Of a DNA stretch of 64,000 nt, positions 1 through 64,000 are shown one piece after another; within the stretch, counting starts at the first letter, position 1; each line of letters starts with the position of its first letter. The stretch is taken from assembly GCF_003289955.1 (NCBI RefSeq), contig NZ_QLZR01000001.1, positions 186,001 to 250,000 on the forward strand, written 5' to 3'. The position numbers were made by a program, and so were the translations under genes. The notes under the pieces are model-generated. The model had not been told where the DNA came from. It made no database searches and saw only the letters and a list, made by a program, of their open reading frames with translations. The stretch is from Planococcus halotolerans (GTDB taxonomy: Bacteria; Bacillota; Bacilli; Bacillales_A; Planococcaceae).

Positions 1-1
1 A

Positions 2-49
2 ACTTACCCCGAAGGAACCGATAAAGAATACCAGGCATCAGGAAATTGA
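2..49 (+). CDS. C-terminal end of an unidentified protein (partial)
   Basis: An open frame runs in from the left edge and stops at TGA 47-49, giving only the tail TYPEGTDKEYQASGN. A rho-independent terminator follows 10 nt later on the same strand, which supports a real gene end here. Too little sequence to identify the family. Confidence 0.35.
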   Translation, partial: TYPEGTDKEYQASGN

Positions 50-58
50 CCGTGCAAT

Positions 59-90
59 AAACCATCCTCAGCTGGGTGGTTTATTTTTTA
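59..90 (+). terminator. Rho-independent terminator
   Basis: Stem AAACCA(t)CC / GG(g)TGGTTT followed by TTATTTTTTA. It ends the partial + strand gene at the left edge and touches the stop codon of the convergent GNAT gene. Confidence 0.7.
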
Positions 91-933
91 TAGCTTTTTC
101 CAATACTCGATTGTATGAACAGGATTAAAACCGGATTTTCGGTAGACCGTCAGCGCATCATTTTCAGTTTCAACTTCGAGAACTGCACGCTTCTTCCCTT
201 GCTGCATGGCATAATGACGGCACCATAACAAGAAAGCTTTGCCATATCCCTTTCCCTGCTCTACCGGATCTACAGCAAAAGCCGTAATCCAGAGTCCACT
301 TTCGTCTTCTTCTTTTATAAGTGAAGCGCTTGCCACGAGCTCACCCTCCCGTTTCATAACGAAAACTTCTCTATCGTTTTTTTCTATATTGTAGTGGACA
401 ACCGGTAGAATATCTTCATCGAATGCGGCAACCATCAGATTTTCGAGTTTCTCTATTTTTCCATCATAAGGAATGATGGTCAATCCTCCTGGCAATTTAA
501 ATTCTGCCAACGGTTCTGCTTCAAGTTCGATTTCCTTGAAATCCGGCTGATAGCCCAGGCTCGCTATAAAATCTTTTGCCCCTTCTTCTTCTGTAAAAAC
601 AGCAAGCCCCTCTACAGCCTGACGCTGCTGCAATCCGTATGCCACTCCCCCAGCCAGTGCTGAACCGATGGTTAACCGTCTATAGTCAGGATGCACAAGT
701 GCTGACCATTCATACGAATCCAGCCCGATAAGGTCTGCAGCGGCAGCAAAGCCAAGCAATTCATTGTTTTCGGTATAGGCAAGAACAGCGAATCCCGGTA
801 CATCAGCCAGATGCCAACTGGATTCAAATAAAGGTTTACTGTAATCTCTATCGCTCATTTTCAATAGTTCCCGCATATCCTGGATCGTTTCAGAATCCAA
901 GGGAAATGACGCGATTGAAAGAGACAATTCCAT
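88..933 (-). CDS. Tandem GNAT-family N-acetyltransferase
   Basis: Predicted acetyl-CoA-dependent N-acetyltransferase of 281 residues with two GNAT folds. The C-terminal fold (about 150-281) has a clear acetyl-CoA pyrophosphate loop, QGKGYGKAF at about 226-234, and the family ending YRKSGF. The N-terminal fold (about 1-135) has a weaker loop, RRLTIGSALAGG, near residue 85, so it is probably structural or divergent. The ATG at 933 is preceded by AGGTGGG. The substrate cannot be read from sequence; tandem GNATs acetylate small molecules, antibiotics or protein N-termini. It stands alone, with a terminator-like hairpin of the upstream ABC operon between it and the next gene. Family assignment is firm; function is open. 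Confidence 0.85.
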   Translation of the reverse strand: MELSLSIASFPLDSETIQDMRELLKMSDRDYSKPLFESSWHLADVPGFAVLAYTENNELLGFAAAADLIGLDSYEWSALVHPDYRRLTIGSALAGGVAYGLQQRQAVEGLAVFTEEEGAKDFIASLGYQPDFKEIELEAEPLAEFKLPGGLTIIPYDGKIEKLENLMVAAFDEDILPVVHYNIEKNDREVFVMKREGELVASASLIKEEDESGLWITAFAVDPVEQGKGYGKAFLLWCRHYAMQQGKKRAVLEVETENDALTVYRKSGFNPVHTIEYWKKL

Positions 934-1001
934 CTCCGACCCACCTGCCTTTTTTTATTTATCGTATCATACCTGCCATAGGAGATGTTTGAGGAGAAAA
1001 A

Positions 1002-1034
1002 AATCCCGAAGGAAAAATCAATTCCTCCGGGATT
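1002..1034 (-). terminator. Terminator of the ABC exporter operon
   Basis: Stem AATCCCGaaGGAA / TTCCtcCGGGATT; on the minus strand it is followed by a T-rich run. It sits just past the stop codon of the second half-transporter. Confidence 0.75.
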
Positions 1035-1038
1035 CTTT

Positions 1039-2865
1039 CTACAGTTTCGCATCAGTCAGCATTGTGGCATACAGACCGCCTTTTTCAAGTAGCTCGTCCT
1101 GTGTTCCAGCTTCCACCAGCTTGCCCAGTTCCATGACGAAAACCAAATCCGCCTGCCTTACTGTGTTCAACCGGTGAGCTATTACAAAACTCGTTCTGCC
1201 GGCCATCAGCCGCTCAAGTGCTTCCTGAATTTTTAATTCGGTCACAGTATCGATGCTGCTGGTGGCCTCATCAAGAAGAAGAATGACCGGGTCTGCAATC
1301 AAAGCACGCGCAATGGACAGCAATTGTTTCTGTCCCTGTGAAATCATGGAACCGTCTCCTTCGAGAATTGTATCGTAGCCGTTCGGCAGTTTTTGGATGA
1401 AGTCATGGGCATTTGCTTTCTTCGCAGCTTCAATGACCTCTTCTTCAGTTGCATCCAGTTTGCCATAGCGGATATTGTCGTAAACAGACGTTTCGAATAG
1501 GAATGGATCCTGCAGCACAAAAGCGATCTGCTTTCGAAGCGTTTCACGGGGCATTGATGAAATCGGCGTACCGTCTATCCGGATTTCACCTTCATTGGCA
1601 TCATAAAACCTTGCCAGCAATTGCATAATTGTCGTTTTTCCTGCACCGGTCGCACCGACTAAAGCTGCAGTCTGCCCGACAGCGACTGAAAAGCTGACAT
1701 TACGGATCGTCCACTCTTCTTCAGCGCCTTCGTATTTGAAAGAGACATTGTCGAATTCGACTTCGCCCGAAAACTCTTTGTCTACATTTTTCACCAAACC
1801 ATCTTTTTCTTCCGTTTCATCCATGATGGCGAAAACCCGTTCCGCTCCGGCAATCGCCGATAGCACGGTATTAAACTGGTTGGCCAGATCGTTCAGCGGT
1901 CTGGTGAACTGGCGGGAGTATTCCGTGAATATCACAATAACCCCGATCGATACGGCTCCGTTCAATGCCAGAAGACCGCCTACCCCTGCTACAATGGCAA
2001 AACTTCCGTTATTTAAAAAGTTCATCACTTTCGGTATGAACCCAGCATAGGTCCATGCCCAGAAACCGGCACGCCGCAGCCGTTCGCTTTTCACGAGAAA
2101 TTCATCCATCACCCGTGGTTCCTGAGAAAACGCTTTGACGATTTTCTGGCCGGAAATGGTTTCTTCAATCATTCCGTTCAAATCGCCGACTGCCCTTTGC
2201 TGTTCTTTATACAATCGCCCTGTCCGTTTTGTAATCCACTGCACAGAAACATACATGAGCGGAATGATGAAAAATGTCAATACAGTCAGCAGCGGGCTCA
2301 GCAGGAACATGACTACAGCTGTACCCGTCAGCGTAAGAATACTCGAGAATACCTGAATAAATGATGTATTCAATGTGGTTGAAACGTTCTCGACATCGTT
2401 CGTCATGCGGCTCATCAATTCTCCATGCTGCCGCTTATCGAAGAAAGATACAGGAAGTTTCTGAAAGTGACTGAACAAGCCTGTGCGCATTCGATATATT
2501 ACCTGCTGGGCGATTCCGACCATCCAATAATTCTGCAGATACAGTGAAACGGAATGTCCGATATAAATTAATACAAGCCACGCAATAACAACACCCATTC
2601 CGCTAAATTGTTCAGGGATGATGTATTGGTCGATTAAGACCCGTCCGACAAGATAAGGCCCCAGAAGGGCTAAAGCCGAACTGACAAAAACCAGGGCGAG
2701 GACGACTATCAACAGGAAACGCTGTTCATCGACCAATTTCCAAATCCGCAGCAAGGTGGATTTCCAGTTATCCGCCCGCTCTGTTTTCTTATCAGCATCT
2801 TTTTTTAAGTCTTCTTTTTTGATCAGCGGTTCATACCCGAAAGGGCGACGAATGGCATCAAACAT
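1039..2865 (-). CDS. ABC exporter half-transporter with the consensus catalytic site (YfiC-like)
   Basis: Half-size ABC exporter of 608 residues: a six-helix membrane domain (about 50-340), then a nucleotide-binding domain with Walker A GATGAGKTT at about 404-412, Walker B LLLDEATSS with catalytic Glu at about 533 and the H-loop VIAHRLNT at about 564. Its signature loop is SQGQKQ rather than LSGGQ. The ATG at 2865 lies 8 nt after AGGAGGT; an ATG at 2871 in the same frame is too close to that site. The start overlaps the stop of the upstream half-transporter by 8 nt, so the two are translationally coupled. The pair resembles B. subtilis YfiB/YfiC and BmrC/BmrD. Exported substrate (drug, lipid or peptide) is unknown. 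Confidence 0.9.
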   Translation of the reverse strand: MFDAIRRPFGYEPLIKKEDLKKDADKKTERADNWKSTLLRIWKLVDEQRFLLIVVLALVFVSSALALLGPYLVGRVLIDQYIIPEQFSGMGVVIAWLVLIYIGHSVSLYLQNYWMVGIAQQVIYRMRTGLFSHFQKLPVSFFDKRQHGELMSRMTNDVENVSTTLNTSFIQVFSSILTLTGTAVVMFLLSPLLTVLTFFIIPLMYVSVQWITKRTGRLYKEQQRAVGDLNGMIEETISGQKIVKAFSQEPRVMDEFLVKSERLRRAGFWAWTYAGFIPKVMNFLNNGSFAIVAGVGGLLALNGAVSIGVIVIFTEYSRQFTRPLNDLANQFNTVLSAIAGAERVFAIMDETEEKDGLVKNVDKEFSGEVEFDNVSFKYEGAEEEWTIRNVSFSVAVGQTAALVGATGAGKTTIMQLLARFYDANEGEIRIDGTPISSMPRETLRKQIAFVLQDPFLFETSVYDNIRYGKLDATEEEVIEAAKKANAHDFIQKLPNGYDTILEGDGSMISQGQKQLLSIARALIADPVILLLDEATSSIDTVTELKIQEALERLMAGRTSFVIAHRLNTVRQADLVFVMELGKLVEAGTQDELLEKGGLYATMLTDAKL

Positions 2866-4585
2866 ATTCATCCACCTCCTCTTCCTGTTGCGACAAAGCA
2901 ATCTTTCTGTATAGCTCCGAGTCTTCGAGCAATTCTTCATGCGTGCCATAAGCAGAAATCTCTCCTTCTTCCAATAGAAGAATATGGTCCGCGCGCATTG
3001 CTGTACGAATTTTCTGCGTGACCACGAGCATCGTCGCTTTTTCCTGCTCCAACTCCTGCCATAATGCGGCTTCTGTCTTCACATCCAATGCACTTGTGCT
3101 GTCATCCAGTATTAAAATAGATGGCTTGCGCACCAGTGCACGCGCTATAGACAGACGCTGTTTCTGCCCGCCGGAAAGATTGACTCCTTTTTGCCCGACA
3201 CGTGTGTAATAACCTTTCGGAAAACGTTCCACCGTGTCATGTATTTGTGCTTTGACAGCGGCATCCGACAATTCTTCCTGCTGAGCCTGTTCTTTGCCCC
3301 AGGAAAGATTATCCGAAATGGTCCCCGTAAATAACAGGGATTGCTGAGGAACAATACCTATTGTTTTTCTTAATGCACTAAGTGACCACTCTCTTACATC
3401 TCTTCCATGAATCAATACCCGTCCGCCACTGACATCATAGAAACGGGGAATCAGCTGAAGCAAGGAAGACTTACCGGAACCCGTAGCACCCATAATAGCC
3501 AATTTTTCATTGGGTTTGATATGGAACGACAGATTTTTCAACACTGGAATCGTTGTTCCCGGATAAGTGAATGAAACATTGTCGAATACAATATCGCCTC
3601 GGCGCAGCAATTTCTCTTCGCCTTTTGTATCTTTTTCACGCACGTCTTCAGCCAGAAGAATTTCCTCGATGCGTTCAGACGATGCTTTCGACCGCGCAAA
3701 AGCCATGATGATAAAAGAGAACATCGAGAAAGCTCCTGTCATTCGCATCGCGTAGTTGACGATTGCCACCAATTCACCGATTTGTGCATCACCACTCCGG
3801 ATTTCAAAAGCTCCAAACCATAAGACAGCCAACAGCGATAAGTTCATGCCAAACAACAAAATCGGCAGAATGATTTCCATGATCCGGAATGCTTTGACCG
3901 TATCGGTTTTTAATGAGCCGGCCACTTCCGAAAATCGATTGGCTTCATATTTGCCCCGCAAATAAGCTTTGATCAAACGGACAGCCTGCAGATTTTCCTG
4001 TACCATCCGATTGACCCGATCCAGCCTTTGCTGCACAAAACTAAAATAAGTAACGCCTTTTTTTACCATTATATAGAGGAAAGCCAAAAGAATCGGAAAA
4101 ACAACTACCAGATAAATCGCCAATTTTGGATTGACCACAAAAGCCATAATCATACTGCCGATGACCAGCAGCGGAGCGCGCAGCATGATGCGCAAACTCA
4201 TGAAAAGAATCTGCTGAACCAGTGTGACATCACTGGTAAGCCGCGTAATCAGCCCGGACGCCGGGAATTTATTGAACATCGCAAGTGAGAACGATTGGAT
4301 GCGCCCATATACGGACCTCCGCAGATCAAAAGAGAAACTCTGTGATACATGGGCTGCGAAATAGGAATTGGCAACCCCTGAAGCAAAGGCCACCAATGAC
4401 AGTACCATCAGCAAAATGCCGAGCTGAATAATCACATCCCTGTCGCCGGCTACAATGCCGTCATCAATGATGCCCGCGATAACCAACGGCTGCATCAGTT
4501 CCACAGCCAATTCCAATAACATGAGAATTAATGCGATCACTATATAAAATGTATAGGGTTTAGCGTAGGAAAATACAGTTTTCAA
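2858..4585 (-). CDS. ABC exporter half-transporter with a degenerate ATP site (YfiB-like)
   Basis: Partner subunit of 575 residues, close to B. subtilis YfiB in length. Six membrane helices are followed by an ATPase domain with Walker A GATGSGKSS (ends at about 374) and a normal LSGGQ at about 470. Walker B reads LILDDSTSA, so Asp replaces the catalytic Glu at about 495, and the H-loop reads VVTQKI with Gln in place of His. These losses pair with the altered signature of the partner, giving one dead and one live ATP site in the dimer. The start is TTG at 4585, 8 nt after AGGAGG; longer frames to 4714 lack a ribosome site and a conserved product. First gene of a two-gene operon. Confidence 0.9.
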   Translation of the reverse strand: MKTVFSYAKPYTFYIVIALILMLLELAVELMQPLVIAGIIDDGIVAGDRDVIIQLGILLMVLSLVAFASGVANSYFAAHVSQSFSFDLRRSVYGRIQSFSLAMFNKFPASGLITRLTSDVTLVQQILFMSLRIMLRAPLLVIGSMIMAFVVNPKLAIYLVVVFPILLAFLYIMVKKGVTYFSFVQQRLDRVNRMVQENLQAVRLIKAYLRGKYEANRFSEVAGSLKTDTVKAFRIMEIILPILLFGMNLSLLAVLWFGAFEIRSGDAQIGELVAIVNYAMRMTGAFSMFSFIIMAFARSKASSERIEEILLAEDVREKDTKGEEKLLRRGDIVFDNVSFTYPGTTIPVLKNLSFHIKPNEKLAIMGATGSGKSSLLQLIPRFYDVSGGRVLIHGRDVREWSLSALRKTIGIVPQQSLLFTGTISDNLSWGKEQAQQEELSDAAVKAQIHDTVERFPKGYYTRVGQKGVNLSGGQKQRLSIARALVRKPSILILDDSTSALDVKTEAALWQELEQEKATMLVVTQKIRTAMRADHILLLEEGEISAYGTHEELLEDSELYRKIALSQQEEEVDEYV

Positions 4586-4761
4586 GGGAATTGCCTCCTG
4601 AACATTTCGAAACTCGAATCTTTTATGTTGACTATTATTACATAATATTTTGATAACGGGTAGTTTTTTAAATTGATCCGCTGGAAAATCCGTTTGGATT
4701 TGTTGATAAGCCACTCAAAAATAAAGGGACAACTAAAAGAAAACCACCATTTAAACAGCCA

Positions 4762-4793
4762 AAGGTTAAATTTAGGTTAAAAAATTTAACCTT
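4762..4793. promoter_or_regulatory. Perfect 12-bp inverted repeat, candidate operator
   Basis: AAGGTTAAATTT, 8 nt, then AAATTTAACCTT, in the AT-rich gap between the divergent ABC exporter and phosphatase genes. There is no T-run typical of a terminator on either side. The half-site GGTTAA recurs at 4775 and 4864 and inside the palindrome at 4899. Confidence 0.45.
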
Positions 4794-4898
4794 GAAAATA
4801 TATAATTAAATATTCAATTTATTCAGATAAAATACTTTATTTTGAAATTTTCTGTGTTAATATGGTTAAAAAGATTTACATAATAATGTATTTCTTTA

Positions 4899-4913
4899 GC
4901 TGGTTTAACCAGC
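4899..4913. promoter_or_regulatory. 15-bp palindrome upstream of the SLH phosphatase
   Basis: GCTGGTTTAACCAGC is a perfect palindrome 67 nt before the start codon, carrying the same GGTT(T)AACC core as the inverted repeat 110 nt further upstream. It is probably the binding site of a dimeric regulator; the regulator is not identifiable here. Confidence 0.45.
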
Positions 4914-4979
4914 AATGACTTTTGTCGCATGCCACAATCACTTAAATGCAATTCTATCAAACATTTTAGGAGGATGAGT

Positions 4980-7304
4980 ATGAAGAAGATTCTTTCTGTT
5001 TCGCTGGCAACAGTTCTGGTTGCATCCACTTTGCCATCCCTGTCTTTCGCCGCCACTAATGTTGGCCAAGGAGAAGTCTCGAGTATCGCCCCTGCGGACC
5101 ACGCAAAAAACGTTGACCGCAATGCAGTCCTAGAGGCCGTCATTAAAGATCCAAATGGTTCGTCTTTGAAAACCGTCGATTTTATGGAAGGTTTTACATA
5201 TGACTATGCCAGCAGCAACAATGTAAATGGTTTCTTTGGTACCTCCGACTCTGATCCATTAACATCTCCCCTCGGCGGTACCGCATTTACCGATTCAAAT
5301 AAAGGCGAGGCAGCTGTTGCTGATGGTAATTATGCTGTTACAGATGCACAAGGAGCCTACCCTTACCACCGGTTTGAAGTCGACGTTTCCAAACATCTTG
5401 AAGCCGGAAACGAAATCGAGTTGAGTTGGCAAGGGAAAACTTCGGCAGAAGGCAAACTTATCCTTTCAGCCTGGGATTATACCGCAGGTAAATGGGTCGT
5501 GCTGGAAGATGAAACAGCCAATCAGGGCGGCAATATCGTATTTTCCAAAGTACTGGCTGACAGCAAATTCTTCCAGAACGGAAAAGTGCAGGCGATGGTG
5601 CATGATGCCGCTGCGTCCAAGGATGCTGTCGTTGACAATAGCAAGTTCACAATGGCGTGGTTTACTGACACTCAATTCTACGCAGCTGAAAAACCCGAAG
5701 TCTGGACTTCGATGACTAACTGGATGATCGAAGAATACAGCAAAGGAAGATTCGGCTATGTTATCAATTCAGGTGACCTCGTTAATATCTCTACAGATCT
5801 TGACCAATGGGCAGTCGCCGATGAAAACCTGACAAGAATGGATGAAGCCAATATTCCATATGGCGTCATGGCCGGAAACCGGGATGTCGTTAACCAGGAT
5901 ACGATGGAAATCGACTATACGAATTTCTGGACGTATGCCGGCAAAGACCGATACGAGGGCAAACCATGGTACGGTGAGCAGATGGACAATAACCGGAACC
6001 ATTATGATCTCTTCTCCTTTGGTGCACACGATTTCATCATCCTTTATCTTGGATACGGAAAAGTGCGGGAAGACGAAACGATTCAGTGGACCAACCAAAT
6101 GCTTGCGAAACACTCAGATAAAAACGCAATATTGGTCGTGCACAATTACTTGTCCCCAGGTGGTTACAGATCACAAGACGGGACTTATATCTTCGATAAT
6201 GTGGTTAGAAAAAGTCCAAACGTAAAAATGGTACTCGGTGGTCATTATTTCGGCGCTGACCGTGAAATCCGAACTGTCACCGATCCGGACGGCACCACAC
6301 GCGAAATTTTGGAAGTCCTGTCAAATTATCAAGGGAAAGACGGAGCGGAAGGCTATATGCGACTGCTAACTTTTGACCCTGCGACGGACACAGTGGATTT
6401 CGACACGTACTCTCCTTACCACGATGATTATAATTATTTTGAAGACGGCAGTGACGACTTTACTGAAGGTTATAAACTGGAGCCGACAGAAGCTGTAGAA
6501 GTTCCGGCAGTTCGTCAGATTGCAACTGATTATATCGCTGTAAACGTCTTTACCGATGATGTGATCGGTTCGGTCAGCAACCTGGCTTCCGGAAACAAAG
6601 CTTCAGTTGAATGGAATGAACTCGAGCCTTTAACTCAATACTTCTGGTACGTAAATATTACAAATGCTTCTGACCAGAAAAAAACATCGAAAATATATCG
6701 ATTCACGACAAATGACGCTGCGCTGCCGGAGCCGGGAGAACCTGACCCAGATGAGCCAATCGAATCTTCCTTCCCTGATATTATAGGAACTAAATATGAA
6801 TGGGCACTCGATGAGATTGAAGCGATGGTTGCACGCGGTATTATTACTGGTCAAGAAGACGGTACTTTTAAACCAGGCAACAGCATCCAAAGACAGCACG
6901 TTGCTTTGATGTTCACCAAGGCTATCGATTTAAATAAAGTGGTACCTCCCACTCCATTCGCCGATGTTCCTAAAACATCCAGATTTTATGATGAAATTAT
7001 GGCAGTTCAAGAGGCAGGGATTTTTGTAGGTAACCAAAATAAATTCTATCCTATTGAAAAAATGACACGCGCTGAAATGGCGAAGGTATTGGTAGTGGCG
7101 TTTGACATCGAATTAACAGGTACACATCCCTTCACCGACGTCCCGGCCAACCATTGGGCAGCAAAATATATCGGTCCGCTTTACAGCTCAGGGATTACTG
7201 CAGGGAAGAGCAAAACCATATTTGATTTAAATGGTGAAGTGTCTAGAGCAGAGTTCGCCGCCTTCATGTACCGGGCTTTGGAATACAAAGAAAAAAATCA
7301 ATAA
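4980..7304 (+). CDS. Secreted calcineurin-like phosphoesterase with three SLH domains
   Basis: Predicted exported metallophosphoesterase of 774 residues held on the cell wall. A signal peptide (about 1-27, ending LSFA-AT) precedes a region of unknown fold. The metallophosphatase core shows FTDTQFY (about 228), NSGDLVN (263), GNRD (299), VVHNYLS (387) and GGHYFGADRE (419). The usual GNHD is GNRD here, which removes a canonical metal-site His. A fibronectin-like linker and a Pro/Glu-rich hinge lead to three SLH repeats starting at about 598, 659 and 717, which bind pyruvylated secondary wall polymer. The ATG at 4980 follows AGGAGG; upstream in-frame codons lack one. Substrate unknown; scavenging of extracellular phosphate esters is a reasonable guess. 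Confidence 0.88.
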   Translation: MKKILSVSLATVLVASTLPSLSFAATNVGQGEVSSIAPADHAKNVDRNAVLEAVIKDPNGSSLKTVDFMEGFTYDYASSNNVNGFFGTSDSDPLTSPLGGTAFTDSNKGEAAVADGNYAVTDAQGAYPYHRFEVDVSKHLEAGNEIELSWQGKTSAEGKLILSAWDYTAGKWVVLEDETANQGGNIVFSKVLADSKFFQNGKVQAMVHDAAASKDAVVDNSKFTMAWFTDTQFYAAEKPEVWTSMTNWMIEEYSKGRFGYVINSGDLVNISTDLDQWAVADENLTRMDEANIPYGVMAGNRDVVNQDTMEIDYTNFWTYAGKDRYEGKPWYGEQMDNNRNHYDLFSFGAHDFIILYLGYGKVREDETIQWTNQMLAKHSDKNAILVVHNYLSPGGYRSQDGTYIFDNVVRKSPNVKMVLGGHYFGADREIRTVTDPDGTTREILEVLSNYQGKDGAEGYMRLLTFDPATDTVDFDTYSPYHDDYNYFEDGSDDFTEGYKLEPTEAVEVPAVRQIATDYIAVNVFTDDVIGSVSNLASGNKASVEWNELEPLTQYFWYVNITNASDQKKTSKIYRFTTNDAALPEPGEPDPDEPIESSFPDIIGTKYEWALDEIEAMVARGIITGQEDGTFKPGNSIQRQHVALMFTKAIDLNKVVPPTPFADVPKTSRFYDEIMAVQEAGIFVGNQNKFYPIEKMTRAEMAKVLVVAFDIELTGTHPFTDVPANHWAAKYIGPLYSSGITAGKSKTIFDLNGEVSRAEFAAFMYRALEYKEKNQ

Positions 7305-7317
7305 CGGTTTAATTAGT

Positions 7318-7364
7318 AAATCAGCAGCTTGCCGTATAACTACGGTACAGCTGCTGATTTTTAT
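7318..7364 (+). terminator. Terminator of the SLH phosphatase gene
   Basis: Stem AAATCAGCAGCT / AGCTGCTGATTT with an inner CCGTA/TACGG helix, followed by TTTATTC. Confidence 0.85.
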
Positions 7365-7496
7365 TCTCTATTCAAATATTTTATAGTCATAAATTCACTA
7401 TTTCCCTAAAATAAAACATGAATGTTTTGAAAAGGATGACTATATGTATTTTCTCCCCTATAATGAGAGTAGACTTAGGAGAAGGAGCGTTATGGA

Positions 7497-9509
7497 ATGA
7501 GTGAATTGCAAGAACTACTGGCTGATAATCTCGTTTTCAACCATATCCCTTTTCCCATTATCATTATGAACGAGAATGGCCAAGCCGTTTGGTGCAGCCG
7601 CCATGCAGAAAGAGTATTCCAAATAGAGTCGGATTCTGTCAAAGGACAGATAAGCCCTTATATGAATCCTGATAAAGCTGCTCAATATAAGTGTTCATGG
7701 GAAAAGATAATAAACAGCAAAGATCCGATACGCCTTGAAGAAGTTGAAATTGAACTTGGCAACGGGACACTGACATATACAACCGTTGTGACGAAGGTTT
7801 TTAAATCCGGAAAAGAAAAGTTTATACTTACTATTTTTGAAATGGATGAAACCCAACAAGCCGACTCCCCTGCAAGGGAACTTGAGAGCTTGCGAAGCGG
7901 TTTGGATGAGTCCTTTATGATGCTTTATTTTGATGAAGAATTCCTGATCACCTACGCTAACCCGCATTTCCTGAAGTTAAGTAAATGGACGCCGAAGCGG
8001 ATTCTTGGAAAGCCTATTTGGCAAATGTTCGGGGATACGGAAGAAGACCATCAGATAATCGAAGAATTAATGGAAACCTTGAAAAAAGGTGAAGTATGGA
8101 ACGGTGAAGCCAAAAAAGTAAAGAAAGACGGGGACTTCTACTGGGTGGATTTAACAGCCATTCCTATGATACTTACCGGTTCTGAAACTTACTACATATT
8201 TTTGGAGAAAGATATTACTGAAGCTAAAGAAACCCAGCACCATCTGGAACAAATTGCATTTATCGATTCCGTTACCGGATTGGAAAATCGCCATCGCCTT
8301 GAACAGGTGGTCAATGAATTTATCGAAGAACGAAAGCATTTTTCATTTGTATTCTTCGATATCGACCATTTTTACACTTTGCGTGATGTTTCCAATATTG
8401 ATACAGAAAAAGAATTGCTGATTGAGTTCACGAAAAGGCTGCGCATGTATTTCTCGGATTCCTTGATTACGAGAACCGGCTTGCATGAATTTGCATTAGT
8501 TACTCCTTTGAGCCAATGGTTCATCGAAGGCTTCCTTGCTTACCTGCAACAGCATCCCATTTACATTCAGGGAACTGCAATTCCATTGACGGTAAGCGGT
8601 GCTGTCACCCGCTATCCGGAAGACCAGCAAACTTTTGTACATCTTATGAAAGCTTCAAATGCCACCATCAAAAAAATCAAGGAACGCGGCGGCAGTGCCA
8701 TTTCAGCGCTGACTGCCGACGACCATGAACGCTTGAACCGTAAAGCACTGATCGAACGCCGACTGATCCATGCGCTTGATAAGAAAAATCTGGAGGTTCT
8801 TTATCAGCCACAGATCAATTTGAAAACCGGTGACGTCGAAGGCGTTGAAGCGCTCGTCCGCTGGCAGGACACAGAAGCAGGGATTGTATCGCCAGATGAA
8901 CTCATTCCGATTGCAGAAGAAAACGGCATGATTCATGAAATCGGTAAATTCGTTATCGAAACTGTCTGCCGCCAGCTCAAGGACTGGACATCACGCAACA
9001 TCCCGATGAATGTCAGCATCAACTCGTCCATCCGGGAATTCCGCGATAAAGATATGGCACGATTATTTATGGAACATCTGACCATCAACGGCTGTGATGC
9101 CAACCGGCTGACAATCGAAATCACCGAAAAATTCGCTTTGGAAGCGGAAGCAGAACATTCGATAGTACGCCAGATGAAACAGTTGAATCAAAAAGGAATC
9201 TCATTCTCTTTGGATGATTTCGGAACCGGTTATGCATCATTCCGCTATATGCTGCTTTTGCCGATTTCCAGTTTGAAAATCGATAAGGATATTATCCAAT
9301 CGATTACGCAGCAGGAAAAGATGCAAAAACTGATCAATGGAATGATCCAGTTCGGCAAATCGCTTGATCTGCAGGTAGTTGCTGAAGGTGTGGAAACAAA
9401 AGAGCAGCTTGAACTATTGAGAGTCATGGATTGTGACAGTATCCAGGGTTATATTACTGGGCATCCAATGACAGCAAACGAATTGGAAACCTGGCTGAAG
9501 CATTCATAG
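7497..9509 (+). CDS. PAS-PAS-GGDEF(degenerate)-EAL cyclic-di-GMP phosphodiesterase
   Basis: Cytosolic signalling protein of 670 residues. Two PAS-like sensor domains (about 13-115 and 140-250) precede a GGDEF domain whose active site reads GLHEF near 328, so diguanylate cyclase activity is very unlikely. The EAL domain (about 425-670) keeps EALVRW (450), the metal Glu in TIEITEKF, DDFGTGY (572), KIDKD and AEGVET, so hydrolysis of c-di-GMP to pGpG is predicted, with the dead GGDEF domain perhaps binding GTP as an allosteric input. No membrane segments. The ATG at 7497 follows a GAAGGAG site. Single-gene unit with terminators on both sides. Confidence 0.9.
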   Translation: MSELQELLADNLVFNHIPFPIIIMNENGQAVWCSRHAERVFQIESDSVKGQISPYMNPDKAAQYKCSWEKIINSKDPIRLEEVEIELGNGTLTYTTVVTKVFKSGKEKFILTIFEMDETQQADSPARELESLRSGLDESFMMLYFDEEFLITYANPHFLKLSKWTPKRILGKPIWQMFGDTEEDHQIIEELMETLKKGEVWNGEAKKVKKDGDFYWVDLTAIPMILTGSETYYIFLEKDITEAKETQHHLEQIAFIDSVTGLENRHRLEQVVNEFIEERKHFSFVFFDIDHFYTLRDVSNIDTEKELLIEFTKRLRMYFSDSLITRTGLHEFALVTPLSQWFIEGFLAYLQQHPIYIQGTAIPLTVSGAVTRYPEDQQTFVHLMKASNATIKKIKERGGSAISALTADDHERLNRKALIERRLIHALDKKNLEVLYQPQINLKTGDVEGVEALVRWQDTEAGIVSPDELIPIAEENGMIHEIGKFVIETVCRQLKDWTSRNIPMNVSINSSIREFRDKDMARLFMEHLTINGCDANRLTIEITEKFALEAEAEHSIVRQMKQLNQKGISFSLDDFGTGYASFRYMLLLPISSLKIDKDIIQSITQQEKMQKLINGMIQFGKSLDLQVVAEGVETKEQLELLRVMDCDSIQGYITGHPMTANELETWLKHS

Positions 9510-9517
9510 GCAAATAA

Positions 9518-9567
9518 AAAATCGGTATGCCGCGGAATTCAATTCCGTGTCATACCGATTTTCTTTT
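9518..9567. terminator. Bidirectional terminator between convergent genes
   Basis: Stem AAAATCGGTATG / CATACCGATTTT with an inner CGGAATT/AATTCCG helix. It is T-rich on both strands and serves the EAL gene and the exporter pair. Confidence 0.85.
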
Positions 9568-10006
9568 GTATTCTTTTCGCCTGCTGTTTGAAAACCATCT
9601 GCATTAGAACCTCCGCAAACACCAATCCCATCGCTATTGCTCCTGAAATCATCAGGGCATCAGCAGCAAATGAAATAGCTTCCAAGTAATTATTTTCCAC
9701 TATACTTCGCATCGAATTATAAGCCCGACTGCCCGGGACCAAAGGAATGATGCCTGCAATACTAAAAACGATCATAGGCATTTTAAACTTCTTGGCAAGG
9801 ATGTGAGCAACTAATGCCACTGCAAATGCGCCTGCAAAAGTCGCCTGAACCGAATCATCGAACATGAGGAAAAACATCCGGTAAATGAGCCAGCCGCTCA
9901 TCCCGACCAATCCACAACTGACAAGTGTCCGGCGCGGGGTATTAAAAACGACGCCAAATGCTCCAGCAGCCAAAAAACTCAGAAAGGCTTCAAGTGGCCA
10001 ATTCAT
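9539..10006 (-). CDS. ThrE-type threonine/serine exporter, small subunit (YjjB-like)
   Basis: Membrane protein of 155 residues with about five helices, matching the ThrE_2 (DUF3815) half of bacterial threonine/serine exporters. In Corynebacterium ThrE both halves are one protein; here, as in E. coli YjjP/YjjB, they are separate. The conserved segment IPLVPGSRAY near residue 92 is typical of this half. The ATG at 10006 follows AAAGGAGG. It is 12 nt downstream of the larger subunit, so the two form one unit. YjjPB has been linked to succinate export, so the substrate here (Thr/Ser or a dicarboxylate) is not certain. Confidence 0.85.
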   Translation of the reverse strand: MNWPLEAFLSFLAAGAFGVVFNTPRRTLVSCGLVGMSGWLIYRMFFLMFDDSVQATFAGAFAVALVAHILAKKFKMPMIVFSIAGIIPLVPGSRAYNSMRSIVENNYLEAISFAADALMISGAIAMGLVFAEVLMQMVFKQQAKRIQKKIGMTRN

Positions 10007-10018
10007 CCAATTCCTCCT

Positions 10019-10774
10019 TTAAAATGAAAGTACAAGCGCAATTCCTGCACCAATTGCAAACGCGGTAAGGAATGCTTCTGCCCCTTTGGACAACCCCGAT
10101 ACAAAATGCCCTGCCATCAGATCCCTGACAGCATTTGTTATCAATAAACCCGGCACAAGCGGCATGACAGAACCAATAATGATGGTATCCAGATCCTGTC
10201 CCAAACCAACATAAATGACTAGCGAAGCCAGCGATCCGATTACCAATGCACCAACAAATTCCGCAAAAAACTTGACTCTGGTCTGCACCAGGATCGTTTC
10301 AACTGTATAGAAGGCTGTGCCCCCGATAATGAACGCGAAAGGCAGGTCCTGCCAGCCTCCACCGAGCAAAATCAGGAAACAGCCACTGGCCACTGCTGCT
10401 GCAAGGACCTGTATCTGTATTGGAAACATATAATCTGTTTGATCAATAATTAACATTTCATCATACGCCTGTTGAAGCGTCAGTTCACCAGAGACCAATC
10501 TTCTGGAGACCGCGTTAACCAATGCCACTCTTTCGAGATCGGTACGCCTGCTGTTAATGCGGACGAACCTTGTGGCCATCTCATTGCTCGGAGAAAACAT
10601 AATGCCTGTCGGCGTAATAAAACAATGTGAATCCATCATTTTCTGAGAAACCGCCATGCGGATCATCGTATCTTCTATACGATACGTCTCAGCTCCACTT
10701 TCCATCATGATTTTTCCCGCTAAAAGGAAGCAATCAAGTGCCAATTCCCTTCTGGTTTCACCTGCCTGATTCAC
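10019..10774 (-). CDS. ThrE-type threonine/serine exporter, large subunit (YjjP-like)
   Basis: Protein of 251 residues. The N-terminal half (DUF1212 type, with ESGAETYRIEDT near 30) is soluble and family-typical; the second half has about five membrane helices, including the PLVPGLLITNAVRD segment that matches PLVPG in the partner. The start chosen is GTG at 10774, just after a GGGGGG ribosome site; the longer GTG at 10798 lacks one and would place that site inside the coding region. First gene of a two-gene operon with the small subunit, forming one split exporter in the cytoplasmic membrane. Confidence 0.85.
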   Translation of the reverse strand: MNQAGETRRELALDCFLLAGKIMMESGAETYRIEDTMIRMAVSQKMMDSHCFITPTGIMFSPSNEMATRFVRINSRRTDLERVALVNAVSRRLVSGELTLQQAYDEMLIIDQTDYMFPIQIQVLAAAVASGCFLILLGGGWQDLPFAFIIGGTAFYTVETILVQTRVKFFAEFVGALVIGSLASLVIYVGLGQDLDTIIIGSVMPLVPGLLITNAVRDLMAGHFVSGLSKGAEAFLTAFAIGAGIALVLSF

Positions 10775-10834
10775 AAGATCCCCCCTTTCACTCTTCACTC
10801 GCCCCTAATCATACAGCACATCGGCAAAAATTAA

Positions 10835-10858
10835 AACGCTCCGCCTAAGCGGAGCGTT
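10835..10858 (-). terminator. Terminator of the zinc dehydrogenase gene
   Basis: Ten-pair stem AACGCTCCGC / GCGGAGCGTT with a CTAA loop, followed on the minus strand by TTTAATTTTT. Confidence 0.85.
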
Positions 10859-10882
10859 CAAATTTCAGCTTTATTCACTAGA

Positions 10883-12022
10883 TTAAGGTTTCAGAACAAC
10901 TTTTGTACACTCATCTGTGTGGTCGTTAAAAATCTGATAGGCAGCGCTGGCTTGTTCCATCGGCATAACGTGGGAAATAATTTCCCGAGGATCGAGCTCT
11001 CCGCTGTTGATCATGTCAAAGATCTTCGGCATGAGGTGTACTACTGGAGCCTGCCCCATTTTCATCGTTACATTACGTTCGAAAATATTTCCGAGAGGGA
11101 ACATATTGTATGTCAGTCCGTAAACACCGGTTAATTGAATTGTCCCGAACTTGCTGACAGCGTCTTTTGCAATATCGATGGCACTCAGCGTACCACCCTG
11201 CAATTTCAGTTTCTGCTGGACCGCTTCAGCTGGAGATTTCTTGCCGTCCATTCCGACACAGTCAATGACGACACGTGCCCCGCCCTTTGTCAGGTCATGA
11301 ATAAAGGCGCCCGTGTTATCGTGTTGGCTGAAGTCGACAATTTCGACATTGTTTATCCGTTTCGCCCGTTCCATCCGGTAAGGCAGTTCATCGACAGCAA
11401 TAACGCGCGCAGCGCCTTTCATCCAGGCGAATTTCTGCGCCATCAATCCTACCGGACCACAACCGAGAACAACAACTGTGTCGCCTGGCTTTACACCTGA
11501 ATGTTCAACGCTCCAATAGGCAGTGGGAAGAACATCAGATAGGAACAGAACCGATTCATCTTCGAGTTCAGATGATTCTGGAATGACAAATGGCATGAAA
11601 TTGGCGTAAGGCACCCGTAAGTATTCTGCCTGCCCGCCAGGGTAATTGCCATAGCGTTCCGTAAATCCTAAGTAACCGCCAGTATCAAAATGCGGGTTGC
11701 TGTTAGAGTTGTCGCATTGGCTTTCCATTTCATGGCTGCAGTAGAAGCATTGTCCACAGCTTACGTTAAATGGAATGACTACCCGGTCGCCTTTTTTGAC
11801 TTTTGTCACTTCAGAACCGACTTCTTCTACAATCCCCATCGGCTCGTGGCCAATTACGTAACCTTTATGTGTTGGCAAAGCCCCATGATAAATATGCAAG
11901 TCGGACCCGCAAATCGCTGTGGAAGTGACTTTAATAATGATATCGTCTTTTTTCTGGATTTCCGGATCTTTGACATTTTTCACCTGAATATCTTTTGCAC
12001 CTTGAAAAGTAACTGCCTTCAT
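10883..12022 (-). CDS. Zinc-dependent alcohol/formaldehyde dehydrogenase-like oxidoreductase
   Basis: Medium-chain dehydrogenase of 379 residues. Catalytic zinc ligands are visible as ICGSD near 38 and GHE near 60; the structural zinc loop has four Cys (CGQCFYC plus a Cys eight residues on) near 91-105. The Rossmann loop GCGPVG lies near 183, with an acidic residue after the second strand (AVDE) favouring NAD. Sequence style is that of the glutathione-independent formaldehyde dehydrogenase (FdhA) / YdjL group, so a small alcohol or aldehyde substrate is likely but not fixed. The ATG at 12022 follows GGAGGGATAGTAA. Single gene with its own terminator. Confidence 0.85.
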   Translation of the reverse strand: MKAVTFQGAKDIQVKNVKDPEIQKKDDIIIKVTSTAICGSDLHIYHGALPTHKGYVIGHEPMGIVEEVGSEVTKVKKGDRVVIPFNVSCGQCFYCSHEMESQCDNSNSNPHFDTGGYLGFTERYGNYPGGQAEYLRVPYANFMPFVIPESSELEDESVLFLSDVLPTAYWSVEHSGVKPGDTVVVLGCGPVGLMAQKFAWMKGAARVIAVDELPYRMERAKRINNVEIVDFSQHDNTGAFIHDLTKGGARVVIDCVGMDGKKSPAEAVQQKLKLQGGTLSAIDIAKDAVSKFGTIQLTGVYGLTYNMFPLGNIFERNVTMKMGQAPVVHLMPKIFDMINSGELDPREIISHVMPMEQASAAYQIFNDHTDECTKVVLKP

Positions 12023-12086
12023 TTACTATCCCTCCAGTGAATTTTCAGAATACTCTTCTACTTCCCTTTTCTGCCAATAAAAAAAC

Positions 12087-12110
12087 GTGCCAGGTGAAAT
12101 TTCCTGGCAC
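12087..12110 (-). terminator. Terminator of the beta-propeller gene
   Basis: Stem GTGCCAGG / CCTGGCAC with an inner GAAATTTC, followed on the minus strand by a run of T. Confidence 0.85.
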
Positions 12111-12123
12111 ATTTCTTCCAAAA

Positions 12124-14286
12124 CTAATATTCGATAGTGTCCAAAATTTTAAAGGTACTTAAATCGTAGCTCTTAATCTCGCTGTGGGCGATTGTAAATA
12201 ATGTATCATCTATATAAATGATGCGCTGGATGCTGCTGCTCCAGTCCTCGTATTGGGCTGAACTTTCCTTGATGAGATTCGCTGTCTCTTCAATCCCATC
12301 AGGAGTGATGGTGTAAATCATCGCTCCTTCTCCTTCAAACTCGATATATTCACCGTTTGTTTCCTTATAGAGAGCTACAGGGAATCCGAAAAGGCTTTTC
12401 TCCTGATGAGTGAATAATGCTTTATGGTCGTATTGCAGGGCGGAACTGGTTCCTTGCCCTCCAATCACTTCAGTGTCTTTTTCAATTGGATTATTGAAGT
12501 CACTGACATCAAATAAAGAGATTTTCACGCCACCTGTGACCACACGGGCTTCTCCTTCTTTCGAGGATTCCACTTTAGTATCGGAGCCAAAGCCGATAAG
12601 GTGATCTTCACCTAATGGATGCAAATAATTCGAGAATCCCGGTATCTTCAACTCTCCCAGTACTTCTGGAGAAGAAGGCACCGCTACATCGATGACAAAC
12701 AAAGGATCCGTTTCCTTGAATGTGACCATGTAAGCTTTATCCCCCATGAAACGGGCTGAATAGATTCTCTCGCCTTTCGCCAAATCTTCGACAGAACCGA
12801 CCTGCTGCATCCCGCCGTCCAGGATGAATAGATGGTTTTTTGAAGGTGAAGCTTCATCCCACGCTACTCCTTCAGTAGTTACAATTCTAAAGAAGCCGTT
12901 GTATTCATCCATCGAGAATTGATTCAGCAAAGATCCTTTCACTTCGTTTGAAGCAAGAAAAGTAATGTCGGTTTTATTCAATGCAAATTTAAAGACTTCT
13001 GTGTTTGCTAATTGCGGAATCCATATATCCATGGAAACATTCTCGTCAGTTTCCTCTTCATCCATCGGCACATAAGCTGATGCAGTCAGATAGAGGTTTT
13101 CTTTTGTCATGTAAAGTTGTTCACTGCCGCCAAGAAAACCTTCTGTTGATAATTCGTTTTCTTCCGGATCAGCCAGGTCGATTGCCGAGACAAGGCTGTA
13201 GCTGCCTTCCATGGTTCCTGGAAGTATGGAAATCCTGTCATAAGGCAAAGCAGAAAACTTCCTGCCATTTTTCGAATCGAAAACCATCGGCCGAAGTTCC
13301 ACATCTTCCCCTTCCTCCATCATCCATATTTCCGGATAAACATTGGTTACATAATAGAGGATCCCATCAGTCAGCCGTGCTCCGTTCAGATTCCCTTCGG
13401 TACCGACTTTCCGCAGAAACTGAGGGGAAGCCGGATCACTGATATCATACAAATATACAGTGGTCATAGATAGATGCGGGGCCATTTCCGCATCGACTTT
13501 TCCTTCTGTCCGTGCAACACCATACTGGCTTCCCATCACGATTAAAGTATTATCCGACAGGAAGAGCTGCTCTGGATACATTTCGGGCTCTACCAACAAT
13601 TCAGCTCCAGCTGACAGATTTTCTGGATTCCTGGCATCCGTTATCAGCACTTTAGAATCGCTGATGGAATAAATATAGGAACCATCCGTTTTCACCAGGT
13701 CCGCTTCATCGACGCCTTCAACCTGGTTATTGGTTGAAGAATAGCTGCCGCTTTCTCCTGACCCCGCAGAATCAGCCGCTGAAGATTCACTGGCACCGGA
13801 TTCCTCAGTTGCCATTCCACTCCCTTCACCAAATGCCCCGTAGCGCTCACTATTTTTTTGAAGCTCAAGCAATTGTTTGAAATATGCTTTTAACTCTTCT
13901 TCATTTGAAAGTGCTGTAATTTCTTCCTGGACGGAAAATTCCACTTTTTTGCTTGCCAGGCTTTTAAGGAATTTCCCTTTAATCGCTGATTTCTCGACAT
14001 GCAAAATGTATTGTCCAGTTGAAATCTCAGGTATTTCCAGCGTCTTCCCATTTTCCAGCAAGTTCATTTCCACATCTACAGGTTTCTCTTCTGCATCTGT
14101 TAAATAGACATGCCCTTTTTCGATTGCGTCAGGATGGAGCTCTGAAGAAAAGTTAGCTCTCCAGCCTTGTTCTGCCAATGCAATGGATGAGGCACTGATC
14201 GACACCTTATCAATCATAAAAGCAAAACCGATTCCTATTGCTGCGATAAGTGCAGCCGCAACGAGCCATAAACTTCTTTTCTTCAT
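12124..14286 (-). CDS. Membrane-anchored secreted beta-propeller protein (Beta_propel family)
   Basis: Protein of 720 residues with one N-terminal membrane segment or uncleaved signal (about 5-25), then an extracellular part. Residues 30-125 look like a small Ig-like domain; a Gly/Ser/Glu-rich linker (about 155-180) follows. The rest shows repeated blade-like motifs such as DEADLVKTDGSYIY, VSAIDLADPE and LFVIDVAVPSSPEVLG, characteristic of the family of secreted C-terminal beta-propeller proteins (COG4880). The propeller carries YNGFFRIVTTEG, also typical. No catalytic residues are known for this family; a wall-associated binding role is likely. It is a single-gene unit. Confidence 0.85.
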   Translation of the reverse strand: MKKRSLWLVAAALIAAIGIGFAFMIDKVSISASSIALAEQGWRANFSSELHPDAIEKGHVYLTDAEEKPVDVEMNLLENGKTLEIPEISTGQYILHVEKSAIKGKFLKSLASKKVEFSVQEEITALSNEEELKAYFKQLLELQKNSERYGAFGEGSGMATEESGASESSAADSAGSGESGSYSSTNNQVEGVDEADLVKTDGSYIYSISDSKVLITDARNPENLSAGAELLVEPEMYPEQLFLSDNTLIVMGSQYGVARTEGKVDAEMAPHLSMTTVYLYDISDPASPQFLRKVGTEGNLNGARLTDGILYYVTNVYPEIWMMEEGEDVELRPMVFDSKNGRKFSALPYDRISILPGTMEGSYSLVSAIDLADPEENELSTEGFLGGSEQLYMTKENLYLTASAYVPMDEEETDENVSMDIWIPQLANTEVFKFALNKTDITFLASNEVKGSLLNQFSMDEYNGFFRIVTTEGVAWDEASPSKNHLFILDGGMQQVGSVEDLAKGERIYSARFMGDKAYMVTFKETDPLFVIDVAVPSSPEVLGELKIPGFSNYLHPLGEDHLIGFGSDTKVESSKEGEARVVTGGVKISLFDVSDFNNPIEKDTEVIGGQGTSSALQYDHKALFTHQEKSLFGFPVALYKETNGEYIEFEGEGAMIYTITPDGIEETANLIKESSAQYEDWSSSIQRIIYIDDTLFTIAHSEIKSYDLSTFKILDTIEY

Positions 14287-14353
14287 GAATCATCCACATC
14301 CTTTCTGCCTGCTTTACTCATTAGACAGCCATGTTACAGAAAAGTTACAGAAT

Positions 14354-15535
14354 TTATGCAATTTCCTTGATTTTGTTCTGAAATGCCTCTGAATAGACCT
14401 CCAGATTATCATCCAGAGGGCCGCCTCCCTGCGCAAGACTTTCAGTGCCGCCAACTTTGCCGCCCTTGGCTTCTACAATCTCTCCTAGTATTTCCTTCAT
14501 ATCTCCGGCTGCATTTTTCCCTTTTGCACAAACAAAGCGAACACTCTCTTCTTCCGGAACAATGAAAAGCAAATAAAGAGATGGGTGATTTTCAATAGCC
14601 AGCTTCGCCAATTGCTGCACTTCCTTTATCGGACGGCCACTATAATTCCTGACTATTATATTCCCATCAGGTTTCAGACTTTCCGCTTCCAGCTTCACCA
14701 ACTCAAGAGCAAGTTTCTTCAATTGTTTCTCTTTTTCTTTCCTGTCGTCCAAAACAGCTGCTGCAGCTCCCGCCAATTCTGCTGCAGGAGCATTCAAGCT
14801 TTTCGTCAACAGGTCAGTGACAGATTGAAGCAAGCGGAAATGCTTCATCGCCCGATGGCCACATAAAAAATAGACACGTGTGCCGGTTTTAGCTTTTTCC
14901 GTCCGGATAATCTTAAGCAACCCTAACTGGCCTGTATTATGTACATGCGTACCTCCGCAGGCATTGATATCAATGTCTGCTACCTTCACAAGACGGATGT
15001 CTCCTTCTACCGCCGGTTCTTTGCGCAATTTCATCTCAGCTGCCTGATTTTGTGTAACCCATTCCGTTTCAATCGGTATTTGGCTGTAGATCAATGAATT
15101 CACTTGCTGCTCTACTTCGTTTAATTGTCCGTTGCTTATTTCCCGAACATCCAGATCGATTGAAACTCTCTCCACACCCAGATGAAAACTTTTTGTCGCC
15201 ATTCCCAGTTCATCTTCGAACACAGCACTCAGCAAATGCTGTCCGGTATGCTGCTGCATATGGTCGAAACGGCGCTCCCAGTCGATGGCGATTTCATATT
15301 CGCCCATTTCCACTTTACCCTCGATGTAATGACGGATTTCCCCATCAATGAGCTGAACATCCCTGATTACAGTTTGTCCAATGACACCTGTGTCTGACGG
15401 CTGGCCGCCGCCTTCGGGATAAAAACAGGTGCGGTCTAGTACTGCATAATTTCCTTTTCCGTCTGTTCCACTCGCTTTCACCTTTGCTGTCGCCGTCATT
15501 ATTCCGGCATCCTGGTAGTAGATTTTTTCCGTCAT
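14354..15535 (-). CDS. Alanyl-tRNA editing protein (AlaX-like, with DHHA1 domain)
   Basis: Protein of 393 residues related to the editing half of alanyl-tRNA synthetase. The zinc site is seen as HTGQH near 103-107 and CGGTH near 208, the four ligands that hydrolyse Ser (or Gly) mischarged on tRNA-Ala. The C-terminal part is a DHHA1 domain ending in the Gly-rich GGKVGGTESLAQGGG that binds nucleic acid. This is the long AlaX form. Start ATG at 15535 is 8 nt after AGGAGG; a GTG 18 nt further upstream has no ribosome site. Acts in the cytosol in translation quality control. Confidence 0.9.
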   Translation of the reverse strand: MTEKIYYQDAGIMTATAKVKASGTDGKGNYAVLDRTCFYPEGGGQPSDTGVIGQTVIRDVQLIDGEIRHYIEGKVEMGEYEIAIDWERRFDHMQQHTGQHLLSAVFEDELGMATKSFHLGVERVSIDLDVREISNGQLNEVEQQVNSLIYSQIPIETEWVTQNQAAEMKLRKEPAVEGDIRLVKVADIDINACGGTHVHNTGQLGLLKIIRTEKAKTGTRVYFLCGHRAMKHFRLLQSVTDLLTKSLNAPAAELAGAAAAVLDDRKEKEKQLKKLALELVKLEAESLKPDGNIIVRNYSGRPIKEVQQLAKLAIENHPSLYLLFIVPEEESVRFVCAKGKNAAGDMKEILGEIVEAKGGKVGGTESLAQGGGPLDDNLEVYSEAFQNKIKEIA

Positions 15536-15641
15536 CACTTTAACCTCCTGCAATATTATTCATTAGTATCAATCCAGCTAGTTTACTGGTAAGCTTCCAG
15601 TGGAAATATATTTATAAGAGCAGTTATAAGGAGGATTCACC

Positions 15642-16553
15642 GTGAAGAAATTTAAGCGTTCAGTTTTATTGTATAACGGACAAGCAGGGGCGTCCACGGC
15701 GGACTCGGTCATTTCCATGGCAGCTCCCGCTTTAGCGGCCGTTTCAGATAAACTTGAACTCGTTCAGACCAACAGTCCCGAAGAATTGACGGCTGCCTGC
15801 AGAAAATTGTCTGCTGATGCCGACGCCTTATTTGTGGCAGGAGGAGATGGAACGATCCACGATGCCGTACAAGCTTTGTCCGATTTACAAGATCCTCCTC
15901 CGCTCGGCATAATTCCCAGCGGTACGTGCAATGATTTCGCACGGACACTTGATATACCGATGGACTTGTCTCTGGCTGCCGAAGCCCTCTCTGACGGCCT
16001 GGTAAAAGGCATTGATGCTGCCAGTATAAATGGCCATTCTTTCCTGAATTTTGCGGGAATCGGTATTATTACGGATGCTTCGACGAATATAGATACCCAA
16101 TTGAAAGAACGCTACGGCAAATTAAGTTATTTCATGAGCGGGCTGCAATCTATGCGCCAGACTGAACCCTTTGCCATCAATTTGACTGTTGATGGTGTTG
16201 AATACGGAGAAAACGGAGTACTTGCTCTCGTCATGAACGGAAAATCCATCGGAACTCATGCCTTGCCAATGGATTCGATTGACCCTGCAGATGGCCTCCT
16301 CGATGTTTTTATCATCCAGACATCTTCGATTGCAGCTATACTCGAATGGTTTTCACTCTCTAAACCCGATGTTCCCATAGAAGAATTATCCCATGTCCGC
16401 CATTATCAAGGCAGAAACATCCGTATCGCGACAAATGAACCAATGGATATCGATACAGATGGGGAAATATATTTAAAAACTCCAGCTAATATAGAGGTTC
16501 TTCCAGAAAGACTGAAGATGTTTGTTCCAAGACCTGTCGAAATGCTTGATTGA
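15642..16553 (+). CDS. Diacylglycerol/lipid kinase family protein (YegS/DagK type)
   Basis: Soluble lipid kinase of 303 residues. The nucleotide-binding signature GGDGTIHDAV lies near 66 and the second family motif PSGTCNDFAR near 92; the C-terminal beta-sandwich domain follows, ending with the typical DTDGE near 270. Family members phosphorylate diacylglycerol or related lipids at the membrane; B. subtilis has DgkB and the BmrU and YtlR paralogues, and which one this matches cannot be decided. Start is GTG at 15642 after AAGGAGG. Divergent from the AlaX gene and convergent with the lysine operon. Confidence 0.88.
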   Translation: MKKFKRSVLLYNGQAGASTADSVISMAAPALAAVSDKLELVQTNSPEELTAACRKLSADADALFVAGGDGTIHDAVQALSDLQDPPPLGIIPSGTCNDFARTLDIPMDLSLAAEALSDGLVKGIDAASINGHSFLNFAGIGIITDASTNIDTQLKERYGKLSYFMSGLQSMRQTEPFAINLTVDGVEYGENGVLALVMNGKSIGTHALPMDSIDPADGLLDVFIIQTSSIAAILEWFSLSKPDVPIEELSHVRHYQGRNIRIATNEPMDIDTDGEIYLKTPANIEVLPERLKMFVPRPVEMLD

Positions 16554-16563
16554 TTGGACAAAA

Positions 16564-16605
16564 AAAGACCTTGAAGAAGAGAAACCATCTTCTTTAAGGT
16601 CTTTT
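16564..16605. terminator. Bidirectional terminator
   Basis: Stem AAAGACCTTgAAGAAGA / TCTTCTTtAAGGTCTTT between the convergent lipid kinase and acyl-CoA dehydrogenase genes, with T/A runs on both sides. Confidence 0.85.
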
Positions 16606-16633
16606 TAACGGATCATTAAATTTAAAATCCACT

Positions 16634-17827
16634 TTATTCTTCGAATGGCCATTGCGGGAGCATCTTGTTCAAATTTTTATCCTCTCTCATACCCAATACA
16701 TACTCCGCCTGCATAATTGTATGGATTTCGCGGGTGCCTTCGTAGATCACCGGAGCCTTCGAGTTGCGCAGGAAGCGGGCTACCGGATATTCATCAGAAT
16801 AACCATAAGCACCGTGAATTTGAACTGCATCATCTGCAGCCTTATTGGCGAAATCACAGGCCTGCCATTTTGCAAGCGATGTTTCCCGTGTATTCCTGAT
16901 TCCCTGGTTTTTAAGCTCTCCGGCGTGATATACCAGCAAGCGGCTCATTTGATAGCCCGCCTCCATGCGGGCTATCATCTGCTGGACCAGTTGATGTTCG
17001 CCGATCAATTTTCCGAATGTAGAACGTGTATGGCAATAATTCACACTTTCTTCGATACAGGCGCTTATCAATCCACAAGCACCGGCTGCTACTGTGAACC
17101 GTCCGTTGTCTAAAGATGCCATCGCAATTTTAAAGCCTTCCCCTTCTTCACCCAGTCGGTTTCCAGCTGGAATCCGGACATCCTCAAAAAATATTTCCCC
17201 CGTATTGCCGGCGCGAATCCCATACTTCCCTTTGATCGCTTTGGAGGAAAAGCCTTTACGGTCGCGTTCGACGATAAAGGCGCTGATGCCCTGATGTTTT
17301 TTGGATTTATCGGTATAGGCAAAAACGATGAAATGATCAGCCGAGTCGCATAGGGAAATCCAGGTTTTTTGGCCGTTCAGGATATAATTGTCCCCATCCT
17401 GTACTGCCGTACTTGAGATTGCCGCCACGTCAGATCCAGCTCCAGGTTCAGTCAGGCCAAAAGCTCCGATTTTATCACCTTTCGCCTGCGGCAATAAAAA
17501 TTTCTGCTTTTGCTCCTCCGTTCCCCATTGCAGGATAGTCATTGAATTCAAGCCGGTGTGGACGGATACAGCTGTTCGAAATGCGGTATCCCCTCTTTCC
17601 AATTCCTCACAAACGATGGCCAGCGAATTATAGTCCATTCCGCTGCCGCCGTATTTCTCCGGAATACAGACTCCCATTAATCCCAGATCAGCAAGCCGCT
17701 TCCAAATGGCTGGATCAAACCCTCCTTTGCTGTCCCATTCTGCGATGTGGGGCAGAATTTCATTATCGACGAATTGCCTGACTGTCTTTCTTAACAGTGA
17801 TTGTTCTTCCGAAAAGCTGAAGTCCAT
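16634..17827 (-). CDS. Acyl-CoA dehydrogenase, glutaryl-CoA dehydrogenase-like
   Basis: FAD-dependent acyl-CoA dehydrogenase of 397 residues with the family motifs FGLTEPGAGSDV near 133, KTWIS near 164, and the C-terminal catalytic base in IYEGTREIH near 368. The segment TAFRTAVSVH near 82 places Arg where glutaryl-CoA dehydrogenases use an Arg to hold the distal carboxylate; this supports glutaryl-CoA as substrate but is not proof. It is the last gene of an operon with lysine 6-dehydrogenase and a semialdehyde dehydrogenase, which fits the lower lysine pathway: glutaryl-CoA to crotonyl-CoA. It may also serve another dicarboxyl- or branched acyl-CoA. Confidence 0.87.
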   Translation of the reverse strand: MDFSFSEEQSLLRKTVRQFVDNEILPHIAEWDSKGGFDPAIWKRLADLGLMGVCIPEKYGGSGMDYNSLAIVCEELERGDTAFRTAVSVHTGLNSMTILQWGTEEQKQKFLLPQAKGDKIGAFGLTEPGAGSDVAAISSTAVQDGDNYILNGQKTWISLCDSADHFIVFAYTDKSKKHQGISAFIVERDRKGFSSKAIKGKYGIRAGNTGEIFFEDVRIPAGNRLGEEGEGFKIAMASLDNGRFTVAAGACGLISACIEESVNYCHTRSTFGKLIGEHQLVQQMIARMEAGYQMSRLLVYHAGELKNQGIRNTRETSLAKWQACDFANKAADDAVQIHGAYGYSDEYPVARFLRNSKAPVIYEGTREIHTIMQAEYVLGMREDKNLNKMLPQWPFEE

Positions 17828-17854
17828 GTTTTATACCTCCCGCCGCATGATTTC

Positions 17855-19021
17855 TTACTGCTGAAATGCTGTCCGCTGCACCGTTTCTTTAATCTCCACT
17901 CCACGTTTCGCCATTTCCCTGATATAGGCATCCCCTGGCACAATAAGTTCGGGCGGATAAGAGCCGCGCTTATCGATCAAACCTGCCCCAATCATTTGGG
18001 CTACCACCGAGATAGTAAATGCTGTTGCCCGCGCCATCGCCGTCACTCCTGACTGCCGGTCTTTTTTAGTCACCATATTATAAGTGAAAGTTATATCTTC
18101 ATTGTTTTTTGTGCCAGATACTGTAATTCGAAGCACCACTGCATCTTCTTTGTCGCCAAGTACCGTAATCGGGGTCAGCACTTCGCGCAGGACATCGCGG
18201 GTTTTTACTTTCTGACCCTCCACTTCCACTGTTTTATTACGGTCTGTGAAACCGAGATCAACGAGCAGCTGGAACTTTTCCGCGTGCCCTTTATAACGAA
18301 GCGTCTTATATTCGAGGTTATCGATATCGCTGAACGTTTCCGTCATCGTAGATGTTCCGCCCGACGTATGGAAAGCCTCCAACTCGCCAAATTCTTCAAA
18401 CTCGACATGTTCAATTTCAGAAAGCGATGGGACCTCCAGCAATTTTCCGTCCCTCAGAACATGGGAAGGATCCGTATAATGATCGAAAACGCCATCCAAT
18501 GAAAAGACGTGATTGTATTGAAGAGGCGGTTCCGGATGGACAGGAATGCCTCCGACCAGAATTTTGATGTCATTGACCCGATCCAATTTGCCGGCACCAT
18601 AACCCGTTATGATATTGATCATCCCCGGTGCCACGCCTAAATCCGGTATGAGCGTCACTCCTTGTTCCAGAGCCTTTTCATGGAGTTCAAGTACGGCATC
18701 TGTGGCTCCGCCGATATGCCCGCCAAGATCGACAGCATGGACACCGCATTCGAGTGCTATTTCAGCCACTTTAACATTAAAAGTATAGAACAAGGCGTTA
18801 ATCACGACATCCGCTTTTTCTATGACCGCCCTTAACGATTGTTCGTCTTTTGCGTCCAAATGAATTACTTCTAGTTTATTGCTATCCAATTTTTGTTTAA
18901 AAGCTACTGCTTTTTCTGTATCCAGATCTGCCAAAAAGACTTTTTCCACTTCATCGTTTTGAATAAGATCTCCTGCAGCCTGCTTTCCCATCAGTCCCGC
19001 GCCTAATACCACAACTTTCAT
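17855..19021 (-). CDS. lysDH: L-lysine 6-dehydrogenase (saccharopine dehydrogenase-like fold)
   Basis: NAD-dependent enzyme of 388 residues, the length of Geobacillus LysDH. It oxidatively deaminates the epsilon-amino group of lysine to 2-aminoadipate 6-semialdehyde (cyclising to piperideine-6-carboxylate). The N-terminal Rossmann loop GAGLMG is at 7-12; the C-terminal part has the hallmark strings [29 protein letters not shown] and FHTSGGTST, which as I recall match characterised LysDH closely. It lies 21 nt downstream of the semialdehyde dehydrogenase that would take its product and 27 nt upstream of the acyl-CoA dehydrogenase. The start is the ATG at 19021. Not a saccharopine dehydrogenase proper: that enzyme would lack this context. 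Confidence 0.88.
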
Positions 19022-19042
19022 CTCAGAATGCCCCTCTCTTCT

Positions 19043-20524
19043 TCAAATTTCATTGTCTATTTGCGCCCGCTGCAGCTTACCGCTGAAATCCACATAGACG
19101 GATTTCCACTCAGTAAAGACGTCCAGCGCCGCAACCCCAGAATCTCTATGGCCGTTGCCGGTACCTTTTGTTCCACCAAACGGCAAATGAATTTCAGCTC
19201 CACTCGTACCCGCATTAATATAGACAATTCCTGTGTCCAGATCCCGCTGTGCTATAAATGCCCGGTTAATATCCTGGGTATAGATGGAACTGGAAAGACC
19301 ATAAATCACACCATTATTAACTTCAACCGCCGCTTCAAAACTATCAACTTCAATAATAGAAACAACCGGACCAAAAATTTCCTCCTGCGCAATTCTCATC
19401 GATGCTGATACATCCGTAAACAATGTCGGTGCGTAATAGTTTCCTTTATCGAAATGGCCGCCGGTCAAAATCTCTCCTCCCGCGAGAAGAACTGCGCCTT
19501 CCTGTTTGCCGATTTCAATATAGGAATGTATTTTTTCAAGGGCCTCTTTGTTGATAACCGGGCCCACTTTTATGCTTTCATCCAATCCATCGCCAATCGT
19601 CAGGCTTTCCATTTTAGCAAGCAGCCTTTTTTGAAGCTCTTCTTTTACTTGTTCATGGACAATAACCCGGCTGCAGGCGGTGCACCGCTGCCCGGCTGTT
19701 CCAAAAGCACTCCATAGAATGCCTTCAACCGCCAAATCCAAATCTGCATCCTCCATTACAATGACGGCATTTTTCCCGCCCATCTCCAAAGAAACTTTTT
19801 TCAGATTGCGCCCTCCGAGTTCTGCTATCTTTCTCCCTGTTTCGGTTGATCCGGTAAAGGAAATGACCCGTATATCTGGATGTTCCAGCATTGCGGTTCC
19901 AACTTCCGACCCTGCCCCAAAAACAATATTGGCCACTCCATCCGGCAGTCCAGCCTCGGCAAATATCTTGCTCATCTCATAGGCCATCATCGGTGTTTCT
20001 GTTGCCGGTTTCCACAAGAACGTGTTGCCTGCGACGATTGCCGGAAACGACTTCCATGTGGCGATCGCCACAGGAAAATTCCAGGGAGTGATCAATCCGA
20101 CAACCCCGATGGGTGCCCGGATGCTCATGGCAAATTTATCAGCCAGCTCCGAAGGAGTCGTTTCTCCAAAAAGCCGGCGCCCCTCTCCTGCCATATAAAA
20201 AGCCATGTCGATCCCTTCCTGCACTTCTCCACGCCCTTCTTCAATCACTTTGCCCATTTCTTTTGTCAGTACCTGTGCAAGATGCTCTTTTCTTTCTTTC
20301 ATAATCCGTCCGATTTCATATAAATACGACGCCCGTTTCGGCGCCGGAACTTTTGCCCATGACTTTTGTGCCGCTTTCGCAGCCTTTGCTGCTTCATCCA
20401 CATCTTCTGCAGATGACATCTGAACTTGCGCCAACTCTTCACCTGTCGCCGGATTTAATACAGCAGCATATTTTCTATTACCTGCATCCTGCCATTTGCC
20501 ATTTACGTAATTCGTTAATTTCAT
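19043..20524 (-). CDS. Aldehyde dehydrogenase, probable 2-aminoadipate-semialdehyde dehydrogenase
   Basis: NAD(P)-dependent aldehyde dehydrogenase of 493 residues. Catalytic Glu lies in LEMGGKN near 245 and catalytic Cys in GQRCTA near 278. The C-terminal string NAGTSGAEIHLPFGG is like the ALDH7/AmaB group that oxidises 2-aminoadipate 6-semialdehyde, where Gly-Thr-Ser-Gly-Ala-Glu binds the amino-acid end. The next gene makes exactly that semialdehyde from lysine. The ATG at 20524 follows GAGGAGG; the longer frame to 20590 would run through a cre site and is rejected. First gene of a three-gene operon, probably under CcpA repression. Confidence 0.88.
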   Translation of the reverse strand: MKLTNYVNGKWQDAGNRKYAAVLNPATGEELAQVQMSSAEDVDEAAKAAKAAQKSWAKVPAPKRASYLYEIGRIMKERKEHLAQVLTKEMGKVIEEGRGEVQEGIDMAFYMAGEGRRLFGETTPSELADKFAMSIRAPIGVVGLITPWNFPVAIATWKSFPAIVAGNTFLWKPATETPMMAYEMSKIFAEAGLPDGVANIVFGAGSEVGTAMLEHPDIRVISFTGSTETGRKIAELGGRNLKKVSLEMGGKNAVIVMEDADLDLAVEGILWSAFGTAGQRCTACSRVIVHEQVKEELQKRLLAKMESLTIGDGLDESIKVGPVINKEALEKIHSYIEIGKQEGAVLLAGGEILTGGHFDKGNYYAPTLFTDVSASMRIAQEEIFGPVVSIIEVDSFEAAVEVNNGVIYGLSSSIYTQDINRAFIAQRDLDTGIVYINAGTSGAEIHLPFGGTKGTGNGHRDSGVAALDVFTEWKSVYVDFSGKLQRAQIDNEI

Positions 20525-20559
20525 TAATCCGTTCCTCCTCTGTAATGGTTCAGTATTAA

Positions 20560-20574
20560 AGAAAGCGCTTACAT
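20560..20574 (-). promoter_or_regulatory. CcpA catabolite-responsive element (cre)
   Basis: On the minus strand the sequence ATGTAAGCGCTTTCT fits the cre consensus WTGNAANCGNWNNCW at every defined position. It lies 36 nt upstream of the aldehyde dehydrogenase start codon, where CcpA would block transcription of the lysine operon when preferred carbon sources are present. Confidence 0.8.
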
Positions 20575-20614
20575 GTACATTATTCCACAAGCTAATAAGA
20601 AATTACAGGTATTT

Positions 20615-20646
20615 TTCTAACTTTAATGAATCTTCTAAATTTAATG
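20615..20646. repeat. Direct repeat TTCTAA(C/A)TTTAATG, 18-nt offset
   Basis: TTCTAACTTTAATG at 20615-20628 recurs as TTCTAAATTTAATG at 20633-20646, one mismatch in 14. It lies between the cre site and the MerR promoter, in the control region of the lysine operon. Possibly an activator site with two same-face contacts. Confidence 0.4.
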
Positions 20647-20726
20647 TTCTATTCTTAAAACGCCTTGTTTCAAAGATTAATTTCCATGCTTAAAGTAGCA
20701 TTTTGTTTAACAAGCACCAAAAGGTA

Positions 20727-20755
20727 TTGACACTTACGGAACGTCATAGTCTAAT
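20727..20755 (+). promoter_or_regulatory. Sigma-A promoter of the MerR/TipAS gene with dyad
   Basis: TTGACA, 17 nt, TCTAAT. The spacer region holds TGAC-N11-GTCA overlapping the -35 box, a dyad of the kind MerR proteins use to control their own promoter, although the spacer is 17 nt rather than the stretched 19 nt of classic MerR-activated promoters. Confidence 0.65.
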
Positions 20756-20777
20756 CTAATGGAAGAGGTGATTAATT

Positions 20778-21644
20778 ATGTACAAAGTACAGGAAGTAGC
20801 TACAATAGCAGGAGTCAGTGTCCGCACTCTCCATCATTACGACAGCATCGGATTGATGAAGCCTTCGAATATAGGATCCAACCGGTACCGTTATTATAAT
20901 GACGATGATTTGAAACTGCTCCAGCACATCTTATTTTTCAAAGAATTAGGATTTTCACTGAAAAAAATTCAGGAATTAGTTGCAGAAGGTTTTGACGCCA
21001 CTTATGCTTTGACACAACACGCAGAGTTATTGCGCCAGAAGAAACTGCGCATTGAAAAGTTGATAGAAAATGCTGAGCGTACTCAGCTGGAATATGCCGG
21101 AGTGCAGGAACAAAGCAATGAAGAACGTTTTTCAGCATTCAGCATCAAAAAGACAGATGACAATATTAAACTGTATTTGGATTCACCAGCTCCAGAGGCT
21201 GCTGTAGAAATCGAGGCAGCAGATAAAGAAATTGACAGCCAGGATGAAATCTTGGAAGAGGTTAACTTTACTGAGCCGGAACCCTCTGTGGCACAGCAGG
21301 AAACAGTTGCGAATGAACCGGAAACGGCAGTTGCAACTGAAAAACCGGAAAAAGAAGAAGAGGATCTCGAAGAAATCAACCGGGAAGGCGATCGAATTTA
21401 CAATGCCGTTTCCAATTTGATGCATCTGCCTCCGGAAGCGCCTGAAGTTCAAGTCGAAATGCAGGCCTATTACACGCTGCTGGACCGTTTCTACAACTGT
21501 TCACCGAAAATGTTCCGTGGCCTTGCCGATCTATATGCCAACGACAGCCGTTTCGCTAAGAATATTGATCGGCACGGAGCTGGCTTATCGAAATACCTGC
21601 GTGAAGCAATGTACATATTTGCTGACGGTTTGGCAGATGCTTGA
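20778..21644 (+). CDS. MerR-family regulator with TipAS drug-recognition domain (Mta/TipA-like)
   Basis: Transcription regulator of 288 residues. The winged helix-turn-helix (about 1-70, with VSVRTLHHYDSIGL) is followed by a dimerisation helix (75-115). The C-terminal 85 residues are a TipAS domain like those of TipAL and Mta, which bind thiopeptides or other drugs. Between them lies an unusually long acidic stretch (about 120-205) rich in Glu, Asp, Val and Ala. Mta of B. subtilis is about 257 residues, so this linker is extended. RBS GAGGTG. It diverges from the lysine operon and is probably autoregulated; no multidrug pump is adjacent. Confidence 0.88.
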   Translation: MYKVQEVATIAGVSVRTLHHYDSIGLMKPSNIGSNRYRYYNDDDLKLLQHILFFKELGFSLKKIQELVAEGFDATYALTQHAELLRQKKLRIEKLIENAERTQLEYAGVQEQSNEERFSAFSIKKTDDNIKLYLDSPAPEAAVEIEAADKEIDSQDEILEEVNFTEPEPSVAQQETVANEPETAVATEKPEKEEEDLEEINREGDRIYNAVSNLMHLPPEAPEVQVEMQAYYTLLDRFYNCSPKMFRGLADLYANDSRFAKNIDRHGAGLSKYLREAMYIFADGLADA

Positions 21645-21768
21645 GCTGATTGGAACTTGTGTGAATTGCGGAAAAGAAGTTTATTGCCGTGATGGTTTCC
21701 TGGATGGAGTGTATATTGAAGGGGAACTTTTCTGTTTCAATTGTACAGAAAAAGATTCTGAAGCATAA
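21637..21768 (+). CDS. Small zinc-ribbon-like protein, 43 residues
   Basis: Starts with ATG at 21637, overlapping the end of the MerR gene by 8 nt, so translation is probably coupled. The product has four Cys in a CxxC...CxxC layout (CVNCGKEVYC and CFNC), the pattern of a zinc ribbon, and little else. A strong terminator follows directly after its stop, so it is the last gene of the merR transcript. No named family recognised; a role next to the regulator is inferred from position only. No good Shine-Dalgarno is seen before the start. Confidence 0.6.
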   Translation: MLELIGTCVNCGKEVYCRDGFLDGVYIEGELFCFNCTEKDSEA

Positions 21769-21769
21769 G

Positions 21770-21804
21770 AAGTACCGGGCAAATAGATGCCCGGTACTTT
21801 TTTG
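21770..21804 (+). terminator. Terminator of the merR unit
   Basis: Eleven-pair stem AAGTACCGGGC / GCCCGGTACTT followed by TTTTTGTTT. Confidence 0.9.
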
Positions 21805-21918
21805 TTTATCAAACATTCTCGTCTCTTATTTTTCCTCATTGAATTTTTCTCCACCACGTTCTATGTCATGTCCAAAAAGAGTGAAAGCCGCGTTGCGTTT
21901 TCAGTCGTTTCTTTTAGG

Positions 21919-22260
21919 CTATATTCGATTATCGTTTCGATGGTCTGTATACAGCACAATTCCGTCACTTTCGAGAATATCGTGAAATTCATCAATTTCT
22001 GTTTGGCTTAAATCCAGTTTAGTCAACTCGTCCCGTACTGCGTCTTTCCCGGTGAAGATTGATTTGAATTTATCTGTAATCGTTTCTGTTTCGTGTGTGT
22101 GGACTCCTTCTTGCGTTTCAACAGAGTTAAGTATATCCGCATTATCCGTCAAAACATGAATATCATTTCTGTTATATCCCCACGACTTCATTTCTTCCAC
22201 TTTTTCTTCAAGTTCCCGTTCCGTATAAACCACTTCAAATTCACGGTTTGTTGATTTCAT
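21919..22260 (-). CDS. GSP17M/YflT-domain general stress protein
   Basis: Protein of 113 residues matching the heat-induced stress protein YflT (general stress protein 17M) domain: VVYTERELEEKVEEMKSWGY, then a DIHVLT strand, an amphipathic middle and the ending DGIVLYTDH. Same domain as in the two proteins at 54.8 and 56.9 kb. ATG at 22260 follows AGGAGG; the longer frame to 22311 has no ribosome site. A sigma-B-type promoter lies 36-62 nt upstream. Molecular role unknown. Confidence 0.85.
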   Translation of the reverse strand: MKSTNREFEVVYTERELEEKVEEMKSWGYNRNDIHVLTDNADILNSVETQEGVHTHETETITDKFKSIFTGKDAVRDELTKLDLSQTEIDEFHDILESDGIVLYTDHRNDNRI

Positions 22261-22295
22261 ACTAATCAGCCTCCTGTTTATCGTCTTACATTTAT

Positions 22296-22322
22296 TTACC
22301 CGAACATCCAAAAAGCTAAAAC
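22296..22322 (-). promoter_or_regulatory. Sigma-B-type promoter of the YflT gene
   Basis: On the minus strand GTTTTA, 15 nt, GGGTAA, close to the B. subtilis sigma-B consensus (GTTTAA, 12-15 nt, GGGTAT). Confidence 0.7.
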
Positions 22323-22353
22323 CTGAATCATTTTATGAACCCATACAGAAAAA

Positions 22354-22398
22354 CACCCCCAACGTCGTTATTACTGCATACGACGTTGGGAGTGCTTT
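22354..22398 (-). terminator. Terminator of trhO
   Basis: Long stem with core CCCAACGTCGT / ACGACGTTGGG, followed on the minus strand by TTTTTCTG. Confidence 0.85.
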
Positions 22399-22422
22399 TC
22401 CTTTTTTTTTGGTTTTCTTCTA

Positions 22423-23385
22423 TTAAACTTCAGATTTTTCTTTTAAAGCGTCAAGTCTTTCTTGCACTTCTGCACCAGTCAAACCGTGTTCGAATGCATA
22501 ACGGTTGCGCGGATGTTCGCGGCATTCGTCACTGCATGAACGCATAAACTTATGCTCGTTTTCTTCAGAGCTAAGGATTTTCTTGTTGCATTCCGGGTTT
22601 GCACAGTTTACGTAGCGCTCACATGGCTCACCTGTGAAATGGTCTTTACCGACTACTGTATGTTCCACCTGGTTAACAGGCACTGCGATACGCTCATCAA
22701 AGACGTACATCTGTCCGTCCCAAAGCTGCCCTTTCACTTCAGGGTCTTTACCGTAAGTAGCGATGCCGCCGTGAAGCTGTGCCACATCTTCAAAGCCTTC
22801 TCTTTTCAGCCAGCCGGAGAATTTTTCACAGCGGATTCCGCCTGTGCAATACGTCAAAATTTTCTTGCCTTCAAACATTTCTTTATTTTCTTTGACCCAT
22901 TCCGGCAAATCGCGGAAGTTCTCAATATCCGGACGGATAGCGCCACGGAAATGGCCAAGATCGTATTCGTAGTCATTGCGGGCATCAAGAACGATTGTGT
23001 CCTGATCCTGCATGCGTTTATAGAATTCAGCAGGCTCCAGGTAAGTGCCAGTCAATTCGTTTGGATTGATGTCATCTTCCAGGCCTAAGTGAACAATTTC
23101 TTTTTTAGCGCGGACGTGCATTTTCTTGAATGCGTGTCCGTCAGCTTCATCAATTTTAAAGACGATATCCGAAAAACGTTCATCATTTTTCATCATCTCC
23201 ATATAAGCTTCCGTTTGCTCGATTGTGCCTGAACATGTACCGTTGATGCCTTCTTCAGACACCAGGATACGGCCTTTCAATTCGAGCTCCTTGCAGGCTG
23301 CCAAATGCTCAGTTGCAAAAATTTCCGGATCTTCGATCGGTGTATATAAGTAATAAAGTAAAACGTTGTGCGTATGATTTTGCAT
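22423..23385 (-). CDS. trhO: tRNA uridine(34) hydroxylase, rhodanese family
   Basis: Oxygen-dependent tRNA hydroxylase of 320 residues that forms 5-hydroxyuridine at position 34 of tRNAs (E. coli TrhO/YceA, B. subtilis YbfQ). The N-terminal acylphosphatase-like domain (about 1-90) is followed by a rhodanese domain with active-site loop [12 protein letters not shown] near 178. The C-terminal part has a Cys-rich region ([15 protein letters not shown], then CSDEC) that may bind a metal. Family length and order are normal. ATG at 23385 after GGGGGT. Single gene. Confidence 0.93.
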
Positions 23386-23485
23386 GAATCATACCCCCTA
23401 TTCTTCTATTTGCTTCATCAGTCATCGAGACTTCAAAACCTCAACCATTTTACAATAAATTAAGCTATTATTCAACTTTCGAGTA

Positions 23486-23645
23486 GAAAAGCGCAAGCGC
23501 CCGTTAAGCCCCGACAAGCGCTGGAAGCCTTGACGGTAATGGCGTTCTTTGCCATTGACGGCGAGGCTTAAGCGACTCGAGGGGCTGGGCCAATGCAACA
23601 CTCGTTTCTAAGAAATTTCTGATTAATAAAAGTTATACTTTCTTA
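23486..23645 (+). repeat. Snapback repeat, copy A (3'-extended form)
   Basis: Begins GAAAAGCGCAAGCGCCCGTT. Stems are AGCCCC/GGGGCT, AAGCCT/AGGCTT and ATGGC/GCCAT; base identity differs from other copies but pairing is kept. The usual 3' end GTCTGGACA is missing and is replaced by an extension ending AAAGTTATACTTTC, which only copy F (43503) shares. Lies in the gap between trhO and the hydroxyacid dehydrogenase. Confidence 0.85.
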
Positions 23646-23657
23646 GAAAAAATAAAT

Positions 23658-23692
23658 AAAACAGCCGCAGAAACGACTGTTTTTATAGCATA
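23658..23692 (-). terminator. Probable terminator of the hydroxyacid dehydrogenase gene
   Basis: On the minus strand AACAGtCG / CGgCTGTT followed by TTATTTATTTTTT. Confidence 0.6.
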
Positions 23693-23719
23693 AGGGATTT
23701 TCACTAAATTACTTATCGA

Positions 23720-24670
23720 TCAACAAACCCTGTTTTTGATAGATTGCCCCTCTAGGCACGCTGTTATTGCTTCGGCGTTCAATGCCATCATCTCCAGCCT
23801 TGTCCGGATACCAGCGCTGCCGATATGCGGGAGGACAGTCAAATTATCGAGCTCCAGCAACTTATTGTCGAGCGGAAGCGGTTCCTGTTCAAAGACATCA
23901 AGTCCAGCTCCCCAAATTTTCCGTGATTTCAGCGCTTCGTATAAGGCGTCCTCGTCCACGATACCGCCTCTGGCGACATTTATCAGGCATGCCGTGTTCT
24001 TCATTAATTCCAATTCCCGTTTGCCGATCATCCCTTTGGTTTCTTCTGTCAAAGGAGTGAGGATCATAACAAAATCGGATTTGGCCAATAGTTCATCAAG
24101 TTCCGCATATTCCACATCTTCCAGGCTTCTGCGAGTGCGGTTGTGATACATCACTTTCATGTCAAAACCGCTGGCTCTTCTGCAGACGCCTTCTCCGATT
24201 CGTCCCATCCCGATGATTCCGAGAGTTGCGCCATAGACATCCTGTCCGGTCATGCCCATCGGCGTCCAGGATTTCCATTCACCTGAACGGACCGTTTTTT
24301 CCGCTTCAATCAGTCGTCTGGCAGTTGCCAGAAGCAAAGCGAATGCCAAATCAGCCGTCGTTTCCGTTAGGACCTCCGGCGTATTTGTTACAGCAATTCC
24401 ACGTTCCCTCGCTGCATCCAAATCAATGTTGTTATAACCCACCGCCAGATTGGAAATGATTTTTAAATCCGTCGCTGCTTCTATCAATTCCCTGTCTATC
24501 TGGTCGGAAAGCATCGTCCACAGGGCTGATGCTTTTCCGGCTTCTTCCATTAAAACTTCACGCGGAACAGGTTTTTCTTCCTCCTGCCACATCCGCACTT
24601 CATAGGAATTCTCAAGACCCTTTATTGCCTCCTCCGGCAATTTTCGGGTTATATAAACAATCGGCTTCAT
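23720..24670 (-). CDS. D-2-hydroxyacid dehydrogenase, glyoxylate/hydroxypyruvate reductase type
   Basis: NAD(P)H-dependent reductase of 316 residues. The Rossmann loop GIIGMGRIGEGV lies near 150; the active-site Arg is in NVARGGIVDE near 234, the Glu in DVFEQEPLP, and the catalytic His in PHIGSAG near 284. The pattern is that of GhrB/GyaR (B. subtilis YvcT), reducing glyoxylate and hydroxypyruvate. The ATG at 24670 follows GGAGGA; the longer frame to 24685 would cover that ribosome site. Single gene. Confidence 0.88.
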   Translation of the reverse strand: MKPIVYITRKLPEEAIKGLENSYEVRMWQEEEKPVPREVLMEEAGKASALWTMLSDQIDRELIEAATDLKIISNLAVGYNNIDLDAARERGIAVTNTPEVLTETTADLAFALLLATARRLIEAEKTVRSGEWKSWTPMGMTGQDVYGATLGIIGMGRIGEGVCRRASGFDMKVMYHNRTRRSLEDVEYAELDELLAKSDFVMILTPLTEETKGMIGKRELELMKNTACLINVARGGIVDEDALYEALKSRKIWGAGLDVFEQEPLPLDNKLLELDNLTVLPHIGSAGIRTRLEMMALNAEAITACLEGQSIKNRVC

Positions 24671-24746
24671 AAAAACATCCTCCAATCTAATTGTCTAATT
24701 ATTATAGCAATTTATGTAACCAGCTTCAATTTCAAGCTGTCCTTGC

Positions 24747-25355
24747 CTATTTCTTATGTCTTCTCCGGATTAAATACCAAACGAAAGCGACTGCGCCAAT
24801 GGCCAATAAAACATAAACAACATTCGAATAGATGTCCAGCTGCCGCATAATCTCTTCCCGGTTTTCCCCGACCGCGGCGCCGACAATGACAAGAATGGTA
24901 TTCCATATCAGCGTACCGGCAATCGTGAACAACAGAAACATTTTCACATTCATGCCGGACATGCCTGCGGGAACCGAGATAAGGCTTCGGACCACAGGAA
25001 CCAGCCTTCCAAAAAAAACGGCCCAGACGCCGTAGCGATCGAACCAGGCATCCGCTTTGTAAAGATCAGCCTTTTTAAGGCGCAGCCACTTGCCGTATTT
25101 CTCGACCAGTCCTTCCAAGCGCTCCACGCTCAGCCACCTGCCTATGTAATAAAGAATGACAGCTCCAGCAACAGAACCGGCAGTCGAAGCTGCAACGACT
25201 CCGGTAATACTCAACCCAGCTGTAGTCGTCATAAATCCGCCGACAGTCAGCACAACCTCAGATGGGACCGGCGGGAAAATATTTTCCAACAGAATCAAAA
25301 AAAATATACCCGCGTATCCATAGTCTTCCATTACAGCAGTGATCCAAGCTTCCAT
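24747..25355 (-). CDS. DedA-family membrane protein
   Basis: Integral membrane protein of 202 residues with the DedA/SNARE-associated fold: the re-entrant motif ENIFPPVPSE near 25 and FFGRLVPVVRSLISVPAG near 115. DedA proteins act as flippases for undecaprenyl phosphate or phospholipids (UptA, PetA) and affect envelope stress. Which lipid this copy handles is unknown. It lies 18 nt downstream of the membrane phosphoesterase gene, so the two are probably co-transcribed. Confidence 0.88.
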   Translation of the reverse strand: MEAWITAVMEDYGYAGIFFLILLENIFPPVPSEVVLTVGGFMTTTAGLSITGVVAASTAGSVAGAVILYYIGRWLSVERLEGLVEKYGKWLRLKKADLYKADAWFDRYGVWAVFFGRLVPVVRSLISVPAGMSGMNVKMFLLFTIAGTLIWNTILVIVGAAVGENREEIMRQLDIYSNVVYVLLAIGAVAFVWYLIRRRHKK

Positions 25356-25373
25356 CTATACCAACTCTTTCAA

Positions 25374-26453
25374 TTAAATATTTTCGAATTTTATCCGCAC
25401 GTTCCATAATTCCGATCGGCTGCCTATGCGGATGGGCGGACCCCAGAAACCGAAGCCCGAAGAAACGATAAAATGTGTGGCTTCTTTTAAGCGGTAGCCA
25501 TAATCGAGTTCGAATATTCTTTTGGTTATCAAACGATTGGGCCACATCTGCCCCTTATGGGTATGGCCCGAAATATGAAAATCAACACCGAGCTCGACCG
25601 GTGTTTTCAAATCAGACGGTGTATGGTCCATGACAATCCATGGAAGGTTTGCTGCAGGCTTTAAATTTTCGAGTGGATCTCTTTTGCCGTTGGTTCGTTC
25701 TTCCCGCCCGGTCAGATTGAATTTCCCTGCAACTTCAACCGTTTCATCCCTTAATATCACAACGCCGGATTCTTCCATCACACGGACAAGCAACGGGATT
25801 TTCTTCCCATAATATTCGTGGTTGCCCAATACTCCAAATACGCCGTATTTCGACTTAAGCTTGCGCATCACTTCCGACATGCCATATCTGGCATACCAAA
25901 TCGGATCGTCATCCACCAGATCTCCAGCCAGCAATACCAAGTCCGGTTCGAGTTTATTGCTTAAATTCACAAAGCGCTTCAGATGGCGTTTGCCCGATAG
26001 AACGCCGAGATGAAAGTCAGAAGCAATGACGATATCCAAATCATCACCGTTGCCTTTTACAATGAATTCCTTTTTACGCACTACAGGACTGTAGGCAAGG
26101 AAAGTTCCGATACTAAAAATCAGTATGAAGAGTGCTGCCGCCAACGAACCGGCAATCTGAACATCCCGGGGGTGGTCAATCACGATAACCAGCAGATTGG
26201 CAATCGGCACTATCAAAAGTGCGTATTGAAAAAAGGCAAGCCAGTAAGAACCTGCAATCGTAAATCCCAACCATTTATGGCCCAGCATTCCGATAAAATA
26301 ACTGAATGCCAGAACTGCCCATAAAAACGCAAAAACCCAGCCGTTGACGGGCAATGCAAAACTGTTCAGCCATATAAAAACGGTCCATCCTATGTATCCT
26401 GCGAGAGAGCAATATATCAGCAGCATTACAACCCCTGCAGCTATCTGTTTCAA
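25374..26453 (-). CDS. Membrane-anchored metallophosphoesterase (YkuE-like)
   Basis: Calcineurin-like phosphoesterase of 359 residues. Four N-terminal membrane helices (about 5-135) precede a catalytic domain with SDFHLG (near 155), AGDLVDDD (190), GNHEYYG (226), DHTPSD (280) and GHTHKGQ (299), the full two-metal set. Members act on lipid-linked substrates such as UDP-diacylglucosamine-like compounds or lipoteichoic acid precursors; the substrate is not known here. The start chosen is TTG at 26453 after GAGGTGGG; the GTG at 26462 sits inside that ribosome site. Divergent from liaI; DedA follows downstream. Confidence 0.87.
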   Translation of the reverse strand: MKQIAAGVVMLLIYCSLAGYIGWTVFIWLNSFALPVNGWVFAFLWAVLAFSYFIGMLGHKWLGFTIAGSYWLAFFQYALLIVPIANLLVIVIDHPRDVQIAGSLAAALFILIFSIGTFLAYSPVVRKKEFIVKGNGDDLDIVIASDFHLGVLSGKRHLKRFVNLSNKLEPDLVLLAGDLVDDDPIWYARYGMSEVMRKLKSKYGVFGVLGNHEYYGKKIPLLVRVMEESGVVILRDETVEVAGKFNLTGREERTNGKRDPLENLKPAANLPWIVMDHTPSDLKTPVELGVDFHISGHTHKGQMWPNRLITKRIFELDYGYRLKEATHFIVSSGFGFWGPPIRIGSRSELWNVRIKFENI

Positions 26454-26534
26454 AAATCCCACCTCATTTCCGTTTTCTTTCCATTATACCCTTCCCTGCG
26501 CTTGCGTTAACTACCCAAAGCCGACTAAGCCTAA

Positions 26535-26563
26535 GGTCTGAGTAAAAGATGCAGTGACAGACC
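26535..26563 (+). promoter_or_regulatory. Inverted repeat upstream of liaI, candidate LiaR site
   Basis: GGTCTG, 17 nt, CAGACC, 60-88 nt upstream of the liaI start, where a response-regulator dimer would bind to activate the lia operon. Assigned by position only. Confidence 0.4.
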
Positions 26564-26622
26564 GTGTTGCCATTTTCGGAGAGTTGATAAGATTAAGTTA
26601 CAAATTGAGAGGAGGAAACAAC

Positions 26623-26964
26623 TTGAACAAATTTTGGATGACAGTCATCGGCATTATTGCCGGAATTATCGCCCTATCGAATCTCGGCCCCATCATCAGT
26701 CTCGCTTTTTCAGGAGTCATCATCTATATCGGTGTGCATTATTACCTGAGAAGCAGTTCAACAGGCGCTAAAATCTGGTGGGGCTTTGTTGCAGCAGTGG
26801 GAGCGATATCAGCAGTTTCCAATGTGCCCGCGATTATAGGGGTATTGGCCATTGCAGTATTATGGTATATCTACAAAAAGTGGAACGAAAAAGAAGTTTC
26901 AACTTCAGTTAAAAATGATCCTTTCACCAACTTTGAAAGAGAATGGCAAAAGCTAAACAAATAA
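26623..26964 (+). CDS. liaI: LiaI-like membrane protein, anchor of LiaH
   Basis: Membrane protein of 113 residues with short hydrophobic helices (about 4-45 and 57-85) and a hydrophilic C-terminus ending in EREWQKLNK. It matches LiaI by position directly before a PspA-type protein and by topology; in B. subtilis LiaI recruits LiaH to the membrane under envelope stress. Start is TTG at 26623, 7 nt after GAGGAGG; no upstream ATG has a ribosome site. First gene of liaIHFSR. Confidence 0.83.
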   Translation: MNKFWMTVIGIIAGIIALSNLGPIISLAFSGVIIYIGVHYYLRSSSTGAKIWWGFVAAVGAISAVSNVPAIIGVLAIAVLWYIYKKWNEKEVSTSVKNDPFTNFEREWQKLNK

Positions 26965-26976
26965 GGAGGAAATTAC

Positions 26977-27615
26977 ATGACAACATTATGGCAGCGTTTA
27001 AAATTCGCGGTGGCAACGGACATGGATGCAATACTCGACAAGAAAGAGGAAAAAAATCCAATCAGTTTATTGAATAAATATATTCAGGAATCGGAGAAAG
27101 AAACAGAGACTGCAGGCAAATGGCTGGAACGCCAAACAAGCTTGAGCAACAAACTGGAAAAAGAATTGCAGGAAGCTGAGAGTCTCCTCGAAAAACGCCA
27201 GGCACAGGCTGAGCTTGCCAAGGCTGCAGGCGAAAGTGACTTAACCGCATTCGCTGAACAGGAAGTTGACGCCTATAGCTCCCGCGTCGATGAACTGCGC
27301 AAGACTCTAGACGAAAATACAGCAGAAAGTGTTGCACTCGAGCAGCGTTATGAGGAAATGAAACATAAAGTAAAAGATATGAAAGTACGCCAGCTTCAAT
27401 TGATGGGCAAAGAAAACGCAACTCGCGCACATTACCAGATGGACAAAATCCTAAGCCCTGAACTGGTTGCTGAACGGATCGGTTCCTACGATGATATGGC
27501 CAGCTATATTAAATCCCTTGGCAATAAAGTTGAAGAACGCCATGAACGTTCGATAATGGAACGCCGTCTTGAAGCGCTGGAAAAAAACAGCGCTAAATCC
27601 AAAGATATTGTGTAA
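26977..27615 (+). CDS. liaH: Phage-shock-protein A homologue LiaH
   Basis: PspA/IM30 family protein of 212 residues, almost wholly coiled coil from about 25 to 195. The N-terminal helix (MTTLWQRLKFAVATDMDAIL) is amphipathic as in PspA. Forms large rings that protect the membrane when cell-wall antibiotics act on the lipid II cycle. It follows liaI by 12 nt; a terminator after it would make liaIH more abundant than the signalling genes, as in B. subtilis. Confidence 0.9.
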   Translation: MTTLWQRLKFAVATDMDAILDKKEEKNPISLLNKYIQESEKETETAGKWLERQTSLSNKLEKELQEAESLLEKRQAQAELAKAAGESDLTAFAEQEVDAYSSRVDELRKTLDENTAESVALEQRYEEMKHKVKDMKVRQLQLMGKENATRAHYQMDKILSPELVAERIGSYDDMASYIKSLGNKVEERHERSIMERRLEALEKNSAKSKDIV

Positions 27616-27620
27616 GCTAG

Positions 27621-27651
27621 AGTAAGAGGGACACGTTCCCCTCTTACTTTT
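27621..27651 (+). terminator. Attenuating terminator between liaH and liaF
   Basis: Ten-pair stem AGTAAGAGGG / CCCTCTTACT followed by TTTTC. Confidence 0.8.
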
Positions 27652-27680
27652 CTGCTGCAAAGAAGGAGGCAAAAACAGCG

Positions 27681-28379
27681 ATGAATTATTTCTCGACCAA
27701 CAGACAGGCATTTTTTGCCTTAAGCGCATTATTTCTCATATTCGTGGAAGCTGCTTTTTTTGGAAATGGCAGTGTGTTTTTGGTTCTTCTTGGCATCGGA
27801 CTCATCTATTACGGCAATAAGAACAGCCCTAAATATCGCAAATCCTATTTCTGGACCGGTTTTATCCTGATCGGCATTTCAATTCTCTCCATGTGGAGCC
27901 TGCGCCTGTTGATTTTGGCTGCGGCAGTATACCTTTTAATCCGGTTGTGGAAAGGTGAAGAATGGCAGCAGGATGTACCGATGAAAGGGCCGGTTGATAA
28001 AGGCCTGATCCAAAATAAATTCTTTTCAGCCCAGGCTACGCCCATTGAATCCTACGAGTGGAAAGATATCCACATCCAGGGCTTCGTCGGCGATCTGCTG
28101 ATTGATGCAACACAAACCGTCTTACCGAAGAAAACTTCCCTGATTTCAATTCGCCAGGGTTTTGGCAGGGTCCGTTTGATCGTTCCCTATGAAGTGCCGG
28201 TGCGGGTATATTACTCGACTGTTTTTGGGGATGCCCGTTTTTTCAACGGTGACAAGCAGCGGATCTGGTATGGCTCTGTCCATACTCAGGATGGCTATGA
28301 ACATATGGATGATGTGAAAACAGAATTGCTCGTTTCTGTCACCACGTGGATGGGAGATGTCGAGGTGATTCGCCGATGA
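27681..28379 (+). CDS. liaF: LiaF, inhibitor of the LiaRS two-component system
   Basis: Membrane protein of 232 residues: about four N-terminal helices (10-95), then the soluble 'cell wall-active antibiotics response' domain (about 120-232). LiaF keeps LiaS silent in the absence of envelope stress. RBS AAGGAGG. Its stop overlaps the liaS start (ATGA). No liaG gene lies before it, unlike B. subtilis. Confidence 0.88.
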   Translation: MNYFSTNRQAFFALSALFLIFVEAAFFGNGSVFLVLLGIGLIYYGNKNSPKYRKSYFWTGFILIGISILSMWSLRLLILAAAVYLLIRLWKGEEWQQDVPMKGPVDKGLIQNKFFSAQATPIESYEWKDIHIQGFVGDLLIDATQTVLPKKTSLISIRQGFGRVRLIVPYEVPVRVYYSTVFGDARFFNGDKQRIWYGSVHTQDGYEHMDDVKTELLVSVTTWMGDVEVIRR

Positions 28380-29419
28380 GACAGATTCTGCCACGCAGTT
28401 TATTTTTCATGTCTTTGTTCGCAGCCATCATCTTCAGTATTTTACTTGCTCTTTTAGGGCTTCCTGCTGTAAATACCTGGTCCGTCCTTTGGGAAGACTT
28501 TGTGGCTGGACTTCCATTTGGTGTCTGGCTCTTCGTTTTGATGGTGGCTCTGTCTGCGGGAATTTCCTGGTGGACCGAGTCTTTATCGCGTTCGAAAGTT
28601 CAGGATATCGAAGAAATCTTCCAGGCCCTTCTGCGCAATGAAGACCAAACTGTCATCGAAGCTGCGCAAATGAAAACTTTGCCGCCGCAACTTTCCGTAT
28701 CCATTCTAAAACTTCAAAAATTATTGGAGTCCCAGCGCAAAAGCCTGGCGCGGATTGCCAACGAGCGGGCTGAAACTCAGGACCAGATCATCCAGGAACG
28801 GCTCGTCATGGAACGCCAGCGGCTGGCACGGGAATTGCATGACTCGGTTTCCCAGCAATTATTCGCAGCTTCCATGCTATTGTCTTCCATGACTGAAGGC
28901 AAACAAGTATCGGCCGGGCTGCTGCAGACAGAAAAAATGGTGCAGCAGGCACAATTGGAGATGCGTGCGTTACTTCTTCATTTGCGACCGGCTGCTCTGC
29001 ATGACAAAAGTTTGCGCCAGGGCTTGTTTGAACTGGTATCCGAATTGAAAGAAAAAGTCTATTTTACGATTGACCATAAACTTGAAGAGGTATCTCTGCA
29101 AAAAGGTGCGGAAGACCACCTTTTCCGCATCGCCCAGGAGACATTGTCGAATACATTGCGACATTCCAAAGCCACCGAAGTCCACATCTTATTTATAGAG
29201 CGGGATAATTTTGCCATTTTACGCATTCAGGACAACGGCATCGGTTTTGAAAGTGAGCAATCGAAATCCACTTCCTATGGTTTGAAGCATATCGAAGAGC
29301 GCGCCATCGAAATCGGTGCCACAAGCAAAATTGTATCGGTTCCTTCCGAGGGAACCATTGTTGAAGTTAAAGTACCCATTGAAAGGAAGATTCCGGATGA
29401 TACGAATTCTGTTAGTTGA
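28376..29419 (+). CDS. liaS: Sensor histidine kinase LiaS
   Basis: NarL-type sensor kinase of 347 residues. Two membrane helices (about 8-30 and 43-65) enclose a very short outside loop, the intramembrane-sensing layout. The HisKA_3 phospho-site is in RELHDSVSQQ near 160, and the ATP-binding domain shows DNGIGF near 295 and a final G-rich loop. Start ATG at 28376 overlaps the liaF stop by 4 nt. Phosphorylates LiaR on envelope stress. Confidence 0.9.
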   Translation: MRQILPRSLFFMSLFAAIIFSILLALLGLPAVNTWSVLWEDFVAGLPFGVWLFVLMVALSAGISWWTESLSRSKVQDIEEIFQALLRNEDQTVIEAAQMKTLPPQLSVSILKLQKLLESQRKSLARIANERAETQDQIIQERLVMERQRLARELHDSVSQQLFAASMLLSSMTEGKQVSAGLLQTEKMVQQAQLEMRALLLHLRPAALHDKSLRQGLFELVSELKEKVYFTIDHKLEEVSLQKGAEDHLFRIAQETLSNTLRHSKATEVHILFIERDNFAILRIQDNGIGFESEQSKSTSYGLKHIEERAIEIGATSKIVSVPSEGTIVEVKVPIERKIPDDTNSVS

Positions 29420-30032
29420 CGACCACGAAATGGTCCGAATCGGTGTATCCGCTTATTTGCAGGCACAGAAAGATATGGAAGTTGCCGGTGAAGCGGCAAA
29501 CGGCGAAGAAGCTGTTAAAATGGCACTCGAATTACGGCCGGATGTAGTTCTGATGGACATGGTCATGCCGGTCATGAACGGTGCAGAGGCTACAGAAGCA
29601 ATCATCCGTGAATGGCCCGAAGCGAAAATTATGATCGTCACCAGTTTTCTGGATGACGATAAAGTGTATCCTGCGCTAAAAGCTGGCGCAGTCAGTTATA
29701 TCCTGAAAACCTCAAAAGCTTCGCGGATTGCCGACTCGATCCGTGAAACGATGAATGGCACACCGGTATTGGAACCGGAAGTGATGAGTAAAATGATGAA
29801 ACAAATGCGCCATGAACGGGTGCTGCATGAAGATTTAACCGAACGGGAAATGGAGATTCTTCTGCTGCTCGCACATGGCTATACGAACCAGGAAATTGCC
29901 GACGAGCTCTACATAGCTTTAAAGACAGTGAAATCTCATGTCAGCAATCTGCTGTCCAAGCTGGAGGTGCATGACCGGACGCAGGCGGTCATTTATGCCT
30001 TCCAGCATAAACTGGTGGCTCCACCTGAATAG
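29397..30032 (+). CDS. liaR: Response regulator LiaR
   Basis: NarL/LuxR-type response regulator of 211 residues, the same length as B. subtilis LiaR. Receiver domain with acidic pair DDHE (8-11), phospho-Asp in VLMDMVMPV near 53, and Lys near 105; the C-terminal LuxR helix-turn-helix (LTEREMEILLLLAHGYTNQE) starts near 147. ATG at 29397 follows AAAGGA and overlaps liaS by 23 nt. Copy B of the snapback repeat starts 2 nt past its TAG. Confidence 0.92.
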   Translation: MIRILLVDDHEMVRIGVSAYLQAQKDMEVAGEAANGEEAVKMALELRPDVVLMDMVMPVMNGAEATEAIIREWPEAKIMIVTSFLDDDKVYPALKAGAVSYILKTSKASRIADSIRETMNGTPVLEPEVMSKMMKQMRHERVLHEDLTEREMEILLLLAHGYTNQEIADELYIALKTVKSHVSNLLSKLEVHDRTQAVIYAFQHKLVAPPE

Positions 30033-30033
30033 A

Positions 30034-30155
30034 GAAAAGCGACAACGCCCGTTTAGCTCTGACAGGCATAAGACGATTTGGCGAAGCGGCATGTTTTCAG
30101 CCGCACAGCCAAAGTGGCTTATGACCCGAAGAGCTGGGCCGTTGGAGTCTAGACA
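30034..30155 (+). repeat. Snapback repeat, copy B
   Basis: Starts one base after the liaR stop codon. Stems: AACG/CGTT, AGCTCT/AGAGCT, CATAAG/CTTATG, TTTGGC/GCCAAA and GCGGC/GCCGC; ends GTCTAGACA. Followed by a second, truncated 5' end (GAAAAGCGACAA) at 30159. Confidence 0.9.
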
Positions 30156-30194
30156 CTAGAAAAGCGACAATATATTAAAATTAAAATAAATCCA

Positions 30195-30224
30195 CAAAAA
30201 AAGGCGGCCGCGGCCGCCTTTTCA
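30195..30224 (-). terminator. Terminator of the channel-like gene
   Basis: A perfect 20-bp palindrome at 30201-30220 (AAGGCGGCCG and its complement) followed on the minus strand by TTTTTTTG. Confidence 0.85.
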
Positions 30225-30232
30225 TTTTGTGC

Positions 30233-31981
30233 TTACTTATTCTTGAACGGGTCGTCCGTGTTTCGGTTTCGACCTGAACGTTTATCACGTGCATCTTTGC
30301 TGAAATCCTTCGGCAAATCTGTCGACGTGCCTTTTTTGTTTTGCGTGCCTGCAGTCCCTTTATAGGGATGCCTTTCATCAGGTGAAGGTTTTTCTACGAT
30401 CGGGTCAGTCGCCGCTTTTGCTTCTTTGGCCAAGCCTACTTTTTTGGCTTCCTGCTCCCTTTTTTTCTCCTCCCATTGTTCCTGGTCCACTTTGGTATCT
30501 TTCAGGCTATTTTCCATGCGGTCCAAATATCTCGATGCATGTTCTTTGCCTCCTAGTCCGAAAGCAAGACCGAACGCCAGGGCTGCTCCACCAAGAATCA
30601 GGATAAAGGCTGAATTGATGATTGAAGCCGCGATGCCCAATTGGTCAAGTGCCATGAAGAATGCGAATGCCAAAATTGCATATTTTGCAACATGGCGAAG
30701 TACATGAGGGCCACCTGAAGACTTTTTGAATACACTGCCAATAAAATCTTCAGCAAGATTAGCCAGCCAGAAACCGACAGCCAGGATTACCAGGGCCGCG
30801 ATGACAGCAGGAATGTAAGCAAAAATTCCGCTCGCCAAGGAAACCATAAACTCAAGATTTAATAATTGAAGTGCTTCAACTGTGAATAGCAGCACAATCA
30901 ATACCTGTGCTACCACGCCGATTATTCTGGCAAGTGAATAAGCAGAAGGATCTGTGTCAGGATCTCCGGTTTTATTCATCCCCATTTTTTCAGTAAGTGA
31001 GTCGACACCCAAATTCTTCATAAGTTGAATGACGAAATCTTTCACCCATCGACCAATGATAACTCCTGCTAAAACCAGGAGAATCGCTACAATAATATTC
31101 GGAATCATTGTCAGGATGTCATTAAGCATGGCAATTGCCGGTCCGGAAATTCCGCGCAAAGCAAGAACTTCAAGTGCAGCAATCGTCACAGGCAGCATAA
31201 TAAGGATAAAGGCAACGATGCCAATGACATTCGAAACACTTGTGCCGCTAAAGAATTGTGAAATCTTCAGTTTTGCAGCCAAACGATCCGTTCCGATCGA
31301 TTCCAGGAATTTTGAAAGGATTTTCTTAACGATAGTCGCTGCAATCCAGCCGATTGCAAAGATGACTGCCGCTGCAATCAGTTTCGGTATGAAATTCAAG
31401 ACGCTGTTGAGCATATTCGAGAACGGCTCACTAAGACCGTCGATATTCAACGCACTCAGGACTGCTGGCAAGAATAGCAGCAGAATCAGATAAAATGCGA
31501 TGTTGGCTGCCGTTTCTGTCCATCTCACCGTGTCCTTTTTAGAAGAACCGGTCTTTTTGGTGACTTTTCCAAAATCGAATTTTCTGCCCGCTACTAAAAT
31601 CAGGCGTTTCACAACTGTTGCAAGAACCCACGCCAGTAAAAGAATCAGGCCAGCTTTCAGGATGCTCAGGAATGCTCCGGATAAGTTATCGAAGATGCCC
31701 AGGAAAGGCGCCCCAATTGCCCCGAGGTTCAGAATGTTGAAGAATAATGCCACTGCGAAAAGTAAAATCAGGACAAATACAATTTTACTGATGATCTTTG
31801 ACAGGCTGTATTTCTGCTGTGACATGCCCGCTTTTTCATCGAGCTTAGTTTTGTCCAATAATTTATAAACTGCTTTCTCCACCAACTTGGCTACAATATA
31901 ACCGATAATAAGTACGAGAATTGCCAAGAGAATTTCGGGAAGCGCGTTCATGAAGTTATTGAAATAACCGCTGGTATCCAT
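30233..31981 (-). CDS. Mechanosensitive-channel-like protein with four TM-helix repeats
   Basis: Membrane protein of 582 residues with about eleven helices. A unit of the form (I)P-x-(I/L)-(I/L)-A-x7-G-(Y/W/V/F), the conserved TM-helix family, recurs four times: LPEILLAILVLIIGY, IPKLIAAAVIFAIGW, IPNIIVAILLVLAGV and IPAVIAALVILAVGF. The small-conductance channel beta domain is not evident. The C-terminal 110 residues are charged and disordered (KK, EK, RNRNTDD). ATG at 31981 after GGGGGAC; the frame to 32101 is too long. A weak sigma-B-like element lies upstream. Role in osmotic or envelope stress is inferred. Confidence 0.8.
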   Translation of the reverse strand: MDTSGYFNNFMNALPEILLAILVLIIGYIVAKLVEKAVYKLLDKTKLDEKAGMSQQKYSLSKIISKIVFVLILLFAVALFFNILNLGAIGAPFLGIFDNLSGAFLSILKAGLILLLAWVLATVVKRLILVAGRKFDFGKVTKKTGSSKKDTVRWTETAANIAFYLILLLFLPAVLSALNIDGLSEPFSNMLNSVLNFIPKLIAAAVIFAIGWIAATIVKKILSKFLESIGTDRLAAKLKISQFFSGTSVSNVIGIVAFILIMLPVTIAALEVLALRGISGPAIAMLNDILTMIPNIIVAILLVLAGVIIGRWVKDFVIQLMKNLGVDSLTEKMGMNKTGDPDTDPSAYSLARIIGVVAQVLIVLLFTVEALQLLNLEFMVSLASGIFAYIPAVIAALVILAVGFWLANLAEDFIGSVFKKSSGGPHVLRHVAKYAILAFAFFMALDQLGIAASIINSAFILILGGAALAFGLAFGLGGKEHASRYLDRMENSLKDTKVDQEQWEEKKREQEAKKVGLAKEAKAATDPIVEKPSPDERHPYKGTAGTQNKKGTSTDLPKDFSKDARDKRSGRNRNTDDPFKNK

Positions 31982-32021
31982 ATGTCGTCCCCCATTCAAA
32001 TTTATTGTGTTCTTAACTCCT

Positions 32022-32047
32022 ATCCCCTTGCTCTGCTTATTCAAAAC
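32022..32047 (-). promoter_or_regulatory. Weak sigma-B-like promoter
   Basis: GTTTTG, 14 nt, GGGGAT upstream of the channel-like gene. The -35 fits sigma-B; the -10 departs from GGGTAT. Confidence 0.3.
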
Positions 32048-32074
32048 CTTATATCCTTTTATATAGAGGAAACA

Positions 32075-32107
32075 GAAAAAAGGCCATGTCCATTCGGACA
32101 CAGCCTT
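32075..32107 (-). terminator. Terminator of the VanRS-like operon
   Basis: Stem AAGGC..TGTCC / GGACA..GCCTT followed on the minus strand by TTTTTTCTG. Confidence 0.75.
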
Positions 32108-32119
32108 CCCCGCTTCTTT

Positions 32120-34273
32120 TTATATACTTCTCAATGAAACAGTGACTTTAAATAAGTCGCCGTCCACTTCAATTTTCATAGAGCCGCCATGCAGATCGAC
32201 AATTGACTGGGCGATAGCAAGCCCCAGACCTGAACCCTCTGTCTGCCTGGCCACGTCTCCCCGTTTGAAGCGTTCAAATAATTCATCTGTGTTCTCACCC
32301 AATTCAAAGCGGGTAACATTTTTCATTATAAATTCCGCTTGGCCATCCGTTTCTTTCAAATTTGCAAAAACCCTGGTGCCCGGCAATGCATATTTGATGG
32401 CGTTCATTATCAAATTGTCCAAAACGCGCCACCATTTTTGGCCGTCTGCCATAATATAAACTGGCTGCTCCGGTGTTGAAATGCGGAAGTCGAGTCCTGA
32501 CGAGGAAATATCTTCTGCATGCTCAGCGAACGCTTGAGTCATCAGTTGTGTAAAGTCGACACGCTGGTGATGCAATTCCATATTTCCGCTCGCCATTTTG
32601 GAGACTTCGAAAAGATCTTCGATCAATGTTTTTAATCGCTGTGATTTTCTATCCAGAATATCCGCATACGTCATCCGGTCTTCTGTGGAAAGGTCTGGTG
32701 TTTTCATCAAGTCCGTATAGGTAATGATGGATGTCAACGGAGTCCGCAGATCATGGCTGACGTTCGTGATCAATTCCGTTTTCAGCCGTTCACTTTTTGC
32801 CTGCTCTGACACTGAGTGGCGCACCCCTTCCTTCAGCCGGTTAAGCTGAATGGCATGGTGTGCAAGAGGCGACTTCCCTTTGATAGGAATCTGTTCATTC
32901 AAACTGCCGTCCGCAATTGCCTGCGTGCTGTTCATTAGTACATTTAAATAGCCAAAACGTTTCATCATGAACAGCAATACCGGCAGTCCAATGAAAAGAG
33001 TCGCCGGCACCCATATAAGTATCGCTTCGGGAACCATGAACAACAGCATTGTTCCTGCTCCCCAGAAGAATATTACAATCAATAAAATCAGCATTTGAAC
33101 TCCAATCGATTTTTTCAAAAAAGCATATCGTGACAGCTGCAGCGAACGCTGTAAATAACTGTTTCTGAAATCATCCACCAACTTATCTGATTTATTGTAG
33201 TAGGCGTAGAGCCAGATTCCCTGAAGAATGAGCAATCCTAGGACCACAGCATTAATCCCTAAGTTCTTTATAGTGTTCCAGATAAAAGAAGCGAGGCCGT
33301 CATAGATGGTGTATTCCATTATCCTTAACGAGTTCGCCACTCCAAAAGGCAAGGCAAAAAATAAGGTGACTGCGAAAAGTCCAAGTTTTATTTCCAGCGG
33401 CCATGCCGACCATTTCCTGTATAAAGGTGTTTTTAAAAATGCGTCTTGTTCAAATTTCAACTTTGTAAACAGCAACACTATACCCGCAATCGCCAAAGCT
33501 CCCAAAAGATACAAAGTGTTCTTGATATATTCATGTCCTACGATATCAGCGCCCCGGTCGCTTGCAGCAAGAAGGGAACGATCAATCTGGACGATTCCTT
33601 TAAATTCGGCATCTGAGGCAGGAATCATCATTTCTGTATTATTGTAATTGGAATAATACAGTTCTTCACCATTGAAATGAAGCGGCGCAGCGTTTGTATA
33701 TTTCTTCTCATAAAACGGGCGGCTGCTCATCTCTCCTTTATTGAAATTTTCACCAGTCTCAATGTTGGTTAAATCGTAAACATAATAGGGAAACTGTGAA
33801 TTGAAGCTGCCTTCTTCGGTTAATATTCCATTGACTGCAACTTTAGCAGCCCTTTGTTTGTCTTCAAGAATCTTTTCCCTGACGGTTTCATCATCTGCAA
33901 AATTGTCGCGGATCGCCTGTATTTTGCCATCACGTTCTTCTGTCAGTATTTCCAGCAGGCTGTCATTTCCACTTTCACGCGCGGACTCTATGTCCGGGTT
34001 ATATTGGTCTTGAATGCTTTGAATCTGCTCAGCCAATGTGCCGTATCTGGTCCGGTATTCCTCTATTTCTTCCATCGATACTGTGAACTCGGTTTCCGCT
34101 TTTGGAGGGTCCAACTCAGTAACAATCAGCCGGTTGACGAAGTGATTGTATTCTTCTTTAAACTCAGTAGTCTCCAGATAAGATTTCCCGAAATATTTCG
34201 GGCCCAATTCCATTACGCTGAAAATACTGATCAACACGATTGATAAAGTTGTCAGCCAAAGCCATTTCTTCAT
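32120..34273 (-). CDS. Sensor histidine kinase, VanS-like, with large external domain
   Basis: Membrane sensor kinase of 717 residues. An N-terminal helix (5-25) and a second at about 250-270 flank a ~220-residue extracellular region; four further helices lie between about 290 and 455, which is unusual for this class. Then come a HAMP-like segment, HisKA with NVSHDLRTPLTS near 500, and an ATP-binding domain with NLIMNAIKYA (N-box), ELFERFKRG and GSGLGLAI. It partners the upstream OmpR-type regulator, from which it is separated by a 49-codon ORF. ATG at 34273 after AAGGGG. Signal unknown; envelope stress is likely. Confidence 0.9.
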   Translation of the reverse strand: MKKWLWLTTLSIVLISIFSVMELGPKYFGKSYLETTEFKEEYNHFVNRLIVTELDPPKAETEFTVSMEEIEEYRTRYGTLAEQIQSIQDQYNPDIESARESGNDSLLEILTEERDGKIQAIRDNFADDETVREKILEDKQRAAKVAVNGILTEEGSFNSQFPYYVYDLTNIETGENFNKGEMSSRPFYEKKYTNAAPLHFNGEELYYSNYNNTEMMIPASDAEFKGIVQIDRSLLAASDRGADIVGHEYIKNTLYLLGALAIAGIVLLFTKLKFEQDAFLKTPLYRKWSAWPLEIKLGLFAVTLFFALPFGVANSLRIMEYTIYDGLASFIWNTIKNLGINAVVLGLLILQGIWLYAYYNKSDKLVDDFRNSYLQRSLQLSRYAFLKKSIGVQMLILLIVIFFWGAGTMLLFMVPEAILIWVPATLFIGLPVLLFMMKRFGYLNVLMNSTQAIADGSLNEQIPIKGKSPLAHHAIQLNRLKEGVRHSVSEQAKSERLKTELITNVSHDLRTPLTSIITYTDLMKTPDLSTEDRMTYADILDRKSQRLKTLIEDLFEVSKMASGNMELHHQRVDFTQLMTQAFAEHAEDISSSGLDFRISTPEQPVYIMADGQKWWRVLDNLIMNAIKYALPGTRVFANLKETDGQAEFIMKNVTRFELGENTDELFERFKRGDVARQTEGSGLGLAIAQSIVDLHGGSMKIEVDGDLFKVTVSLRSI

Positions 34274-34274
34274 T

Positions 34275-34424
34275 TTAAATTTCCCCTTTGGACACCGTTC
34301 GAAGTGATGCCAGTAATTCTATCGCAGGACTATTAAAAACGGTTTCCACAAAGAACGATAAACAATAAAGAAGCGTAAACAATGCTATTGTCACGGCAAT
34401 AATCGACCATAGGTCATTTTTCAA
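34275..34424 (-). CDS. Small membrane protein ORF (49 residues) between regulator and kinase
   Basis: TTG start at 34424 overlaps the end of the regulator gene by 11 nt; the TAA lies one base before the kinase ATG. The product begins LKNDLWSIIAVTIALFTLLY, a single hydrophobic helix (about 6-27), then VETVFNSPAIELLASLRTVSKGEI. The frame fills the gap exactly, and the kinase ribosome site lies inside it. No Shine-Dalgarno of its own, so translational coupling is required. No family recognised. Confidence 0.45.
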   Translation of the reverse strand: MKNDLWSIIAVTIALFTLLYCLSFFVETVFNSPAIELLASLRTVSKGEI

Positions 34425-35106
34425 TTTTGTAGCCAATGCCCCACACCACCTTCAGATATCTTGGATTCTTTGGATCAGTCTCTATTTTTTCGCGGATTTT
34501 CCGTATATGGACAGCGACGATATTTTCTGCATTATATGCCGGTTCATTCCATACTCTCTCGTAAATGTCTCGGATAGAGAAAACTCGTCCCGCATTCACC
34601 ATCAACAGCTCAGTGATTTTGAATTCAATTGGCGTCAATTTCACCGGGTCTCCGTGAAGCAGTACTTCTTTCGCATCCGAATCCAACACAAGACCATCGA
34701 TTTCAATACGCTGTGATTTATCCTGGTAAGTACCAAGACTCACGTAACGTCTTAGTTGAGATTTAACCCGCGCCACCAGCTCCATGGGATGGAATGGTTT
34801 TGTAACATAATCGTCAGCCCCTACCGATAATCCGTGTATCTTATCCGAATCCTCCGCTTTCGCGCTGAGCATAATGATGGGGATATTACGCTGTTCACGT
34901 ATTTTGAAAGTGGCTGAAATTCCATCCAGCTTCGGCATCATAATATCGAGAATAATAACATGCACTTCGTTGGATTCCAGCAGCTCAATCGCCTTTTGCC
35001 CATTTTCGGCTTTCAGCACCCGATATCCCTCGTTTTTCAAGTATATTTCAATGCCATCCCGAATATCCTGATCATCATCAGTTACTAATACAGTAAATTG
35101 ACTCAT
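34414..35106 (-). CDS. OmpR-family response regulator, VanR-like
   Basis: Response regulator of 230 residues. Receiver domain with DDDQD (10-14), phospho-Asp in VIILDIMMPKLDG near 54, and Lys in VTKPF near 104; winged-helix DNA-binding domain from about 130, ending VVWGIGYKIEK. ATG at 35106 follows GAGGGAG; the longer frame to 35139 lacks a ribosome site. First gene of an operon with the small membrane ORF and the kinase. Target genes unknown. Confidence 0.92.
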   Translation of the reverse strand: MSQFTVLVTDDDQDIRDGIEIYLKNEGYRVLKAENGQKAIELLESNEVHVIILDIMMPKLDGISATFKIREQRNIPIIMLSAKAEDSDKIHGLSVGADDYVTKPFHPMELVARVKSQLRRYVSLGTYQDKSQRIEIDGLVLDSDAKEVLLHGDPVKLTPIEFKITELLMVNAGRVFSIRDIYERVWNEPAYNAENIVAVHIRKIREKIETDPKNPRYLKVVWGIGYKIEK

Positions 35107-35185
35107 ACAATCTCCCTCTTTTCTCACTATATTCATCATAAGGATAAAATCTTAAGCCGATACTAGGATAAAAATGAAGAAATTC

Positions 35186-36070
35186 TTAAGAAAGCTCATA
35201 ATTGTCTTCAGCTTTTCTTTTTTTGCCCATCGTCAGGACCAATATTCCGCCCAGCAATAAAACGACACCGGCCCATGAAAGTCCGCTCAGCACTTCGCCA
35301 ACCACCAGTACACCGAGTATCGAAGCGGTAAGCGGTTCTGCCAACGATAAGGTGACTGCTGATGATGAAGGGATTTTCTTTAAGCCTCTTGAAAATAGTA
35401 TGTAAGCAAGGCTGGTCGTCGCAAATCCCAGATAAAGAATAATTCCGGCATCTGCGGGAATCAGGATATAGGAAATATCAAAAAAGAATAAAGATGGAAT
35501 CAGGAAAACAGCCGCTATAGAGAAGATCAAGGCGACCGCTGGCACTGCCTCCATCGATTCCAGAACGCTTTTACTGGCAATTGCATATAATGCAAACGCA
35601 AGTCCTGCCCCCAGTGCCATTGCTATGCCCAGTACATTAACGTCTGCTGCGCCTTTATTTGCGAACAGTAAAATACAGCCAATGATCGACATCATTGTAG
35701 CTGCCGACCAAATGCGATCGGGACGTCTTTTCAAAAATAGCCATTCAATCATTCCTGCCAGGACAGGAGCACTGCCGATGGCCACAACTGTACCGATTGC
35801 GATGCCGGTCAACTGGACAGAAGAAAAAAATAATGGCTGGAACAGCGCCATACTGGCCGCTGAAATGAGTACAGCCTGCCAGGAAACATTACGAATAACT
35901 AAACTTTTGGTTATTATTGTGAAAAGAAGCAGGGAAAAACCGCCTATCATCAAACGGAATGCACCGATTGTCAGCGGATGCGCTTCTCCTGAAATGAAAT
36001 TTTGTGCTGTGCCGGTCGTGCCCCAAAGCATCGCAGCAAGCAGCACCATTATATATGGTGTCGCATTCAT
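35186..36070 (-). CDS. EamA/DMT-family transporter
   Basis: Ten-helix drug/metabolite transporter of 294 residues made of two EamA repeats (about 5-140 and 150-285), with the family strings LLWGTTGT-like at the start and LSLAEPLTASILGVLVVGE near 240. Exporters of amino acids or metabolites belong here; the substrate cannot be told. ATG at 36070 after GAGGTG; a GTG 9 nt upstream overlaps that ribosome site. Divergent from the excisionase-like gene. Confidence 0.88.
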   Translation of the reverse strand: MNATPYIMVLLAAMLWGTTGTAQNFISGEAHPLTIGAFRLMIGGFSLLLFTIITKSLVIRNVSWQAVLISAASMALFQPLFFSSVQLTGIAIGTVVAIGSAPVLAGMIEWLFLKRRPDRIWSAATMMSIIGCILLFANKGAADVNVLGIAMALGAGLAFALYAIASKSVLESMEAVPAVALIFSIAAVFLIPSLFFFDISYILIPADAGIILYLGFATTSLAYILFSRGLKKIPSSSAVTLSLAEPLTASILGVLVVGEVLSGLSWAGVVLLLGGILVLTMGKKRKAEDNYELS

Positions 36071-36125
36071 ATTCTGCACCTCGAATTCCCAGTTATATCA
36101 ATTACCATACCATTATTTCAATCGT

Positions 36126-36154
36126 TTGAGATACTGCTCTTCAGCGATTATAAT
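36126..36154 (+). promoter_or_regulatory. Sigma-A promoter of the excisionase-like gene
   Basis: TTGAGA, 17 nt, TATAAT, 25 nt before the start codon. Confidence 0.65.
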
Positions 36155-36178
36155 AAAAGAAAAAGAGGAGGCGATCTT

Positions 36179-36409
36179 ATGTATATGACAGTCCCGGAAA
36201 CTGCTGCTTATTTGTCCATGCCGCAAGAGCAAGTTAATCGATATATACTCGAAGGACGTATCAAAGCAGTCCATGATGGAGAACAATACATGGTCAACAC
36301 CTCTCAGTTCGAAACACATTTCCAACAGCTGGAACTCGCCAAACAGCAGCTCGAAGAATGGAAAGCCACCCCTATACCGGATGACGTGGATATTAAAGAC
36401 GAAGACTAA
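36179..36409 (+). CDS. Excisionase-like small DNA-binding protein
   Basis: Protein of 76 residues with the helix-turn-helix_17 / excisionase layout: TVPETAAYLSMPQEQVNRYILEGRIKAVHDGEQYMVNTSQ, then a charged tail rich in Glu and Asp. Such proteins are often stand-alone regulators, not phage excisionases; no integrase is nearby. ATG at 36179, 7 nt after AGGAGG. Copy C of the snapback repeat starts one base past its TAA. Confidence 0.82.
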   Translation: MYMTVPETAAYLSMPQEQVNRYILEGRIKAVHDGEQYMVNTSQFETHFQQLELAKQQLEEWKATPIPDDVDIKDED

Positions 36410-36410
36410 A

Positions 36411-36530
36411 GAAAAGCGTAGGCGCCCGTTAAGCTCTGAAAGGCATAAGACGAATCTGCGTAGTGGCGGTCTTTGCCACGCAGCTGATATGGCTTATGAC
36501 CCGAAGAGCTGGGCCGCCGAAGTCTGGACA
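36411..36530 (+). repeat. Snapback repeat, copy C
   Basis: Reference copy: 120 nt, GAAAAGCG to GTCTGGACA. Stems GGCG/CGCC, AGCTCT/AGAGCT, CATAAG/CTTATG, CTGCG/CGCAG and GTGGC/GCCAC around a GGTCTTT loop. Begins right after the stop codon of the preceding gene. Confidence 0.92.
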
Positions 36531-36534
36531 CAAA

Positions 36535-36674
36535 GAAAAGCGGAGGCGCCCGTTTAGCTCTGTAAGGCAAGAGATGCAGGAGCAATAAGGGGTTGAACGG
36601 ACCAACGAAGTGGCCTTGGCCACGCAGTTGGGCTGGCTTATGACCCGAAGAGCTGGGACGCCGGAGTCTGGACA
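36535..36674 (+). repeat. Snapback repeat, copy D (20-nt longer)
   Basis: Follows copy C head to tail with a 4-nt gap. The CATAAG arm is replaced by a longer unrelated stretch; AGCTCT/AGAGCT, CCAAC/GTTGG and GTGGCC/GGCCAC stems remain. Confidence 0.9.
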
Positions 36675-36710
36675 AAAAGAAAACCGGAATCCCAAAACCT
36701 TAAGAATGAA

Positions 36711-36740
36711 GAAAAAGCATCCCCTTCGGGATGCTTTTTC
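36711..36740 (-). terminator. Terminator of metYX
   Basis: Stem GAAAAAGCATCCC / GGGATGCTTTTTC with a CTTC loop. Confidence 0.88.
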
Positions 36741-36749
36741 TTGTTCTAA

Positions 36750-37766
36750 TTATTGCCGAGTCGCTTCAATCTGCTCTTTTGTTTGTAAAAATCCCCGGAT
36801 TAATTCGTTCCATTTTTCGAATTCCACCAGAAATCCATCGTGCCCAAAATCAGTTTCGACGATTTCCCATCGGGCTTCTGGCTGCTCTTCCAGCCAGGGA
36901 ATCATAAGTTCAGCGGGATAAAGCAAATCGTGTGTGTACGAAACGGAAAATATCGGAACATCTATTTTTCGTTCCCCCACGTCATGGCTGTTCATGGCTT
37001 TCAATAAAACCAGGTAGCTATTGGCATCGAACCGCTGCGCCAGTTTCCGCCCCTGATAATCCAAATACGTTTCCACTTGGAAATTCGTTCCACTTTCGGA
37101 GCGTCCGAATCGATCATTGAACAGTTTGCCGCTCCGGTAACTGATCATGCCAACAATCCTTGCCAGATGGAATCCGTTGAAATCGGGTGATCCAACGTAA
37201 TTTCCATTATGGAAATCAGGGTCATTCTCGATTGCCCGAATGCCAATATGGTTAAAGGCAAGCGCATAGCTGCTGAAAGCCGGGGTGACGGCGAGCGGAA
37301 CAATAGATTCGGTAACATCCGGATACAATGCTCCCCATTCGAGTGCTTTCATGCCCCCCAGCGAACCGCCGATTACGGACTTCAATTTATTTATTCCCAG
37401 CGTCTTCAATGCCTGATACTCGGCATTCACCATATCTTTGATCGTCAGCAAAGGAAATTCCGACCGATAAGGCTTACCAGTAAGTGGATTTAAGGATAGC
37501 GGGCCGGTCGAGCCATTGCAGCCTCCGAGTACATTAAAGGAGATTACTTGATATTTTTCTGTATCAATGGCTCTTCCGGGACCGGCCAAGCCGCTCCACC
37601 AACCCGGATGCTCTGCACTGCCGACAGCATATTGATCCCCGGTAAGCGCATGGCAGATCAGGATGGCCGGAGCAGAAGGATCACCGCTTCGTTCATACGC
37701 CAATTCCGCCTCTTCCAGCACATGGCCCGATTCCAACACTAAGTTCCCGATGGATACTGTCCCCAT
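36750..37766 (-). CDS. metX: Homoserine O-acetyltransferase
   Basis: Alpha/beta-hydrolase-fold acyltransferase of 338 residues that moves the acetyl (or succinyl) group of acyl-CoA to homoserine. The nucleophile Ser lies in GGSLGGMKALEW near 138; Asp is in SVSYTHDLLYP near 287 and His in FGHDGF near 317. The oxyanion segment HALTGD is near 39. Second gene of the metY-metX operon, 11 nt after metY, under the SAM riboswitch. ATG at 37766 after GGAGGAG. Acetyl versus succinyl specificity is not decided. Confidence 0.93.
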   Translation of the reverse strand: MGTVSIGNLVLESGHVLEEAELAYERSGDPSAPAILICHALTGDQYAVGSAEHPGWWSGLAGPGRAIDTEKYQVISFNVLGGCNGSTGPLSLNPLTGKPYRSEFPLLTIKDMVNAEYQALKTLGINKLKSVIGGSLGGMKALEWGALYPDVTESIVPLAVTPAFSSYALAFNHIGIRAIENDPDFHNGNYVGSPDFNGFHLARIVGMISYRSGKLFNDRFGRSESGTNFQVETYLDYQGRKLAQRFDANSYLVLLKAMNSHDVGERKIDVPIFSVSYTHDLLYPAELMIPWLEEQPEARWEIVETDFGHDGFLVEFEKWNELIRGFLQTKEQIEATRQ

Positions 37767-37777
37767 ATTTTCTCCTC

Positions 37778-39067
37778 CTATACTTCCTGGACTGCCGCCG
37801 CTTTAATGGCCTGCTCCAAGTCAGCAATCAGATCTTCCGGATTTTCCAGTCCGACTGATAAACGGATCAGTTCTTCCGTGACGCCGGACTGCTTCAATCC
37901 CTCCGCGCTTAATTGCTGATGCGTTGTTGAAGCCGGGTGGATAATCAACGATTTGGCATCTCCGACATTCGCCACATGCGACCATAAACCGACGCCGTCA
38001 ATTACTTTTCTGCCTGCTTCCCTGCCGCCCTTGATACCGAAGTTGACGATGGAACCAAATGTATCTTTCAGGTATTTCTTTGCTAACCCATGAGACGGGT
38101 GATCTTCGAAGCCGATATAATTAACCCATTCGACCTGTGGATGGTTTCTCAGGTAGTCCGCGATGATTCCCGCATTACTGCTGTGTTTTGGCAAACGCAA
38201 ATGCAATGTTTCCAAGCCCTGCAAAAATGCATGGGCACTGTCTGGACTGAGTGACGGACCAAAATCACGCAATAACTGAACGCGTAATTTCGTTGCGAAA
38301 GATGCGCCTTCCGCATCTATTCCGTAACGGATACCATGGTAGCTGTCGTCAGGCTGTGTGTAGTTCGGAAATCTTTCATGGTTCCAATTGAACTTGCCGC
38401 CATCTACCGCGATGCCGCCGATTGTAGTGCCGTGGCCGCCAATCCATTTTGTCGCTGAATGGATAACGACATCTGCTCCAAAAGCTATCGGGTTGCTGCC
38501 ATATGGAGAAGCGAATGTATTGTCGATTAATAATGGAATATTGTATTCATGCGCAATCGCTGCAACCTTCTCTACATCGAATACATTCAGACTAGGGTTG
38601 CCGATTGTTTCTCCGAAGAAAACTTTTGTCCGCTCAGTTACAGCCGAACGGAAATTTTCAGGGTCTGTACCGTCGACGAATTTCACTGTAATGCCATAAC
38701 GCGGCAACGTATTGGCAAACAGATTATATGTGCCTCCGTATAAATTGCTGTCGGCAACCACTTCATCACCCGCTTCAGCGATATTGAGAATTGAAAATGC
38801 GATTGCGGCCATTCCAGATGACAAAGCGACTGCGGCTGTGCCACCTTCAAGAAGGGCCACTCGCTGTTCAAATACATCCACTGTCGGATTCATGATGCGC
38901 GAATAAATATTTCCTGCCTCTTTCAACCCGAAAAGATTCTGTGCATGCTCCGTGTCACGGAATACATATGAAGTCGTCTTATGGATGGGCACTGCCCGCG
39001 ATCCTGTGACAGGATCTGGCTGCTGTCCTCCGTGAAGTAAATTTGTCTCTGCTTTGAAATTTGTCAT
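37778..39067 (-). CDS. metY: O-acetylhomoserine sulfhydrylase
   Basis: PLP enzyme of 429 residues of the Cys/Met metabolism family that joins sulfide to O-acetylhomoserine giving homocysteine. The PLP Lys is in HSATKWIGGHG near 208; the start TNLLHGGQQPDP and the ending LSVGLENPEDLIADLEQA are typical of MetY. The length (about 430) excludes cystathionine gamma-synthase, which is near 380. First gene of the operon; ATG at 39067 after GGAGG. Expressed when SAM is low. Confidence 0.94.
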   Translation of the reverse strand: MTNFKAETNLLHGGQQPDPVTGSRAVPIHKTTSYVFRDTEHAQNLFGLKEAGNIYSRIMNPTVDVFEQRVALLEGGTAAVALSSGMAAIAFSILNIAEAGDEVVADSNLYGGTYNLFANTLPRYGITVKFVDGTDPENFRSAVTERTKVFFGETIGNPSLNVFDVEKVAAIAHEYNIPLLIDNTFASPYGSNPIAFGADVVIHSATKWIGGHGTTIGGIAVDGGKFNWNHERFPNYTQPDDSYHGIRYGIDAEGASFATKLRVQLLRDFGPSLSPDSAHAFLQGLETLHLRLPKHSSNAGIIADYLRNHPQVEWVNYIGFEDHPSHGLAKKYLKDTFGSIVNFGIKGGREAGRKVIDGVGLWSHVANVGDAKSLIIHPASTTHQQLSAEGLKQSGVTEELIRLSVGLENPEDLIADLEQAIKAAAVQEV

Positions 39068-39120
39068 TTTTCATTCCTCCAGTAATTTTAATAGATGGAC
39101 CTTAAAGGAGATGAGGGAAT

Positions 39121-39290
39121 AGAAAAAGGCCCCCTTCTAATTAGAAGAGGGCCGCTATACACGGAGTTTCCTCCTCTCATCTTCCAGACTGTCGTTCCAG
39201 TCTGTAGGAATTAGCACCTTTCCAAGCTGGGTTGCTTGGTGGTTGCCGGGCATCGCAGGGCCTATTCCCTCCGCCACTCTTGATAAGAGT
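39121..39290 (-). promoter_or_regulatory. SAM-I (S-box) riboswitch with terminator
   Basis: On the minus strand the leader of metY has P1 CTCTTATC/GATGAGAG (39282-39289 with 39174-39181) and conserved S-box strings GTGGCGGAGGGA, GGCCCTGCGATGCCCGGCAA and GGTGCTAATTCCTAC. Downstream lies a terminator hairpin, GGCCCTCTTCTAA/TTAGAAGGGGGGCC (39128-39153), with a T-run. SAM binding would end transcription before metY. Confidence 0.96.
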
Positions 39291-39422
39291 ATTCAGATTC
39301 AGTTTTCCATCTTGTTGAGAAGTATAAAGAATGATACGATATTTTGTCAAGAAGATTGTCGGATAATTTTGAAACTTTATCTTTGTTCATACGTTTACTA
39401 TTAAGAAAGGCAGGGGCAAAAT

Positions 39423-40064
39423 ATGACTCTTTGGATTGTTTCAGCACTTATTTCAGGTTATGTAATCGGTTGCCTTCATGGCTCGCTGGTTGCCCAAATT
39501 TTATCCGGCACCAACATCAAAGCAACAGGCGTAAAAAATTCGGGAGCCTCCAATGCCGCAATCGTCCTTGGATGGAAATACGGCGCACTGGTCGCATTTC
39601 TCGATATCTTTAAAGGGTTTGCCGCAGTTATGGCGATGCGCCTGTTACTTGGCAGCAGCAGCCTTCCTTCCGAAACGGTTTGGGCAATTTTGTTCTTTAT
39701 TGCGGCCGGAGTCGTTCTTGGCCATAACTTCCCCTTCTATATGAAGTTCAACGGCGGCAAAGGAACCGCGGCCGTTATCGGAGTGATGATTGCGCTGGAC
39801 TGGCAACTCGGACTTCTTGGGCTCGCACTTCTTATCGTAATCGCACTTGCCACCGATTATCTGGTCATCGGTGTACTCGCATTATATGCCGTTTTTCTCC
39901 TTATCGCTTTCTGGCCGGCGGATGGGCTATGGCCTTATGTTATCGCTCTTTCTTTGATGGCGATGGCTTTTCTGAAACACCTTGAAAATATCCGCCGAGT
40001 AAAAGACGGCACTGAAAACAAAGTGTCAGCTGTTTTGCGAAAGAAAAGCGCAAGCGCCCGTTAA
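39423..40064 (+). CDS. plsY: PlsY-family glycerol-3-phosphate acyltransferase, tail made by a repeat
   Basis: Membrane protein of 213 residues with five or more helices. PlsY motifs are present: NSGASNAA near 40, HNFPFYMKFNGGKGTAAV near 101 and a C-terminal KHLENIRRVKDGTENK. PlsY uses acyl-phosphate to acylate glycerol-3-phosphate. The first motif differs from the usual GSGNxGATN, so it may be a paralogue rather than the main enzyme. The last residues KKSASAR and the TAA stop come from copy E of the snapback repeat, so the native tail was replaced. RBS GGCAGGGG. Confidence 0.85.
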   Translation: MTLWIVSALISGYVIGCLHGSLVAQILSGTNIKATGVKNSGASNAAIVLGWKYGALVAFLDIFKGFAAVMAMRLLLGSSSLPSETVWAILFFIAAGVVLGHNFPFYMKFNGGKGTAAVIGVMIALDWQLGLLGLALLIVIALATDYLVIGVLALYAVFLLIAFWPADGLWPYVIALSLMAMAFLKHLENIRRVKDGTENKVSAVLRKKSASAR

Positions 40065-40162
40065 GCCCTGAAAGGCATAAGACGGATCAGCGGAGTGGCG
40101 GTTTTTGCCACGCAGCTGATATGGCTTATGACCCGAAGGGGTGGGCCGCTGGAGTCTGGACA
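40043..40162 (+). repeat. Snapback repeat, copy E
   Basis: 120 nt. Its first 22 nt are read as the end of plsY and supply the stop codon. Stems AGCG/CGCT, CATAAG/CTTATG, CAGCG..TGGC/GCCA.CGCAG; the AGCCCT/AGGGGT arm has one mispair. Confidence 0.9.
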
Positions 40163-40165
40163 AAG

Positions 40166-40203
40166 AAAGCTGCCAATCCCCACTGAGGGCCGGCAGCTTT
40201 TTC
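40166..40203 (+). terminator. Terminator after plsY
   Basis: Stem AAAGCTGCC / GGCAGCTTT, 17-nt loop, then TTTC. Confidence 0.75.
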
Positions 40204-40270
40204 AGATTTCCTGTATTCTTTTCATTCGTGGTAAAATATAGCCAGTACATACTTCAGGAGGTCTTTATCC

Positions 40271-41488
40271 ATGATTGAAACTTTAATCGAACGATTGATC
40301 CGCTATGCAAAAATCGATACACAATCCAATTTTGAAAACCGTGAAACACCTTCCACTCCAGGACAGTGGGATCTGTTGCGTGAATTGGAAAAGGAAATGA
40401 AGGAAATCGGCCTGGAAGAAGTCCAAATGGACGATTACGGCTATCTTTTCGGCACACTTCCGGCTACTTCGGATAAAGAACTTCCTGTAGTCGGATTTCT
40501 TGCCCATGTCGACACGGCTACTGACTTTACAGGCAAAAACGTCAATCCCCAGCGCATAGACAATTACGGCGGAAAAGATATTCCGTTGAACGATTCAGTG
40601 GCGATGACAGTAAAAGATTTCCCGGATCTGCAGAATTATATCGGCCACACACTGATTACGACAGACGGCACGACTCTTCTCGGCGCAGACAATAAAGCCG
40701 GTGTTGCTGAAATTATGACAGCGATGGAGTACCTCATCCAGCATCCTGAGATTGAACACGGCAAAATCCGTGTCGCTTTTACACCGGATGAGGAAATCGG
40801 ACGCGGCCCCCATAAATTCGATGTCGAACGCTTTGGTGCCGAATACGCCTACACAATGGACGGCGGTCCGCTGGGTGAACTACAATACGAAAGCTTTAAT
40901 GCGGCAGCTGGAAAGCTGACAGTCCAAGGGAAAAGCGTCCACCCCGGATCAGCCAAGGATAAGATGGTCAATGCTTCAACGATCGCCGTCAAATTCCAGA
41001 ATGCCATGCCTGAAAATGAAGTTCCTGAAAAAACAGAAGGCTATGAAGGGTTCATTCATCTGAACAGCTTTAAAGGTGACGTGGAACAAGCGGTATTGAG
41101 TTATATCATCCGCGACTTCGACAAAGAGAAATTCGAAGCGAAAAAAATGCATATGCAGCAAACTGCCGAAAAATTGCAGGCACAGTATGGCGCTGACGCA
41201 CTGACACTGGAATTGGACGATCAATATTACAATATGAAAGAAAAGATCGAGCCGGTCATGCACATTGTGGACGCTGCTGAAGCTGCAATGAAGACACTTG
41301 GCATCGAACCAAATATCGTACCGGTTCGCGGAGGCACCGATGGTTCTCAGCTTTCCTATATGGGAATGCCAACGCCGAACATCTTCACAGGCGGCGAAAA
41401 TTACCACGGCAAATACGAATTCATCTCTGCAGAAAACATGGAGAAGGCAGCACAATTGATCGTCGAAATCGTAAAATCTCAAAAATAA
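40271..41488 (+). CDS. pepT: Peptidase T (tripeptide aminopeptidase)
   Basis: Cytosolic zinc aminopeptidase of 405 residues that removes the N-terminal residue of tripeptides. M20B motifs: HVDT (78-81) first metal/catalytic Asp, GADNKAG near 139, catalytic Glu pair in TPDEEIG near 175, MDGG near 197, and the last ligand in [11 protein letters not shown] near 380. Length is normal for PepT. ATG at 40271 after AGGAGG. Single gene. Confidence 0.94.
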
Positions 41489-41497
41489 ACAGGAAAT

Positions 41498-41526
41498 AGC
41501 GCCCTCAAGCTAAGGGCGCTTTTCTT
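41498..41526 (+). terminator. Terminator of pepT
   Basis: AGCGCCCT / AGGGCGCT followed by TTTTCTT; it abuts the stop of the convergent STAS gene. Confidence 0.82.
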
Positions 41527-42544
41527 ATATAATGCTTCTTCCATTCTGTGCGAGTGCAAAATGAATGCCGTGTTGCAGGGTCTGGAAGCAATTGAATTTC
41601 GAAATATCAATTCCACTTTCAGAAATCACCATGCTCATTGCCGGAGAAATTCCCACCAGGATTGTTTCCGTTCCGATGAGCCCGGCTGCAGCACCCAGCT
41701 TTTCAATCAGTGCGGCAGCTTGCTGTGTGAAATTATTATTCAGTCCTGTCAGGTCGAGAACCAAATACTTCGCTTTATAAGTCGGCAGGTTTTGCAAGGT
41801 CTTGATCATTAACTCCTCTGCCCGTTCCTCATCATAAGTTCCCAGCAGCGGCACTACTACAATGCCATCCAACACCGGAATGATCGGCGACGATAATTCT
41901 TTGACCAGCAAGGTCAATTCCGCTGTCTTTTCTTCCACCAGGTTCTGCAGCTGACGGATTTGCTTGGCTTCATTGGAACGCGCCAGCCTGTGGATATTCT
42001 CTTCGACGGTTTCATCTGAAGGAAAATAACGGATGACACTTTCGCTGTATCCTTCCAATTGAAAATGGTCTACTTCGTACCATATATTTTCACCAAAAAG
42101 TTTGGTGAAAATACCGGCATAATGGGCAGGAAGAAACCTGCCGCCAGTTTTTTTCTGTTGTGCAATATTAATGCTATGCTCCCAGCTATCCTTTAAATGG
42201 ACTTCAACGGTTTTCTTTTCGATATCCAGCTTATGTGTTTCCGCTAATCCCCAACCAGCTGAAGCATATGTATTAGTGATCAGTGCCGCCGCTTCTGCTG
42301 CATCCACATTTTCCATTTCTGAAAAATAATCGCCGACTACTATGCCCTGCCGATACCCGGTAGTTTCCATCACTACCTCTGCCGCATCTTCTCCTGCTAT
42401 TTCTTCTATCGTATCAAAAAACATTTTCATCGCTGTGGAAGTCCAAAAAAGGACAGAATCCTGACCTTCGAATAAAAATTTCCCTTTTTCAAGGTCCCAT
42501 TCAAAACTCAGTCCTCCAACATTAATGGAAGCTTGTGTATTCAT
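41525..42544 (-). CDS. RsbR-like STAS-domain protein (stressosome paralogue candidate)
   Basis: Cytosolic protein of 339 residues. The C-terminal 140 residues form a STAS domain with the RsbR-type strings VVVPLLGTYDEERAEELM and LVLDLTGL; a Thr (NNFTQQ) sits where RsbT phosphorylates Thr171 of RsbRA, and a Ser replaces the second Thr (SPAMSM). A coiled coil (about 190-215) joins it to an N-terminal sensor domain with a V4R/heme-NO-binding-like look (EWDLEKGKFLFEG at the start), not the globin fold of RsbRA. ATG at 42544 after GAGGAG. It neighbours sigma-B-type promoters, suiting a role in stress input. Confidence 0.75.
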   Translation of the reverse strand: MNTQASINVGGLSFEWDLEKGKFLFEGQDSVLFWTSTAMKMFFDTIEEIAGEDAAEVVMETTGYRQGIVVGDYFSEMENVDAAEAAALITNTYASAGWGLAETHKLDIEKKTVEVHLKDSWEHSINIAQQKKTGGRFLPAHYAGIFTKLFGENIWYEVDHFQLEGYSESVIRYFPSDETVEENIHRLARSNEAKQIRQLQNLVEEKTAELTLLVKELSSPIIPVLDGIVVVPLLGTYDEERAEELMIKTLQNLPTYKAKYLVLDLTGLNNNFTQQAAALIEKLGAAAGLIGTETILVGISPAMSMVISESGIDISKFNCFQTLQHGIHFALAQNGRSII

Positions 42545-42659
42545 ATAAAAACTCCTCTCGTTCAGTGATTCTATTTTACCACATATTAAAACAGGATTTA
42601 GCAGGTTATCTCAAGTACCGTGACTCCCCATTATAAACTTTCCGGACGACTCCCTCAAT

Positions 42660-42685
42660 GTTTTAAATGTATTCATAACAGGAAT
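42660..42685 (+). promoter_or_regulatory. Sigma-B-like promoter
   Basis: GTTTTA, 14 nt, AGGAAT, upstream of the 77-residue acidic protein. Fits GTTT...GGWAW with the first G of the -10 changed. Confidence 0.5.
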
Positions 42686-42720
42686 ACACTGATAAGACTA
42701 ATTGAAAGAGGTGTTCCAAT

Positions 42721-42954
42721 ATGTCAGATAAAAAACATTTCACTGAAGATGACCGCGAAGAAAGCAAAGGGGCTCCAATGGACAATCCCGAACAATATAA
42801 AACTGATAAAGAAACACTCACCGAAATGCATGAAGAAGAGATGAATGTCGATACGATTCCGTTGGAAGATCTTAAGCAGGAGCAACAGGAAGAAAAAAAC
42901 CCGCGTGAAACTAAAAGCGATTCTTCCAGCGAAGAAAAGTACCCTGGATTCTAA
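42721..42954 (+). CDS. Small acidic hydrophilic protein, 77 residues
   Basis: No named family recognised. The product is very rich in Glu, Asp and Lys (MSDKKHFTEDDREESKG at the start, SSSEEKYPGF at the end), with no hydrophobic core, so it is probably disordered. It resembles the small hydrophilic stress proteins of Bacilli in style. RBS GAGGTG; a terminator follows. A sigma-B-like element lies upstream, and a sigma-B-like element also precedes the next gene. Confidence 0.75.
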   Translation: MSDKKHFTEDDREESKGAPMDNPEQYKTDKETLTEMHEEEMNVDTIPLEDLKQEQQEEKNPRETKSDSSSEEKYPGF

Positions 42955-42996
42955 CCCCTATTTTCAGGAAAAAGGCGAATTCAGATTTGAAAGCAG

Positions 42997-43025
42997 AAGA
43001 TCCGTTATGATAACGGATCTTTCTT
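42997..43025 (+). terminator. Terminator of the small acidic gene
   Basis: Stem AAGATCCGTTAT / ATAACGGATCTT, then TCTT. Confidence 0.85.
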
Positions 43026-43027
43026 AT

Positions 43028-43052
43028 GTTTACTCGAAGTTTAAAAAGGAAT
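43028..43052 (+). promoter_or_regulatory. Sigma-B-like promoter of the PNPOx-fold gene
   Basis: GTTTAC, 13 nt, AGGAAT, directly after the upstream terminator. Confidence 0.5.
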
Positions 43053-43076
43053 AAGGAGATTAAAAGGAGTGATTGG

Positions 43077-43502
43077 ATGAATCAGCAAGAATTGAAAGGT
43101 GCAGCCCTTAAAATTTTAAACGACAGCCATGTGGGAGTGCTTGCTACAATTACTGAAAACAAGCCACACTCACGGTATATGACTTTTTTCAACAAAGATT
43201 TCACGCTTTACACGGCAACCAGCAAAAAAACGCAAAAAGTTGATGAACTCGAACAGAATCCTCATGCGCACATCCTCCTTGGCTACGAAGGCGAAGGTGT
43301 CGGAGATACATTCCTGGAAATCGAAGGCGAAATGTCAGAACATGACGACCGGAGCATTTTGGAAGATTTATGGAATGACCATCTATCCGGCTGGTTCAGC
43401 GGTCCCGATGATCCGAATTTATTAATCATCGCCATTAAACCTACCCGCATGCGCCTGATGAATAAAAAAGGGCAAGAGCCACAAAATATCGAACTCCAAT
43501 AA
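43077..43502 (+). CDS. PNPOx-fold general stress protein (YdaG/GSP26-like)
   Basis: Flavin-binding split-barrel protein of 141 residues of the pyridoxamine 5'-phosphate oxidase-like group, matching general stress protein 26 (B. subtilis YdaG, sigma-B dependent). Strings: GVLATITENKPHSRYMTFF near 18, TATSKKTQKVDELEQNP near 45 and a final KPTRMRLMNK. Probably binds FMN or F420-like cofactor; the true substrate is unknown. ATG at 43077 after AAGGAG. Copy F of the repeat starts at the very next base after its TAA. Confidence 0.85.
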   Translation: MNQQELKGAALKILNDSHVGVLATITENKPHSRYMTFFNKDFTLYTATSKKTQKVDELEQNPHAHILLGYEGEGVGDTFLEIEGEMSEHDDRSILEDLWNDHLSGWFSGPDDPNLLIIAIKPTRMRLMNKKGQEPQNIELQ

Positions 43503-43670
43503 GAAAAGCGTAAGCGCCCGTTTAGATTCGAAAGGCATAAGCCGATTTGGCGAAGTGGTGTGTTTTCAGTCGCATAGCCAAATCGGCTTATGACCCGAGA
43601 ATCTCGGCGCTGGAGTCAGGACAGTGCAACACTCTTTTCGAGACCCTTTAGTTTAAAAAGTTATACTTTC
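43503..43670 (+). repeat. Snapback repeat, copy F (3'-extended form)
   Basis: Begins at the base after a TAA stop. Stems AGCGCC/GGCGCT, AGATTC/GAATCT and a perfect 16-pair arm from CATAAGCCGATTTGGC to GCCAAATCGGCTTATG. The core ends GTCAGGACA at 43623; the extension ends AAAGTTATACTTTC, as in copy A. Confidence 0.9.
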
Positions 43671-43682
43671 ATATCCATTAAT

Positions 43683-43712
43683 AAAAGGCCTGCCAAGTCG
43701 GCAGGCCTTTTT
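43683..43712 (-). terminator. Terminator of the iron-uptake permease operon
   Basis: Twelve-pair stem AAAAGGCCTGCC / GGCAGGCCTTTT with T-runs on both sides. Confidence 0.88.
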
Positions 43713-43713
43713 G

Positions 43714-45675
43714 CTATTTCATTTTTTTCAATAAATATAAAAGATATGGTGTCCCGATTAAAGCGACAATCAGTCCACTCGGTATGTCATTTGGCGCAAT
43801 CAATGTGCGGCCGATGAAATCCGCTGTCACGAGCAGCAGCCCGCCGATCAGACCGGAAGACAGCATCAGCGGCAAATGGCGGAAACCAACCAGACGCCTT
43901 GCAATATGCGGCGCAACCAATCCGATAAAGCCGATCGTTCCGACAATGGAAACTGCGGCAGTGGATATCGCCACTCCAACGACAAGCGCCCAAACGCGGG
44001 TGGAGCGGATATTCAATCCAAGTCCTGCAGCGACATCATCTCCGAAAGTCAATGTATCCAGGCTGCGTGTGATGTAGACCGCCGGCCAGATAAACAAAGC
44101 GAACAGAATCAGTGCAAATTGCACATCATCCCATCCTTTCGCGTACGTGCTGCCCGACAACCAGACAAGTGCGCTGGCAACGGCAAGTTTTGCTTTCACA
44201 ACAAGAATTTGAGTCGCTGCGGAACCGAACGCTGAAATGGCGATTCCCATCAATGCGACTAGCATCGGCTGAAAGTTATTTTTCCAGGCCGTCAGCAATA
44301 TGATGCCAAGCGCCAGAGATGCCCCCAGTGTGGCACCGAGCGGCAGAAATGCGGGAGGAATCGCCGGAAATACGACCAGTAACAACATCGCTCCTGCTCC
44401 TCCCATCGACGTGACACCGAGCACACTGGCATCTGCAAGAGGATTTCTTAAGACTCCCTGCAGAATCACACCGGTAATCGCCAGCATGACGCCAACGATG
44501 AAGGCAGTCAATACACGCGGCACCCGGAATTCCCACACGACCGGCGATAACCAGTCGAAATTCCATGCGCTGCCGTTAAAGCTTAAAGCAAGCGTCGTAA
44601 CACCGATGATTGCTGCTATCAAAATAGGGACGAGCATCTTCAAACGGATAGGTTTTGTCGTTCCGCCCATCTGCCGCTCGCCGCGCTTCATAGACCTGGC
44701 TGTTTTCCATGCCAAGTATAATAACCAAGGTCCGCCGATCAGCGCGGTCATCGCGCCAGCTGGCACTTCCTGCCCTGGCTGGATCAGACGACCAAGTACA
44801 TCTGCACCAATGAGCATGACACTGCCCCACAGGAATGAATGGATCAATATTTGAAGATGGCCACGGATGCCCATCATGCGGACAATGTGCGGTGCCATCA
44901 ATCCGATAAATCCGATGGGCCCGACAACACTTACAGTCGTTGCCGCTAAAACGATGGCCATTCCCCATGCCGCCAGTTTTACCAGGCGGACATTTTGGCC
45001 AAGCGAAGAAGCGATATCTTCTCCAAGAGACAAGATATCCATCGGCTTAGCGAGCAACAGAACAACGGCAAATGTAACAAAAATCACAGGTGCCGCAAAT
45101 TGCACGCCCCCCCAGTTCAACTGCACCAATGTGCCGGATCCCCATAAGAAGAGCCCATTAGTTTCATTTTCAAAAAGCAATTGCATCGTCCCGGTCATGG
45201 ACGCGAAGAGCAGCGAGATGATCATTCCTGTCAACGCTACACGGACCGGATCCATCTGCTTCCCAGAAAGACCTATGACAAGCAAAGATGATATGACTGC
45301 ACCCAATAACGCCGTTGCAAACGGAAAGCCGCCGACAAAACCGGGAAAAAGGATCGTGCTGAGCACAACAAAAAAGAATGCGCCGGCATTTATGCCGAGA
45401 GTTCCGGGAGAAGCAAGCGGATTATTCGTCAGCGTCTGCAGAACTGCTCCGGACACTGCCAGCGCCCCACCGGCCAAAATACCGACTGCCAGCCGCGGCA
45501 AGCGGAGACTGACCACAATATCCTGGATACGCCCTTCCGTCCAAACACCGGAAAGCAGATCCGAAACGGAATAATCCGCCTGCCCTTGCGTCAAATGAAT
45601 AATAGATAACGCAAAAAGCAGGAAAAAGCCCCCTGTCAAAGAGACAAAGGACTTCGCTTTCAGTTTGCCTTGCAT
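43714..45675 (-). CDS. Fused FecCD-type siderophore permease (FhuB-like)
   Basis: Membrane permease of 653 residues made of two FecCD domains in tandem (about 1-325 and 335-653). Each half ends with the family strings VSVVGPIGFIGLMAPHIVR or VSIVGTIGFIGLVAPHIAR and a Gly-rich cytoplasmic loop that contacts the ATPase. E. coli FhuB has this fused form; most Bacilli use two separate genes. Its ATG overlaps the binding-protein stop (TAATG). With the upstream lipoprotein and the divergent ATPase it makes one Fe-siderophore importer. Confidence 0.92.
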   Translation of the reverse strand: MQGKLKAKSFVSLTGGFFLLFALSIIHLTQGQADYSVSDLLSGVWTEGRIQDIVVSLRLPRLAVGILAGGALAVSGAVLQTLTNNPLASPGTLGINAGAFFFVVLSTILFPGFVGGFPFATALLGAVISSLLVIGLSGKQMDPVRVALTGMIISLLFASMTGTMQLLFENETNGLFLWGSGTLVQLNWGGVQFAAPVIFVTFAVVLLLAKPMDILSLGEDIASSLGQNVRLVKLAAWGMAIVLAATTVSVVGPIGFIGLMAPHIVRMMGIRGHLQILIHSFLWGSVMLIGADVLGRLIQPGQEVPAGAMTALIGGPWLLYLAWKTARSMKRGERQMGGTTKPIRLKMLVPILIAAIIGVTTLALSFNGSAWNFDWLSPVVWEFRVPRVLTAFIVGVMLAITGVILQGVLRNPLADASVLGVTSMGGAGAMLLLVVFPAIPPAFLPLGATLGASLALGIILLTAWKNNFQPMLVALMGIAISAFGSAATQILVVKAKLAVASALVWLSGSTYAKGWDDVQFALILFALFIWPAVYITRSLDTLTFGDDVAAGLGLNIRSTRVWALVVGVAISTAAVSIVGTIGFIGLVAPHIARRLVGFRHLPLMLSSGLIGGLLLVTADFIGRTLIAPNDIPSGLIVALIGTPYLLYLLKKMK

Positions 45676-46652
45676 TAATTATTCACCATCACATCTGTAA
45701 TTTGGTCCATCAATGTTTCAGCGGATAAAGGACCACCGTACAACCAAGTGTCCGGCCCTAAATCATACGTGCGGCCTTCCTGGACGAAATTCAGGTTTTC
45801 CCAAACCGGGTTTCCGGCAAGCTGGTTTTCGTAGATATTGTCTTCATCCGGGACAGTGTAGAGGTAATTGGCATCTTCGTACTGCACCAATCCTTCCACG
45901 TTGAATGTGCTTGAACCGAAAACTTCGAACTGATCCGGTTCATGGACATTATTCAACCCGATACGCTCAAGAATGATCGAAGCCATCGAATGTGGCGTAA
46001 ACACACGGATTTCCGGTGCCTGAGGGCCTGAATAAGCCAGTGTCAAGATGACGTCATTTGTTTTAAGGTCAGCAGCTTCGATTTCAGCCGCGCTTTCTTC
46101 GTATTTTTCTTCAAGATCTGCAAGGACCTGATCAGCCTCTTCTGTTTTGTCTACAGCTTTGGCAATTTCAAGGAACGTCGTTTCCATTTCTTCATATAAA
46201 TTGATGCTGTCATCTTCCGGATACGGATTGAAGATGACCGTCGGAGCAATGCGTTCCAATTCTTCAAGCATCGCCGTATGACGGAAGTCAACACCGATAA
46301 TCAGATCCGGATCAATCTCTGCAATGGCTTCAAGGTTCGGTTCCTGGCGGCCGCCGACATCGATGACCGTTTCATCCAATTGCGGTTCGATATTCACATA
46401 GTCACCATAAGACTCGATATCAGCCATACCTGCAGGCTGAACGCCTACTGCCAATAAATCTTCAGCATACGTCCACTCAAGAACAACTACTTTCTTAGCC
46501 GGCTGGTCTAAAGTGACTTCGCCATTTGTCCCCTGTATCGTAACGGATTCTCCTCCGTTTTCAGTTTCAGTTGCTGTATCTTCTTCTCCCGACGAACAAG
46601 CCGCCAAGACCAGCATAATTGCTGCAAGTAATAATAATGTCCATTTTTTCAT
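45675..46652 (-). CDS. Iron-siderophore substrate-binding lipoprotein
   Basis: Class III periplasmic-type binding protein of 325 residues with a lipoprotein signal (lipobox LAAC, Cys at about 19) and an acidic linker. The PeriBP fold shows VVVLEWTYAEDLLAVGVQP near 55 and IAEIDPDLIIGVDF near 110. Two lobes are joined by one long helix. Anchored on the outer face of the membrane, it delivers ferric hydroxamate or citrate-like siderophores to the permease. Fur box 22-36 nt upstream. Confidence 0.92.
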   Translation of the reverse strand: MKKWTLLLLAAIMLVLAACSSGEEDTATETENGGESVTIQGTNGEVTLDQPAKKVVVLEWTYAEDLLAVGVQPAGMADIESYGDYVNIEPQLDETVIDVGGRQEPNLEAIAEIDPDLIIGVDFRHTAMLEELERIAPTVIFNPYPEDDSINLYEEMETTFLEIAKAVDKTEEADQVLADLEEKYEESAAEIEAADLKTNDVILTLAYSGPQAPEIRVFTPHSMASIILERIGLNNVHEPDQFEVFGSSTFNVEGLVQYEDANYLYTVPDEDNIYENQLAGNPVWENLNFVQEGRTYDLGPDTWLYGGPLSAETLMDQITDVMVNN

Positions 46653-46673
46653 GATGTAACCTCCAAGGTTATT

Positions 46674-46688
46674 TGATAACGATTCTCA
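46674..46688 (-). promoter_or_regulatory. Fur box of the binding-protein/permease operon
   Basis: TGATAAC-G-ATTCTCA, a 7-1-7 site close to the Fur consensus TGATAATNATTATCA. Confidence 0.82.
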
Positions 46689-46747
46689 ATACGTTTTTAT
46701 TTTAGGACTTCCTGTCACATTTGTAAAGGGAAAGTTTAAATAAATAG

Positions 46748-46762
46748 TGAAAATCGTTCTCA
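46748..46762 (+). promoter_or_regulatory. Fur box of the ATPase/FhuF-like operon
   Basis: TGAAAAT-C-GTTCTCA, a second 7-1-7 site, overlapping the -35 box of the promoter TTCTCA/TATAGT (46757-46786). Confidence 0.8.
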
Positions 46763-46786
46763 CTTATCATTAATTTATGATATAGT
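46757..46786 (+). promoter_or_regulatory. Promoter of the ATPase operon
   Basis: TTCTCA, 18 nt, TATAGT. The -35 lies inside the Fur box, so iron-loaded Fur would block RNA polymerase. Confidence 0.55.
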
Positions 46787-46846
46787 ATGGGTATTGAGAA
46801 AACCTATCAGTTAGATTTATGGCTAAAGATGCGGAGGAATTGAACG

Positions 46847-47671
46847 ATGACTATGGCTGTCAAAACCAATGACCTATCAATCGGATACAACGATAAACTT
46901 CTATTTGAAAATTTGAACCTTTCTATACCCCGCGGTGAAATTTCTGTTTTTGTGGGAAGCAACGGCTGCGGTAAATCTACATTGCTCCGTTCAATCGCCC
47001 GCCTGTTGAAACCGCAGGAAGGTTCGATTTTACTCGAAGGCAAAGAAGTGCATAAAATGTCTTCACGAGAAGTTGCCAAGAAAATGGGCATCCTTCCACA
47101 ATCTCCTGTTTCACCGGAAGGTTTGACTGTACACGATTTGGTTAAGCAAGGTCGTTATCCTCATCAGTCATGGCTTAAACGCTGGATGGAAGATGACACA
47201 GAAAAAGTGGAAGCTGCGATGAAAGCTACCCGCGTCGATGAATTCCGCGACAAACCGGTCGATGAACTTTCCGGCGGCCAGCGCCAGCGCGCCTGGATTG
47301 CAATGACGCTTGCACAGGATACCGATGTCATACTTCTAGACGAGCCAACAACATTTTTGGATATGACCCATCAAATAGAGATTTTGGATCTTTTATTCGA
47401 ATTAAATGAAACGCATGGCCGCACAATTATCATGGTGCTGCATGATTTAAACCTTGCATCTCGCTATGCCCATAATATCATCGCCATAAAAGACGGTGAA
47501 GTGTTCGGACAGGGCACTCCTGAAAGTGTTATCAGCTGTGATTTGGTCCGCTCTGTTTTCGGTATGGAATGCCAGGTTTCAAAAGATCCGCTTTTTGGAA
47601 CACCTCATTGCGTGCCTTTCGGCAGAGGACGCTGCATCGTTCCGGAACTCCGTGAAGCGCTGGGGTCTTAA
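46847..47671 (+). CDS. Iron-siderophore ABC transporter ATP-binding protein (FhuC/FecE-like)
   Basis: ATPase of 274 residues: Walker A GSNGCGKST near 38, Q-loop PQSPVSPEG near 85, signature LSGGQRQR near 142, Walker B VILLDEPTTFLD near 163 and the switch His in MVLHDLN near 197. Energises the fused permease encoded on the opposite strand. The ATG at 46847 follows GGAGG; a second ATG six bases on is too far downstream to be preferred. Fur box and promoter directly upstream. Two nt separate it from the next gene. Confidence 0.93.
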   Translation: MTMAVKTNDLSIGYNDKLLFENLNLSIPRGEISVFVGSNGCGKSTLLRSIARLLKPQEGSILLEGKEVHKMSSREVAKKMGILPQSPVSPEGLTVHDLVKQGRYPHQSWLKRWMEDDTEKVEAAMKATRVDEFRDKPVDELSGGQRQRAWIAMTLAQDTDVILLDEPTTFLDMTHQIEILDLLFELNETHGRTIIMVLHDLNLASRYAHNIIAIKDGEVFGQGTPESVISCDLVRSVFGMECQVSKDPLFGTPHCVPFGRGRCIVPELREALGS

Positions 47672-47673
47672 TT

Positions 47674-48318
47674 ATGGAAGAACTTGAACTTTTCCAGGTT
47701 AAAGTCCGGCGTGAAGCGAACGGCTTCATGAATATGGAAGAAGCCACGGAAAGCCGTTACCCTGAATTGATAAAAGAAATAGTTCATGCATCCGGAGCAC
47801 CAAATGAAGCCGTAGCCTCGTCTATCTTCATGAGGCGCTTCGGTTTTTTCATAACTGCACAGCTTTATTTATTGGCGCACAATAAAATATGGGTTGGTCC
47901 GCTGGATGAAGTGCATCTGGAAAATACACAGGGCAGCATCAGTTTTGCAGTCGATGAACGTTTTATACGCGAACGGGTGGATGGTGATTTGGAGAAGGTT
48001 TTGAAAGATTATGCTTTTCCGGTCGTTGAAGCTTTCCGCACAGCCGGACATGTTTCGAAGATTATATTATGGGAGAATATCTGGGGGTATGCTATCTGGA
48101 TGTATGGCATGCAGAGTTCCGAACAGGCAGAACGGGACATTGAAACTCTTATGGAAGATGAAATCTGGCAGCCGGAAATGCGGAAATCCTATTTCCGCCA
48201 GTTTTTAGGCGGCCACAGTTTTGAAGAAGCGAAAGCCGACTATAAACGGATTACCTGCTGCTTGTATAAAGAGTTGCCGGAAACCGATAAATGCCCTTAT
48301 TGTCCCCTGCGAAAATAA
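47674..48318 (+). CDS. FhuF-like siderophore-iron reductase (first copy)
   Basis: Protein of 214 residues ending in the FhuF cysteine motif: CC near 193, then CPYCPL near 206 (CC-x10-CxxC), which holds a [2Fe-2S] cluster. FhuF proteins reduce ferric siderophores in the cytosol to free the iron. The body shows the family string RKSYFRQFLGGHS. It is 2 nt downstream of the Fur-controlled ATPase gene, so it is co-transcribed with it. A paralogue with the same ending lies at 48.9 kb. Confidence 0.85.
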   Translation: MEELELFQVKVRREANGFMNMEEATESRYPELIKEIVHASGAPNEAVASSIFMRRFGFFITAQLYLLAHNKIWVGPLDEVHLENTQGSISFAVDERFIRERVDGDLEKVLKDYAFPVVEAFRTAGHVSKIILWENIWGYAIWMYGMQSSEQAERDIETLMEDEIWQPEMRKSYFRQFLGGHSFEEAKADYKRITCCLYKELPETDKCPYCPLRK

Positions 48319-48350
48319 ACGCTCTGCGGTGCTTGCCGCGGAGCGTTTTT
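48317..48350 (+). terminator. Terminator of the ATPase/FhuF-like operon
   Basis: Stem AAACGCTCtGCGG / CCGCgGAGCGTTT overlapping the stop codon, then TTTTG. Confidence 0.82.
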
Positions 48351-48382
48351 GTGTTTATCGAGTGATTTCGCTGGCGAGTGAT

Positions 48383-48431
48383 CATAGAATCGCTTTGACT
48401 GCCCATAGAACTGAAAAATCCGCTCATAGAA
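48383..48431. repeat. 21-nt-periodic CATAGAA repeat (3 units)
   Basis: CATAGAA begins at 48383, 48404 and 48425, spaced exactly 21 nt, between the FhuF-like gene and the convergent VOC gene. Confidence 0.6.
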
Positions 48432-48432
48432 T

Positions 48433-48795
48433 TTATTTCAGGAATTCCAGACGGTTGCCGAAAGGGTCGAATACGAAAAACCTTTCCACTCCCGGTATGC
48501 TGTCATCGACAGTAACAGTGATGCTGTTTTCTTCCAGATGGTTCTGCAAAATTCCGTATTCTGAAACCTTGAAAGCCGGATGTGCTTTTTTAGCTGGATT
48601 AAACGGTTCTTCGATTCCCACATGCAATTGAAACTCATCGAATTCAAACCATACTCCGCCTCTCGCTTTTAACGGTTCCGGTTTTTCGATTTCCTTCATG
48701 CCCAATACCCCGCTGTAAAAAGCGATTGCTTCCGATTCGCCGCCTTTTGGTGCTGCTACTTGAATATGATCGATTTTACCAATAGAAAATTCCAT
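48433..48795 (-). CDS. VOC-family (glyoxalase-fold) protein
   Basis: Small metal-dependent-fold protein of 120 residues. It has the beta-alpha-beta-beta-beta repeat with the metal-site His in IDHIQVAAP near 10 and Glu near the C-terminus (GNRLEFL). VFDPFGN is the usual family ending. Members include glyoxalase I, fosfomycin-resistance and dioxygenase proteins; the substrate is unknown. ATG at 48795 after GAGGTGGG. Single gene; the longer frame to 48828 has no ribosome site. Confidence 0.85.
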   Translation of the reverse strand: MEFSIGKIDHIQVAAPKGGESEAIAFYSGVLGMKEIEKPEPLKARGGVWFEFDEFQLHVGIEEPFNPAKKAHPAFKVSEYGILQNHLEENSITVTVDDSIPGVERFFVFDPFGNRLEFLK

Positions 48796-48940
48796 TTCGC
48801 CCACCTCTTTCTTTCTTAGATTACCCAACAGGCGATTGAAATGAAATGAGCAGTTTTCTATCGACCTTTATAATCTTCTCTTATCACTTTGCAATTGTAC
48901 GCTACTTTCAGTAGCATAAAAGAAAAAGGAGGACGGCTGT

Positions 48941-49621
48941 GTGGAATTTTCCAATCAATTAAAAATGGCACTGGCATCCCAGTCGGTTGCAGTCGACCGT
49001 GAGCCGGTAAATCCTCTTTCACGTGATAGGGAATCGCGTATTGAAGAGTTGAAACGCTGGAGCGGTTCGGAAAACAGCGGTGTCGCAATTTCTTATTTTT
49101 TCCGGCAATATGCTTTATTCGTGTCTGCCCAATTTCACTTGCTCACTTACCAGAATGGCTATTTCGAATGTGCCGGTGAAGATCTGACTTTCAACCGTAT
49201 ACATAATTATGGTTTCAATTTACTCGAGACCCATGTCCCTTCTGCACATTTCAAAAACGTCGAGACGAATGAAAGGTTTTCCGCTTTCCACTACATTTTG
49301 CATGAACAAACAGCAAAGCTGATTGACGAGTTCCGCAGCCATGTAAAAATATCCCCTCTTATTCTATGGGACAACGTGTTGGGTTCGGTCATCTGGTTTT
49401 ATGCCAATCTGGAACAGCGTGACCCGCGGCGGGCGGCGGCGGATCTGGAATGGCTGATGGATGCTGCAAATTGGTCGCCTATGCGAAAATCCCATTTGGC
49501 CCGGCTGCTGGGAGACGCTTCACTCGGGCAAGCCGTGTCCCGCCCTTTGAGGAAAACGTGCTGCCTTTACAAGGAACTTCCGCAATTTGATACGTGCACG
49601 TTCTGTCCCCAGCCAAATTAG
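48941..49621 (+). CDS. FhuF-like siderophore-iron reductase (second copy)
   Basis: Protein of 226 residues with the same ending as the copy at 47.7 kb: TCCLYKELPQFDTCTFCP near 205-222 gives CC-x10-CxxC for a [2Fe-2S] cluster. Shares RKSHLARLLGD with RKSYFRQFLGG of the first copy. GTG at 48941, 8 nt after AAGGAGG. It has its own promoter region, where no clear Fur box was seen, so control may differ from the first copy. Two reductases beside one transporter suggest different siderophores. Confidence 0.82.
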   Translation: MEFSNQLKMALASQSVAVDREPVNPLSRDRESRIEELKRWSGSENSGVAISYFFRQYALFVSAQFHLLTYQNGYFECAGEDLTFNRIHNYGFNLLETHVPSAHFKNVETNERFSAFHYILHEQTAKLIDEFRSHVKISPLILWDNVLGSVIWFYANLEQRDPRRAAADLEWLMDAANWSPMRKSHLARLLGDASLGQAVSRPLRKTCCLYKELPQFDTCTFCPQPN

Positions 49622-49645
49622 CATGTGAATTTTTTGTTTTGAGGA

Positions 49646-49750
49646 TTTATCAGCGATTTTTGACGGTTTATCGTCGATTTTTTTCTGTTTATCAGCGATT
49701 TTCGATGGTTTATCAGCGGTTTTTCGTTGTTTATCAGCGATTCTCATTGA
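49646..49750. repeat. 21-nt-periodic TTTATCAGCGATTTT repeat (5 units)
   Basis: TTTATC begins at 49646, 49667, 49688, 49709 and 49730, exactly 21 nt apart, each followed by (A/G)(A/T)CG(A/G)TTTT-like sequence. Lies in the gap after the second FhuF-like gene. Confidence 0.8.
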
Positions 49751-49756
49751 ATCCAC

Positions 49757-49788
49757 AAAAAAGCCTCAGCATCCGCTGAGGCTTTTCG
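49757..49788 (-). terminator. Terminator of the VLRF1-like gene
   Basis: Stem AAAAGCCTCAGC / GCTGAGGCTTTT with an ATCC loop, then T-run on the minus strand. Confidence 0.86.
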
Positions 49789-49789
49789 T

Positions 49790-50674
49790 TTATTTCTCAA
49801 ATACTTCATGCAGGATATTTCCTGGCGAACTGTTGATGAAGTTTTTGTAAATGCAGCTATTCGGTTTTTTCTGCAGGGCTTTCGAGAAAGACTTGGCATG
49901 ATCTGCTTCTCCCACGACATGAATTTCTTCCCATTTGCGTTCTTTTTTCAGCTTTTCGACTTTAGATCCCATATCTTTGTAGAAGCGTTCCAAATTCTCT
50001 TTCAAACGGTGATCCAATTCGTCGACAGGGCTTCCACCGCCGCTGCCTCCAATCACAGGACTGTTGCCGCCTGCAGCGCCGCCGCCCGGCGATCCGGCAC
50101 CAACTGAATTTGCACCGACACCAGCTCTTCCCTGGACCCTGCCGGAACTGCGGACACCTTTTTGTTCCGTCCAGACTTCAAGGTTGGCATCAAAATCATA
50201 ATAAATCTCTTCATTGACAATTCCCATCGAAGTATCCAAAATTCTTATTCCTTTAAAGCTAGGCAATATAACGCCTGCATAAGGATAGGCTTTATACATA
50301 TATCTCAATTGATCCAATACAGGCTCCGTCTCCCAATGGAAATTGGTTTTAACCGGGACTTGAACATAATGCACAGACCAAAGATCTTTATGCGGAGATG
50401 CAAAAATAACGACACCCTTCTGGAGGTCGTCTTGATTGTCATTTATTTCTCTTTCCACTTTCTTCTTAAGAGACTTATAGTTTTTGATTTCATTTTCATC
50501 GTGCGAAGCTTCCAGGTACTCTTCAATTCGCTTAAGGCCATTCTTCAGATGAATCCGCCATGCCCCATTTTGCGCATTTAAATCTGCAGGATTCGTATTC
50601 AGGTAGACACTTAAAACACAGCGGTCTTCACATTTGAAGTTTTTTAACTCCTGGATTTCATCGTATAATGTCAT
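49790..50674 (-). CDS. VLRF1-type bacterial eRF1-like protein with Gly-rich loop
   Basis: Protein of 294 residues of the bacterial aeRF1/Vms1-like release-factor group (VLRF1). The N-terminal part (SVYLNTNPAD near 23) and the middle domain have the RNase-H-like eRF1 fold; a Gly/Ser/Pro-rich loop (about 180-220) takes the place where eRF1 carries GGQ and Vms1 its catalytic Gln. The C-terminal part has VEKLKKERKWEEIHVVGE, the ribosome-facing domain. Family members are thought to release nascent chains or split stalled ribosomes. ATG at 50674. A perfect sigma-B promoter (GTTTAA-13-GGGTAT) makes it a general-stress gene. Confidence 0.8.
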   Translation of the reverse strand: MTLYDEIQELKNFKCEDRCVLSVYLNTNPADLNAQNGAWRIHLKNGLKRIEEYLEASHDENEIKNYKSLKKKVEREINDNQDDLQKGVVIFASPHKDLWSVHYVQVPVKTNFHWETEPVLDQLRYMYKAYPYAGVILPSFKGIRILDTSMGIVNEEIYYDFDANLEVWTEQKGVRSSGRVQGRAGVGANSVGAGSPGGGAAGGNSPVIGGSGGGSPVDELDHRLKENLERFYKDMGSKVEKLKKERKWEEIHVVGEADHAKSFSKALQKKPNSCIYKNFINSSPGNILHEVFEK

Positions 50675-50713
50675 GCATTCATCATCCTCCCTATTTCCTT
50701 GCTTGTTACCTGA

Positions 50714-50738
50714 ATACCCGAACACTTCTGTTTTAAAC
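50714..50738 (-). promoter_or_regulatory. Consensus sigma-B promoter of the VLRF1-like gene
   Basis: GTTTAA, 13 nt, GGGTAT on the minus strand, an exact match to the B. subtilis sigma-B consensus. Confidence 0.85.
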
Positions 50739-50770
50739 TGACCTTTTTTTAAATTTAAAATTATCCAAAA

Positions 50771-50795
50771 GTTTATCTTTTAAGCTACGTGGTAA
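50771..50795 (+). promoter_or_regulatory. Sigma-B-like promoter of the DUF3243 gene
   Basis: GTTTAT, 13 nt, TGGTAA. It faces away from the VLRF1 promoter 33 nt to the left, making a divergent pair. Confidence 0.6.
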
Positions 50796-50836
50796 ACAGA
50801 GACTAGCAACAAAAATTAAAAGGAGAGTGTTATAGA

Positions 50837-51148
50837 ATGGAAAACGTAAACAAAAAAGTTGATGAAAAACTGAAGAATTTTGATGATGAAAAGAAAGAAG
50901 ACATCCTCGCGAATTTCAATCAGTTTAAACAATATTTGAATGATAAAGTTGAAATCGGTGAAAAAATGGGCTTGAGTGAAGAACGTCTTGCACAAATCAC
51001 TGAAAAAGTGGCAGGCTATCTCGCGAAGAATGAGGAGCCGAAAAACCGTGAGGAACATCTTCTTCAGGAACTATGGAAAGTCGGCAATAAAGAAGAACAG
51101 CACATGTTAGCTCATATGCTATTGCGCATGGTGCAAAAAGAAGACTAA
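50837..51148 (+). CDS. DUF3243 protein (YmfJ-like)
   Basis: Helical protein of 103 residues matching the DUF3243 family of Bacilli (B. subtilis YmfJ): NFNQFKQYLNDKVEIGEKMGL near 29, VAGYLAKNEEPKNREEHLLQ and a final LWKVGN...AHMLLRMVQ. Function unknown. RBS AAGGAGAG. A sigma-B-like promoter precedes it. In B. subtilis ymfJ is not in a stress cluster, so the neighbourhood here is notable. Confidence 0.86.
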   Translation: MENVNKKVDEKLKNFDDEKKEDILANFNQFKQYLNDKVEIGEKMGLSEERLAQITEKVAGYLAKNEEPKNREEHLLQELWKVGNKEEQHMLAHMLLRMVQKED

Positions 51149-51166
51149 AAAACTTTACAGTAACGC

Positions 51167-51204
51167 AAAAAGGGCATCGGAAACTTATCCGGTGCCCTTT
51201 TTAT
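51167..51204 (+). terminator. Terminator of the DUF3243 gene
   Basis: Stem AAAAGGGCAtCGGA / TCCGgTGCCCTTTT. Confidence 0.86.
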
Positions 51205-51249
51205 AATGAAATCTGCTTTTTAGCTATTTAATTGTACGTTCCTGATCCA

Positions 51250-52545
51250 CTATGCAGCAATCCGCTTTTCAAATGCTCGGAACATCACCAGATAAACAAC
51301 GCCGCTGAGCATTGCAACAATACCCAATATCCCGAAAGTCCAATTGAATCCGAACCAGGCAGTCATGGGAATTGCCACTGGTGCAATCATCCGTCCAATT
51401 GTATAGCGCATACTGGCCGCGGCAAAATACTGTCCACGCATTTCTTCCGGCGCCAGTTTCGAGATAAAGCTCTGCTGGATGCCGACAACCATCAATTCCG
51501 CGAGAGTGAAGATTCCCATAGCAATAACAAAGACCCAGAAAATAGAAGTAACCGGGAATAATAACATCGCCACACCATATAATATTGCGGAGGTGAAAAA
51601 CACCCATTTCTCCGGATATCGAGTCATCCAACGCGTGATGAACACTGTAAATAAAGCAACCAGCAATCCGTTTTCAGCCAGCAGGATACCGAAGGATGTT
51701 TCTCCCGTAACTTTCCAATCTATACTGAAAAATGAAGCGATGGTCTGGCTGTCGATCGTTTCCTTCAGGTAAACAGGAATCAGCAGATCCAGCTGCATGA
51801 AGGTCTGAGCCCCCAGTACGCCGGCAATAACAAACAGCAGGAATACCCGGTCTTTGAAAATAATGCCGTATTCCTTGAATTGTTTGGATACCGCGCCGAC
51901 CCAGCCGGTCGCTTCTTCCGTTGCCCATTTATCCAGCATTTTTTGCGATAGGGTCTCGTCTGTAAATAAACGGAGAACCAATCCAAGCAGCAGTGAAATA
52001 ACCGCAACAACCAGCAATAGCTCAAACCGGTAGGAAAAGAACAGTACAGCCCCGATCAGCGGTCCCACGACAACAGCGATATTCAACGTTGTATAGAATA
52101 TCGCAAAGACATCGCTCCGGTATTTTTCCGGAATGACGTCAGCTATCATTGCTTGGCTCGCCGGCCAGTACAGGGAACCGCCCATTCCGGCAATCGTGAA
52201 AGCGATAAAACCGATTTCCGGTGATTCCAGCCATGGTGAATTGGCGAGAGCGAAAAGCAGGAAGGCAAAGCCCTGCCCAATCGACGCGATGATCAGCATT
52301 CGCCTTCTCCCGTAGCGATCCGCCAGATAACCCCCGACCAGATTCGCTGCTACTGAAAAGACTTGTGAAATGACAAGCAACAAGCCTGCCATCCCTTTTC
52401 CGAATTCCTCGGCAAAATAGATTGCCAGGAACGGAAAAACCATCCAGTAACTCGTGTTCATGAAAAACTCGCCTACCAGGCGCACTTTTAAACTTCTGTT
52501 CCAATCTTTGATTTTCATCTTCATTTCCCCGCGTTCTTTACTCAT
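51250..52545 (-). CDS. Major facilitator superfamily transporter
   Basis: Twelve-helix transporter of 431 residues. The MFS loop between helices 2 and 3 is GGYLADRYGRRRM near 75, with a weaker second copy. Style of the multidrug/sugar exporter group DHA1. The start is uncertain: ATG at 52545 has a weak GGGG site, and ATG 24 nt downstream (MKMKIKDWN) has GGGGAA close by. It is 21 nt downstream of the helicase gene, so the two are co-transcribed. Substrate unknown. Confidence 0.85.
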   Translation of the reverse strand: MSKERGEMKMKIKDWNRSLKVRLVGEFFMNTSYWMVFPFLAIYFAEEFGKGMAGLLLVISQVFSVAANLVGGYLADRYGRRRMLIIASIGQGFAFLLFALANSPWLESPEIGFIAFTIAGMGGSLYWPASQAMIADVIPEKYRSDVFAIFYTTLNIAVVVGPLIGAVLFFSYRFELLLVVAVISLLLGLVLRLFTDETLSQKMLDKWATEEATGWVGAVSKQFKEYGIIFKDRVFLLFVIAGVLGAQTFMQLDLLIPVYLKETIDSQTIASFFSIDWKVTGETSFGILLAENGLLVALFTVFITRWMTRYPEKWVFFTSAILYGVAMLLFPVTSIFWVFVIAMGIFTLAELMVVGIQQSFISKLAPEEMRGQYFAAASMRYTIGRMIAPVAIPMTAWFGFNWTFGILGIVAMLSGVVYLVMFRAFEKRIAA

Positions 52546-52566
52546 GAACGCCCCGATGCGTCTTCC

Positions 52567-54696
52567 TTATCCGTTTATCAACTCCAACAACTTATAGCTG
52601 AGACAAATATCGATCATCAGGTCCTTTCTTTCTTTTGCAAATTGGATTGAAATACGTTCATGATCCCGCTCCACTATTTCTCCGATGCCGAAAACACGAT
52701 GGCGCACTGTTGCCCCCTCGACCAGAGATTCCTGGTCGCCTACAGCATTCGGATTATCGGGAACTTTCACTTTCACCGGTGTGGCAACCGCTTTACGCTT
52801 TGGAGCTGACAGCGCTTTTTCCGGCAGAACAATATCATTCACTTCGTCAATAAAACGGGAGCCGCTGCCATAGCTGATCAATTCCAGCTGTTTTTTTGCC
52901 CGCGTCATTCCAACATAAAAAAGGCGACGCGCTTCTTCCAGCGTATCCGGTTTTTCAGCATCTTCTTCTGTCGGAATGATTCCTTCCACCAGATCAAGCA
53001 TATACACCCGTTCAAACTCGAGTCCTTTAGCGCTATGGAACGTCGACAAGGTCAGCATCTCATCAGTTTTTTCCGCTTTCGCTTGCTGTGTCACCGCCTC
53101 CAATTCCTTCAGGCGCTTCGCAAATTCCATCATTGAAGAAAGAGGTTCGGCAATCTGCTCAAGTGTGACAAGGATTTGAGAAAGGTATTTCAGCCGCATG
53201 CCGAATTTTTCAGCCCGGCTTGCAAGCATCTGATCATAGCCAAGCTCTGCCCGGATAGTACGGATAACTTTCAAGGGTTTCATCGTACGCATGGCTTCAA
53301 ACCACTTTTTCTGTTCGGCGATTATTTTCAGCTGATAATCCTTCATCGTTACGTTTCGGGGAATTTCATCCAATGCATGCGTGCTTGCCGGTTTCATGCG
53401 GCTCAGAAAGCGCAATTGGCTTCCGGACCAGTAGGCGTTTGTCTTCGAAGCGATTTTTGAATAGATGTCGACACGTTCCGGTTTCAGGCTGAAACGCATG
53501 AAGTTGAGCATATCTTCCACAATCCAGTGGGAGAAAAAGCGGTTATCCGCATCTTTCATATAAAAAGGGATGCCCAGGCGGTCAAGTTCACTCATCAAGA
53601 GAGTGGAAGATGAATTATTGCGGTAAAGGATCGCCACATCACCGAAGTGGTCCAGTTGTGTGAGTTGCTTCATCAAATACTTCAACTGATCTTCTTCAGA
53701 AGACAGGCGCTTCAGAATTATGGGCGGTCCTTCCTCCTGTTTGGTGAACATGTTTTTGTCATGCCTTTTTTTATTGGCTTTGATGAAGAGGTTCGACGCA
53801 TTGACGATGGTTCCGGAAGACCGGTAATTCCGTTCCATTTTCATAATGTAAGCGTTCGGGTAAACGTCCTTGAATTTCAGCAGATACGTCGGTTCCGCAG
53901 CACGCCAGGTGTAAATCGACTGGTCGTCATCCGCCACCACACAAAGATTCTGGTGCCGTTCGACCAGTTTTTCCACAATCGAATGCTGGACCAGAGAAGT
54001 ATCCTGGCTTTCGTCAGTCATGACGTAATCCCATTTTTTCTGGTATTTGGACAAGATCGCCGCATCCTTCTCAAGCGCTTCGTTAGCCAAAGTCAGCATG
54101 TCATCAAAATCGACGAGGCGGGTATCATGGTTTTCCTTGAAAGCTTCGTAGGTTTTCAGAATTTCCACTGCTCCGGTAAAAGGCTCCTTTAAAGCCGACC
54201 ACCGTTCTCTTGGCAGCATCTTGTTTTTGACAAAACTGATGAAAGACATGAGCTCTTCCAATTGATCTTCTGTTGCAGGTTCGTCGTTTTCAGTCTGGTA
54301 CATTTCCTTCAGCAGGCGCTTTTTATGCAGTCCGTTTGTTTCATTGCCTTCGATCATCAGATAGCTGGAACCTGCCAGATACTCCCTGGTTATCCGGAAT
54401 GCGAGACTGTGGATGGTTGAAAAATCCACTGGTGCAAGTTCCGGAAAAAAGCGCTTGAATCGCTCGCGCATATCGTCCGCGGATGCTTTGCTGAACGTAA
54501 TCGCCTTGATCCGGTGGGGCGCAATGTTTTTTTCTTCAATCAAATAGCCTGTGCGCATGATCATAGTAGTGGTCTTGCCTGATCCCGGACAAGCAAGCAG
54601 AAGAAGCGGCCCTTCTGTCCGTTCCACCGCTTTCCGCTGGATCTTATTCAATTCTACGCCCAGCTGCTGCTTTTTCCGTTCAAAAAAATCAGTCAT
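52567..54696 (-). CDS. UvrD/PcrA-type DNA helicase (YjcD-like)
   Basis: Superfamily 1A helicase of 709 residues. Motif I ACPGSGKTTT near 35, Ia TFSKASA, motif II MTDESQDTS near 232, QSIYTWRAAEP (III), ERNYRSSGTIVN (IV), STFHSAKGLEFERV (V) near 550 and VGMTRAKKQL (VI). Motif II has DESQ in place of DEFQ/DEAQ. The C-terminal 55 residues form a Tudor-like domain (VRHRVFGIGEIVER) as in PcrA that contacts RNA polymerase. PcrA itself is usually about 740 residues and lies beside ligA, so this is the YjcD paralogue. ATG at 54696 after GGAGG. Confidence 0.9.
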   Translation of the reverse strand: MTDFFERKKQQLGVELNKIQRKAVERTEGPLLLLACPGSGKTTTMIMRTGYLIEEKNIAPHRIKAITFSKASADDMRERFKRFFPELAPVDFSTIHSLAFRITREYLAGSSYLMIEGNETNGLHKKRLLKEMYQTENDEPATEDQLEELMSFISFVKNKMLPRERWSALKEPFTGAVEILKTYEAFKENHDTRLVDFDDMLTLANEALEKDAAILSKYQKKWDYVMTDESQDTSLVQHSIVEKLVERHQNLCVVADDDQSIYTWRAAEPTYLLKFKDVYPNAYIMKMERNYRSSGTIVNASNLFIKANKKRHDKNMFTKQEEGPPIILKRLSSEEDQLKYLMKQLTQLDHFGDVAILYRNNSSSTLLMSELDRLGIPFYMKDADNRFFSHWIVEDMLNFMRFSLKPERVDIYSKIASKTNAYWSGSQLRFLSRMKPASTHALDEIPRNVTMKDYQLKIIAEQKKWFEAMRTMKPLKVIRTIRAELGYDQMLASRAEKFGMRLKYLSQILVTLEQIAEPLSSMMEFAKRLKELEAVTQQAKAEKTDEMLTLSTFHSAKGLEFERVYMLDLVEGIIPTEEDAEKPDTLEEARRLFYVGMTRAKKQLELISYGSGSRFIDEVNDIVLPEKALSAPKRKAVATPVKVKVPDNPNAVGDQESLVEGATVRHRVFGIGEIVERDHERISIQFAKERKDLMIDICLSYKLLELING

Positions 54697-54742
54697 ATTG
54701 TGTGCCTCCGAATTTTTTCAATACTGCTATTCTACCACAAAG

Positions 54743-54780
54743 GAAAAGCGGAAGTGCCTGTTCAGTCCTGACTTATATCC
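54743..54780 (+). repeat. Snapback repeat, copy J (deletion remnant)
   Basis: 38 nt: the 5' end of an element like copy I, joined directly to its late TTATATCC segment. The lost ~70 nt in copy I are flanked by TGAC at both ends, so the deletion is between short direct repeats. Confidence 0.75.
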
Positions 54781-54784
54781 AGAA

Positions 54785-54812
54785 AAAAAGGACCCGGATG
54801 AACGGATCCTCT
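54785..54812 (-). terminator. Terminator of the GSP17M fusion gene
   Basis: Stem AGGAcCCG / CGGaTCCT, then TTTTTTTCT on the minus strand. Confidence 0.7.
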
Positions 54813-54842
54813 CTAGCACTTCATCTAATATCTTTCCTCCGA

Positions 54843-55826
54843 TTAAATATCGGATTTTCTGTTGCGGTGCAAATCCCCATCTTTTTCCTCTGCATAATGA
54901 TGATCATCCAATTCCACTTTTTCTTCCCGTTCTGCAGCAGCAGGAGTTGCATTTTCCGACTGCTTTTTCCTGTTCTGAAGTTCTGTTTTCTCTTTTTCAC
55001 CCAATCTGAAGGAATCTCCTCCGACCTCATTGAAACGGGCTTCATAATCTTTATTTACATACAGCAGCAACTTGCCGTCTTCCACTTCTTTGTGATATGT
55101 TTCTGCTTCGTGTTCAGTAAGCTGCATGTTTTCAAAAGCCAACTCCATTTGGTTATTATCAGTCAGAAAAGAAGTGAAACGATCAAGCCAATCCCCTTCT
55201 TCAGCATGGGCATCTATATTCGTTTGTCCTTTTACCATAGATAACTGGCCGTCTTTTTTAGCCATTATATACATATCGCTTTCGGAATAGCCTTCGTCCT
55301 TCAGCTTTTCAACCTGCTGCATCAATTCATCTTCAGTCTCATAAGTTTCAATAAAGCGCTTATCCATTATCATCACTCCTTGAAGCTGAATTTCATTCGA
55401 TGTTTCATAATGACTGCTGTCGATACTTATCCTATCTTCTTCATCATTCCAATAACTTGGCAGGGCAGGATTCCTGTCGTTTTCAAACTCTTCCGCATGC
55501 ACTCTATTGTTTTCACTGTAGAAAAATAATATTTCCCCTTCTGAAAGATGTTGATAAAGATCAGCAATTTCCTTAGCCTTAACTTCATCTTCATTAATAC
55601 AAGAAAAGACATATCTGCTTCTGATGAACATGCCAAAACGTCCCATGCCTCTTCCTTCCGCTGCATGGTACGCGACATTGGTACGTGTACGGATTTTCGT
55701 TAACTGTTCACTCGACCGCGCAAGCACGCACATATCGGATTCAGCATATCCCAATGCTTTCAGCTCTTCGATTTTGCGGAGCACTTCCCGCTCATCTTCG
55801 TAGCTCTCGATGAAATGACGATCCAT
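54843..55826 (-). CDS. Double GSP17M/YflT stress protein (fusion of two tandem copies)
   Basis: Protein of 327 residues with two YflT domains in tandem. Copy 1 begins MDRHFIESYEDEREVLRKIE, copy 2 (from about residue 154) begins MDKRFIETYETEDELMQQVE; both continue GYAESDM/GYSESDM and a T-N-(V/I)-x-(Y/A)-H/A string. The second copy keeps its own start ATG at 55367 behind a good AAGGAG site read in frame as QGV, so it may also be made alone (174 residues). The C-terminal tail is charged. Strong sigma-B promoter 34-58 nt upstream. ATG at 55826 after GGAG. Confidence 0.82.
   Translation of the reverse strand: MDRHFIESYEDEREVLRKIEELKALGYAESDMCVLARSSEQLTKIRTRTNVAYHAAEGRGMGRFGMFIRSRYVFSCINEDEVKAKEIADLYQHLSEGEILFFYSENNRVHAEEFENDRNPALPSYWNDEEDRISIDSSHYETSNEIQLQGVMIMDKRFIETYETEDELMQQVEKLKDEGYSESDMYIMAKKDGQLSMVKGQTNIDAHAEEGDWLDRFTSFLTDNNQMELAFENMQLTEHEAETYHKEVEDGKLLLYVNKDYEARFNEVGGDSFRLGEKEKTELQNRKKQSENATPAAAEREEKVELDDHHYAEEKDGDLHRNRKSDI
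55375..55381 (-). promoter_or_regulatory. Internal ribosome-binding site
   Basis: AAGGAGT on the minus strand, 8 nt before the in-frame ATG at 55367, inside the double GSP17M gene. It looks like the former Shine-Dalgarno of a separate second gene. Confidence 0.7.
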
Positions 55827-55859
55827 CTTTTCCACTCCACTCTATAGGGCTGCTCTAGT

Positions 55860-55884
55860 TTACCCCGAGCTGAAAACTGCAAAC
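55860..55884 (-). promoter_or_regulatory. Sigma-B promoter of the double GSP17M gene
   Basis: GTTTGC, 13 nt, GGGTAA on the minus strand. Confidence 0.75.
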
Positions 55885-55890
55885 GCGCTG

Positions 55891-56091
55891 CTACTTCGTC
55901 TCCAGAATTTCACAGACACGGCCGACCTGGCCGTCTTCGAGACGGACTTTAATGCCGTGCGGATGTGTCGCTGAGTTGGTTAAAAGGTCTTTGACAACTC
56001 CACTCGTCTTTTTGCCGCTCCGCTGGTCTTGCTTCAGAATTACATTCACTGCCATGCCCGGTTTAATATCGTTTCTTTTCTTTCCGTCCAT
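55891..56091 (-). CDS. ywbE: YwbE-family protein (DUF2196)
   Basis: Protein of 66 residues matching the YwbE family: MDGKKRNDIKPGMAVNVILK, then DQRSGKKTSGVVKDLLTNS and the ending GRVCEIL. The fold is a small beta barrel with many basic residues; the function is unknown, but RNA binding is often suggested. ATG at 56091 after AAAGGCG; the frame extending to 56409 is a shadow. The sigma-B promoter of the next gene begins inside its last codons on the same strand region. Confidence 0.88.
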   Translation of the reverse strand: MDGKKRNDIKPGMAVNVILKQDQRSGKKTSGVVKDLLTNSATHPHGIKVRLEDGQVGRVCEILETK

Positions 56092-56144
56092 AAAAATCAC
56101 GCCTTTCTTTTCTCTATCATACTCTTTTATCCTGAAAATGAAAA

Positions 56145-56165
56145 AAGGCGGGAATCTCCCGCCTC
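56145..56165 (-). terminator. Terminator of the disordered-protein gene
   Basis: Stem GGCGGGA / TCCCGCC with ATC loop, then TTTTTTC on the minus strand. Confidence 0.8.
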
Positions 56166-56173
56166 CTGAATCA

Positions 56174-56767
56174 TCATTTCCGTTCATTATCCTCATTCCG
56201 CCGCGTGCGGTCTGCAGCGTTTTGGGACAGATGCTCGGTAGAATCGGACATGCTTCTATCAGCATCCGGCACATCGTTGATTGCCGGGTCTGCCGCCGGA
56301 ACATCGGATTCCGCCTGGTCGTTTGCCGGGAGGCCTTCATCAGAAACATCAATACCGGCAAGGTCATCCACGACTGAATCTGTTGTACGTACATTTTCTG
56401 TTCCTTCATCCGTTTTTACCGGTCCTGCATCTGCAGCATTCGGGTCGTTCGCAGGCACGTCATCAATCTGTTTATCCATCATCGGGGTGTCTCCCCGATT
56501 CCGTCCGGTTTCTGCCTGGTCCGTCAAATTATCGCCCGGGGCGGCCAAATCATCTGTTCGCTGCCCGGTATAGATGCCGCTGCCTGTTTCTCCATCTCCC
56601 GTACTCAGATTCCCATCGGGATCCATACGGAATGGACTGTCCTTTTCGTTTCTTTCAGCTGGCTTTTTCTGCTTCTCCTGGGTATTCTCTTTTGGATCGC
56701 CGTAGGCTGCGCCCGAATTAAATCCCCGTTCCTGTGCATCATTGTTATTGTTCTTTTTATCAGCCAT
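56174..56767 (-). CDS. Disordered acidic protein, 197 residues
   Basis: No named family recognised. The whole product is low in hydrophobic residues and rich in Asp, Asn, Glu, Pro and Gly, with near-repeats such as DDVPANDPNAADAG, SDVPAADPAINDVPDADRS and LPANDQ. It begins MADKKNNNNDAQERGFNSGA. Likely intrinsically disordered, like dehydrin-style stress proteins, which fits its position between two GSP17M genes. ATG at 56767 after GGAGGAG; no clear sigma-B promoter of its own was seen. Confidence 0.72.
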   Translation of the reverse strand: MADKKNNNNDAQERGFNSGAAYGDPKENTQEKQKKPAERNEKDSPFRMDPDGNLSTGDGETGSGIYTGQRTDDLAAPGDNLTDQAETGRNRGDTPMMDKQIDDVPANDPNAADAGPVKTDEGTENVRTTDSVVDDLAGIDVSDEGLPANDQAESDVPAADPAINDVPDADRSMSDSTEHLSQNAADRTRRNEDNERK

Positions 56768-56852
56768 CTTTTACTCCTCCAAACCTGTTTCAGGCAGAAA
56801 TAAAATCCTGCACAATTATTTGACCAAATCGAGCATATTCAATGACTAAAAG

Positions 56853-56879
56853 AAAAAGACGGAGGGTCTCCGTCTTTTC
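56853..56879 (-). terminator. Terminator of the GSP17M-YsnF gene
   Basis: Stem AAAAGACGGAG / CTCCGTCTTTT with GGT loop. Confidence 0.87.
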
Positions 56880-56896
56880 TTGTCAGGTGTTAATTA

Positions 56897-58084
56897 TTAG
56901 AAGCGGTCACGGTTGTCCCGGTCACGACTTCTTTCTTCATCCGTCAGATTAACGTCTTCGTCAATATCAGCTTCCTCACGGCGAACCGTATCGCGTACAG
57001 TTTCCGTGTCTTCCACTTTGCGTTTGCCGACGACAATCTCTTCGCTGACTACGTCGTTTTTGGAAACATTCACCCGCTCTTCAGAGACAGGAATGTTGAT
57101 GTTGTCGTTTTCGTTGAATCCTGTGTCACGCGCATCCGTTGATTTTTCGTCAACCGGGCGGCGTTCCACATAAACTTCTTCCCGTTCGACCGGAACATCG
57201 ACTGAACGTTCTTCCTCCACTACATGCTTATCTACATTCACTTCGCCGGTTTTAACTTGCTCTTTATCCACATGCAGGCGCTCTTCATGTAAACGAAGCT
57301 TTTCTTCGTCCGTATGGCCGCGGCCTAAAGTTGTATCGTTGTCCGTGCGGTCGCGGCCAGAGTCCCGGTCCCGATCACGGTCGGCATCAGAATAATTGGT
57401 TCCTGTTGTCGGAGAACCGAGGCCGAATCCTGTGCCACTGTCATGGCCGACGCCGGCGGTCTCATCATCTCTGATGGAACGGTCCATCGACTCGCCATCA
57501 CCAAGTGCATTGTCTCTTCTGCTATTATAATAAACATCATTTTCATCATTAGTATCCACCGTCAGTCCATCGCGGGCCACTGTGCCGGATTCAACATAGC
57601 CCGGTTTTGTGCTGTCCGTTACATCAGAGCGGTTTGTATTGTATGCTGTTCCACTGCTGCCCGCTACTCCGGCAGCGCCCGTCGATCCCGTCGCAGCATC
57701 TGTCGGTTCTCCGTATGCCTGATTGTCATAAGGTGCTTTCCCTTCGTAGTTGGCACCAAATTCACGGTCTACGAATAAAAGGATTTTGCCATTTTGGACT
57801 TCGTTGTAATAACGGTCTGCTTCATCTTTATCAATATCCAATCCCGAGAATGCTTCACGGGTGGAATCATCTCCTGACAGGAAACCCATGAATTTGTCCA
57901 TCCAATTGCCTTCCGACGATTTATAATCGACATCGGTACGACCTCGAACCATTGAAATCTGATCTTTATCGCGTGCCATTACAAACATGTCATCTTCTTT
58001 TGAACCTGTTGCTTTAAGTTCTTCAATCTTTTGCAGAACTTCTGATTCTGTGTCGAAAGTACCCATAAATTTATTGTTGGCCAT
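56897..58084 (-). CDS. GSP17M-YsnF fusion stress protein
   Basis: Protein of 395 residues with a YflT/GSP17M domain (about 1-115) and a C-terminal YsnF/AvaK domain (DUF2382, about 255-385). The latter shows LRLHEERLHVDKEQVKTGEV and VPVEREEVYVERRPVD. A ~130-residue Ser/Thr/Gly/Asp-rich linker with DRDRDRDSGRDR separates them. In B. subtilis YsnF and YflT are separate sigma-B genes; here they are one. ATG at 58084 after GGAGG; sigma-B promoter 56-80 nt upstream. Function unknown. Confidence 0.85.
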   Translation of the reverse strand: MANNKFMGTFDTESEVLQKIEELKATGSKEDDMFVMARDKDQISMVRGRTDVDYKSSEGNWMDKFMGFLSGDDSTREAFSGLDIDKDEADRYYNEVQNGKILLFVDREFGANYEGKAPYDNQAYGEPTDAATGSTGAAGVAGSSGTAYNTNRSDVTDSTKPGYVESGTVARDGLTVDTNDENDVYYNSRRDNALGDGESMDRSIRDDETAGVGHDSGTGFGLGSPTTGTNYSDADRDRDRDSGRDRTDNDTTLGRGHTDEEKLRLHEERLHVDKEQVKTGEVNVDKHVVEEERSVDVPVEREEVYVERRPVDEKSTDARDTGFNENDNINIPVSEERVNVSKNDVVSEEIVVGKRKVEDTETVRDTVRREEADIDEDVNLTDEERSRDRDNRDRF

Positions 58085-58139
58085 CTTCTATTCCTCCAAT
58101 TTTTATGTTTCTGCTGATAAGATGTATCTACTGTTAGAT

Positions 58140-58164
58140 TTACCCGTATGCCACATCCTGAAAC
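58140..58164 (-). promoter_or_regulatory. Sigma-B promoter of the GSP17M-YsnF gene
   Basis: GTTTCA, 13 nt, GGGTAA on the minus strand. Confidence 0.78.
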
Positions 58165-58207
58165 CTCTCCATACTTCAATAATACTTTCGACTTAATTTT
58201 AAGCTGT

Positions 58208-60256
58208 TTAGCCAACATTCCGCTTCCAGTGCCTGTGCTCTCTGATTGCTTCTAAAAATGCATCGGTGAACATTCCCATATCGTCTCCTGTAATTACACC
58301 CGGCTGTTTTCTCATCTCCGAATTGTGCAGCCATTTCTTCCCTTCATGGGTGGCACCAACAGGTTTATAATGGTCGAATGCTTCGGCGATATACCGAGCT
58401 CCTTCTTTTGCGAATTTCTTATTGATGATGGGTCCTCCAACTGCATAAATCGCATCATACAATACGGGATCAGTCGTCGAAAAAGTTTCGTCCACTTTCA
58501 TTTCAGTTCCATCTGACCCTTTCAAAATCCCTTGCATTTCACTGATGATCTCGTGTTTGACTCCTTTTTCCTTAAACGAATCCAGCACTTGCTTCAAATC
58601 TTCACCATTAAAATCCGGTGCCAGCAAAATTCCCACTTTTCGTGTCATCGGTGTTTTAATGGTGTTTTCCTGGCTCAATGCCGGCGAAGTTTTCTCCGGT
58701 ATTGATACTCCGCTCATTGGAGCTTCCACTCCGATATTTTTAGCGATTTGCTGGCTCATCTTCAAATCTGCGTTGGCAAACATATCAACCACTTGTTTCC
58801 TGATGGATATTTCTTTGCATTTTCCAAGTTCAAAACTGAAAGCTTCAATAATATGTTTTTTTTCAGGATCCGACATGCTGTTCCAGAACATCGCCGCCTG
58901 GGTAAAATGATCATCGAAGCTCTCGCTCCGCGCACGGATTTTGCGTCCTTCCACTTTTTCCTGGTAATGGCTGAATCCCCCGTCGGCCTCACTGGTCGGA
59001 GAAGGTGTATTACCCGCCAATGAATTATTATGATAGGAAACTTGGCCTTTATTGATCGTCATCCGGTTATAGCCATCCCGCTGGTTATTATGGAAAGGGC
59101 ATACCGGCCGATTTATCGGAATTTCATGGAAGTTTGGTCCCCCGAGCCGTATTAGCTGGGTATCTGTATAGGAAAATAACCGTCCCTGCAATAAAGGGTC
59201 ATTGGAAAAGTCGATGCCTGGAACTACATGGCCAGGATGAAATGCAACCTGCTCGGTTTCAGCAAATACATTGTCCACATTACGGTTCAACGTCATCTTC
59301 CCAATCATTTGGATGGGAACTTCTTCCTGCGGCCAAATCTTCGTAGCATCCAAAAGATCGAAATCGAACTTATGCTCATCCTCTTCCGCTATTATTTGCA
59401 CACCAAGTTCAAATTCCGGATAATCTCCTTTTTCAATCGCTTCATACAAATCTTTGCGATTGAAATCGGGATCCTTCCCTGCGATTTTCTGCGCCTCATC
59501 CCATACAAGTGAATGCACACCCAGCGTGGATTTCCAATTAAATTTGACTAAATGGGCTTTTCCTTCCTCGTTAATGAAACGGAACGCATGCACACCAAAA
59601 CCGTCCATCATGCGGAAGCTTCGCGGTACTGCCCTGTCCGACATGAGCCACATCACCATATGTGCAGACTCTTGGTTATTCGCTACAAAATCCCAGAATG
59701 TATCATGTGCTCCTGAAGCCTGAGGCATTTCATTATGCGGTTCAGGTTTAATGGAATGTACCAAATCCGGAAACTTGATGGCATCCTGAATAAAGAAAAC
59801 GGGAATGTTGTTTGCCACTAGATCATAGTTTCCTTCTTCGGTGTAGAATTTCGTAGCAAATCCCCTTGCGTCACGAACAGTTTCAGCAGAACCCCGGAAT
59901 CCAACGACAGTGGAAAATCTGACAAATACCGGAGTTTTCTTCCCTTTTTCAGACAAAAATTTCGCCTTGGTCAAATGAGATTGGGACTCGTAAACTTCAA
60001 ACTCCCCATGTGCAGCATATCCTCTGGCGTGGACCACCCGTTCCGGTATGCGCTCATGATCGAAATGCGTCATCTTTTCGCGGAAATGAAAATCTTCCAT
60101 TAACGTTGGGCCTCTGACTCCTGCTTTTAAGGAGTGCTCATCATCCGATACTTTCAGCCCTTGGTTCGTCGTTAAATCCTTTCCTGAATCATCCGTTCTA
60201 AACTCTTCCAACTGCCTGTTTTTCGAGTTTTCGTCAAACGCAGGTTTTCTCTTCAT
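58208..60256 (-). CDS. katE: Large-subunit catalase (clade 2, HPII/KatE type)
   Basis: Heme catalase of 682 residues, breaking down hydrogen peroxide. The active-site His is in RVVHARGYAAHG near 75, the heme pocket Asn in DLVANNIPVFF near 148, and the proximal Tyr in LFSYTDTQ near 362. The extra C-terminal ~150 residues (KVGILLAPDFNGEDL onward) form the flavodoxin-like/DJ-1-like domain found only in large catalases. ATG at 60256 after AGGAGAGG. A sigma-B promoter with a consensus -10 lies upstream, as for B. subtilis katE. Confidence 0.95.
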   Translation of the reverse strand: MKRKPAFDENSKNRQLEEFRTDDSGKDLTTNQGLKVSDDEHSLKAGVRGPTLMEDFHFREKMTHFDHERIPERVVHARGYAAHGEFEVYESQSHLTKAKFLSEKGKKTPVFVRFSTVVGFRGSAETVRDARGFATKFYTEEGNYDLVANNIPVFFIQDAIKFPDLVHSIKPEPHNEMPQASGAHDTFWDFVANNQESAHMVMWLMSDRAVPRSFRMMDGFGVHAFRFINEEGKAHLVKFNWKSTLGVHSLVWDEAQKIAGKDPDFNRKDLYEAIEKGDYPEFELGVQIIAEEDEHKFDFDLLDATKIWPQEEVPIQMIGKMTLNRNVDNVFAETEQVAFHPGHVVPGIDFSNDPLLQGRLFSYTDTQLIRLGGPNFHEIPINRPVCPFHNNQRDGYNRMTINKGQVSYHNNSLAGNTPSPTSEADGGFSHYQEKVEGRKIRARSESFDDHFTQAAMFWNSMSDPEKKHIIEAFSFELGKCKEISIRKQVVDMFANADLKMSQQIAKNIGVEAPMSGVSIPEKTSPALSQENTIKTPMTRKVGILLAPDFNGEDLKQVLDSFKEKGVKHEIISEMQGILKGSDGTEMKVDETFSTTDPVLYDAIYAVGGPIINKKFAKEGARYIAEAFDHYKPVGATHEGKKWLHNSEMRKQPGVITGDDMGMFTDAFLEAIREHRHWKRNVG

Positions 60257-60291
60257 TTTCCCTCTCCTTTTGGTTTAGTAGTAGTTTTAAA

Positions 60292-60316
60292 ATACCCTAA
60301 TTCCTATAGAAGAAAC
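60292..60316 (-). promoter_or_regulatory. Sigma-B promoter of katE
   Basis: GTTTCT, 13 nt, GGGTAT on the minus strand. Confidence 0.82.
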
Positions 60317-60354
60317 GAATTTAACAGAAATATCAGTTATTTGTTAATAAAAAT

Positions 60355-60383
60355 ATCCACGAGTCCTTATCAGACCCGTGGAT
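60355..60383 (-). terminator. Terminator of glsA
   Basis: ATCCACGaGTC / GACcCGTGGAT, then ATTTTTATT on the minus strand. Confidence 0.8.
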
Positions 60384-60387
60384 TACT

Positions 60388-61353
60388 TTAAAATATACTC
60401 AAATCCCATTCTTTCGAGATTTGGCGGAGCATCATTGTACCTGCAGCACTATTGCCCTGAACATCAATTGCCGGACCATAAACGCCGATTCCGGCACCTG
60501 CACGGAACTCGTATGTCTGTGAATGCAATTTCGGCGGCACTGCAGCCATGATTCCGCCGGAAACTCCACTTTTTGCCGGTATACCGACATGCGCCGCAAA
60601 ATTCCCTGAAGAATTATACATGCCGCACGTAACCATAAGAACCTTGGCCACTTGCGCAATCTCGTCGGAGAAATGCTTAACTTTGGTAATCGGGTTGTAA
60701 CCGTCATAGGCAATAATCAATCCGATTAATGCGAGGTCTTTTGTGGACACTTTGATGGAGCATTGGCGGATATATATATCCAGCGCTTCTTCCACTTCGA
60801 TTTCGAGGAATTTCGCTTCTTTCAAGTAATAGGCAAGCGCCCGGTTGCGGTGCGATGCTTTCCATTCGGAATCGTAAACTTCACGGTCCATTTCAAGCGG
60901 ATGGCCGACCAGCTCTTCCAGGAAGTGCAGCAGATATTCATATTTCTTCTGGCTCGTCTGGCCTGGCAGCAAAGCGGAAATAGTAATGGCTCCTGCATTG
61001 ATAAATGGATTAAACGGCTTGTTCGGACGATGGATCTCAAAAGGGATAATTGAGTTGAAGGCTTCGCCTGTCGGCTCAACGTCCACTCGTTCCAAGACGA
61101 ATTCCAACCCGTAATGGCAGCTCAAGGCGATAAACGTTAAAGCCTTCGAGATGCTTTGAAGTGTAAATTCGATATCAGTGTCTCCTGCACAATAATAATT
61201 GCCTTCTTCGTCCAGCATACAAATGCCCAGTTTACTTGGATCGGCTTTGCCTAGTTCAGGAATATACTGGGCTGTAGTGCCGAGTATCACGTGCCCCCTG
61301 TTTTCTTCAACCCATTTCTGAAGCTGCTGTTGTATTCTTGGATTGGTTTGCAC
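60388..61353 (-). CDS. glsA: Glutaminase
   Basis: Serine-dependent glutaminase of 321 residues (glutamine to glutamate and ammonia) with a beta-lactamase-like fold. The nucleophile Ser and general-base Lys are in QSISKALTF near 67-70; a Tyr in the YNSSGNFAAHVGIPAKSGVSGG region near 240 completes the site. Length is usual. The ATG at 61353 follows GAGG (antisense CCTCC at 61362). No transporter is adjacent. Preceded on its strand by the terminated esterase gene and copy G. Confidence 0.93.
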   Translation of the reverse strand: MQTNPRIQQQLQKWVEENRGHVILGTTAQYIPELGKADPSKLGICMLDEEGNYYCAGDTDIEFTLQSISKALTFIALSCHYGLEFVLERVDVEPTGEAFNSIIPFEIHRPNKPFNPFINAGAITISALLPGQTSQKKYEYLLHFLEELVGHPLEMDREVYDSEWKASHRNRALAYYLKEAKFLEIEVEEALDIYIRQCSIKVSTKDLALIGLIIAYDGYNPITKVKHFSDEIAQVAKVLMVTCGMYNSSGNFAAHVGIPAKSGVSGGIMAAVPPKLHSQTYEFRAGAGIGVYGPAIDVQGNSAAGTMMLRQISKEWDLSIF

Positions 61354-61416
61354 ACGATCCCTCCTCTATTTTCCATTGTGGTTTCATTGTGCCTGAAAAA
61401 TGGCTGAAATGCTAAA

Positions 61417-61533
61417 GAAAAGCGTAAGCGCCCGTTAAGCTCTGAAAGACATAAGACAGACCAACGAAGTGGCCTTGGCCGCGCAGTTGGACTGGCTTAT
61501 GACCCGAAGAGCTGGGCCGCTGAAGTCTAGACA
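61417..61533 (+). repeat. Snapback repeat, copy G
   Basis: 117 nt. Stems AGCG/CGCT, AGCTCT/AGAGCT, ATAAG/CTTAT, CCAAC/GTTGG and GTGGCC/GGCCGC; ends GTCTAGACA. Confidence 0.9.
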
Positions 61534-61539
61534 AAAAAA

Positions 61540-61566
61540 ATCCCCCTGCACCCTGCAGGGGGATAG
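61540..61566 (-). terminator. Terminator of the esterase gene
   Basis: ATCCCCCTGCA / TGCAGGGGGAT, then TTTTTTTG on the minus strand. Confidence 0.87.
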
Positions 61567-61571
61567 ATTCC

Positions 61572-62174
61572 CTAAATTTTGCTGTACCAAACTTTGGCCG
61601 CTTCGACTTCGGGCATCGTCAGCTGATGGCCCTGGTTTTCCCAGTGCAGTTCAACACTGGCACCGGCATCCGCCAGCAGCTTCTCAAGATCTTTCGATTC
61701 CTGCGCCGGACAGATCGGATCATTTGTTCCAGCCGCGATGAAGACCGGCGTTCCGTCTAATGCAGGCAATTCCGTCTCGCGATTTGGCACCATCGGATGA
61801 TGGAGAATGGCGGCTTTTAATGCATCATCATAAGTGAACAGCAGGTTCGCAGCGATATTCGCTCCGTTCGAGTAGCCGACCGCTACGACGTTTGAGCGGT
61901 CAAAACCGTATTGTTCAGCGGAATCCACGATAAATTGATAAAGCTCTTCTGTGCGGAGTTTCAAATCTTCCATGTCAAAAACGCCTTCAGAGAGCCGTTT
62001 AAAAAATCTCGGCATGCCGTTTTCCGAGACATTTCCCCGTACACTTAATACAGATGCCTCTGGGTCAATATGTGCAGCAAGCGGCAGCAAATCGTTTTCA
62101 GTGCCCCCTGTGCCGTGCAGCAACAGCAGAACCGGTTTTTCCGGATCCTTTCCGGCTTTAAAGATGTGTTTCAT
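61572..62174 (-). CDS. Alpha/beta hydrolase, carboxylesterase/MhqD-like
   Basis: Hydrolase of 200 residues. Nucleophile Ser in VGYSNGANIA near 111, Asp in GTNDPICP near 152 and His in GHQL near 181, with the oxyanion loop LLHGTGGTENDL near 19. This is the small carboxylesterase / phospholipase family including B. subtilis MhqD, which acts in quinone and electrophile tolerance, usually beside mhqO. No such partner is present here, so the role is open. Single gene with its own terminator. Confidence 0.87.
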   Translation of the reverse strand: MKHIFKAGKDPEKPVLLLLHGTGGTENDLLPLAAHIDPEASVLSVRGNVSENGMPRFFKRLSEGVFDMEDLKLRTEELYQFIVDSAEQYGFDRSNVVAVGYSNGANIAANLLFTYDDALKAAILHHPMVPNRETELPALDGTPVFIAAGTNDPICPAQESKDLEKLLADAGASVELHWENQGHQLTMPEVEAAKVWYSKI

Positions 62175-62265
62175 AAAATTACCTCCCGTACGATTTCGTC
62201 TTTTAATAAGTTCCCATTTTAAGGGTAAATGAAACTTATCTCGAATTCAAGATATTTCCCTTAAG

Positions 62266-62293
62266 AAAAGACCACCCGCTTTTTAGCGAGTGG
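62266..62293 (-). terminator. Terminator of hslO
   Basis: AGCCACtCGCT / AGCGgGTGGt with AAAA loop on the minus strand, then CTTTTCTT. Confidence 0.72.
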
Positions 62294-62299
62294 CTATTT

Positions 62300-63181
62300 T
62301 CAATATTTCGCTTGTTCCAAAAGGTTCTCCAGATTTTCTTTGGAGAAATGGTATTTTTCATTGCAGAAATGGCATTCCGCCTCTGCCTGTCCGTCTGTTT
62401 CGATCATATCTTCAATTTCTTCTGAACCAAGGCTTGTAATGGCATTCGTTATCCGTTCACGTGAACATTGGCAAGTGAATGTGACCGGCATTTCGTCCAG
62501 TATCTTCACATTCTCTTTTCCAAGAACTTCATGAAGAATATCTTCCGGCGTCATTCCTTCACTGATCATTTTCGAAATCGTTGGGATTGTCGACAAACGC
62601 TGTTCAATATTCGTAATAATCTCTTCCGGAGTTCCGGGCATCAATTGGATGATAAACCCTCCTGAAGCCAAAATCGTATTGTCTGGATTGACTATTACAC
62701 CTACGCCAACAGAAGAAGGAACCTGTTCGGACGTGACGATATAATGTGTAAAGTCATCGCCGATTTCACCTGAAACGATCGGCACCTGGCCGATAAACGG
62801 CTGAAGTAAACCGATATCCTTGGAAACAGATAAGGTCCCCTCTGTTCCGACTGCCCGGCGTACGTCGAGTTTGCCGATTTCATTCAATTCGAAATGAGTC
62901 TGCGGTTTTGACACATAGCCCCGTACTTCGCCTTTGGCATTGGCGTCGACCAGAATGTTTCCGATAGGTCCGCCGCCGTTGATGCTGATTGTCAATTTTT
63001 CTTCGCCTTTCATCATGGCGCCCATCATGACACTTGCTGTCATTGAGCGTCCAAGCGCTGCAGAGGCGGTTGGCCATGTATAATGGCGTCGCTGTGCCTC
63101 ACTTACCGTGTCTGTCGTTTTTGCTGCATATGCGCGAACCTGGCCATCAAAGGCCAGAGCTTTAATAAGATAATCTCCCAT
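62300..63181 (-). CDS. hslO: Hsp33 redox-regulated chaperone
   Basis: Cytosolic holdase of 293 residues turned on by oxidative unfolding. The C-terminal zinc centre is CQC (about 238-240) and CHFC (about 271-274), the four Cys that form disulfides on activation. The N-terminal domain shows [17 protein letters not shown] near 43 and the Gly-rich NGGGPIGN near 68. ATG at 63181 after GAGGGAG. Length matches the family. Confidence 0.95.
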
Positions 63182-63321
63182 TTTTTCTCCCTCTCATATA
63201 AAGTATCCTGCTGGCTTACTGCACCGGACACTATGTTGATTCATTTAACAATACAAGCGTAAAGTTTTGCTTCATATAGATTAAAACCTCTGCAAATAAA
63301 AGTAAATAAATCTGCTTGCTA

Positions 63322-63565
63322 GAAAAGTGACGGCACCCGTTAAGCTCTGAAAGGCATAAGACGATTTGGCGAAGCGGCGTCTTTTCAGCCGCGCAGTCTC
63401 GAAAAGCGGAAGTGCCTGTTCAGCTCTGACAGGTATAAGACGAATCAGCGTAGTGGCGCTCTATGCCACGCAGCTGGTTTGACTTATATCCCGAAGAGCT
63501 AGGCACTGGAGACTAGACACAAAGTGGCTTATGACCCGAAGAGCTGGGTCGCCGGAGTCTGGACA
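63322..63565 (+). repeat. Snapback repeat, copy H, split by copy I
   Basis: 5' part 63322-63400 and 3' part 63520-63565 join to make one full element (ACCC/GGGT outer stem, GCGGC/GCCGC inner stem), interrupted by copy I. The 3' end is GTCTGGACA; a further truncated 5' end (GAAAAGCACG) follows at 63568. Confidence 0.88.
63401..63519 (+). repeat. Snapback repeat, copy I, inserted inside copy H
   Basis: 119-nt complete element from GAAAAGCGG to GACTAGACA. Stems GTGCCT/AGGCAC, AGCTCT/AGAGCT and TATAAG/CTTATA; the first and last are compensatory variants of other copies. Confidence 0.9.
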
Positions 63566-63583
63566 TAGAAAAGCACGCAAAAA

Positions 63584-63612
63584 GCCATCCGCGCATTGCG
63601 GATGGCCGGAGT
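63584..63612 (-). terminator. Terminator of the chromate transporter gene
   Basis: GCCATCCGC / GCGGATGGC with GCATT loop, T-run on the minus strand. Confidence 0.85.
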
Positions 63613-64000
63613 TTAAAAGAAACCGGTAAGCGCGCCGTAAGCAAGCGCCATCAGAATTACATATGCCGGATGCATTTTACGTATTTCAAGCAGCCAATAG
63701 CTGATAACGATCAGCAAAATTGTTTGAATGGTGCCCGATGTTTCATAAGAAGTCACAAAGAACTGAAGAGCCATGGCACCAAGCAACACAGCGATGACAG
63801 GGCGTATCATTTTGGTGATATTCTTCACTTTAGGTGAGTCTTTGTATTTTAAAAGGGTAACCATCAATCCGATCATCAAGATCAAAGAAGGCGCAACCGA
63901 AGCAAAAAGCGCAACGGCCGAACCAAGGATACCCCCTTCCGTGTAACCGATATAACCGGCCATTTTAGTGGCGACCGGTCCAGGAAGTGCATTGCCGAGT
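63613..64000 (-). CDS. Chromate transporter (ChrA/CHR family), C-terminal part
   Basis: The gene enters from the right edge. At least 129 residues are visible; the start lies outside. The conserved signature LGNALPGPVATKMAGYIGY at the cut edge and three or four following helices (VALFASVAPSLILMIGL, IAVLLGAMALQFF, TILLIVISYWLL) mark the CHR family of ion transporters. Bacilli often carry the two halves as separate short genes (chrA/chrB-like), so a short second half is possible. Exports chromate in known members; sulfate or other anions are possible. Confidence 0.85.
   Translation of the reverse strand, partial: LGNALPGPVATKMAGYIGYTEGGILGSAVALFASVAPSLILMIGLMVTLLKYKDSPKVKNITKMIRPVIAVLLGAMALQFFVTSYETSGTIQTILLIVISYWLLEIRKMHPAYVILMALAYGALTGFF

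Follow-up and report, generated by a model that had tools for sequence, protein, structure and literature searches.

A mobile hairpin repeat of Planococcus with a tendency to lie beside terminator-like hairpins

What is the hairpin of about 120 nucleotides that recurs near gene ends in Planococcus halotolerans, and how does it arrive there? In the window, i.e. the whole stretch of 64,000 nucleotides analysed here (contig NZ_QLZR01000001.1, positions 186,001 to 250,000), a first-pass annotation had listed ten copies with common ends and with stems that change their bases but stay paired.

Ten copies and the strand of the fold

It was found that all ten listed starts are real. A profile search recovered them on the + strand with E-values from 5.7e-37 to 1.5e-4, where the eight window copies used to build the profile match by construction and those at 54743 and 63322 stand outside it. 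The repeat is protein-less and consists of a single long imperfect hairpin on the + strand, about 120 nt in length, or about 175 nt where GGACA is followed by a conserved 3′ tail (about 55 nt), as in some copies. The left end is GAAAAGCG, of which seven of the eight positions are invariant and one is conserved at 90% or more among 44 copies. Not every one of the ten copies has the ends said to be common to them; the copy at 23486 lacks the GTCTGGACA end, while four others have a variant right end, GTCTAGACA (30034 and 61417), GTCAGGACA (43503) or GACTAGACA (63401).

Copy A (23486–23646, + strand; HMM match 1–112) is of the tail type, has lost the GGACA right end and has a type-2 interior (CAAGCGCTGG..). 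Copy B (30034–30155, +) starts 1 nt past the TAG of a response-regulator gene (29316–30032), and its right flank reads CTA-GAAAAGCGAC. The full-length copy C (36411–36530, +, profile match) begins 1 nt past the stop of the ORF at 36002–36409 and is followed in tandem, after a 4-nt spacer, by copy D (36535–36674, +, profile match), which is 20 nt longer internally and only 69% identical to copy C. Copy F (43503–43623, +, profile match), whose second arm is AGATTC/GAATCT, lies immediately past the TAA of 43026–43502, and a genome tail search placed its conserved 3′ tail (GTGCAACACTC..TTATACTTTCATATCCAT) at 43624–43678 (+). Copy G (54743–54782, +), within the A-tract ahead of a terminator-like hairpin, is a deletion remnant of the 30-nt left end and the tail end TTATATCCAG. 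The AGCG/CGCT pairing ascribed to it does not exist, since the right arm is absent and only positions 1–30 and about 10 nt of the tail remain. The start at 63322 is real but does not open a separate intact copy. It belongs to the outer element of a nested composite, copy I, whose left half (63322–63397, +, profile match) and right half (63522–63565, +, profile match) are split by the inner copy J (63401–63519, +, profile match). The GTGCCT/AGGCAC and TATAAG/CTTATA pairs are present as described, but their owner is 63401 and not 63322.

Is the fold itself kept? The covariation of the stems is strong and exceeds both the shuffled and the slid controls. In an alignment of 133 distinct copies, 511 cells are double-changed (105 when shuffled, at most 82 when slid) and the covariation score is 0.434 (0.210 ± 0.005 shuffled, at most 0.097 slid); with 44 copies the score is 0.363 (0.195 ± 0.008 and at most 0.091, respectively), where the shuffled control leaves the relatedness of the copies in place and alignment A2 was model-fitted. 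Two copies folded as RNA gave −46.7 and −46.6 kcal/mol, with z-scores of −2.7 and −4.8. Moreover, G·U outnumbers A·C by 230 to 41 cells, or 22 to 5 pairs, which indicates that the fold of the + strand is the one that is kept. The fold is thus strand-specific and constrained. A mutational strand bias could add to the G·U excess.

An origin without any enzyme would be replication template switching at a shared GAAAAGC, with the covariation arising from quasi-palindrome correction. GAAAAGC is indeed common to the target and the element, and arrays and internal deletions are frequent among the copies. However, a mutation that corrects palindromes treats both strands alike and would not yield the ratio of 230:41, so that the G·U excess argues for a constraint on a single-strand fold. 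The persistence of conserved unpaired positions and the constant unit boundaries and orientation also make template switching a quite unlikely source.

Empty sites and distribution of the element

In syntenic relatives, several of these sites are empty. The site of copy A is empty in G005, G319, and G334, the element of copy B is absent from G319 and G334, the plsY site of copy E is empty in G133 and G003, and the sites of copy G (CCACAAA/AAAAGGACC) and copy H (61417) are empty in G133. A further site is filled in G319, GGGCGCTTTTC/CTC(TGTCC..GCGCTTTTC)/CTATATAATG, and empty in G000, GGGCGCTTTTC/TTATATAATG. The content of the 63322 site varies from 244 nt in G000 to 366 nt in G005 and 121 nt in G319. 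Thus, the element moves, and it is a mobile repeat rather than a gene-bound RNA. Around orthologous genes, neither its place nor its orientation is conserved, the copy sets differ between sister species, and the compared loci gave no sign of a cross-species tie to particular genes.

The covariance-model search proposed earlier gave at least 133 matches in the same genome. Copies are present in all 24 sampled genomes of the genus, its own included, and family-wide in 76 of 121 genomes and 15 of 19 genera, own genus included; cousins sharing the left end were found in 14 named genera. The earlier statement that no named family is known still stands, as Rfam matches the element neither in the window nor in a permissively searched 8-kb part. 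At the gathering score, the whole window gave only a SAM riboswitch and no element or intron match, and the permissive search of 36000–44000 gave 18 matches up to an E-value of 5, of which the SAM riboswitch alone reached that score. Copy C has no blastn match in plasmid and phage collections at an E-value of 1e-5. Six literal end strings were found in no relevant paper as judged by title, in a literature covering few subscription papers; the end string gctggagctggaca appears in papers titled mostly on pig nutrition, and these hits were taken as primers. A topic search of the open literature gave no recognised description of the element.

Is the element a classical MITE whose tail form goes back to an unseen insertion sequence of the DDE type, with the tail-less copies as derivatives? 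On this reading, the full-length tail form, which spans ATAAGAAAAGCG..GTTATACTTTCTTAT, would have short terminal inverted repeats; ATAAGAAA and TTTCTTAT show some resemblance in it. The tail type accounts for 29 of 99 clusters against 5 of 297 in the control, 10 of the 14 tail matches in the genome lie beside known element clusters, and the tail is common to the cousins, in which it has TTTATAC inside the element. A clean tail-type site (G319 37852) also has an 8-nt direct repeat, TTAAGAAA. In contrast, terminal inverted repeats are absent from the 120-nt form (GAAAAGCG versus TGTCCAGAC), and a clean tail-less site (G319 44056) has no duplication besides the element's own end. Among 120 cousin loci, each up to 8 kb long, no autonomous version with the same ends and an internal gene was found; the left and right ends lie 4–354 nt apart. 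Three longer spans from the left end to the tail (360, 1031, and 1334 nt) hold no transposase-like frame by eye; one frame is like an SGNH-type hydrolase and one is like sigma-factor or phage genes, and the three spans have the appearance of left-end remnants next to ordinary genes. An orientation towards a hairpin is not known as a usual property of MITEs, and I regard this origin as unlikely. At plsY, a 7-nt AAAGAAA repeat is seen; this repeat and TTAAGAAA are also expected from classical target duplication.

Placement at gene ends and terminator-like hairpins

Where does the element insert? In a non-exhaustive set of 99 clusters, drawn from stretches fetched for their matches, 57 copies start −3 to +10 nt from a same-strand stop codon (about 3.1% of random intergenic sites do so), and 42 have no such stop nearby. 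On the right side, a convergent-gene stop at such a distance was seen in 1 of 87 cases, and 6 of the 99 clusters lie between divergent gene pairs; for the right-side stops, the significance test used 2 of 87 and is therefore conservative. The cousins keep the stop-codon rule, with 36 of 108 within −3 to 10 nt against 5 of 88 in the control. The stop codon itself was dropped as the target, since at plsY the insertion falls within the end of the coding region, where the A-tract of a stop-overlapping hairpin lies.

This plsY-like reading frame holds copy E (40043–40162, +, profile match) in its 3′ end and takes its new C-terminus and stop codon from it. The target of copy E is the native terminator-like hairpin of plsY at 40163–40203 (+; AAGAAAGCTGCC..GGCAGCTTTTTC), identified in the sequence, and similar hairpins exist at plsY in the relatives whose site is empty. 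Copy H (61417–61533, +, profile match) is antisense to mhqD and lies right past the T-tract of the mhqD terminator, a terminator-like hairpin read from the sequence at 61534–61564 with its A-tract facing the copy.

A terminator-like hairpin with an A- or T-run is present in the right flank of 55 of the 99 clusters, against 7 of 99 when the test is moved 200 nt further out, 9 of 297 after mononucleotide shuffling, and 13 of 99 in the left flank. Thus, at least half of the examined copies neighbour a hairpin like that of an intrinsic terminator, on its A-tract side and with their 3′ end towards it; viewed on the other strand, the element is directly downstream of the terminator T-tract. Since 44 of 99 right flanks fail and 13 of 99 left flanks pass, this placement is a strong tendency and not an absolute rule. 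Some of the 44 fail through the strictness of the test, and some are truly without a visible terminator. GAAAAGC (with up to one mismatch) lies no more than 14 nt from the right end in 33 of 99 clusters against 6 of 396 in the control, and the left flank prefers TAAA and not TTTAT. Sequence comparison shows a likeness between the left end, GAAAAGC(G), and the 5′ half of such a terminator, and GAAAAGCG imitates the A-tract site, so that occupied sites are hit again. Of 13 adjacent pairs, 11 consist of partners that are each closer to copies elsewhere than to the other; tandem neighbours are therefore mostly independent arrivals, and occupation does not remove a site from the targets.

Element strand and the sign of the local GC skew disagree in 71 of 112 clusters (p = 0.006); the skew was averaged over the fetched stretches alone, and the result is therefore given little weight. 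The disagreement would fit lagging-strand insertion of single-stranded DNA but is not leaned on here.

Such placement invites a host-useful role, in which a 3′ UTR element spread or was kept as an mRNA stabiliser or an auxiliary terminator. The constrained + strand fold, the 57 of 99 copies right past a same-strand stop, and the stable RNA hairpin of both copies folded would all suit this role. However, 32 of 99 clusters have the element antisense within a tandem gene pair, where the mRNA would hold the other strand, and its presence, number, and nesting at a given gene vary from one sister species to another, with no cross-species tie to particular genes at the compared loci. The first-pass annotation had proposed that selection keeps the fold or that spread requires it, which the covariation supports by passing both controls. 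As copies come and go between sister species and take either orientation to the neighbouring genes, a host RNA function is rather improbable, and the need for spread fits better.

Possible drivers and comparison with known systems

Which enzyme could move the element? If it is REPIN-like, the RAYT of the genus, a Y1 transposase, would move it. A hairpin with a short 5′ tag resembles the logic of REP sequences, and a Y1 transposase was matched in 13 of 20 genomes of the genus, in most of these once and mostly as a frame of about 200 aa. However, the seven genomes with no Y1 match, the element-rich G016 and G007 among them, still hold 9 to 90 scored copies. None of 10 Y1 loci has the element within 1.5 kb, and the three loci examined (L280, L281, and L287) are flanked by a different inverted repeat, AATTGTG..CACAGGGACA. 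This makes the RAYT a very unlikely mover. Alternatively, the element might be copied from RNA and inserted at T-tracts by a reverse transcriptase, in a SINE-like use of a group IIC intron enzyme. The target is of the type used by group IIC introns, the terminator T-tract, and nine second copies are truncated on the 3′ side. Group II reverse transcriptase, the type searched, was matched in only 6 of 24 genomes, over the cut-off in 4; the 18 with no match include G000, G005, and G319, which nevertheless show turnover at shared sites, and the RNA-copied route is highly improbable. As drivers, both enzymes are weakened by their absence from many genomes, and the Y1 transposase also by the other repeat beside it.

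The preferred reading, to which I give a probability of roughly 60%, is a non-autonomous mobile hairpin that homes to terminators by means of a trans-acting enzyme acting on single-stranded DNA. At a CTTTTC-like motif next to a hairpin, this putative enzyme would cut and join single-stranded DNA; the element might be carried as a folded strand or a circle, and the insertion would leave no target duplication. An insertion at a terminator would be nearly harmless, which may allow the copy number to rise. The repeated insertion beside transcription stop signals suggests a parasite homing to harmless gene ends. In its widest form, held more tentatively and at somewhat less than even odds, the element would belong to a class of selfish bacterial hairpins, widespread in Bacillales, that imitate the 5′ half of an intrinsic terminator, home as single-stranded DNA through a putative enzyme, use terminators as safe harbours, and renew the target with their left end, giving arrays and nested double hairpins. 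If terminator homing is true, it would be a safe-site strategy unusual among bacterial elements that encode no protein, and it would account for an Rfam-unmatched repeat at gene ends in many genera. The many copies between stop codons and terminators alter 3′ UTRs and can replace protein C-termini, as in plsY, and thus matter for annotation and for 3′-end transcript data.

How does the element compare with known systems? Group IIC introns insert right after a terminator T-tract in one orientation; the element differs from them in having no ribozyme-sized body, and its own genome has no group II reverse transcriptase match. Integron attC sites and gene-less cassettes are imperfect palindromes that act as a folded single strand and form tandem arrays sharing a core. 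REP/REPIN sequences with RAYT are non-autonomous hairpins of many hosts, placed at gene ends, with a single-stranded DNA logic and possibly an HUH enzyme (described in part in PMC6006769). In contrast, the present element is one 120-nt hairpin whose foot is GAAAAGCG without a GTAG or CGTC tag, and the Y1 enzyme sits beside another repeat at the loci examined and is absent from some element-rich genomes. Bhal-1 of Bacillus halodurans, a related genus, is described as an intergenic stem-loop repeat of 74 bp in 36 copies (PMC2267715); by description only, both are intergenic stem-loop repeats. Two papers describe bcr1 (with bcr2 and bcr3) of the Bacillus cereus group as a dispersed, non-coding, intergenic MITE-like repeat with many copies, restricted to that group and linked to TTTAT motifs (PMC6542083, PMC3446304). 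Compared with that description, the present element occurs in other genera, starts with GAAAAGCG, and tends to lie at terminators. It is a non-autonomous hairpin of a kind already known.

Copies, ends and fold of the element

All ten starts that the first-pass annotation had listed for a dispersed ~120-nt hairpin repeat were recovered, all on the + strand, with a profile built from eight window copies, including 54743 and 63322, which lie outside that profile. They are not ten separate full copies: eight are complete or close to it, 54743 survives as a remnant, and 63322 is a left half whose right half is found at 63522-63565, with copy 63401 nested between the two. The covariance model proposed there was built from 44 copies (R1), and the search of the 3.62-Mb own genome, whose contig 1 holds the window at 186001-250000, gave at least 133 matches, a lower bound since only 150 of 1385 candidates were scored. 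In match-bearing stretches of this genome, 204 element matches group into 112 clusters, 60 of which are single.

The left half of the consensus reads GAAAAGCG-NN-AGCGCC-CGTT-AGCTCT-GAAA-GGCATAAG and leads into variable apical stems, after which the right half reads CTTATGACC-CGA-AGAGCT-GGGC-CGCT-GGAGTCTGGACA. RNAalifold gave one long interrupted hairpin of 29 pairs, 22 of which have at least one double change. The earlier claim of covarying stems was borne out, as the covariation score was 0.363 in the 44 copies (0.195 shuffled, at most 0.091 slid) and 0.434 in 133 distinct copies (0.210 shuffled, at most 0.097 slid); the latter set has 511 double-changed cells vs 105 in shuffles. When two copies were folded singly, both strands gave a good fold, whether as RNA or as DNA, and the + strand gave the better one. 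The paired columns hold 230 G·U cells vs 41 A·C cells (169:41 once a single habitual G·U pair is left out; 71:16 in a 39-copy subset of <85% identity), and G·U exceeds A·C in 22 pairs while the reverse holds in 5 (p 0.0015). Because a change that keeps a wobble pair on the + strand unpairs the other strand, the constrained fold is that of the + strand, with the caveat that the alignment of 133 copies was itself fitted to a + strand model.

Among the 99 clusters whose right end is intact, 29 carry a tail of ~55 nt after it, with the terminus TTATACTTTCTTATCCAT, allowing up to 6 substitutions (control, 5/297). Used as a query in a whole-genome DNA search, the tail gave 14 matches up to E 10, and 10 of these adjoin known element clusters. 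A nested double hairpin, [1-74][1-120][77-120], was found in 15 clusters with a nesting point constant within a few bases; the inner copy belongs to the GAAGTGCCTG-type subfamily in eight, the GAAACGGCCG-type subfamily in six and a further variant in one. The bases preceding the inner copy (TCTC, ACTT) tend to be complementary to its 3′ end, with exceptions. My reading is that nesting happened once or a few times long ago and that the double hairpins later spread as units. Type-2 copies (e.g., L017:1378-1498) keep the ends and have a different interior; window copy 23486 is of this type and has also lost its right end. The cousin elements of other genera likewise keep the ends with many interiors. 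The element is defined by its ends, not its interior. Several copies contain a second repeat, CTCTTTGCGACGAAGCnAGCGnAGCGATGCAGGAGCA, in either orientation (e.g., L023:1800-1857 and L021:1384-1497), and seven head-to-tail copies with a period of 124 and nearly equal scores lie at G314:C1:623153-624017 in another genome.

Empty and filled sites

The element moves. Comparison of each site across syntenic pieces of four relatives showed an empty counterpart of 23486, 40043, 54743 and 61417, as well as of relative-only elements (G319 37852, G319 44056 and G319/G334 48020/22883). Site 30034 has no element in G319 and G334 and a shortened one in G005. For 43503, the synteny comparison gave no counterpart in the four relatives, the neighbour gene being different in the closest ones; some other genomes lack the element there. 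The clearest case is G319 44056, where the native terminator GGGCGCTTTTC continues in the own genome with TTATATAATG, and in G319 with a unit ending in its own GCGCTTTTC, then CTATATAATG. Copy number at 61417 and 63322 varies between sister species.

In plsY, the element lies within the coding end, and the final residues and the stop codon are now encoded by it. At 40043-40064, the C-terminus of the PlsY-like acyltransferase is replaced by the element, and the C-termini of relatives differ, some via truncated or tandem copies. Nearby, a SAM riboswitch (RF00162; Rfam, 87 bits) lies at 39174-39289 on the - strand, upstream of a MetX-containing gene pair. In some relatives, a stretch downstream of plsY, resembling by eye another SAM riboswitch, opens with ACTTTCTTATCCA, whose likeness to the end of the element's tail is perhaps due to chance. 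Five 21-nt tandem units, each opening with TTTATC, occupy the intergenic 49646-49750.

Target sites and a possible mechanism

Of the 112 clusters, 99 keep their left end intact (the 13 without it were dropped), and 57 of these 99 have a same-strand stop codon, belonging to an open frame ≥80 codons long, at -3 to +10 nt of the left end, vs 3.1% of random intergenic window positions; a convergent stop is equally near the right end in 1/87. Within the 80 nt beyond an intact right end, a hairpin accompanied by a run of A or T is present in 55/99 (7/99 at 200 nt further, 9/297 shuffled); the 80 nt ahead of the left end hold one in 13/99. Several of the 44 misses show visible terminators failing the strict rule; others have none. 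The gene contexts are 38 convergent, 23 tandem sense, 32 tandem antisense and 6 divergent. Taken together, these counts indicate that the element tends to sit beside a terminator, on the side of the A-tract, with the element's 3′ end facing the hairpin; that is, between stop and terminator of a sense gene, and just beyond the T-tract of an antisense gene. The element strand is opposite to the local GC skew sign in 71 of the 112 clusters, a weak lagging-strand-like bias.

Like the element itself at its left end, the right flank starts with a GAAAAGC-like motif in 33/99 (control, 6/396). In 11 of 13 pairs of adjacent full copies, both partners are closer to copies elsewhere than to each other; of the other two, one has one such partner and one is a local duplication. 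Adjacent copies are thus mostly unrelated, indicating repeated arrival at occupied sites. What is shown is that the element moves, that its + strand fold is constrained, that it favours one kind of target in one orientation, and that it shares GAAAAGC with that target; it is inferred that single-stranded DNA is probably cut and joined at a CTTTTC-like motif beside a hairpin, leaving no target duplication. Cutting and joining of single-stranded DNA beside a hairpin is the logic of IS200/IS605-type and attC-type systems.

Neither the Y1 transposase nor the group II RT search of the genus genomes yielded the element's enzyme. Y1 matched in 13 of 20 genomes (singly in 11), and the seven without a match still carry 9 to 90 scored element copies. 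The three Y1 loci examined carry repeats other than the element: at L280, L281 and L287 (in G008, G010 and G012), a Y1/RAYT-like gene is flanked by inverted repeats, AATTGTG..CACAGGGACA, with a spacing of ~65 nt; these form a REPIN-like family other than the element. Of 24 genomes, six had a group II RT match, which passed the cut-off in four; the own genome had none.

Distribution and known repeats

The proposed search of related genomes was also run: R1 matched all 24 sampled genomes of the genus (own included) and 76/121 of the family in 15 of 19 genera, and 0/16 genomes of other families of the class. The cousin left-end pattern GAAAAGCGNARGCGCCNNGNNNAGC matched at least 120 stretches; the 80 matches listed name 14 genera, Bacillus, Anoxybacillus, Neobacillus, Mesobacillus, Anaerobacillus, Pseudalkalibacillus, Sutcliffiella, Rossellomorea, Alteribacillus, Lederbergia, Litchfieldia, Lysinibacillus, Metabacillus and Peribacillus. 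In a 299-genome class sample, the pattern occurs in 10 genomes, up to 55 copies per genome, and its reversed form in none; the own genus scored 0, since its copies have one base fewer within that stretch. A looser scan of 120 cousin loci gave 192 left-end and 138 right-end matches, all genera pooled; in these loci, the stop-codon rule holds in 36/108 vs 5/88 in a control 300 nt upstream.

A literature search for the element's ends gave no recognised description among the papers searchable. Bhal-1 (PMC2267715) may represent part of a cousin element. The nearest published kind is bcr1 and its relatives, which are described as repeats of the B. cereus group with a link to TTTAT motifs (PMC6542083, PMC3446304) and were compared here by description. 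I class the element as a non-autonomous hairpin element, with its terminator homing as the trait that sets it apart.
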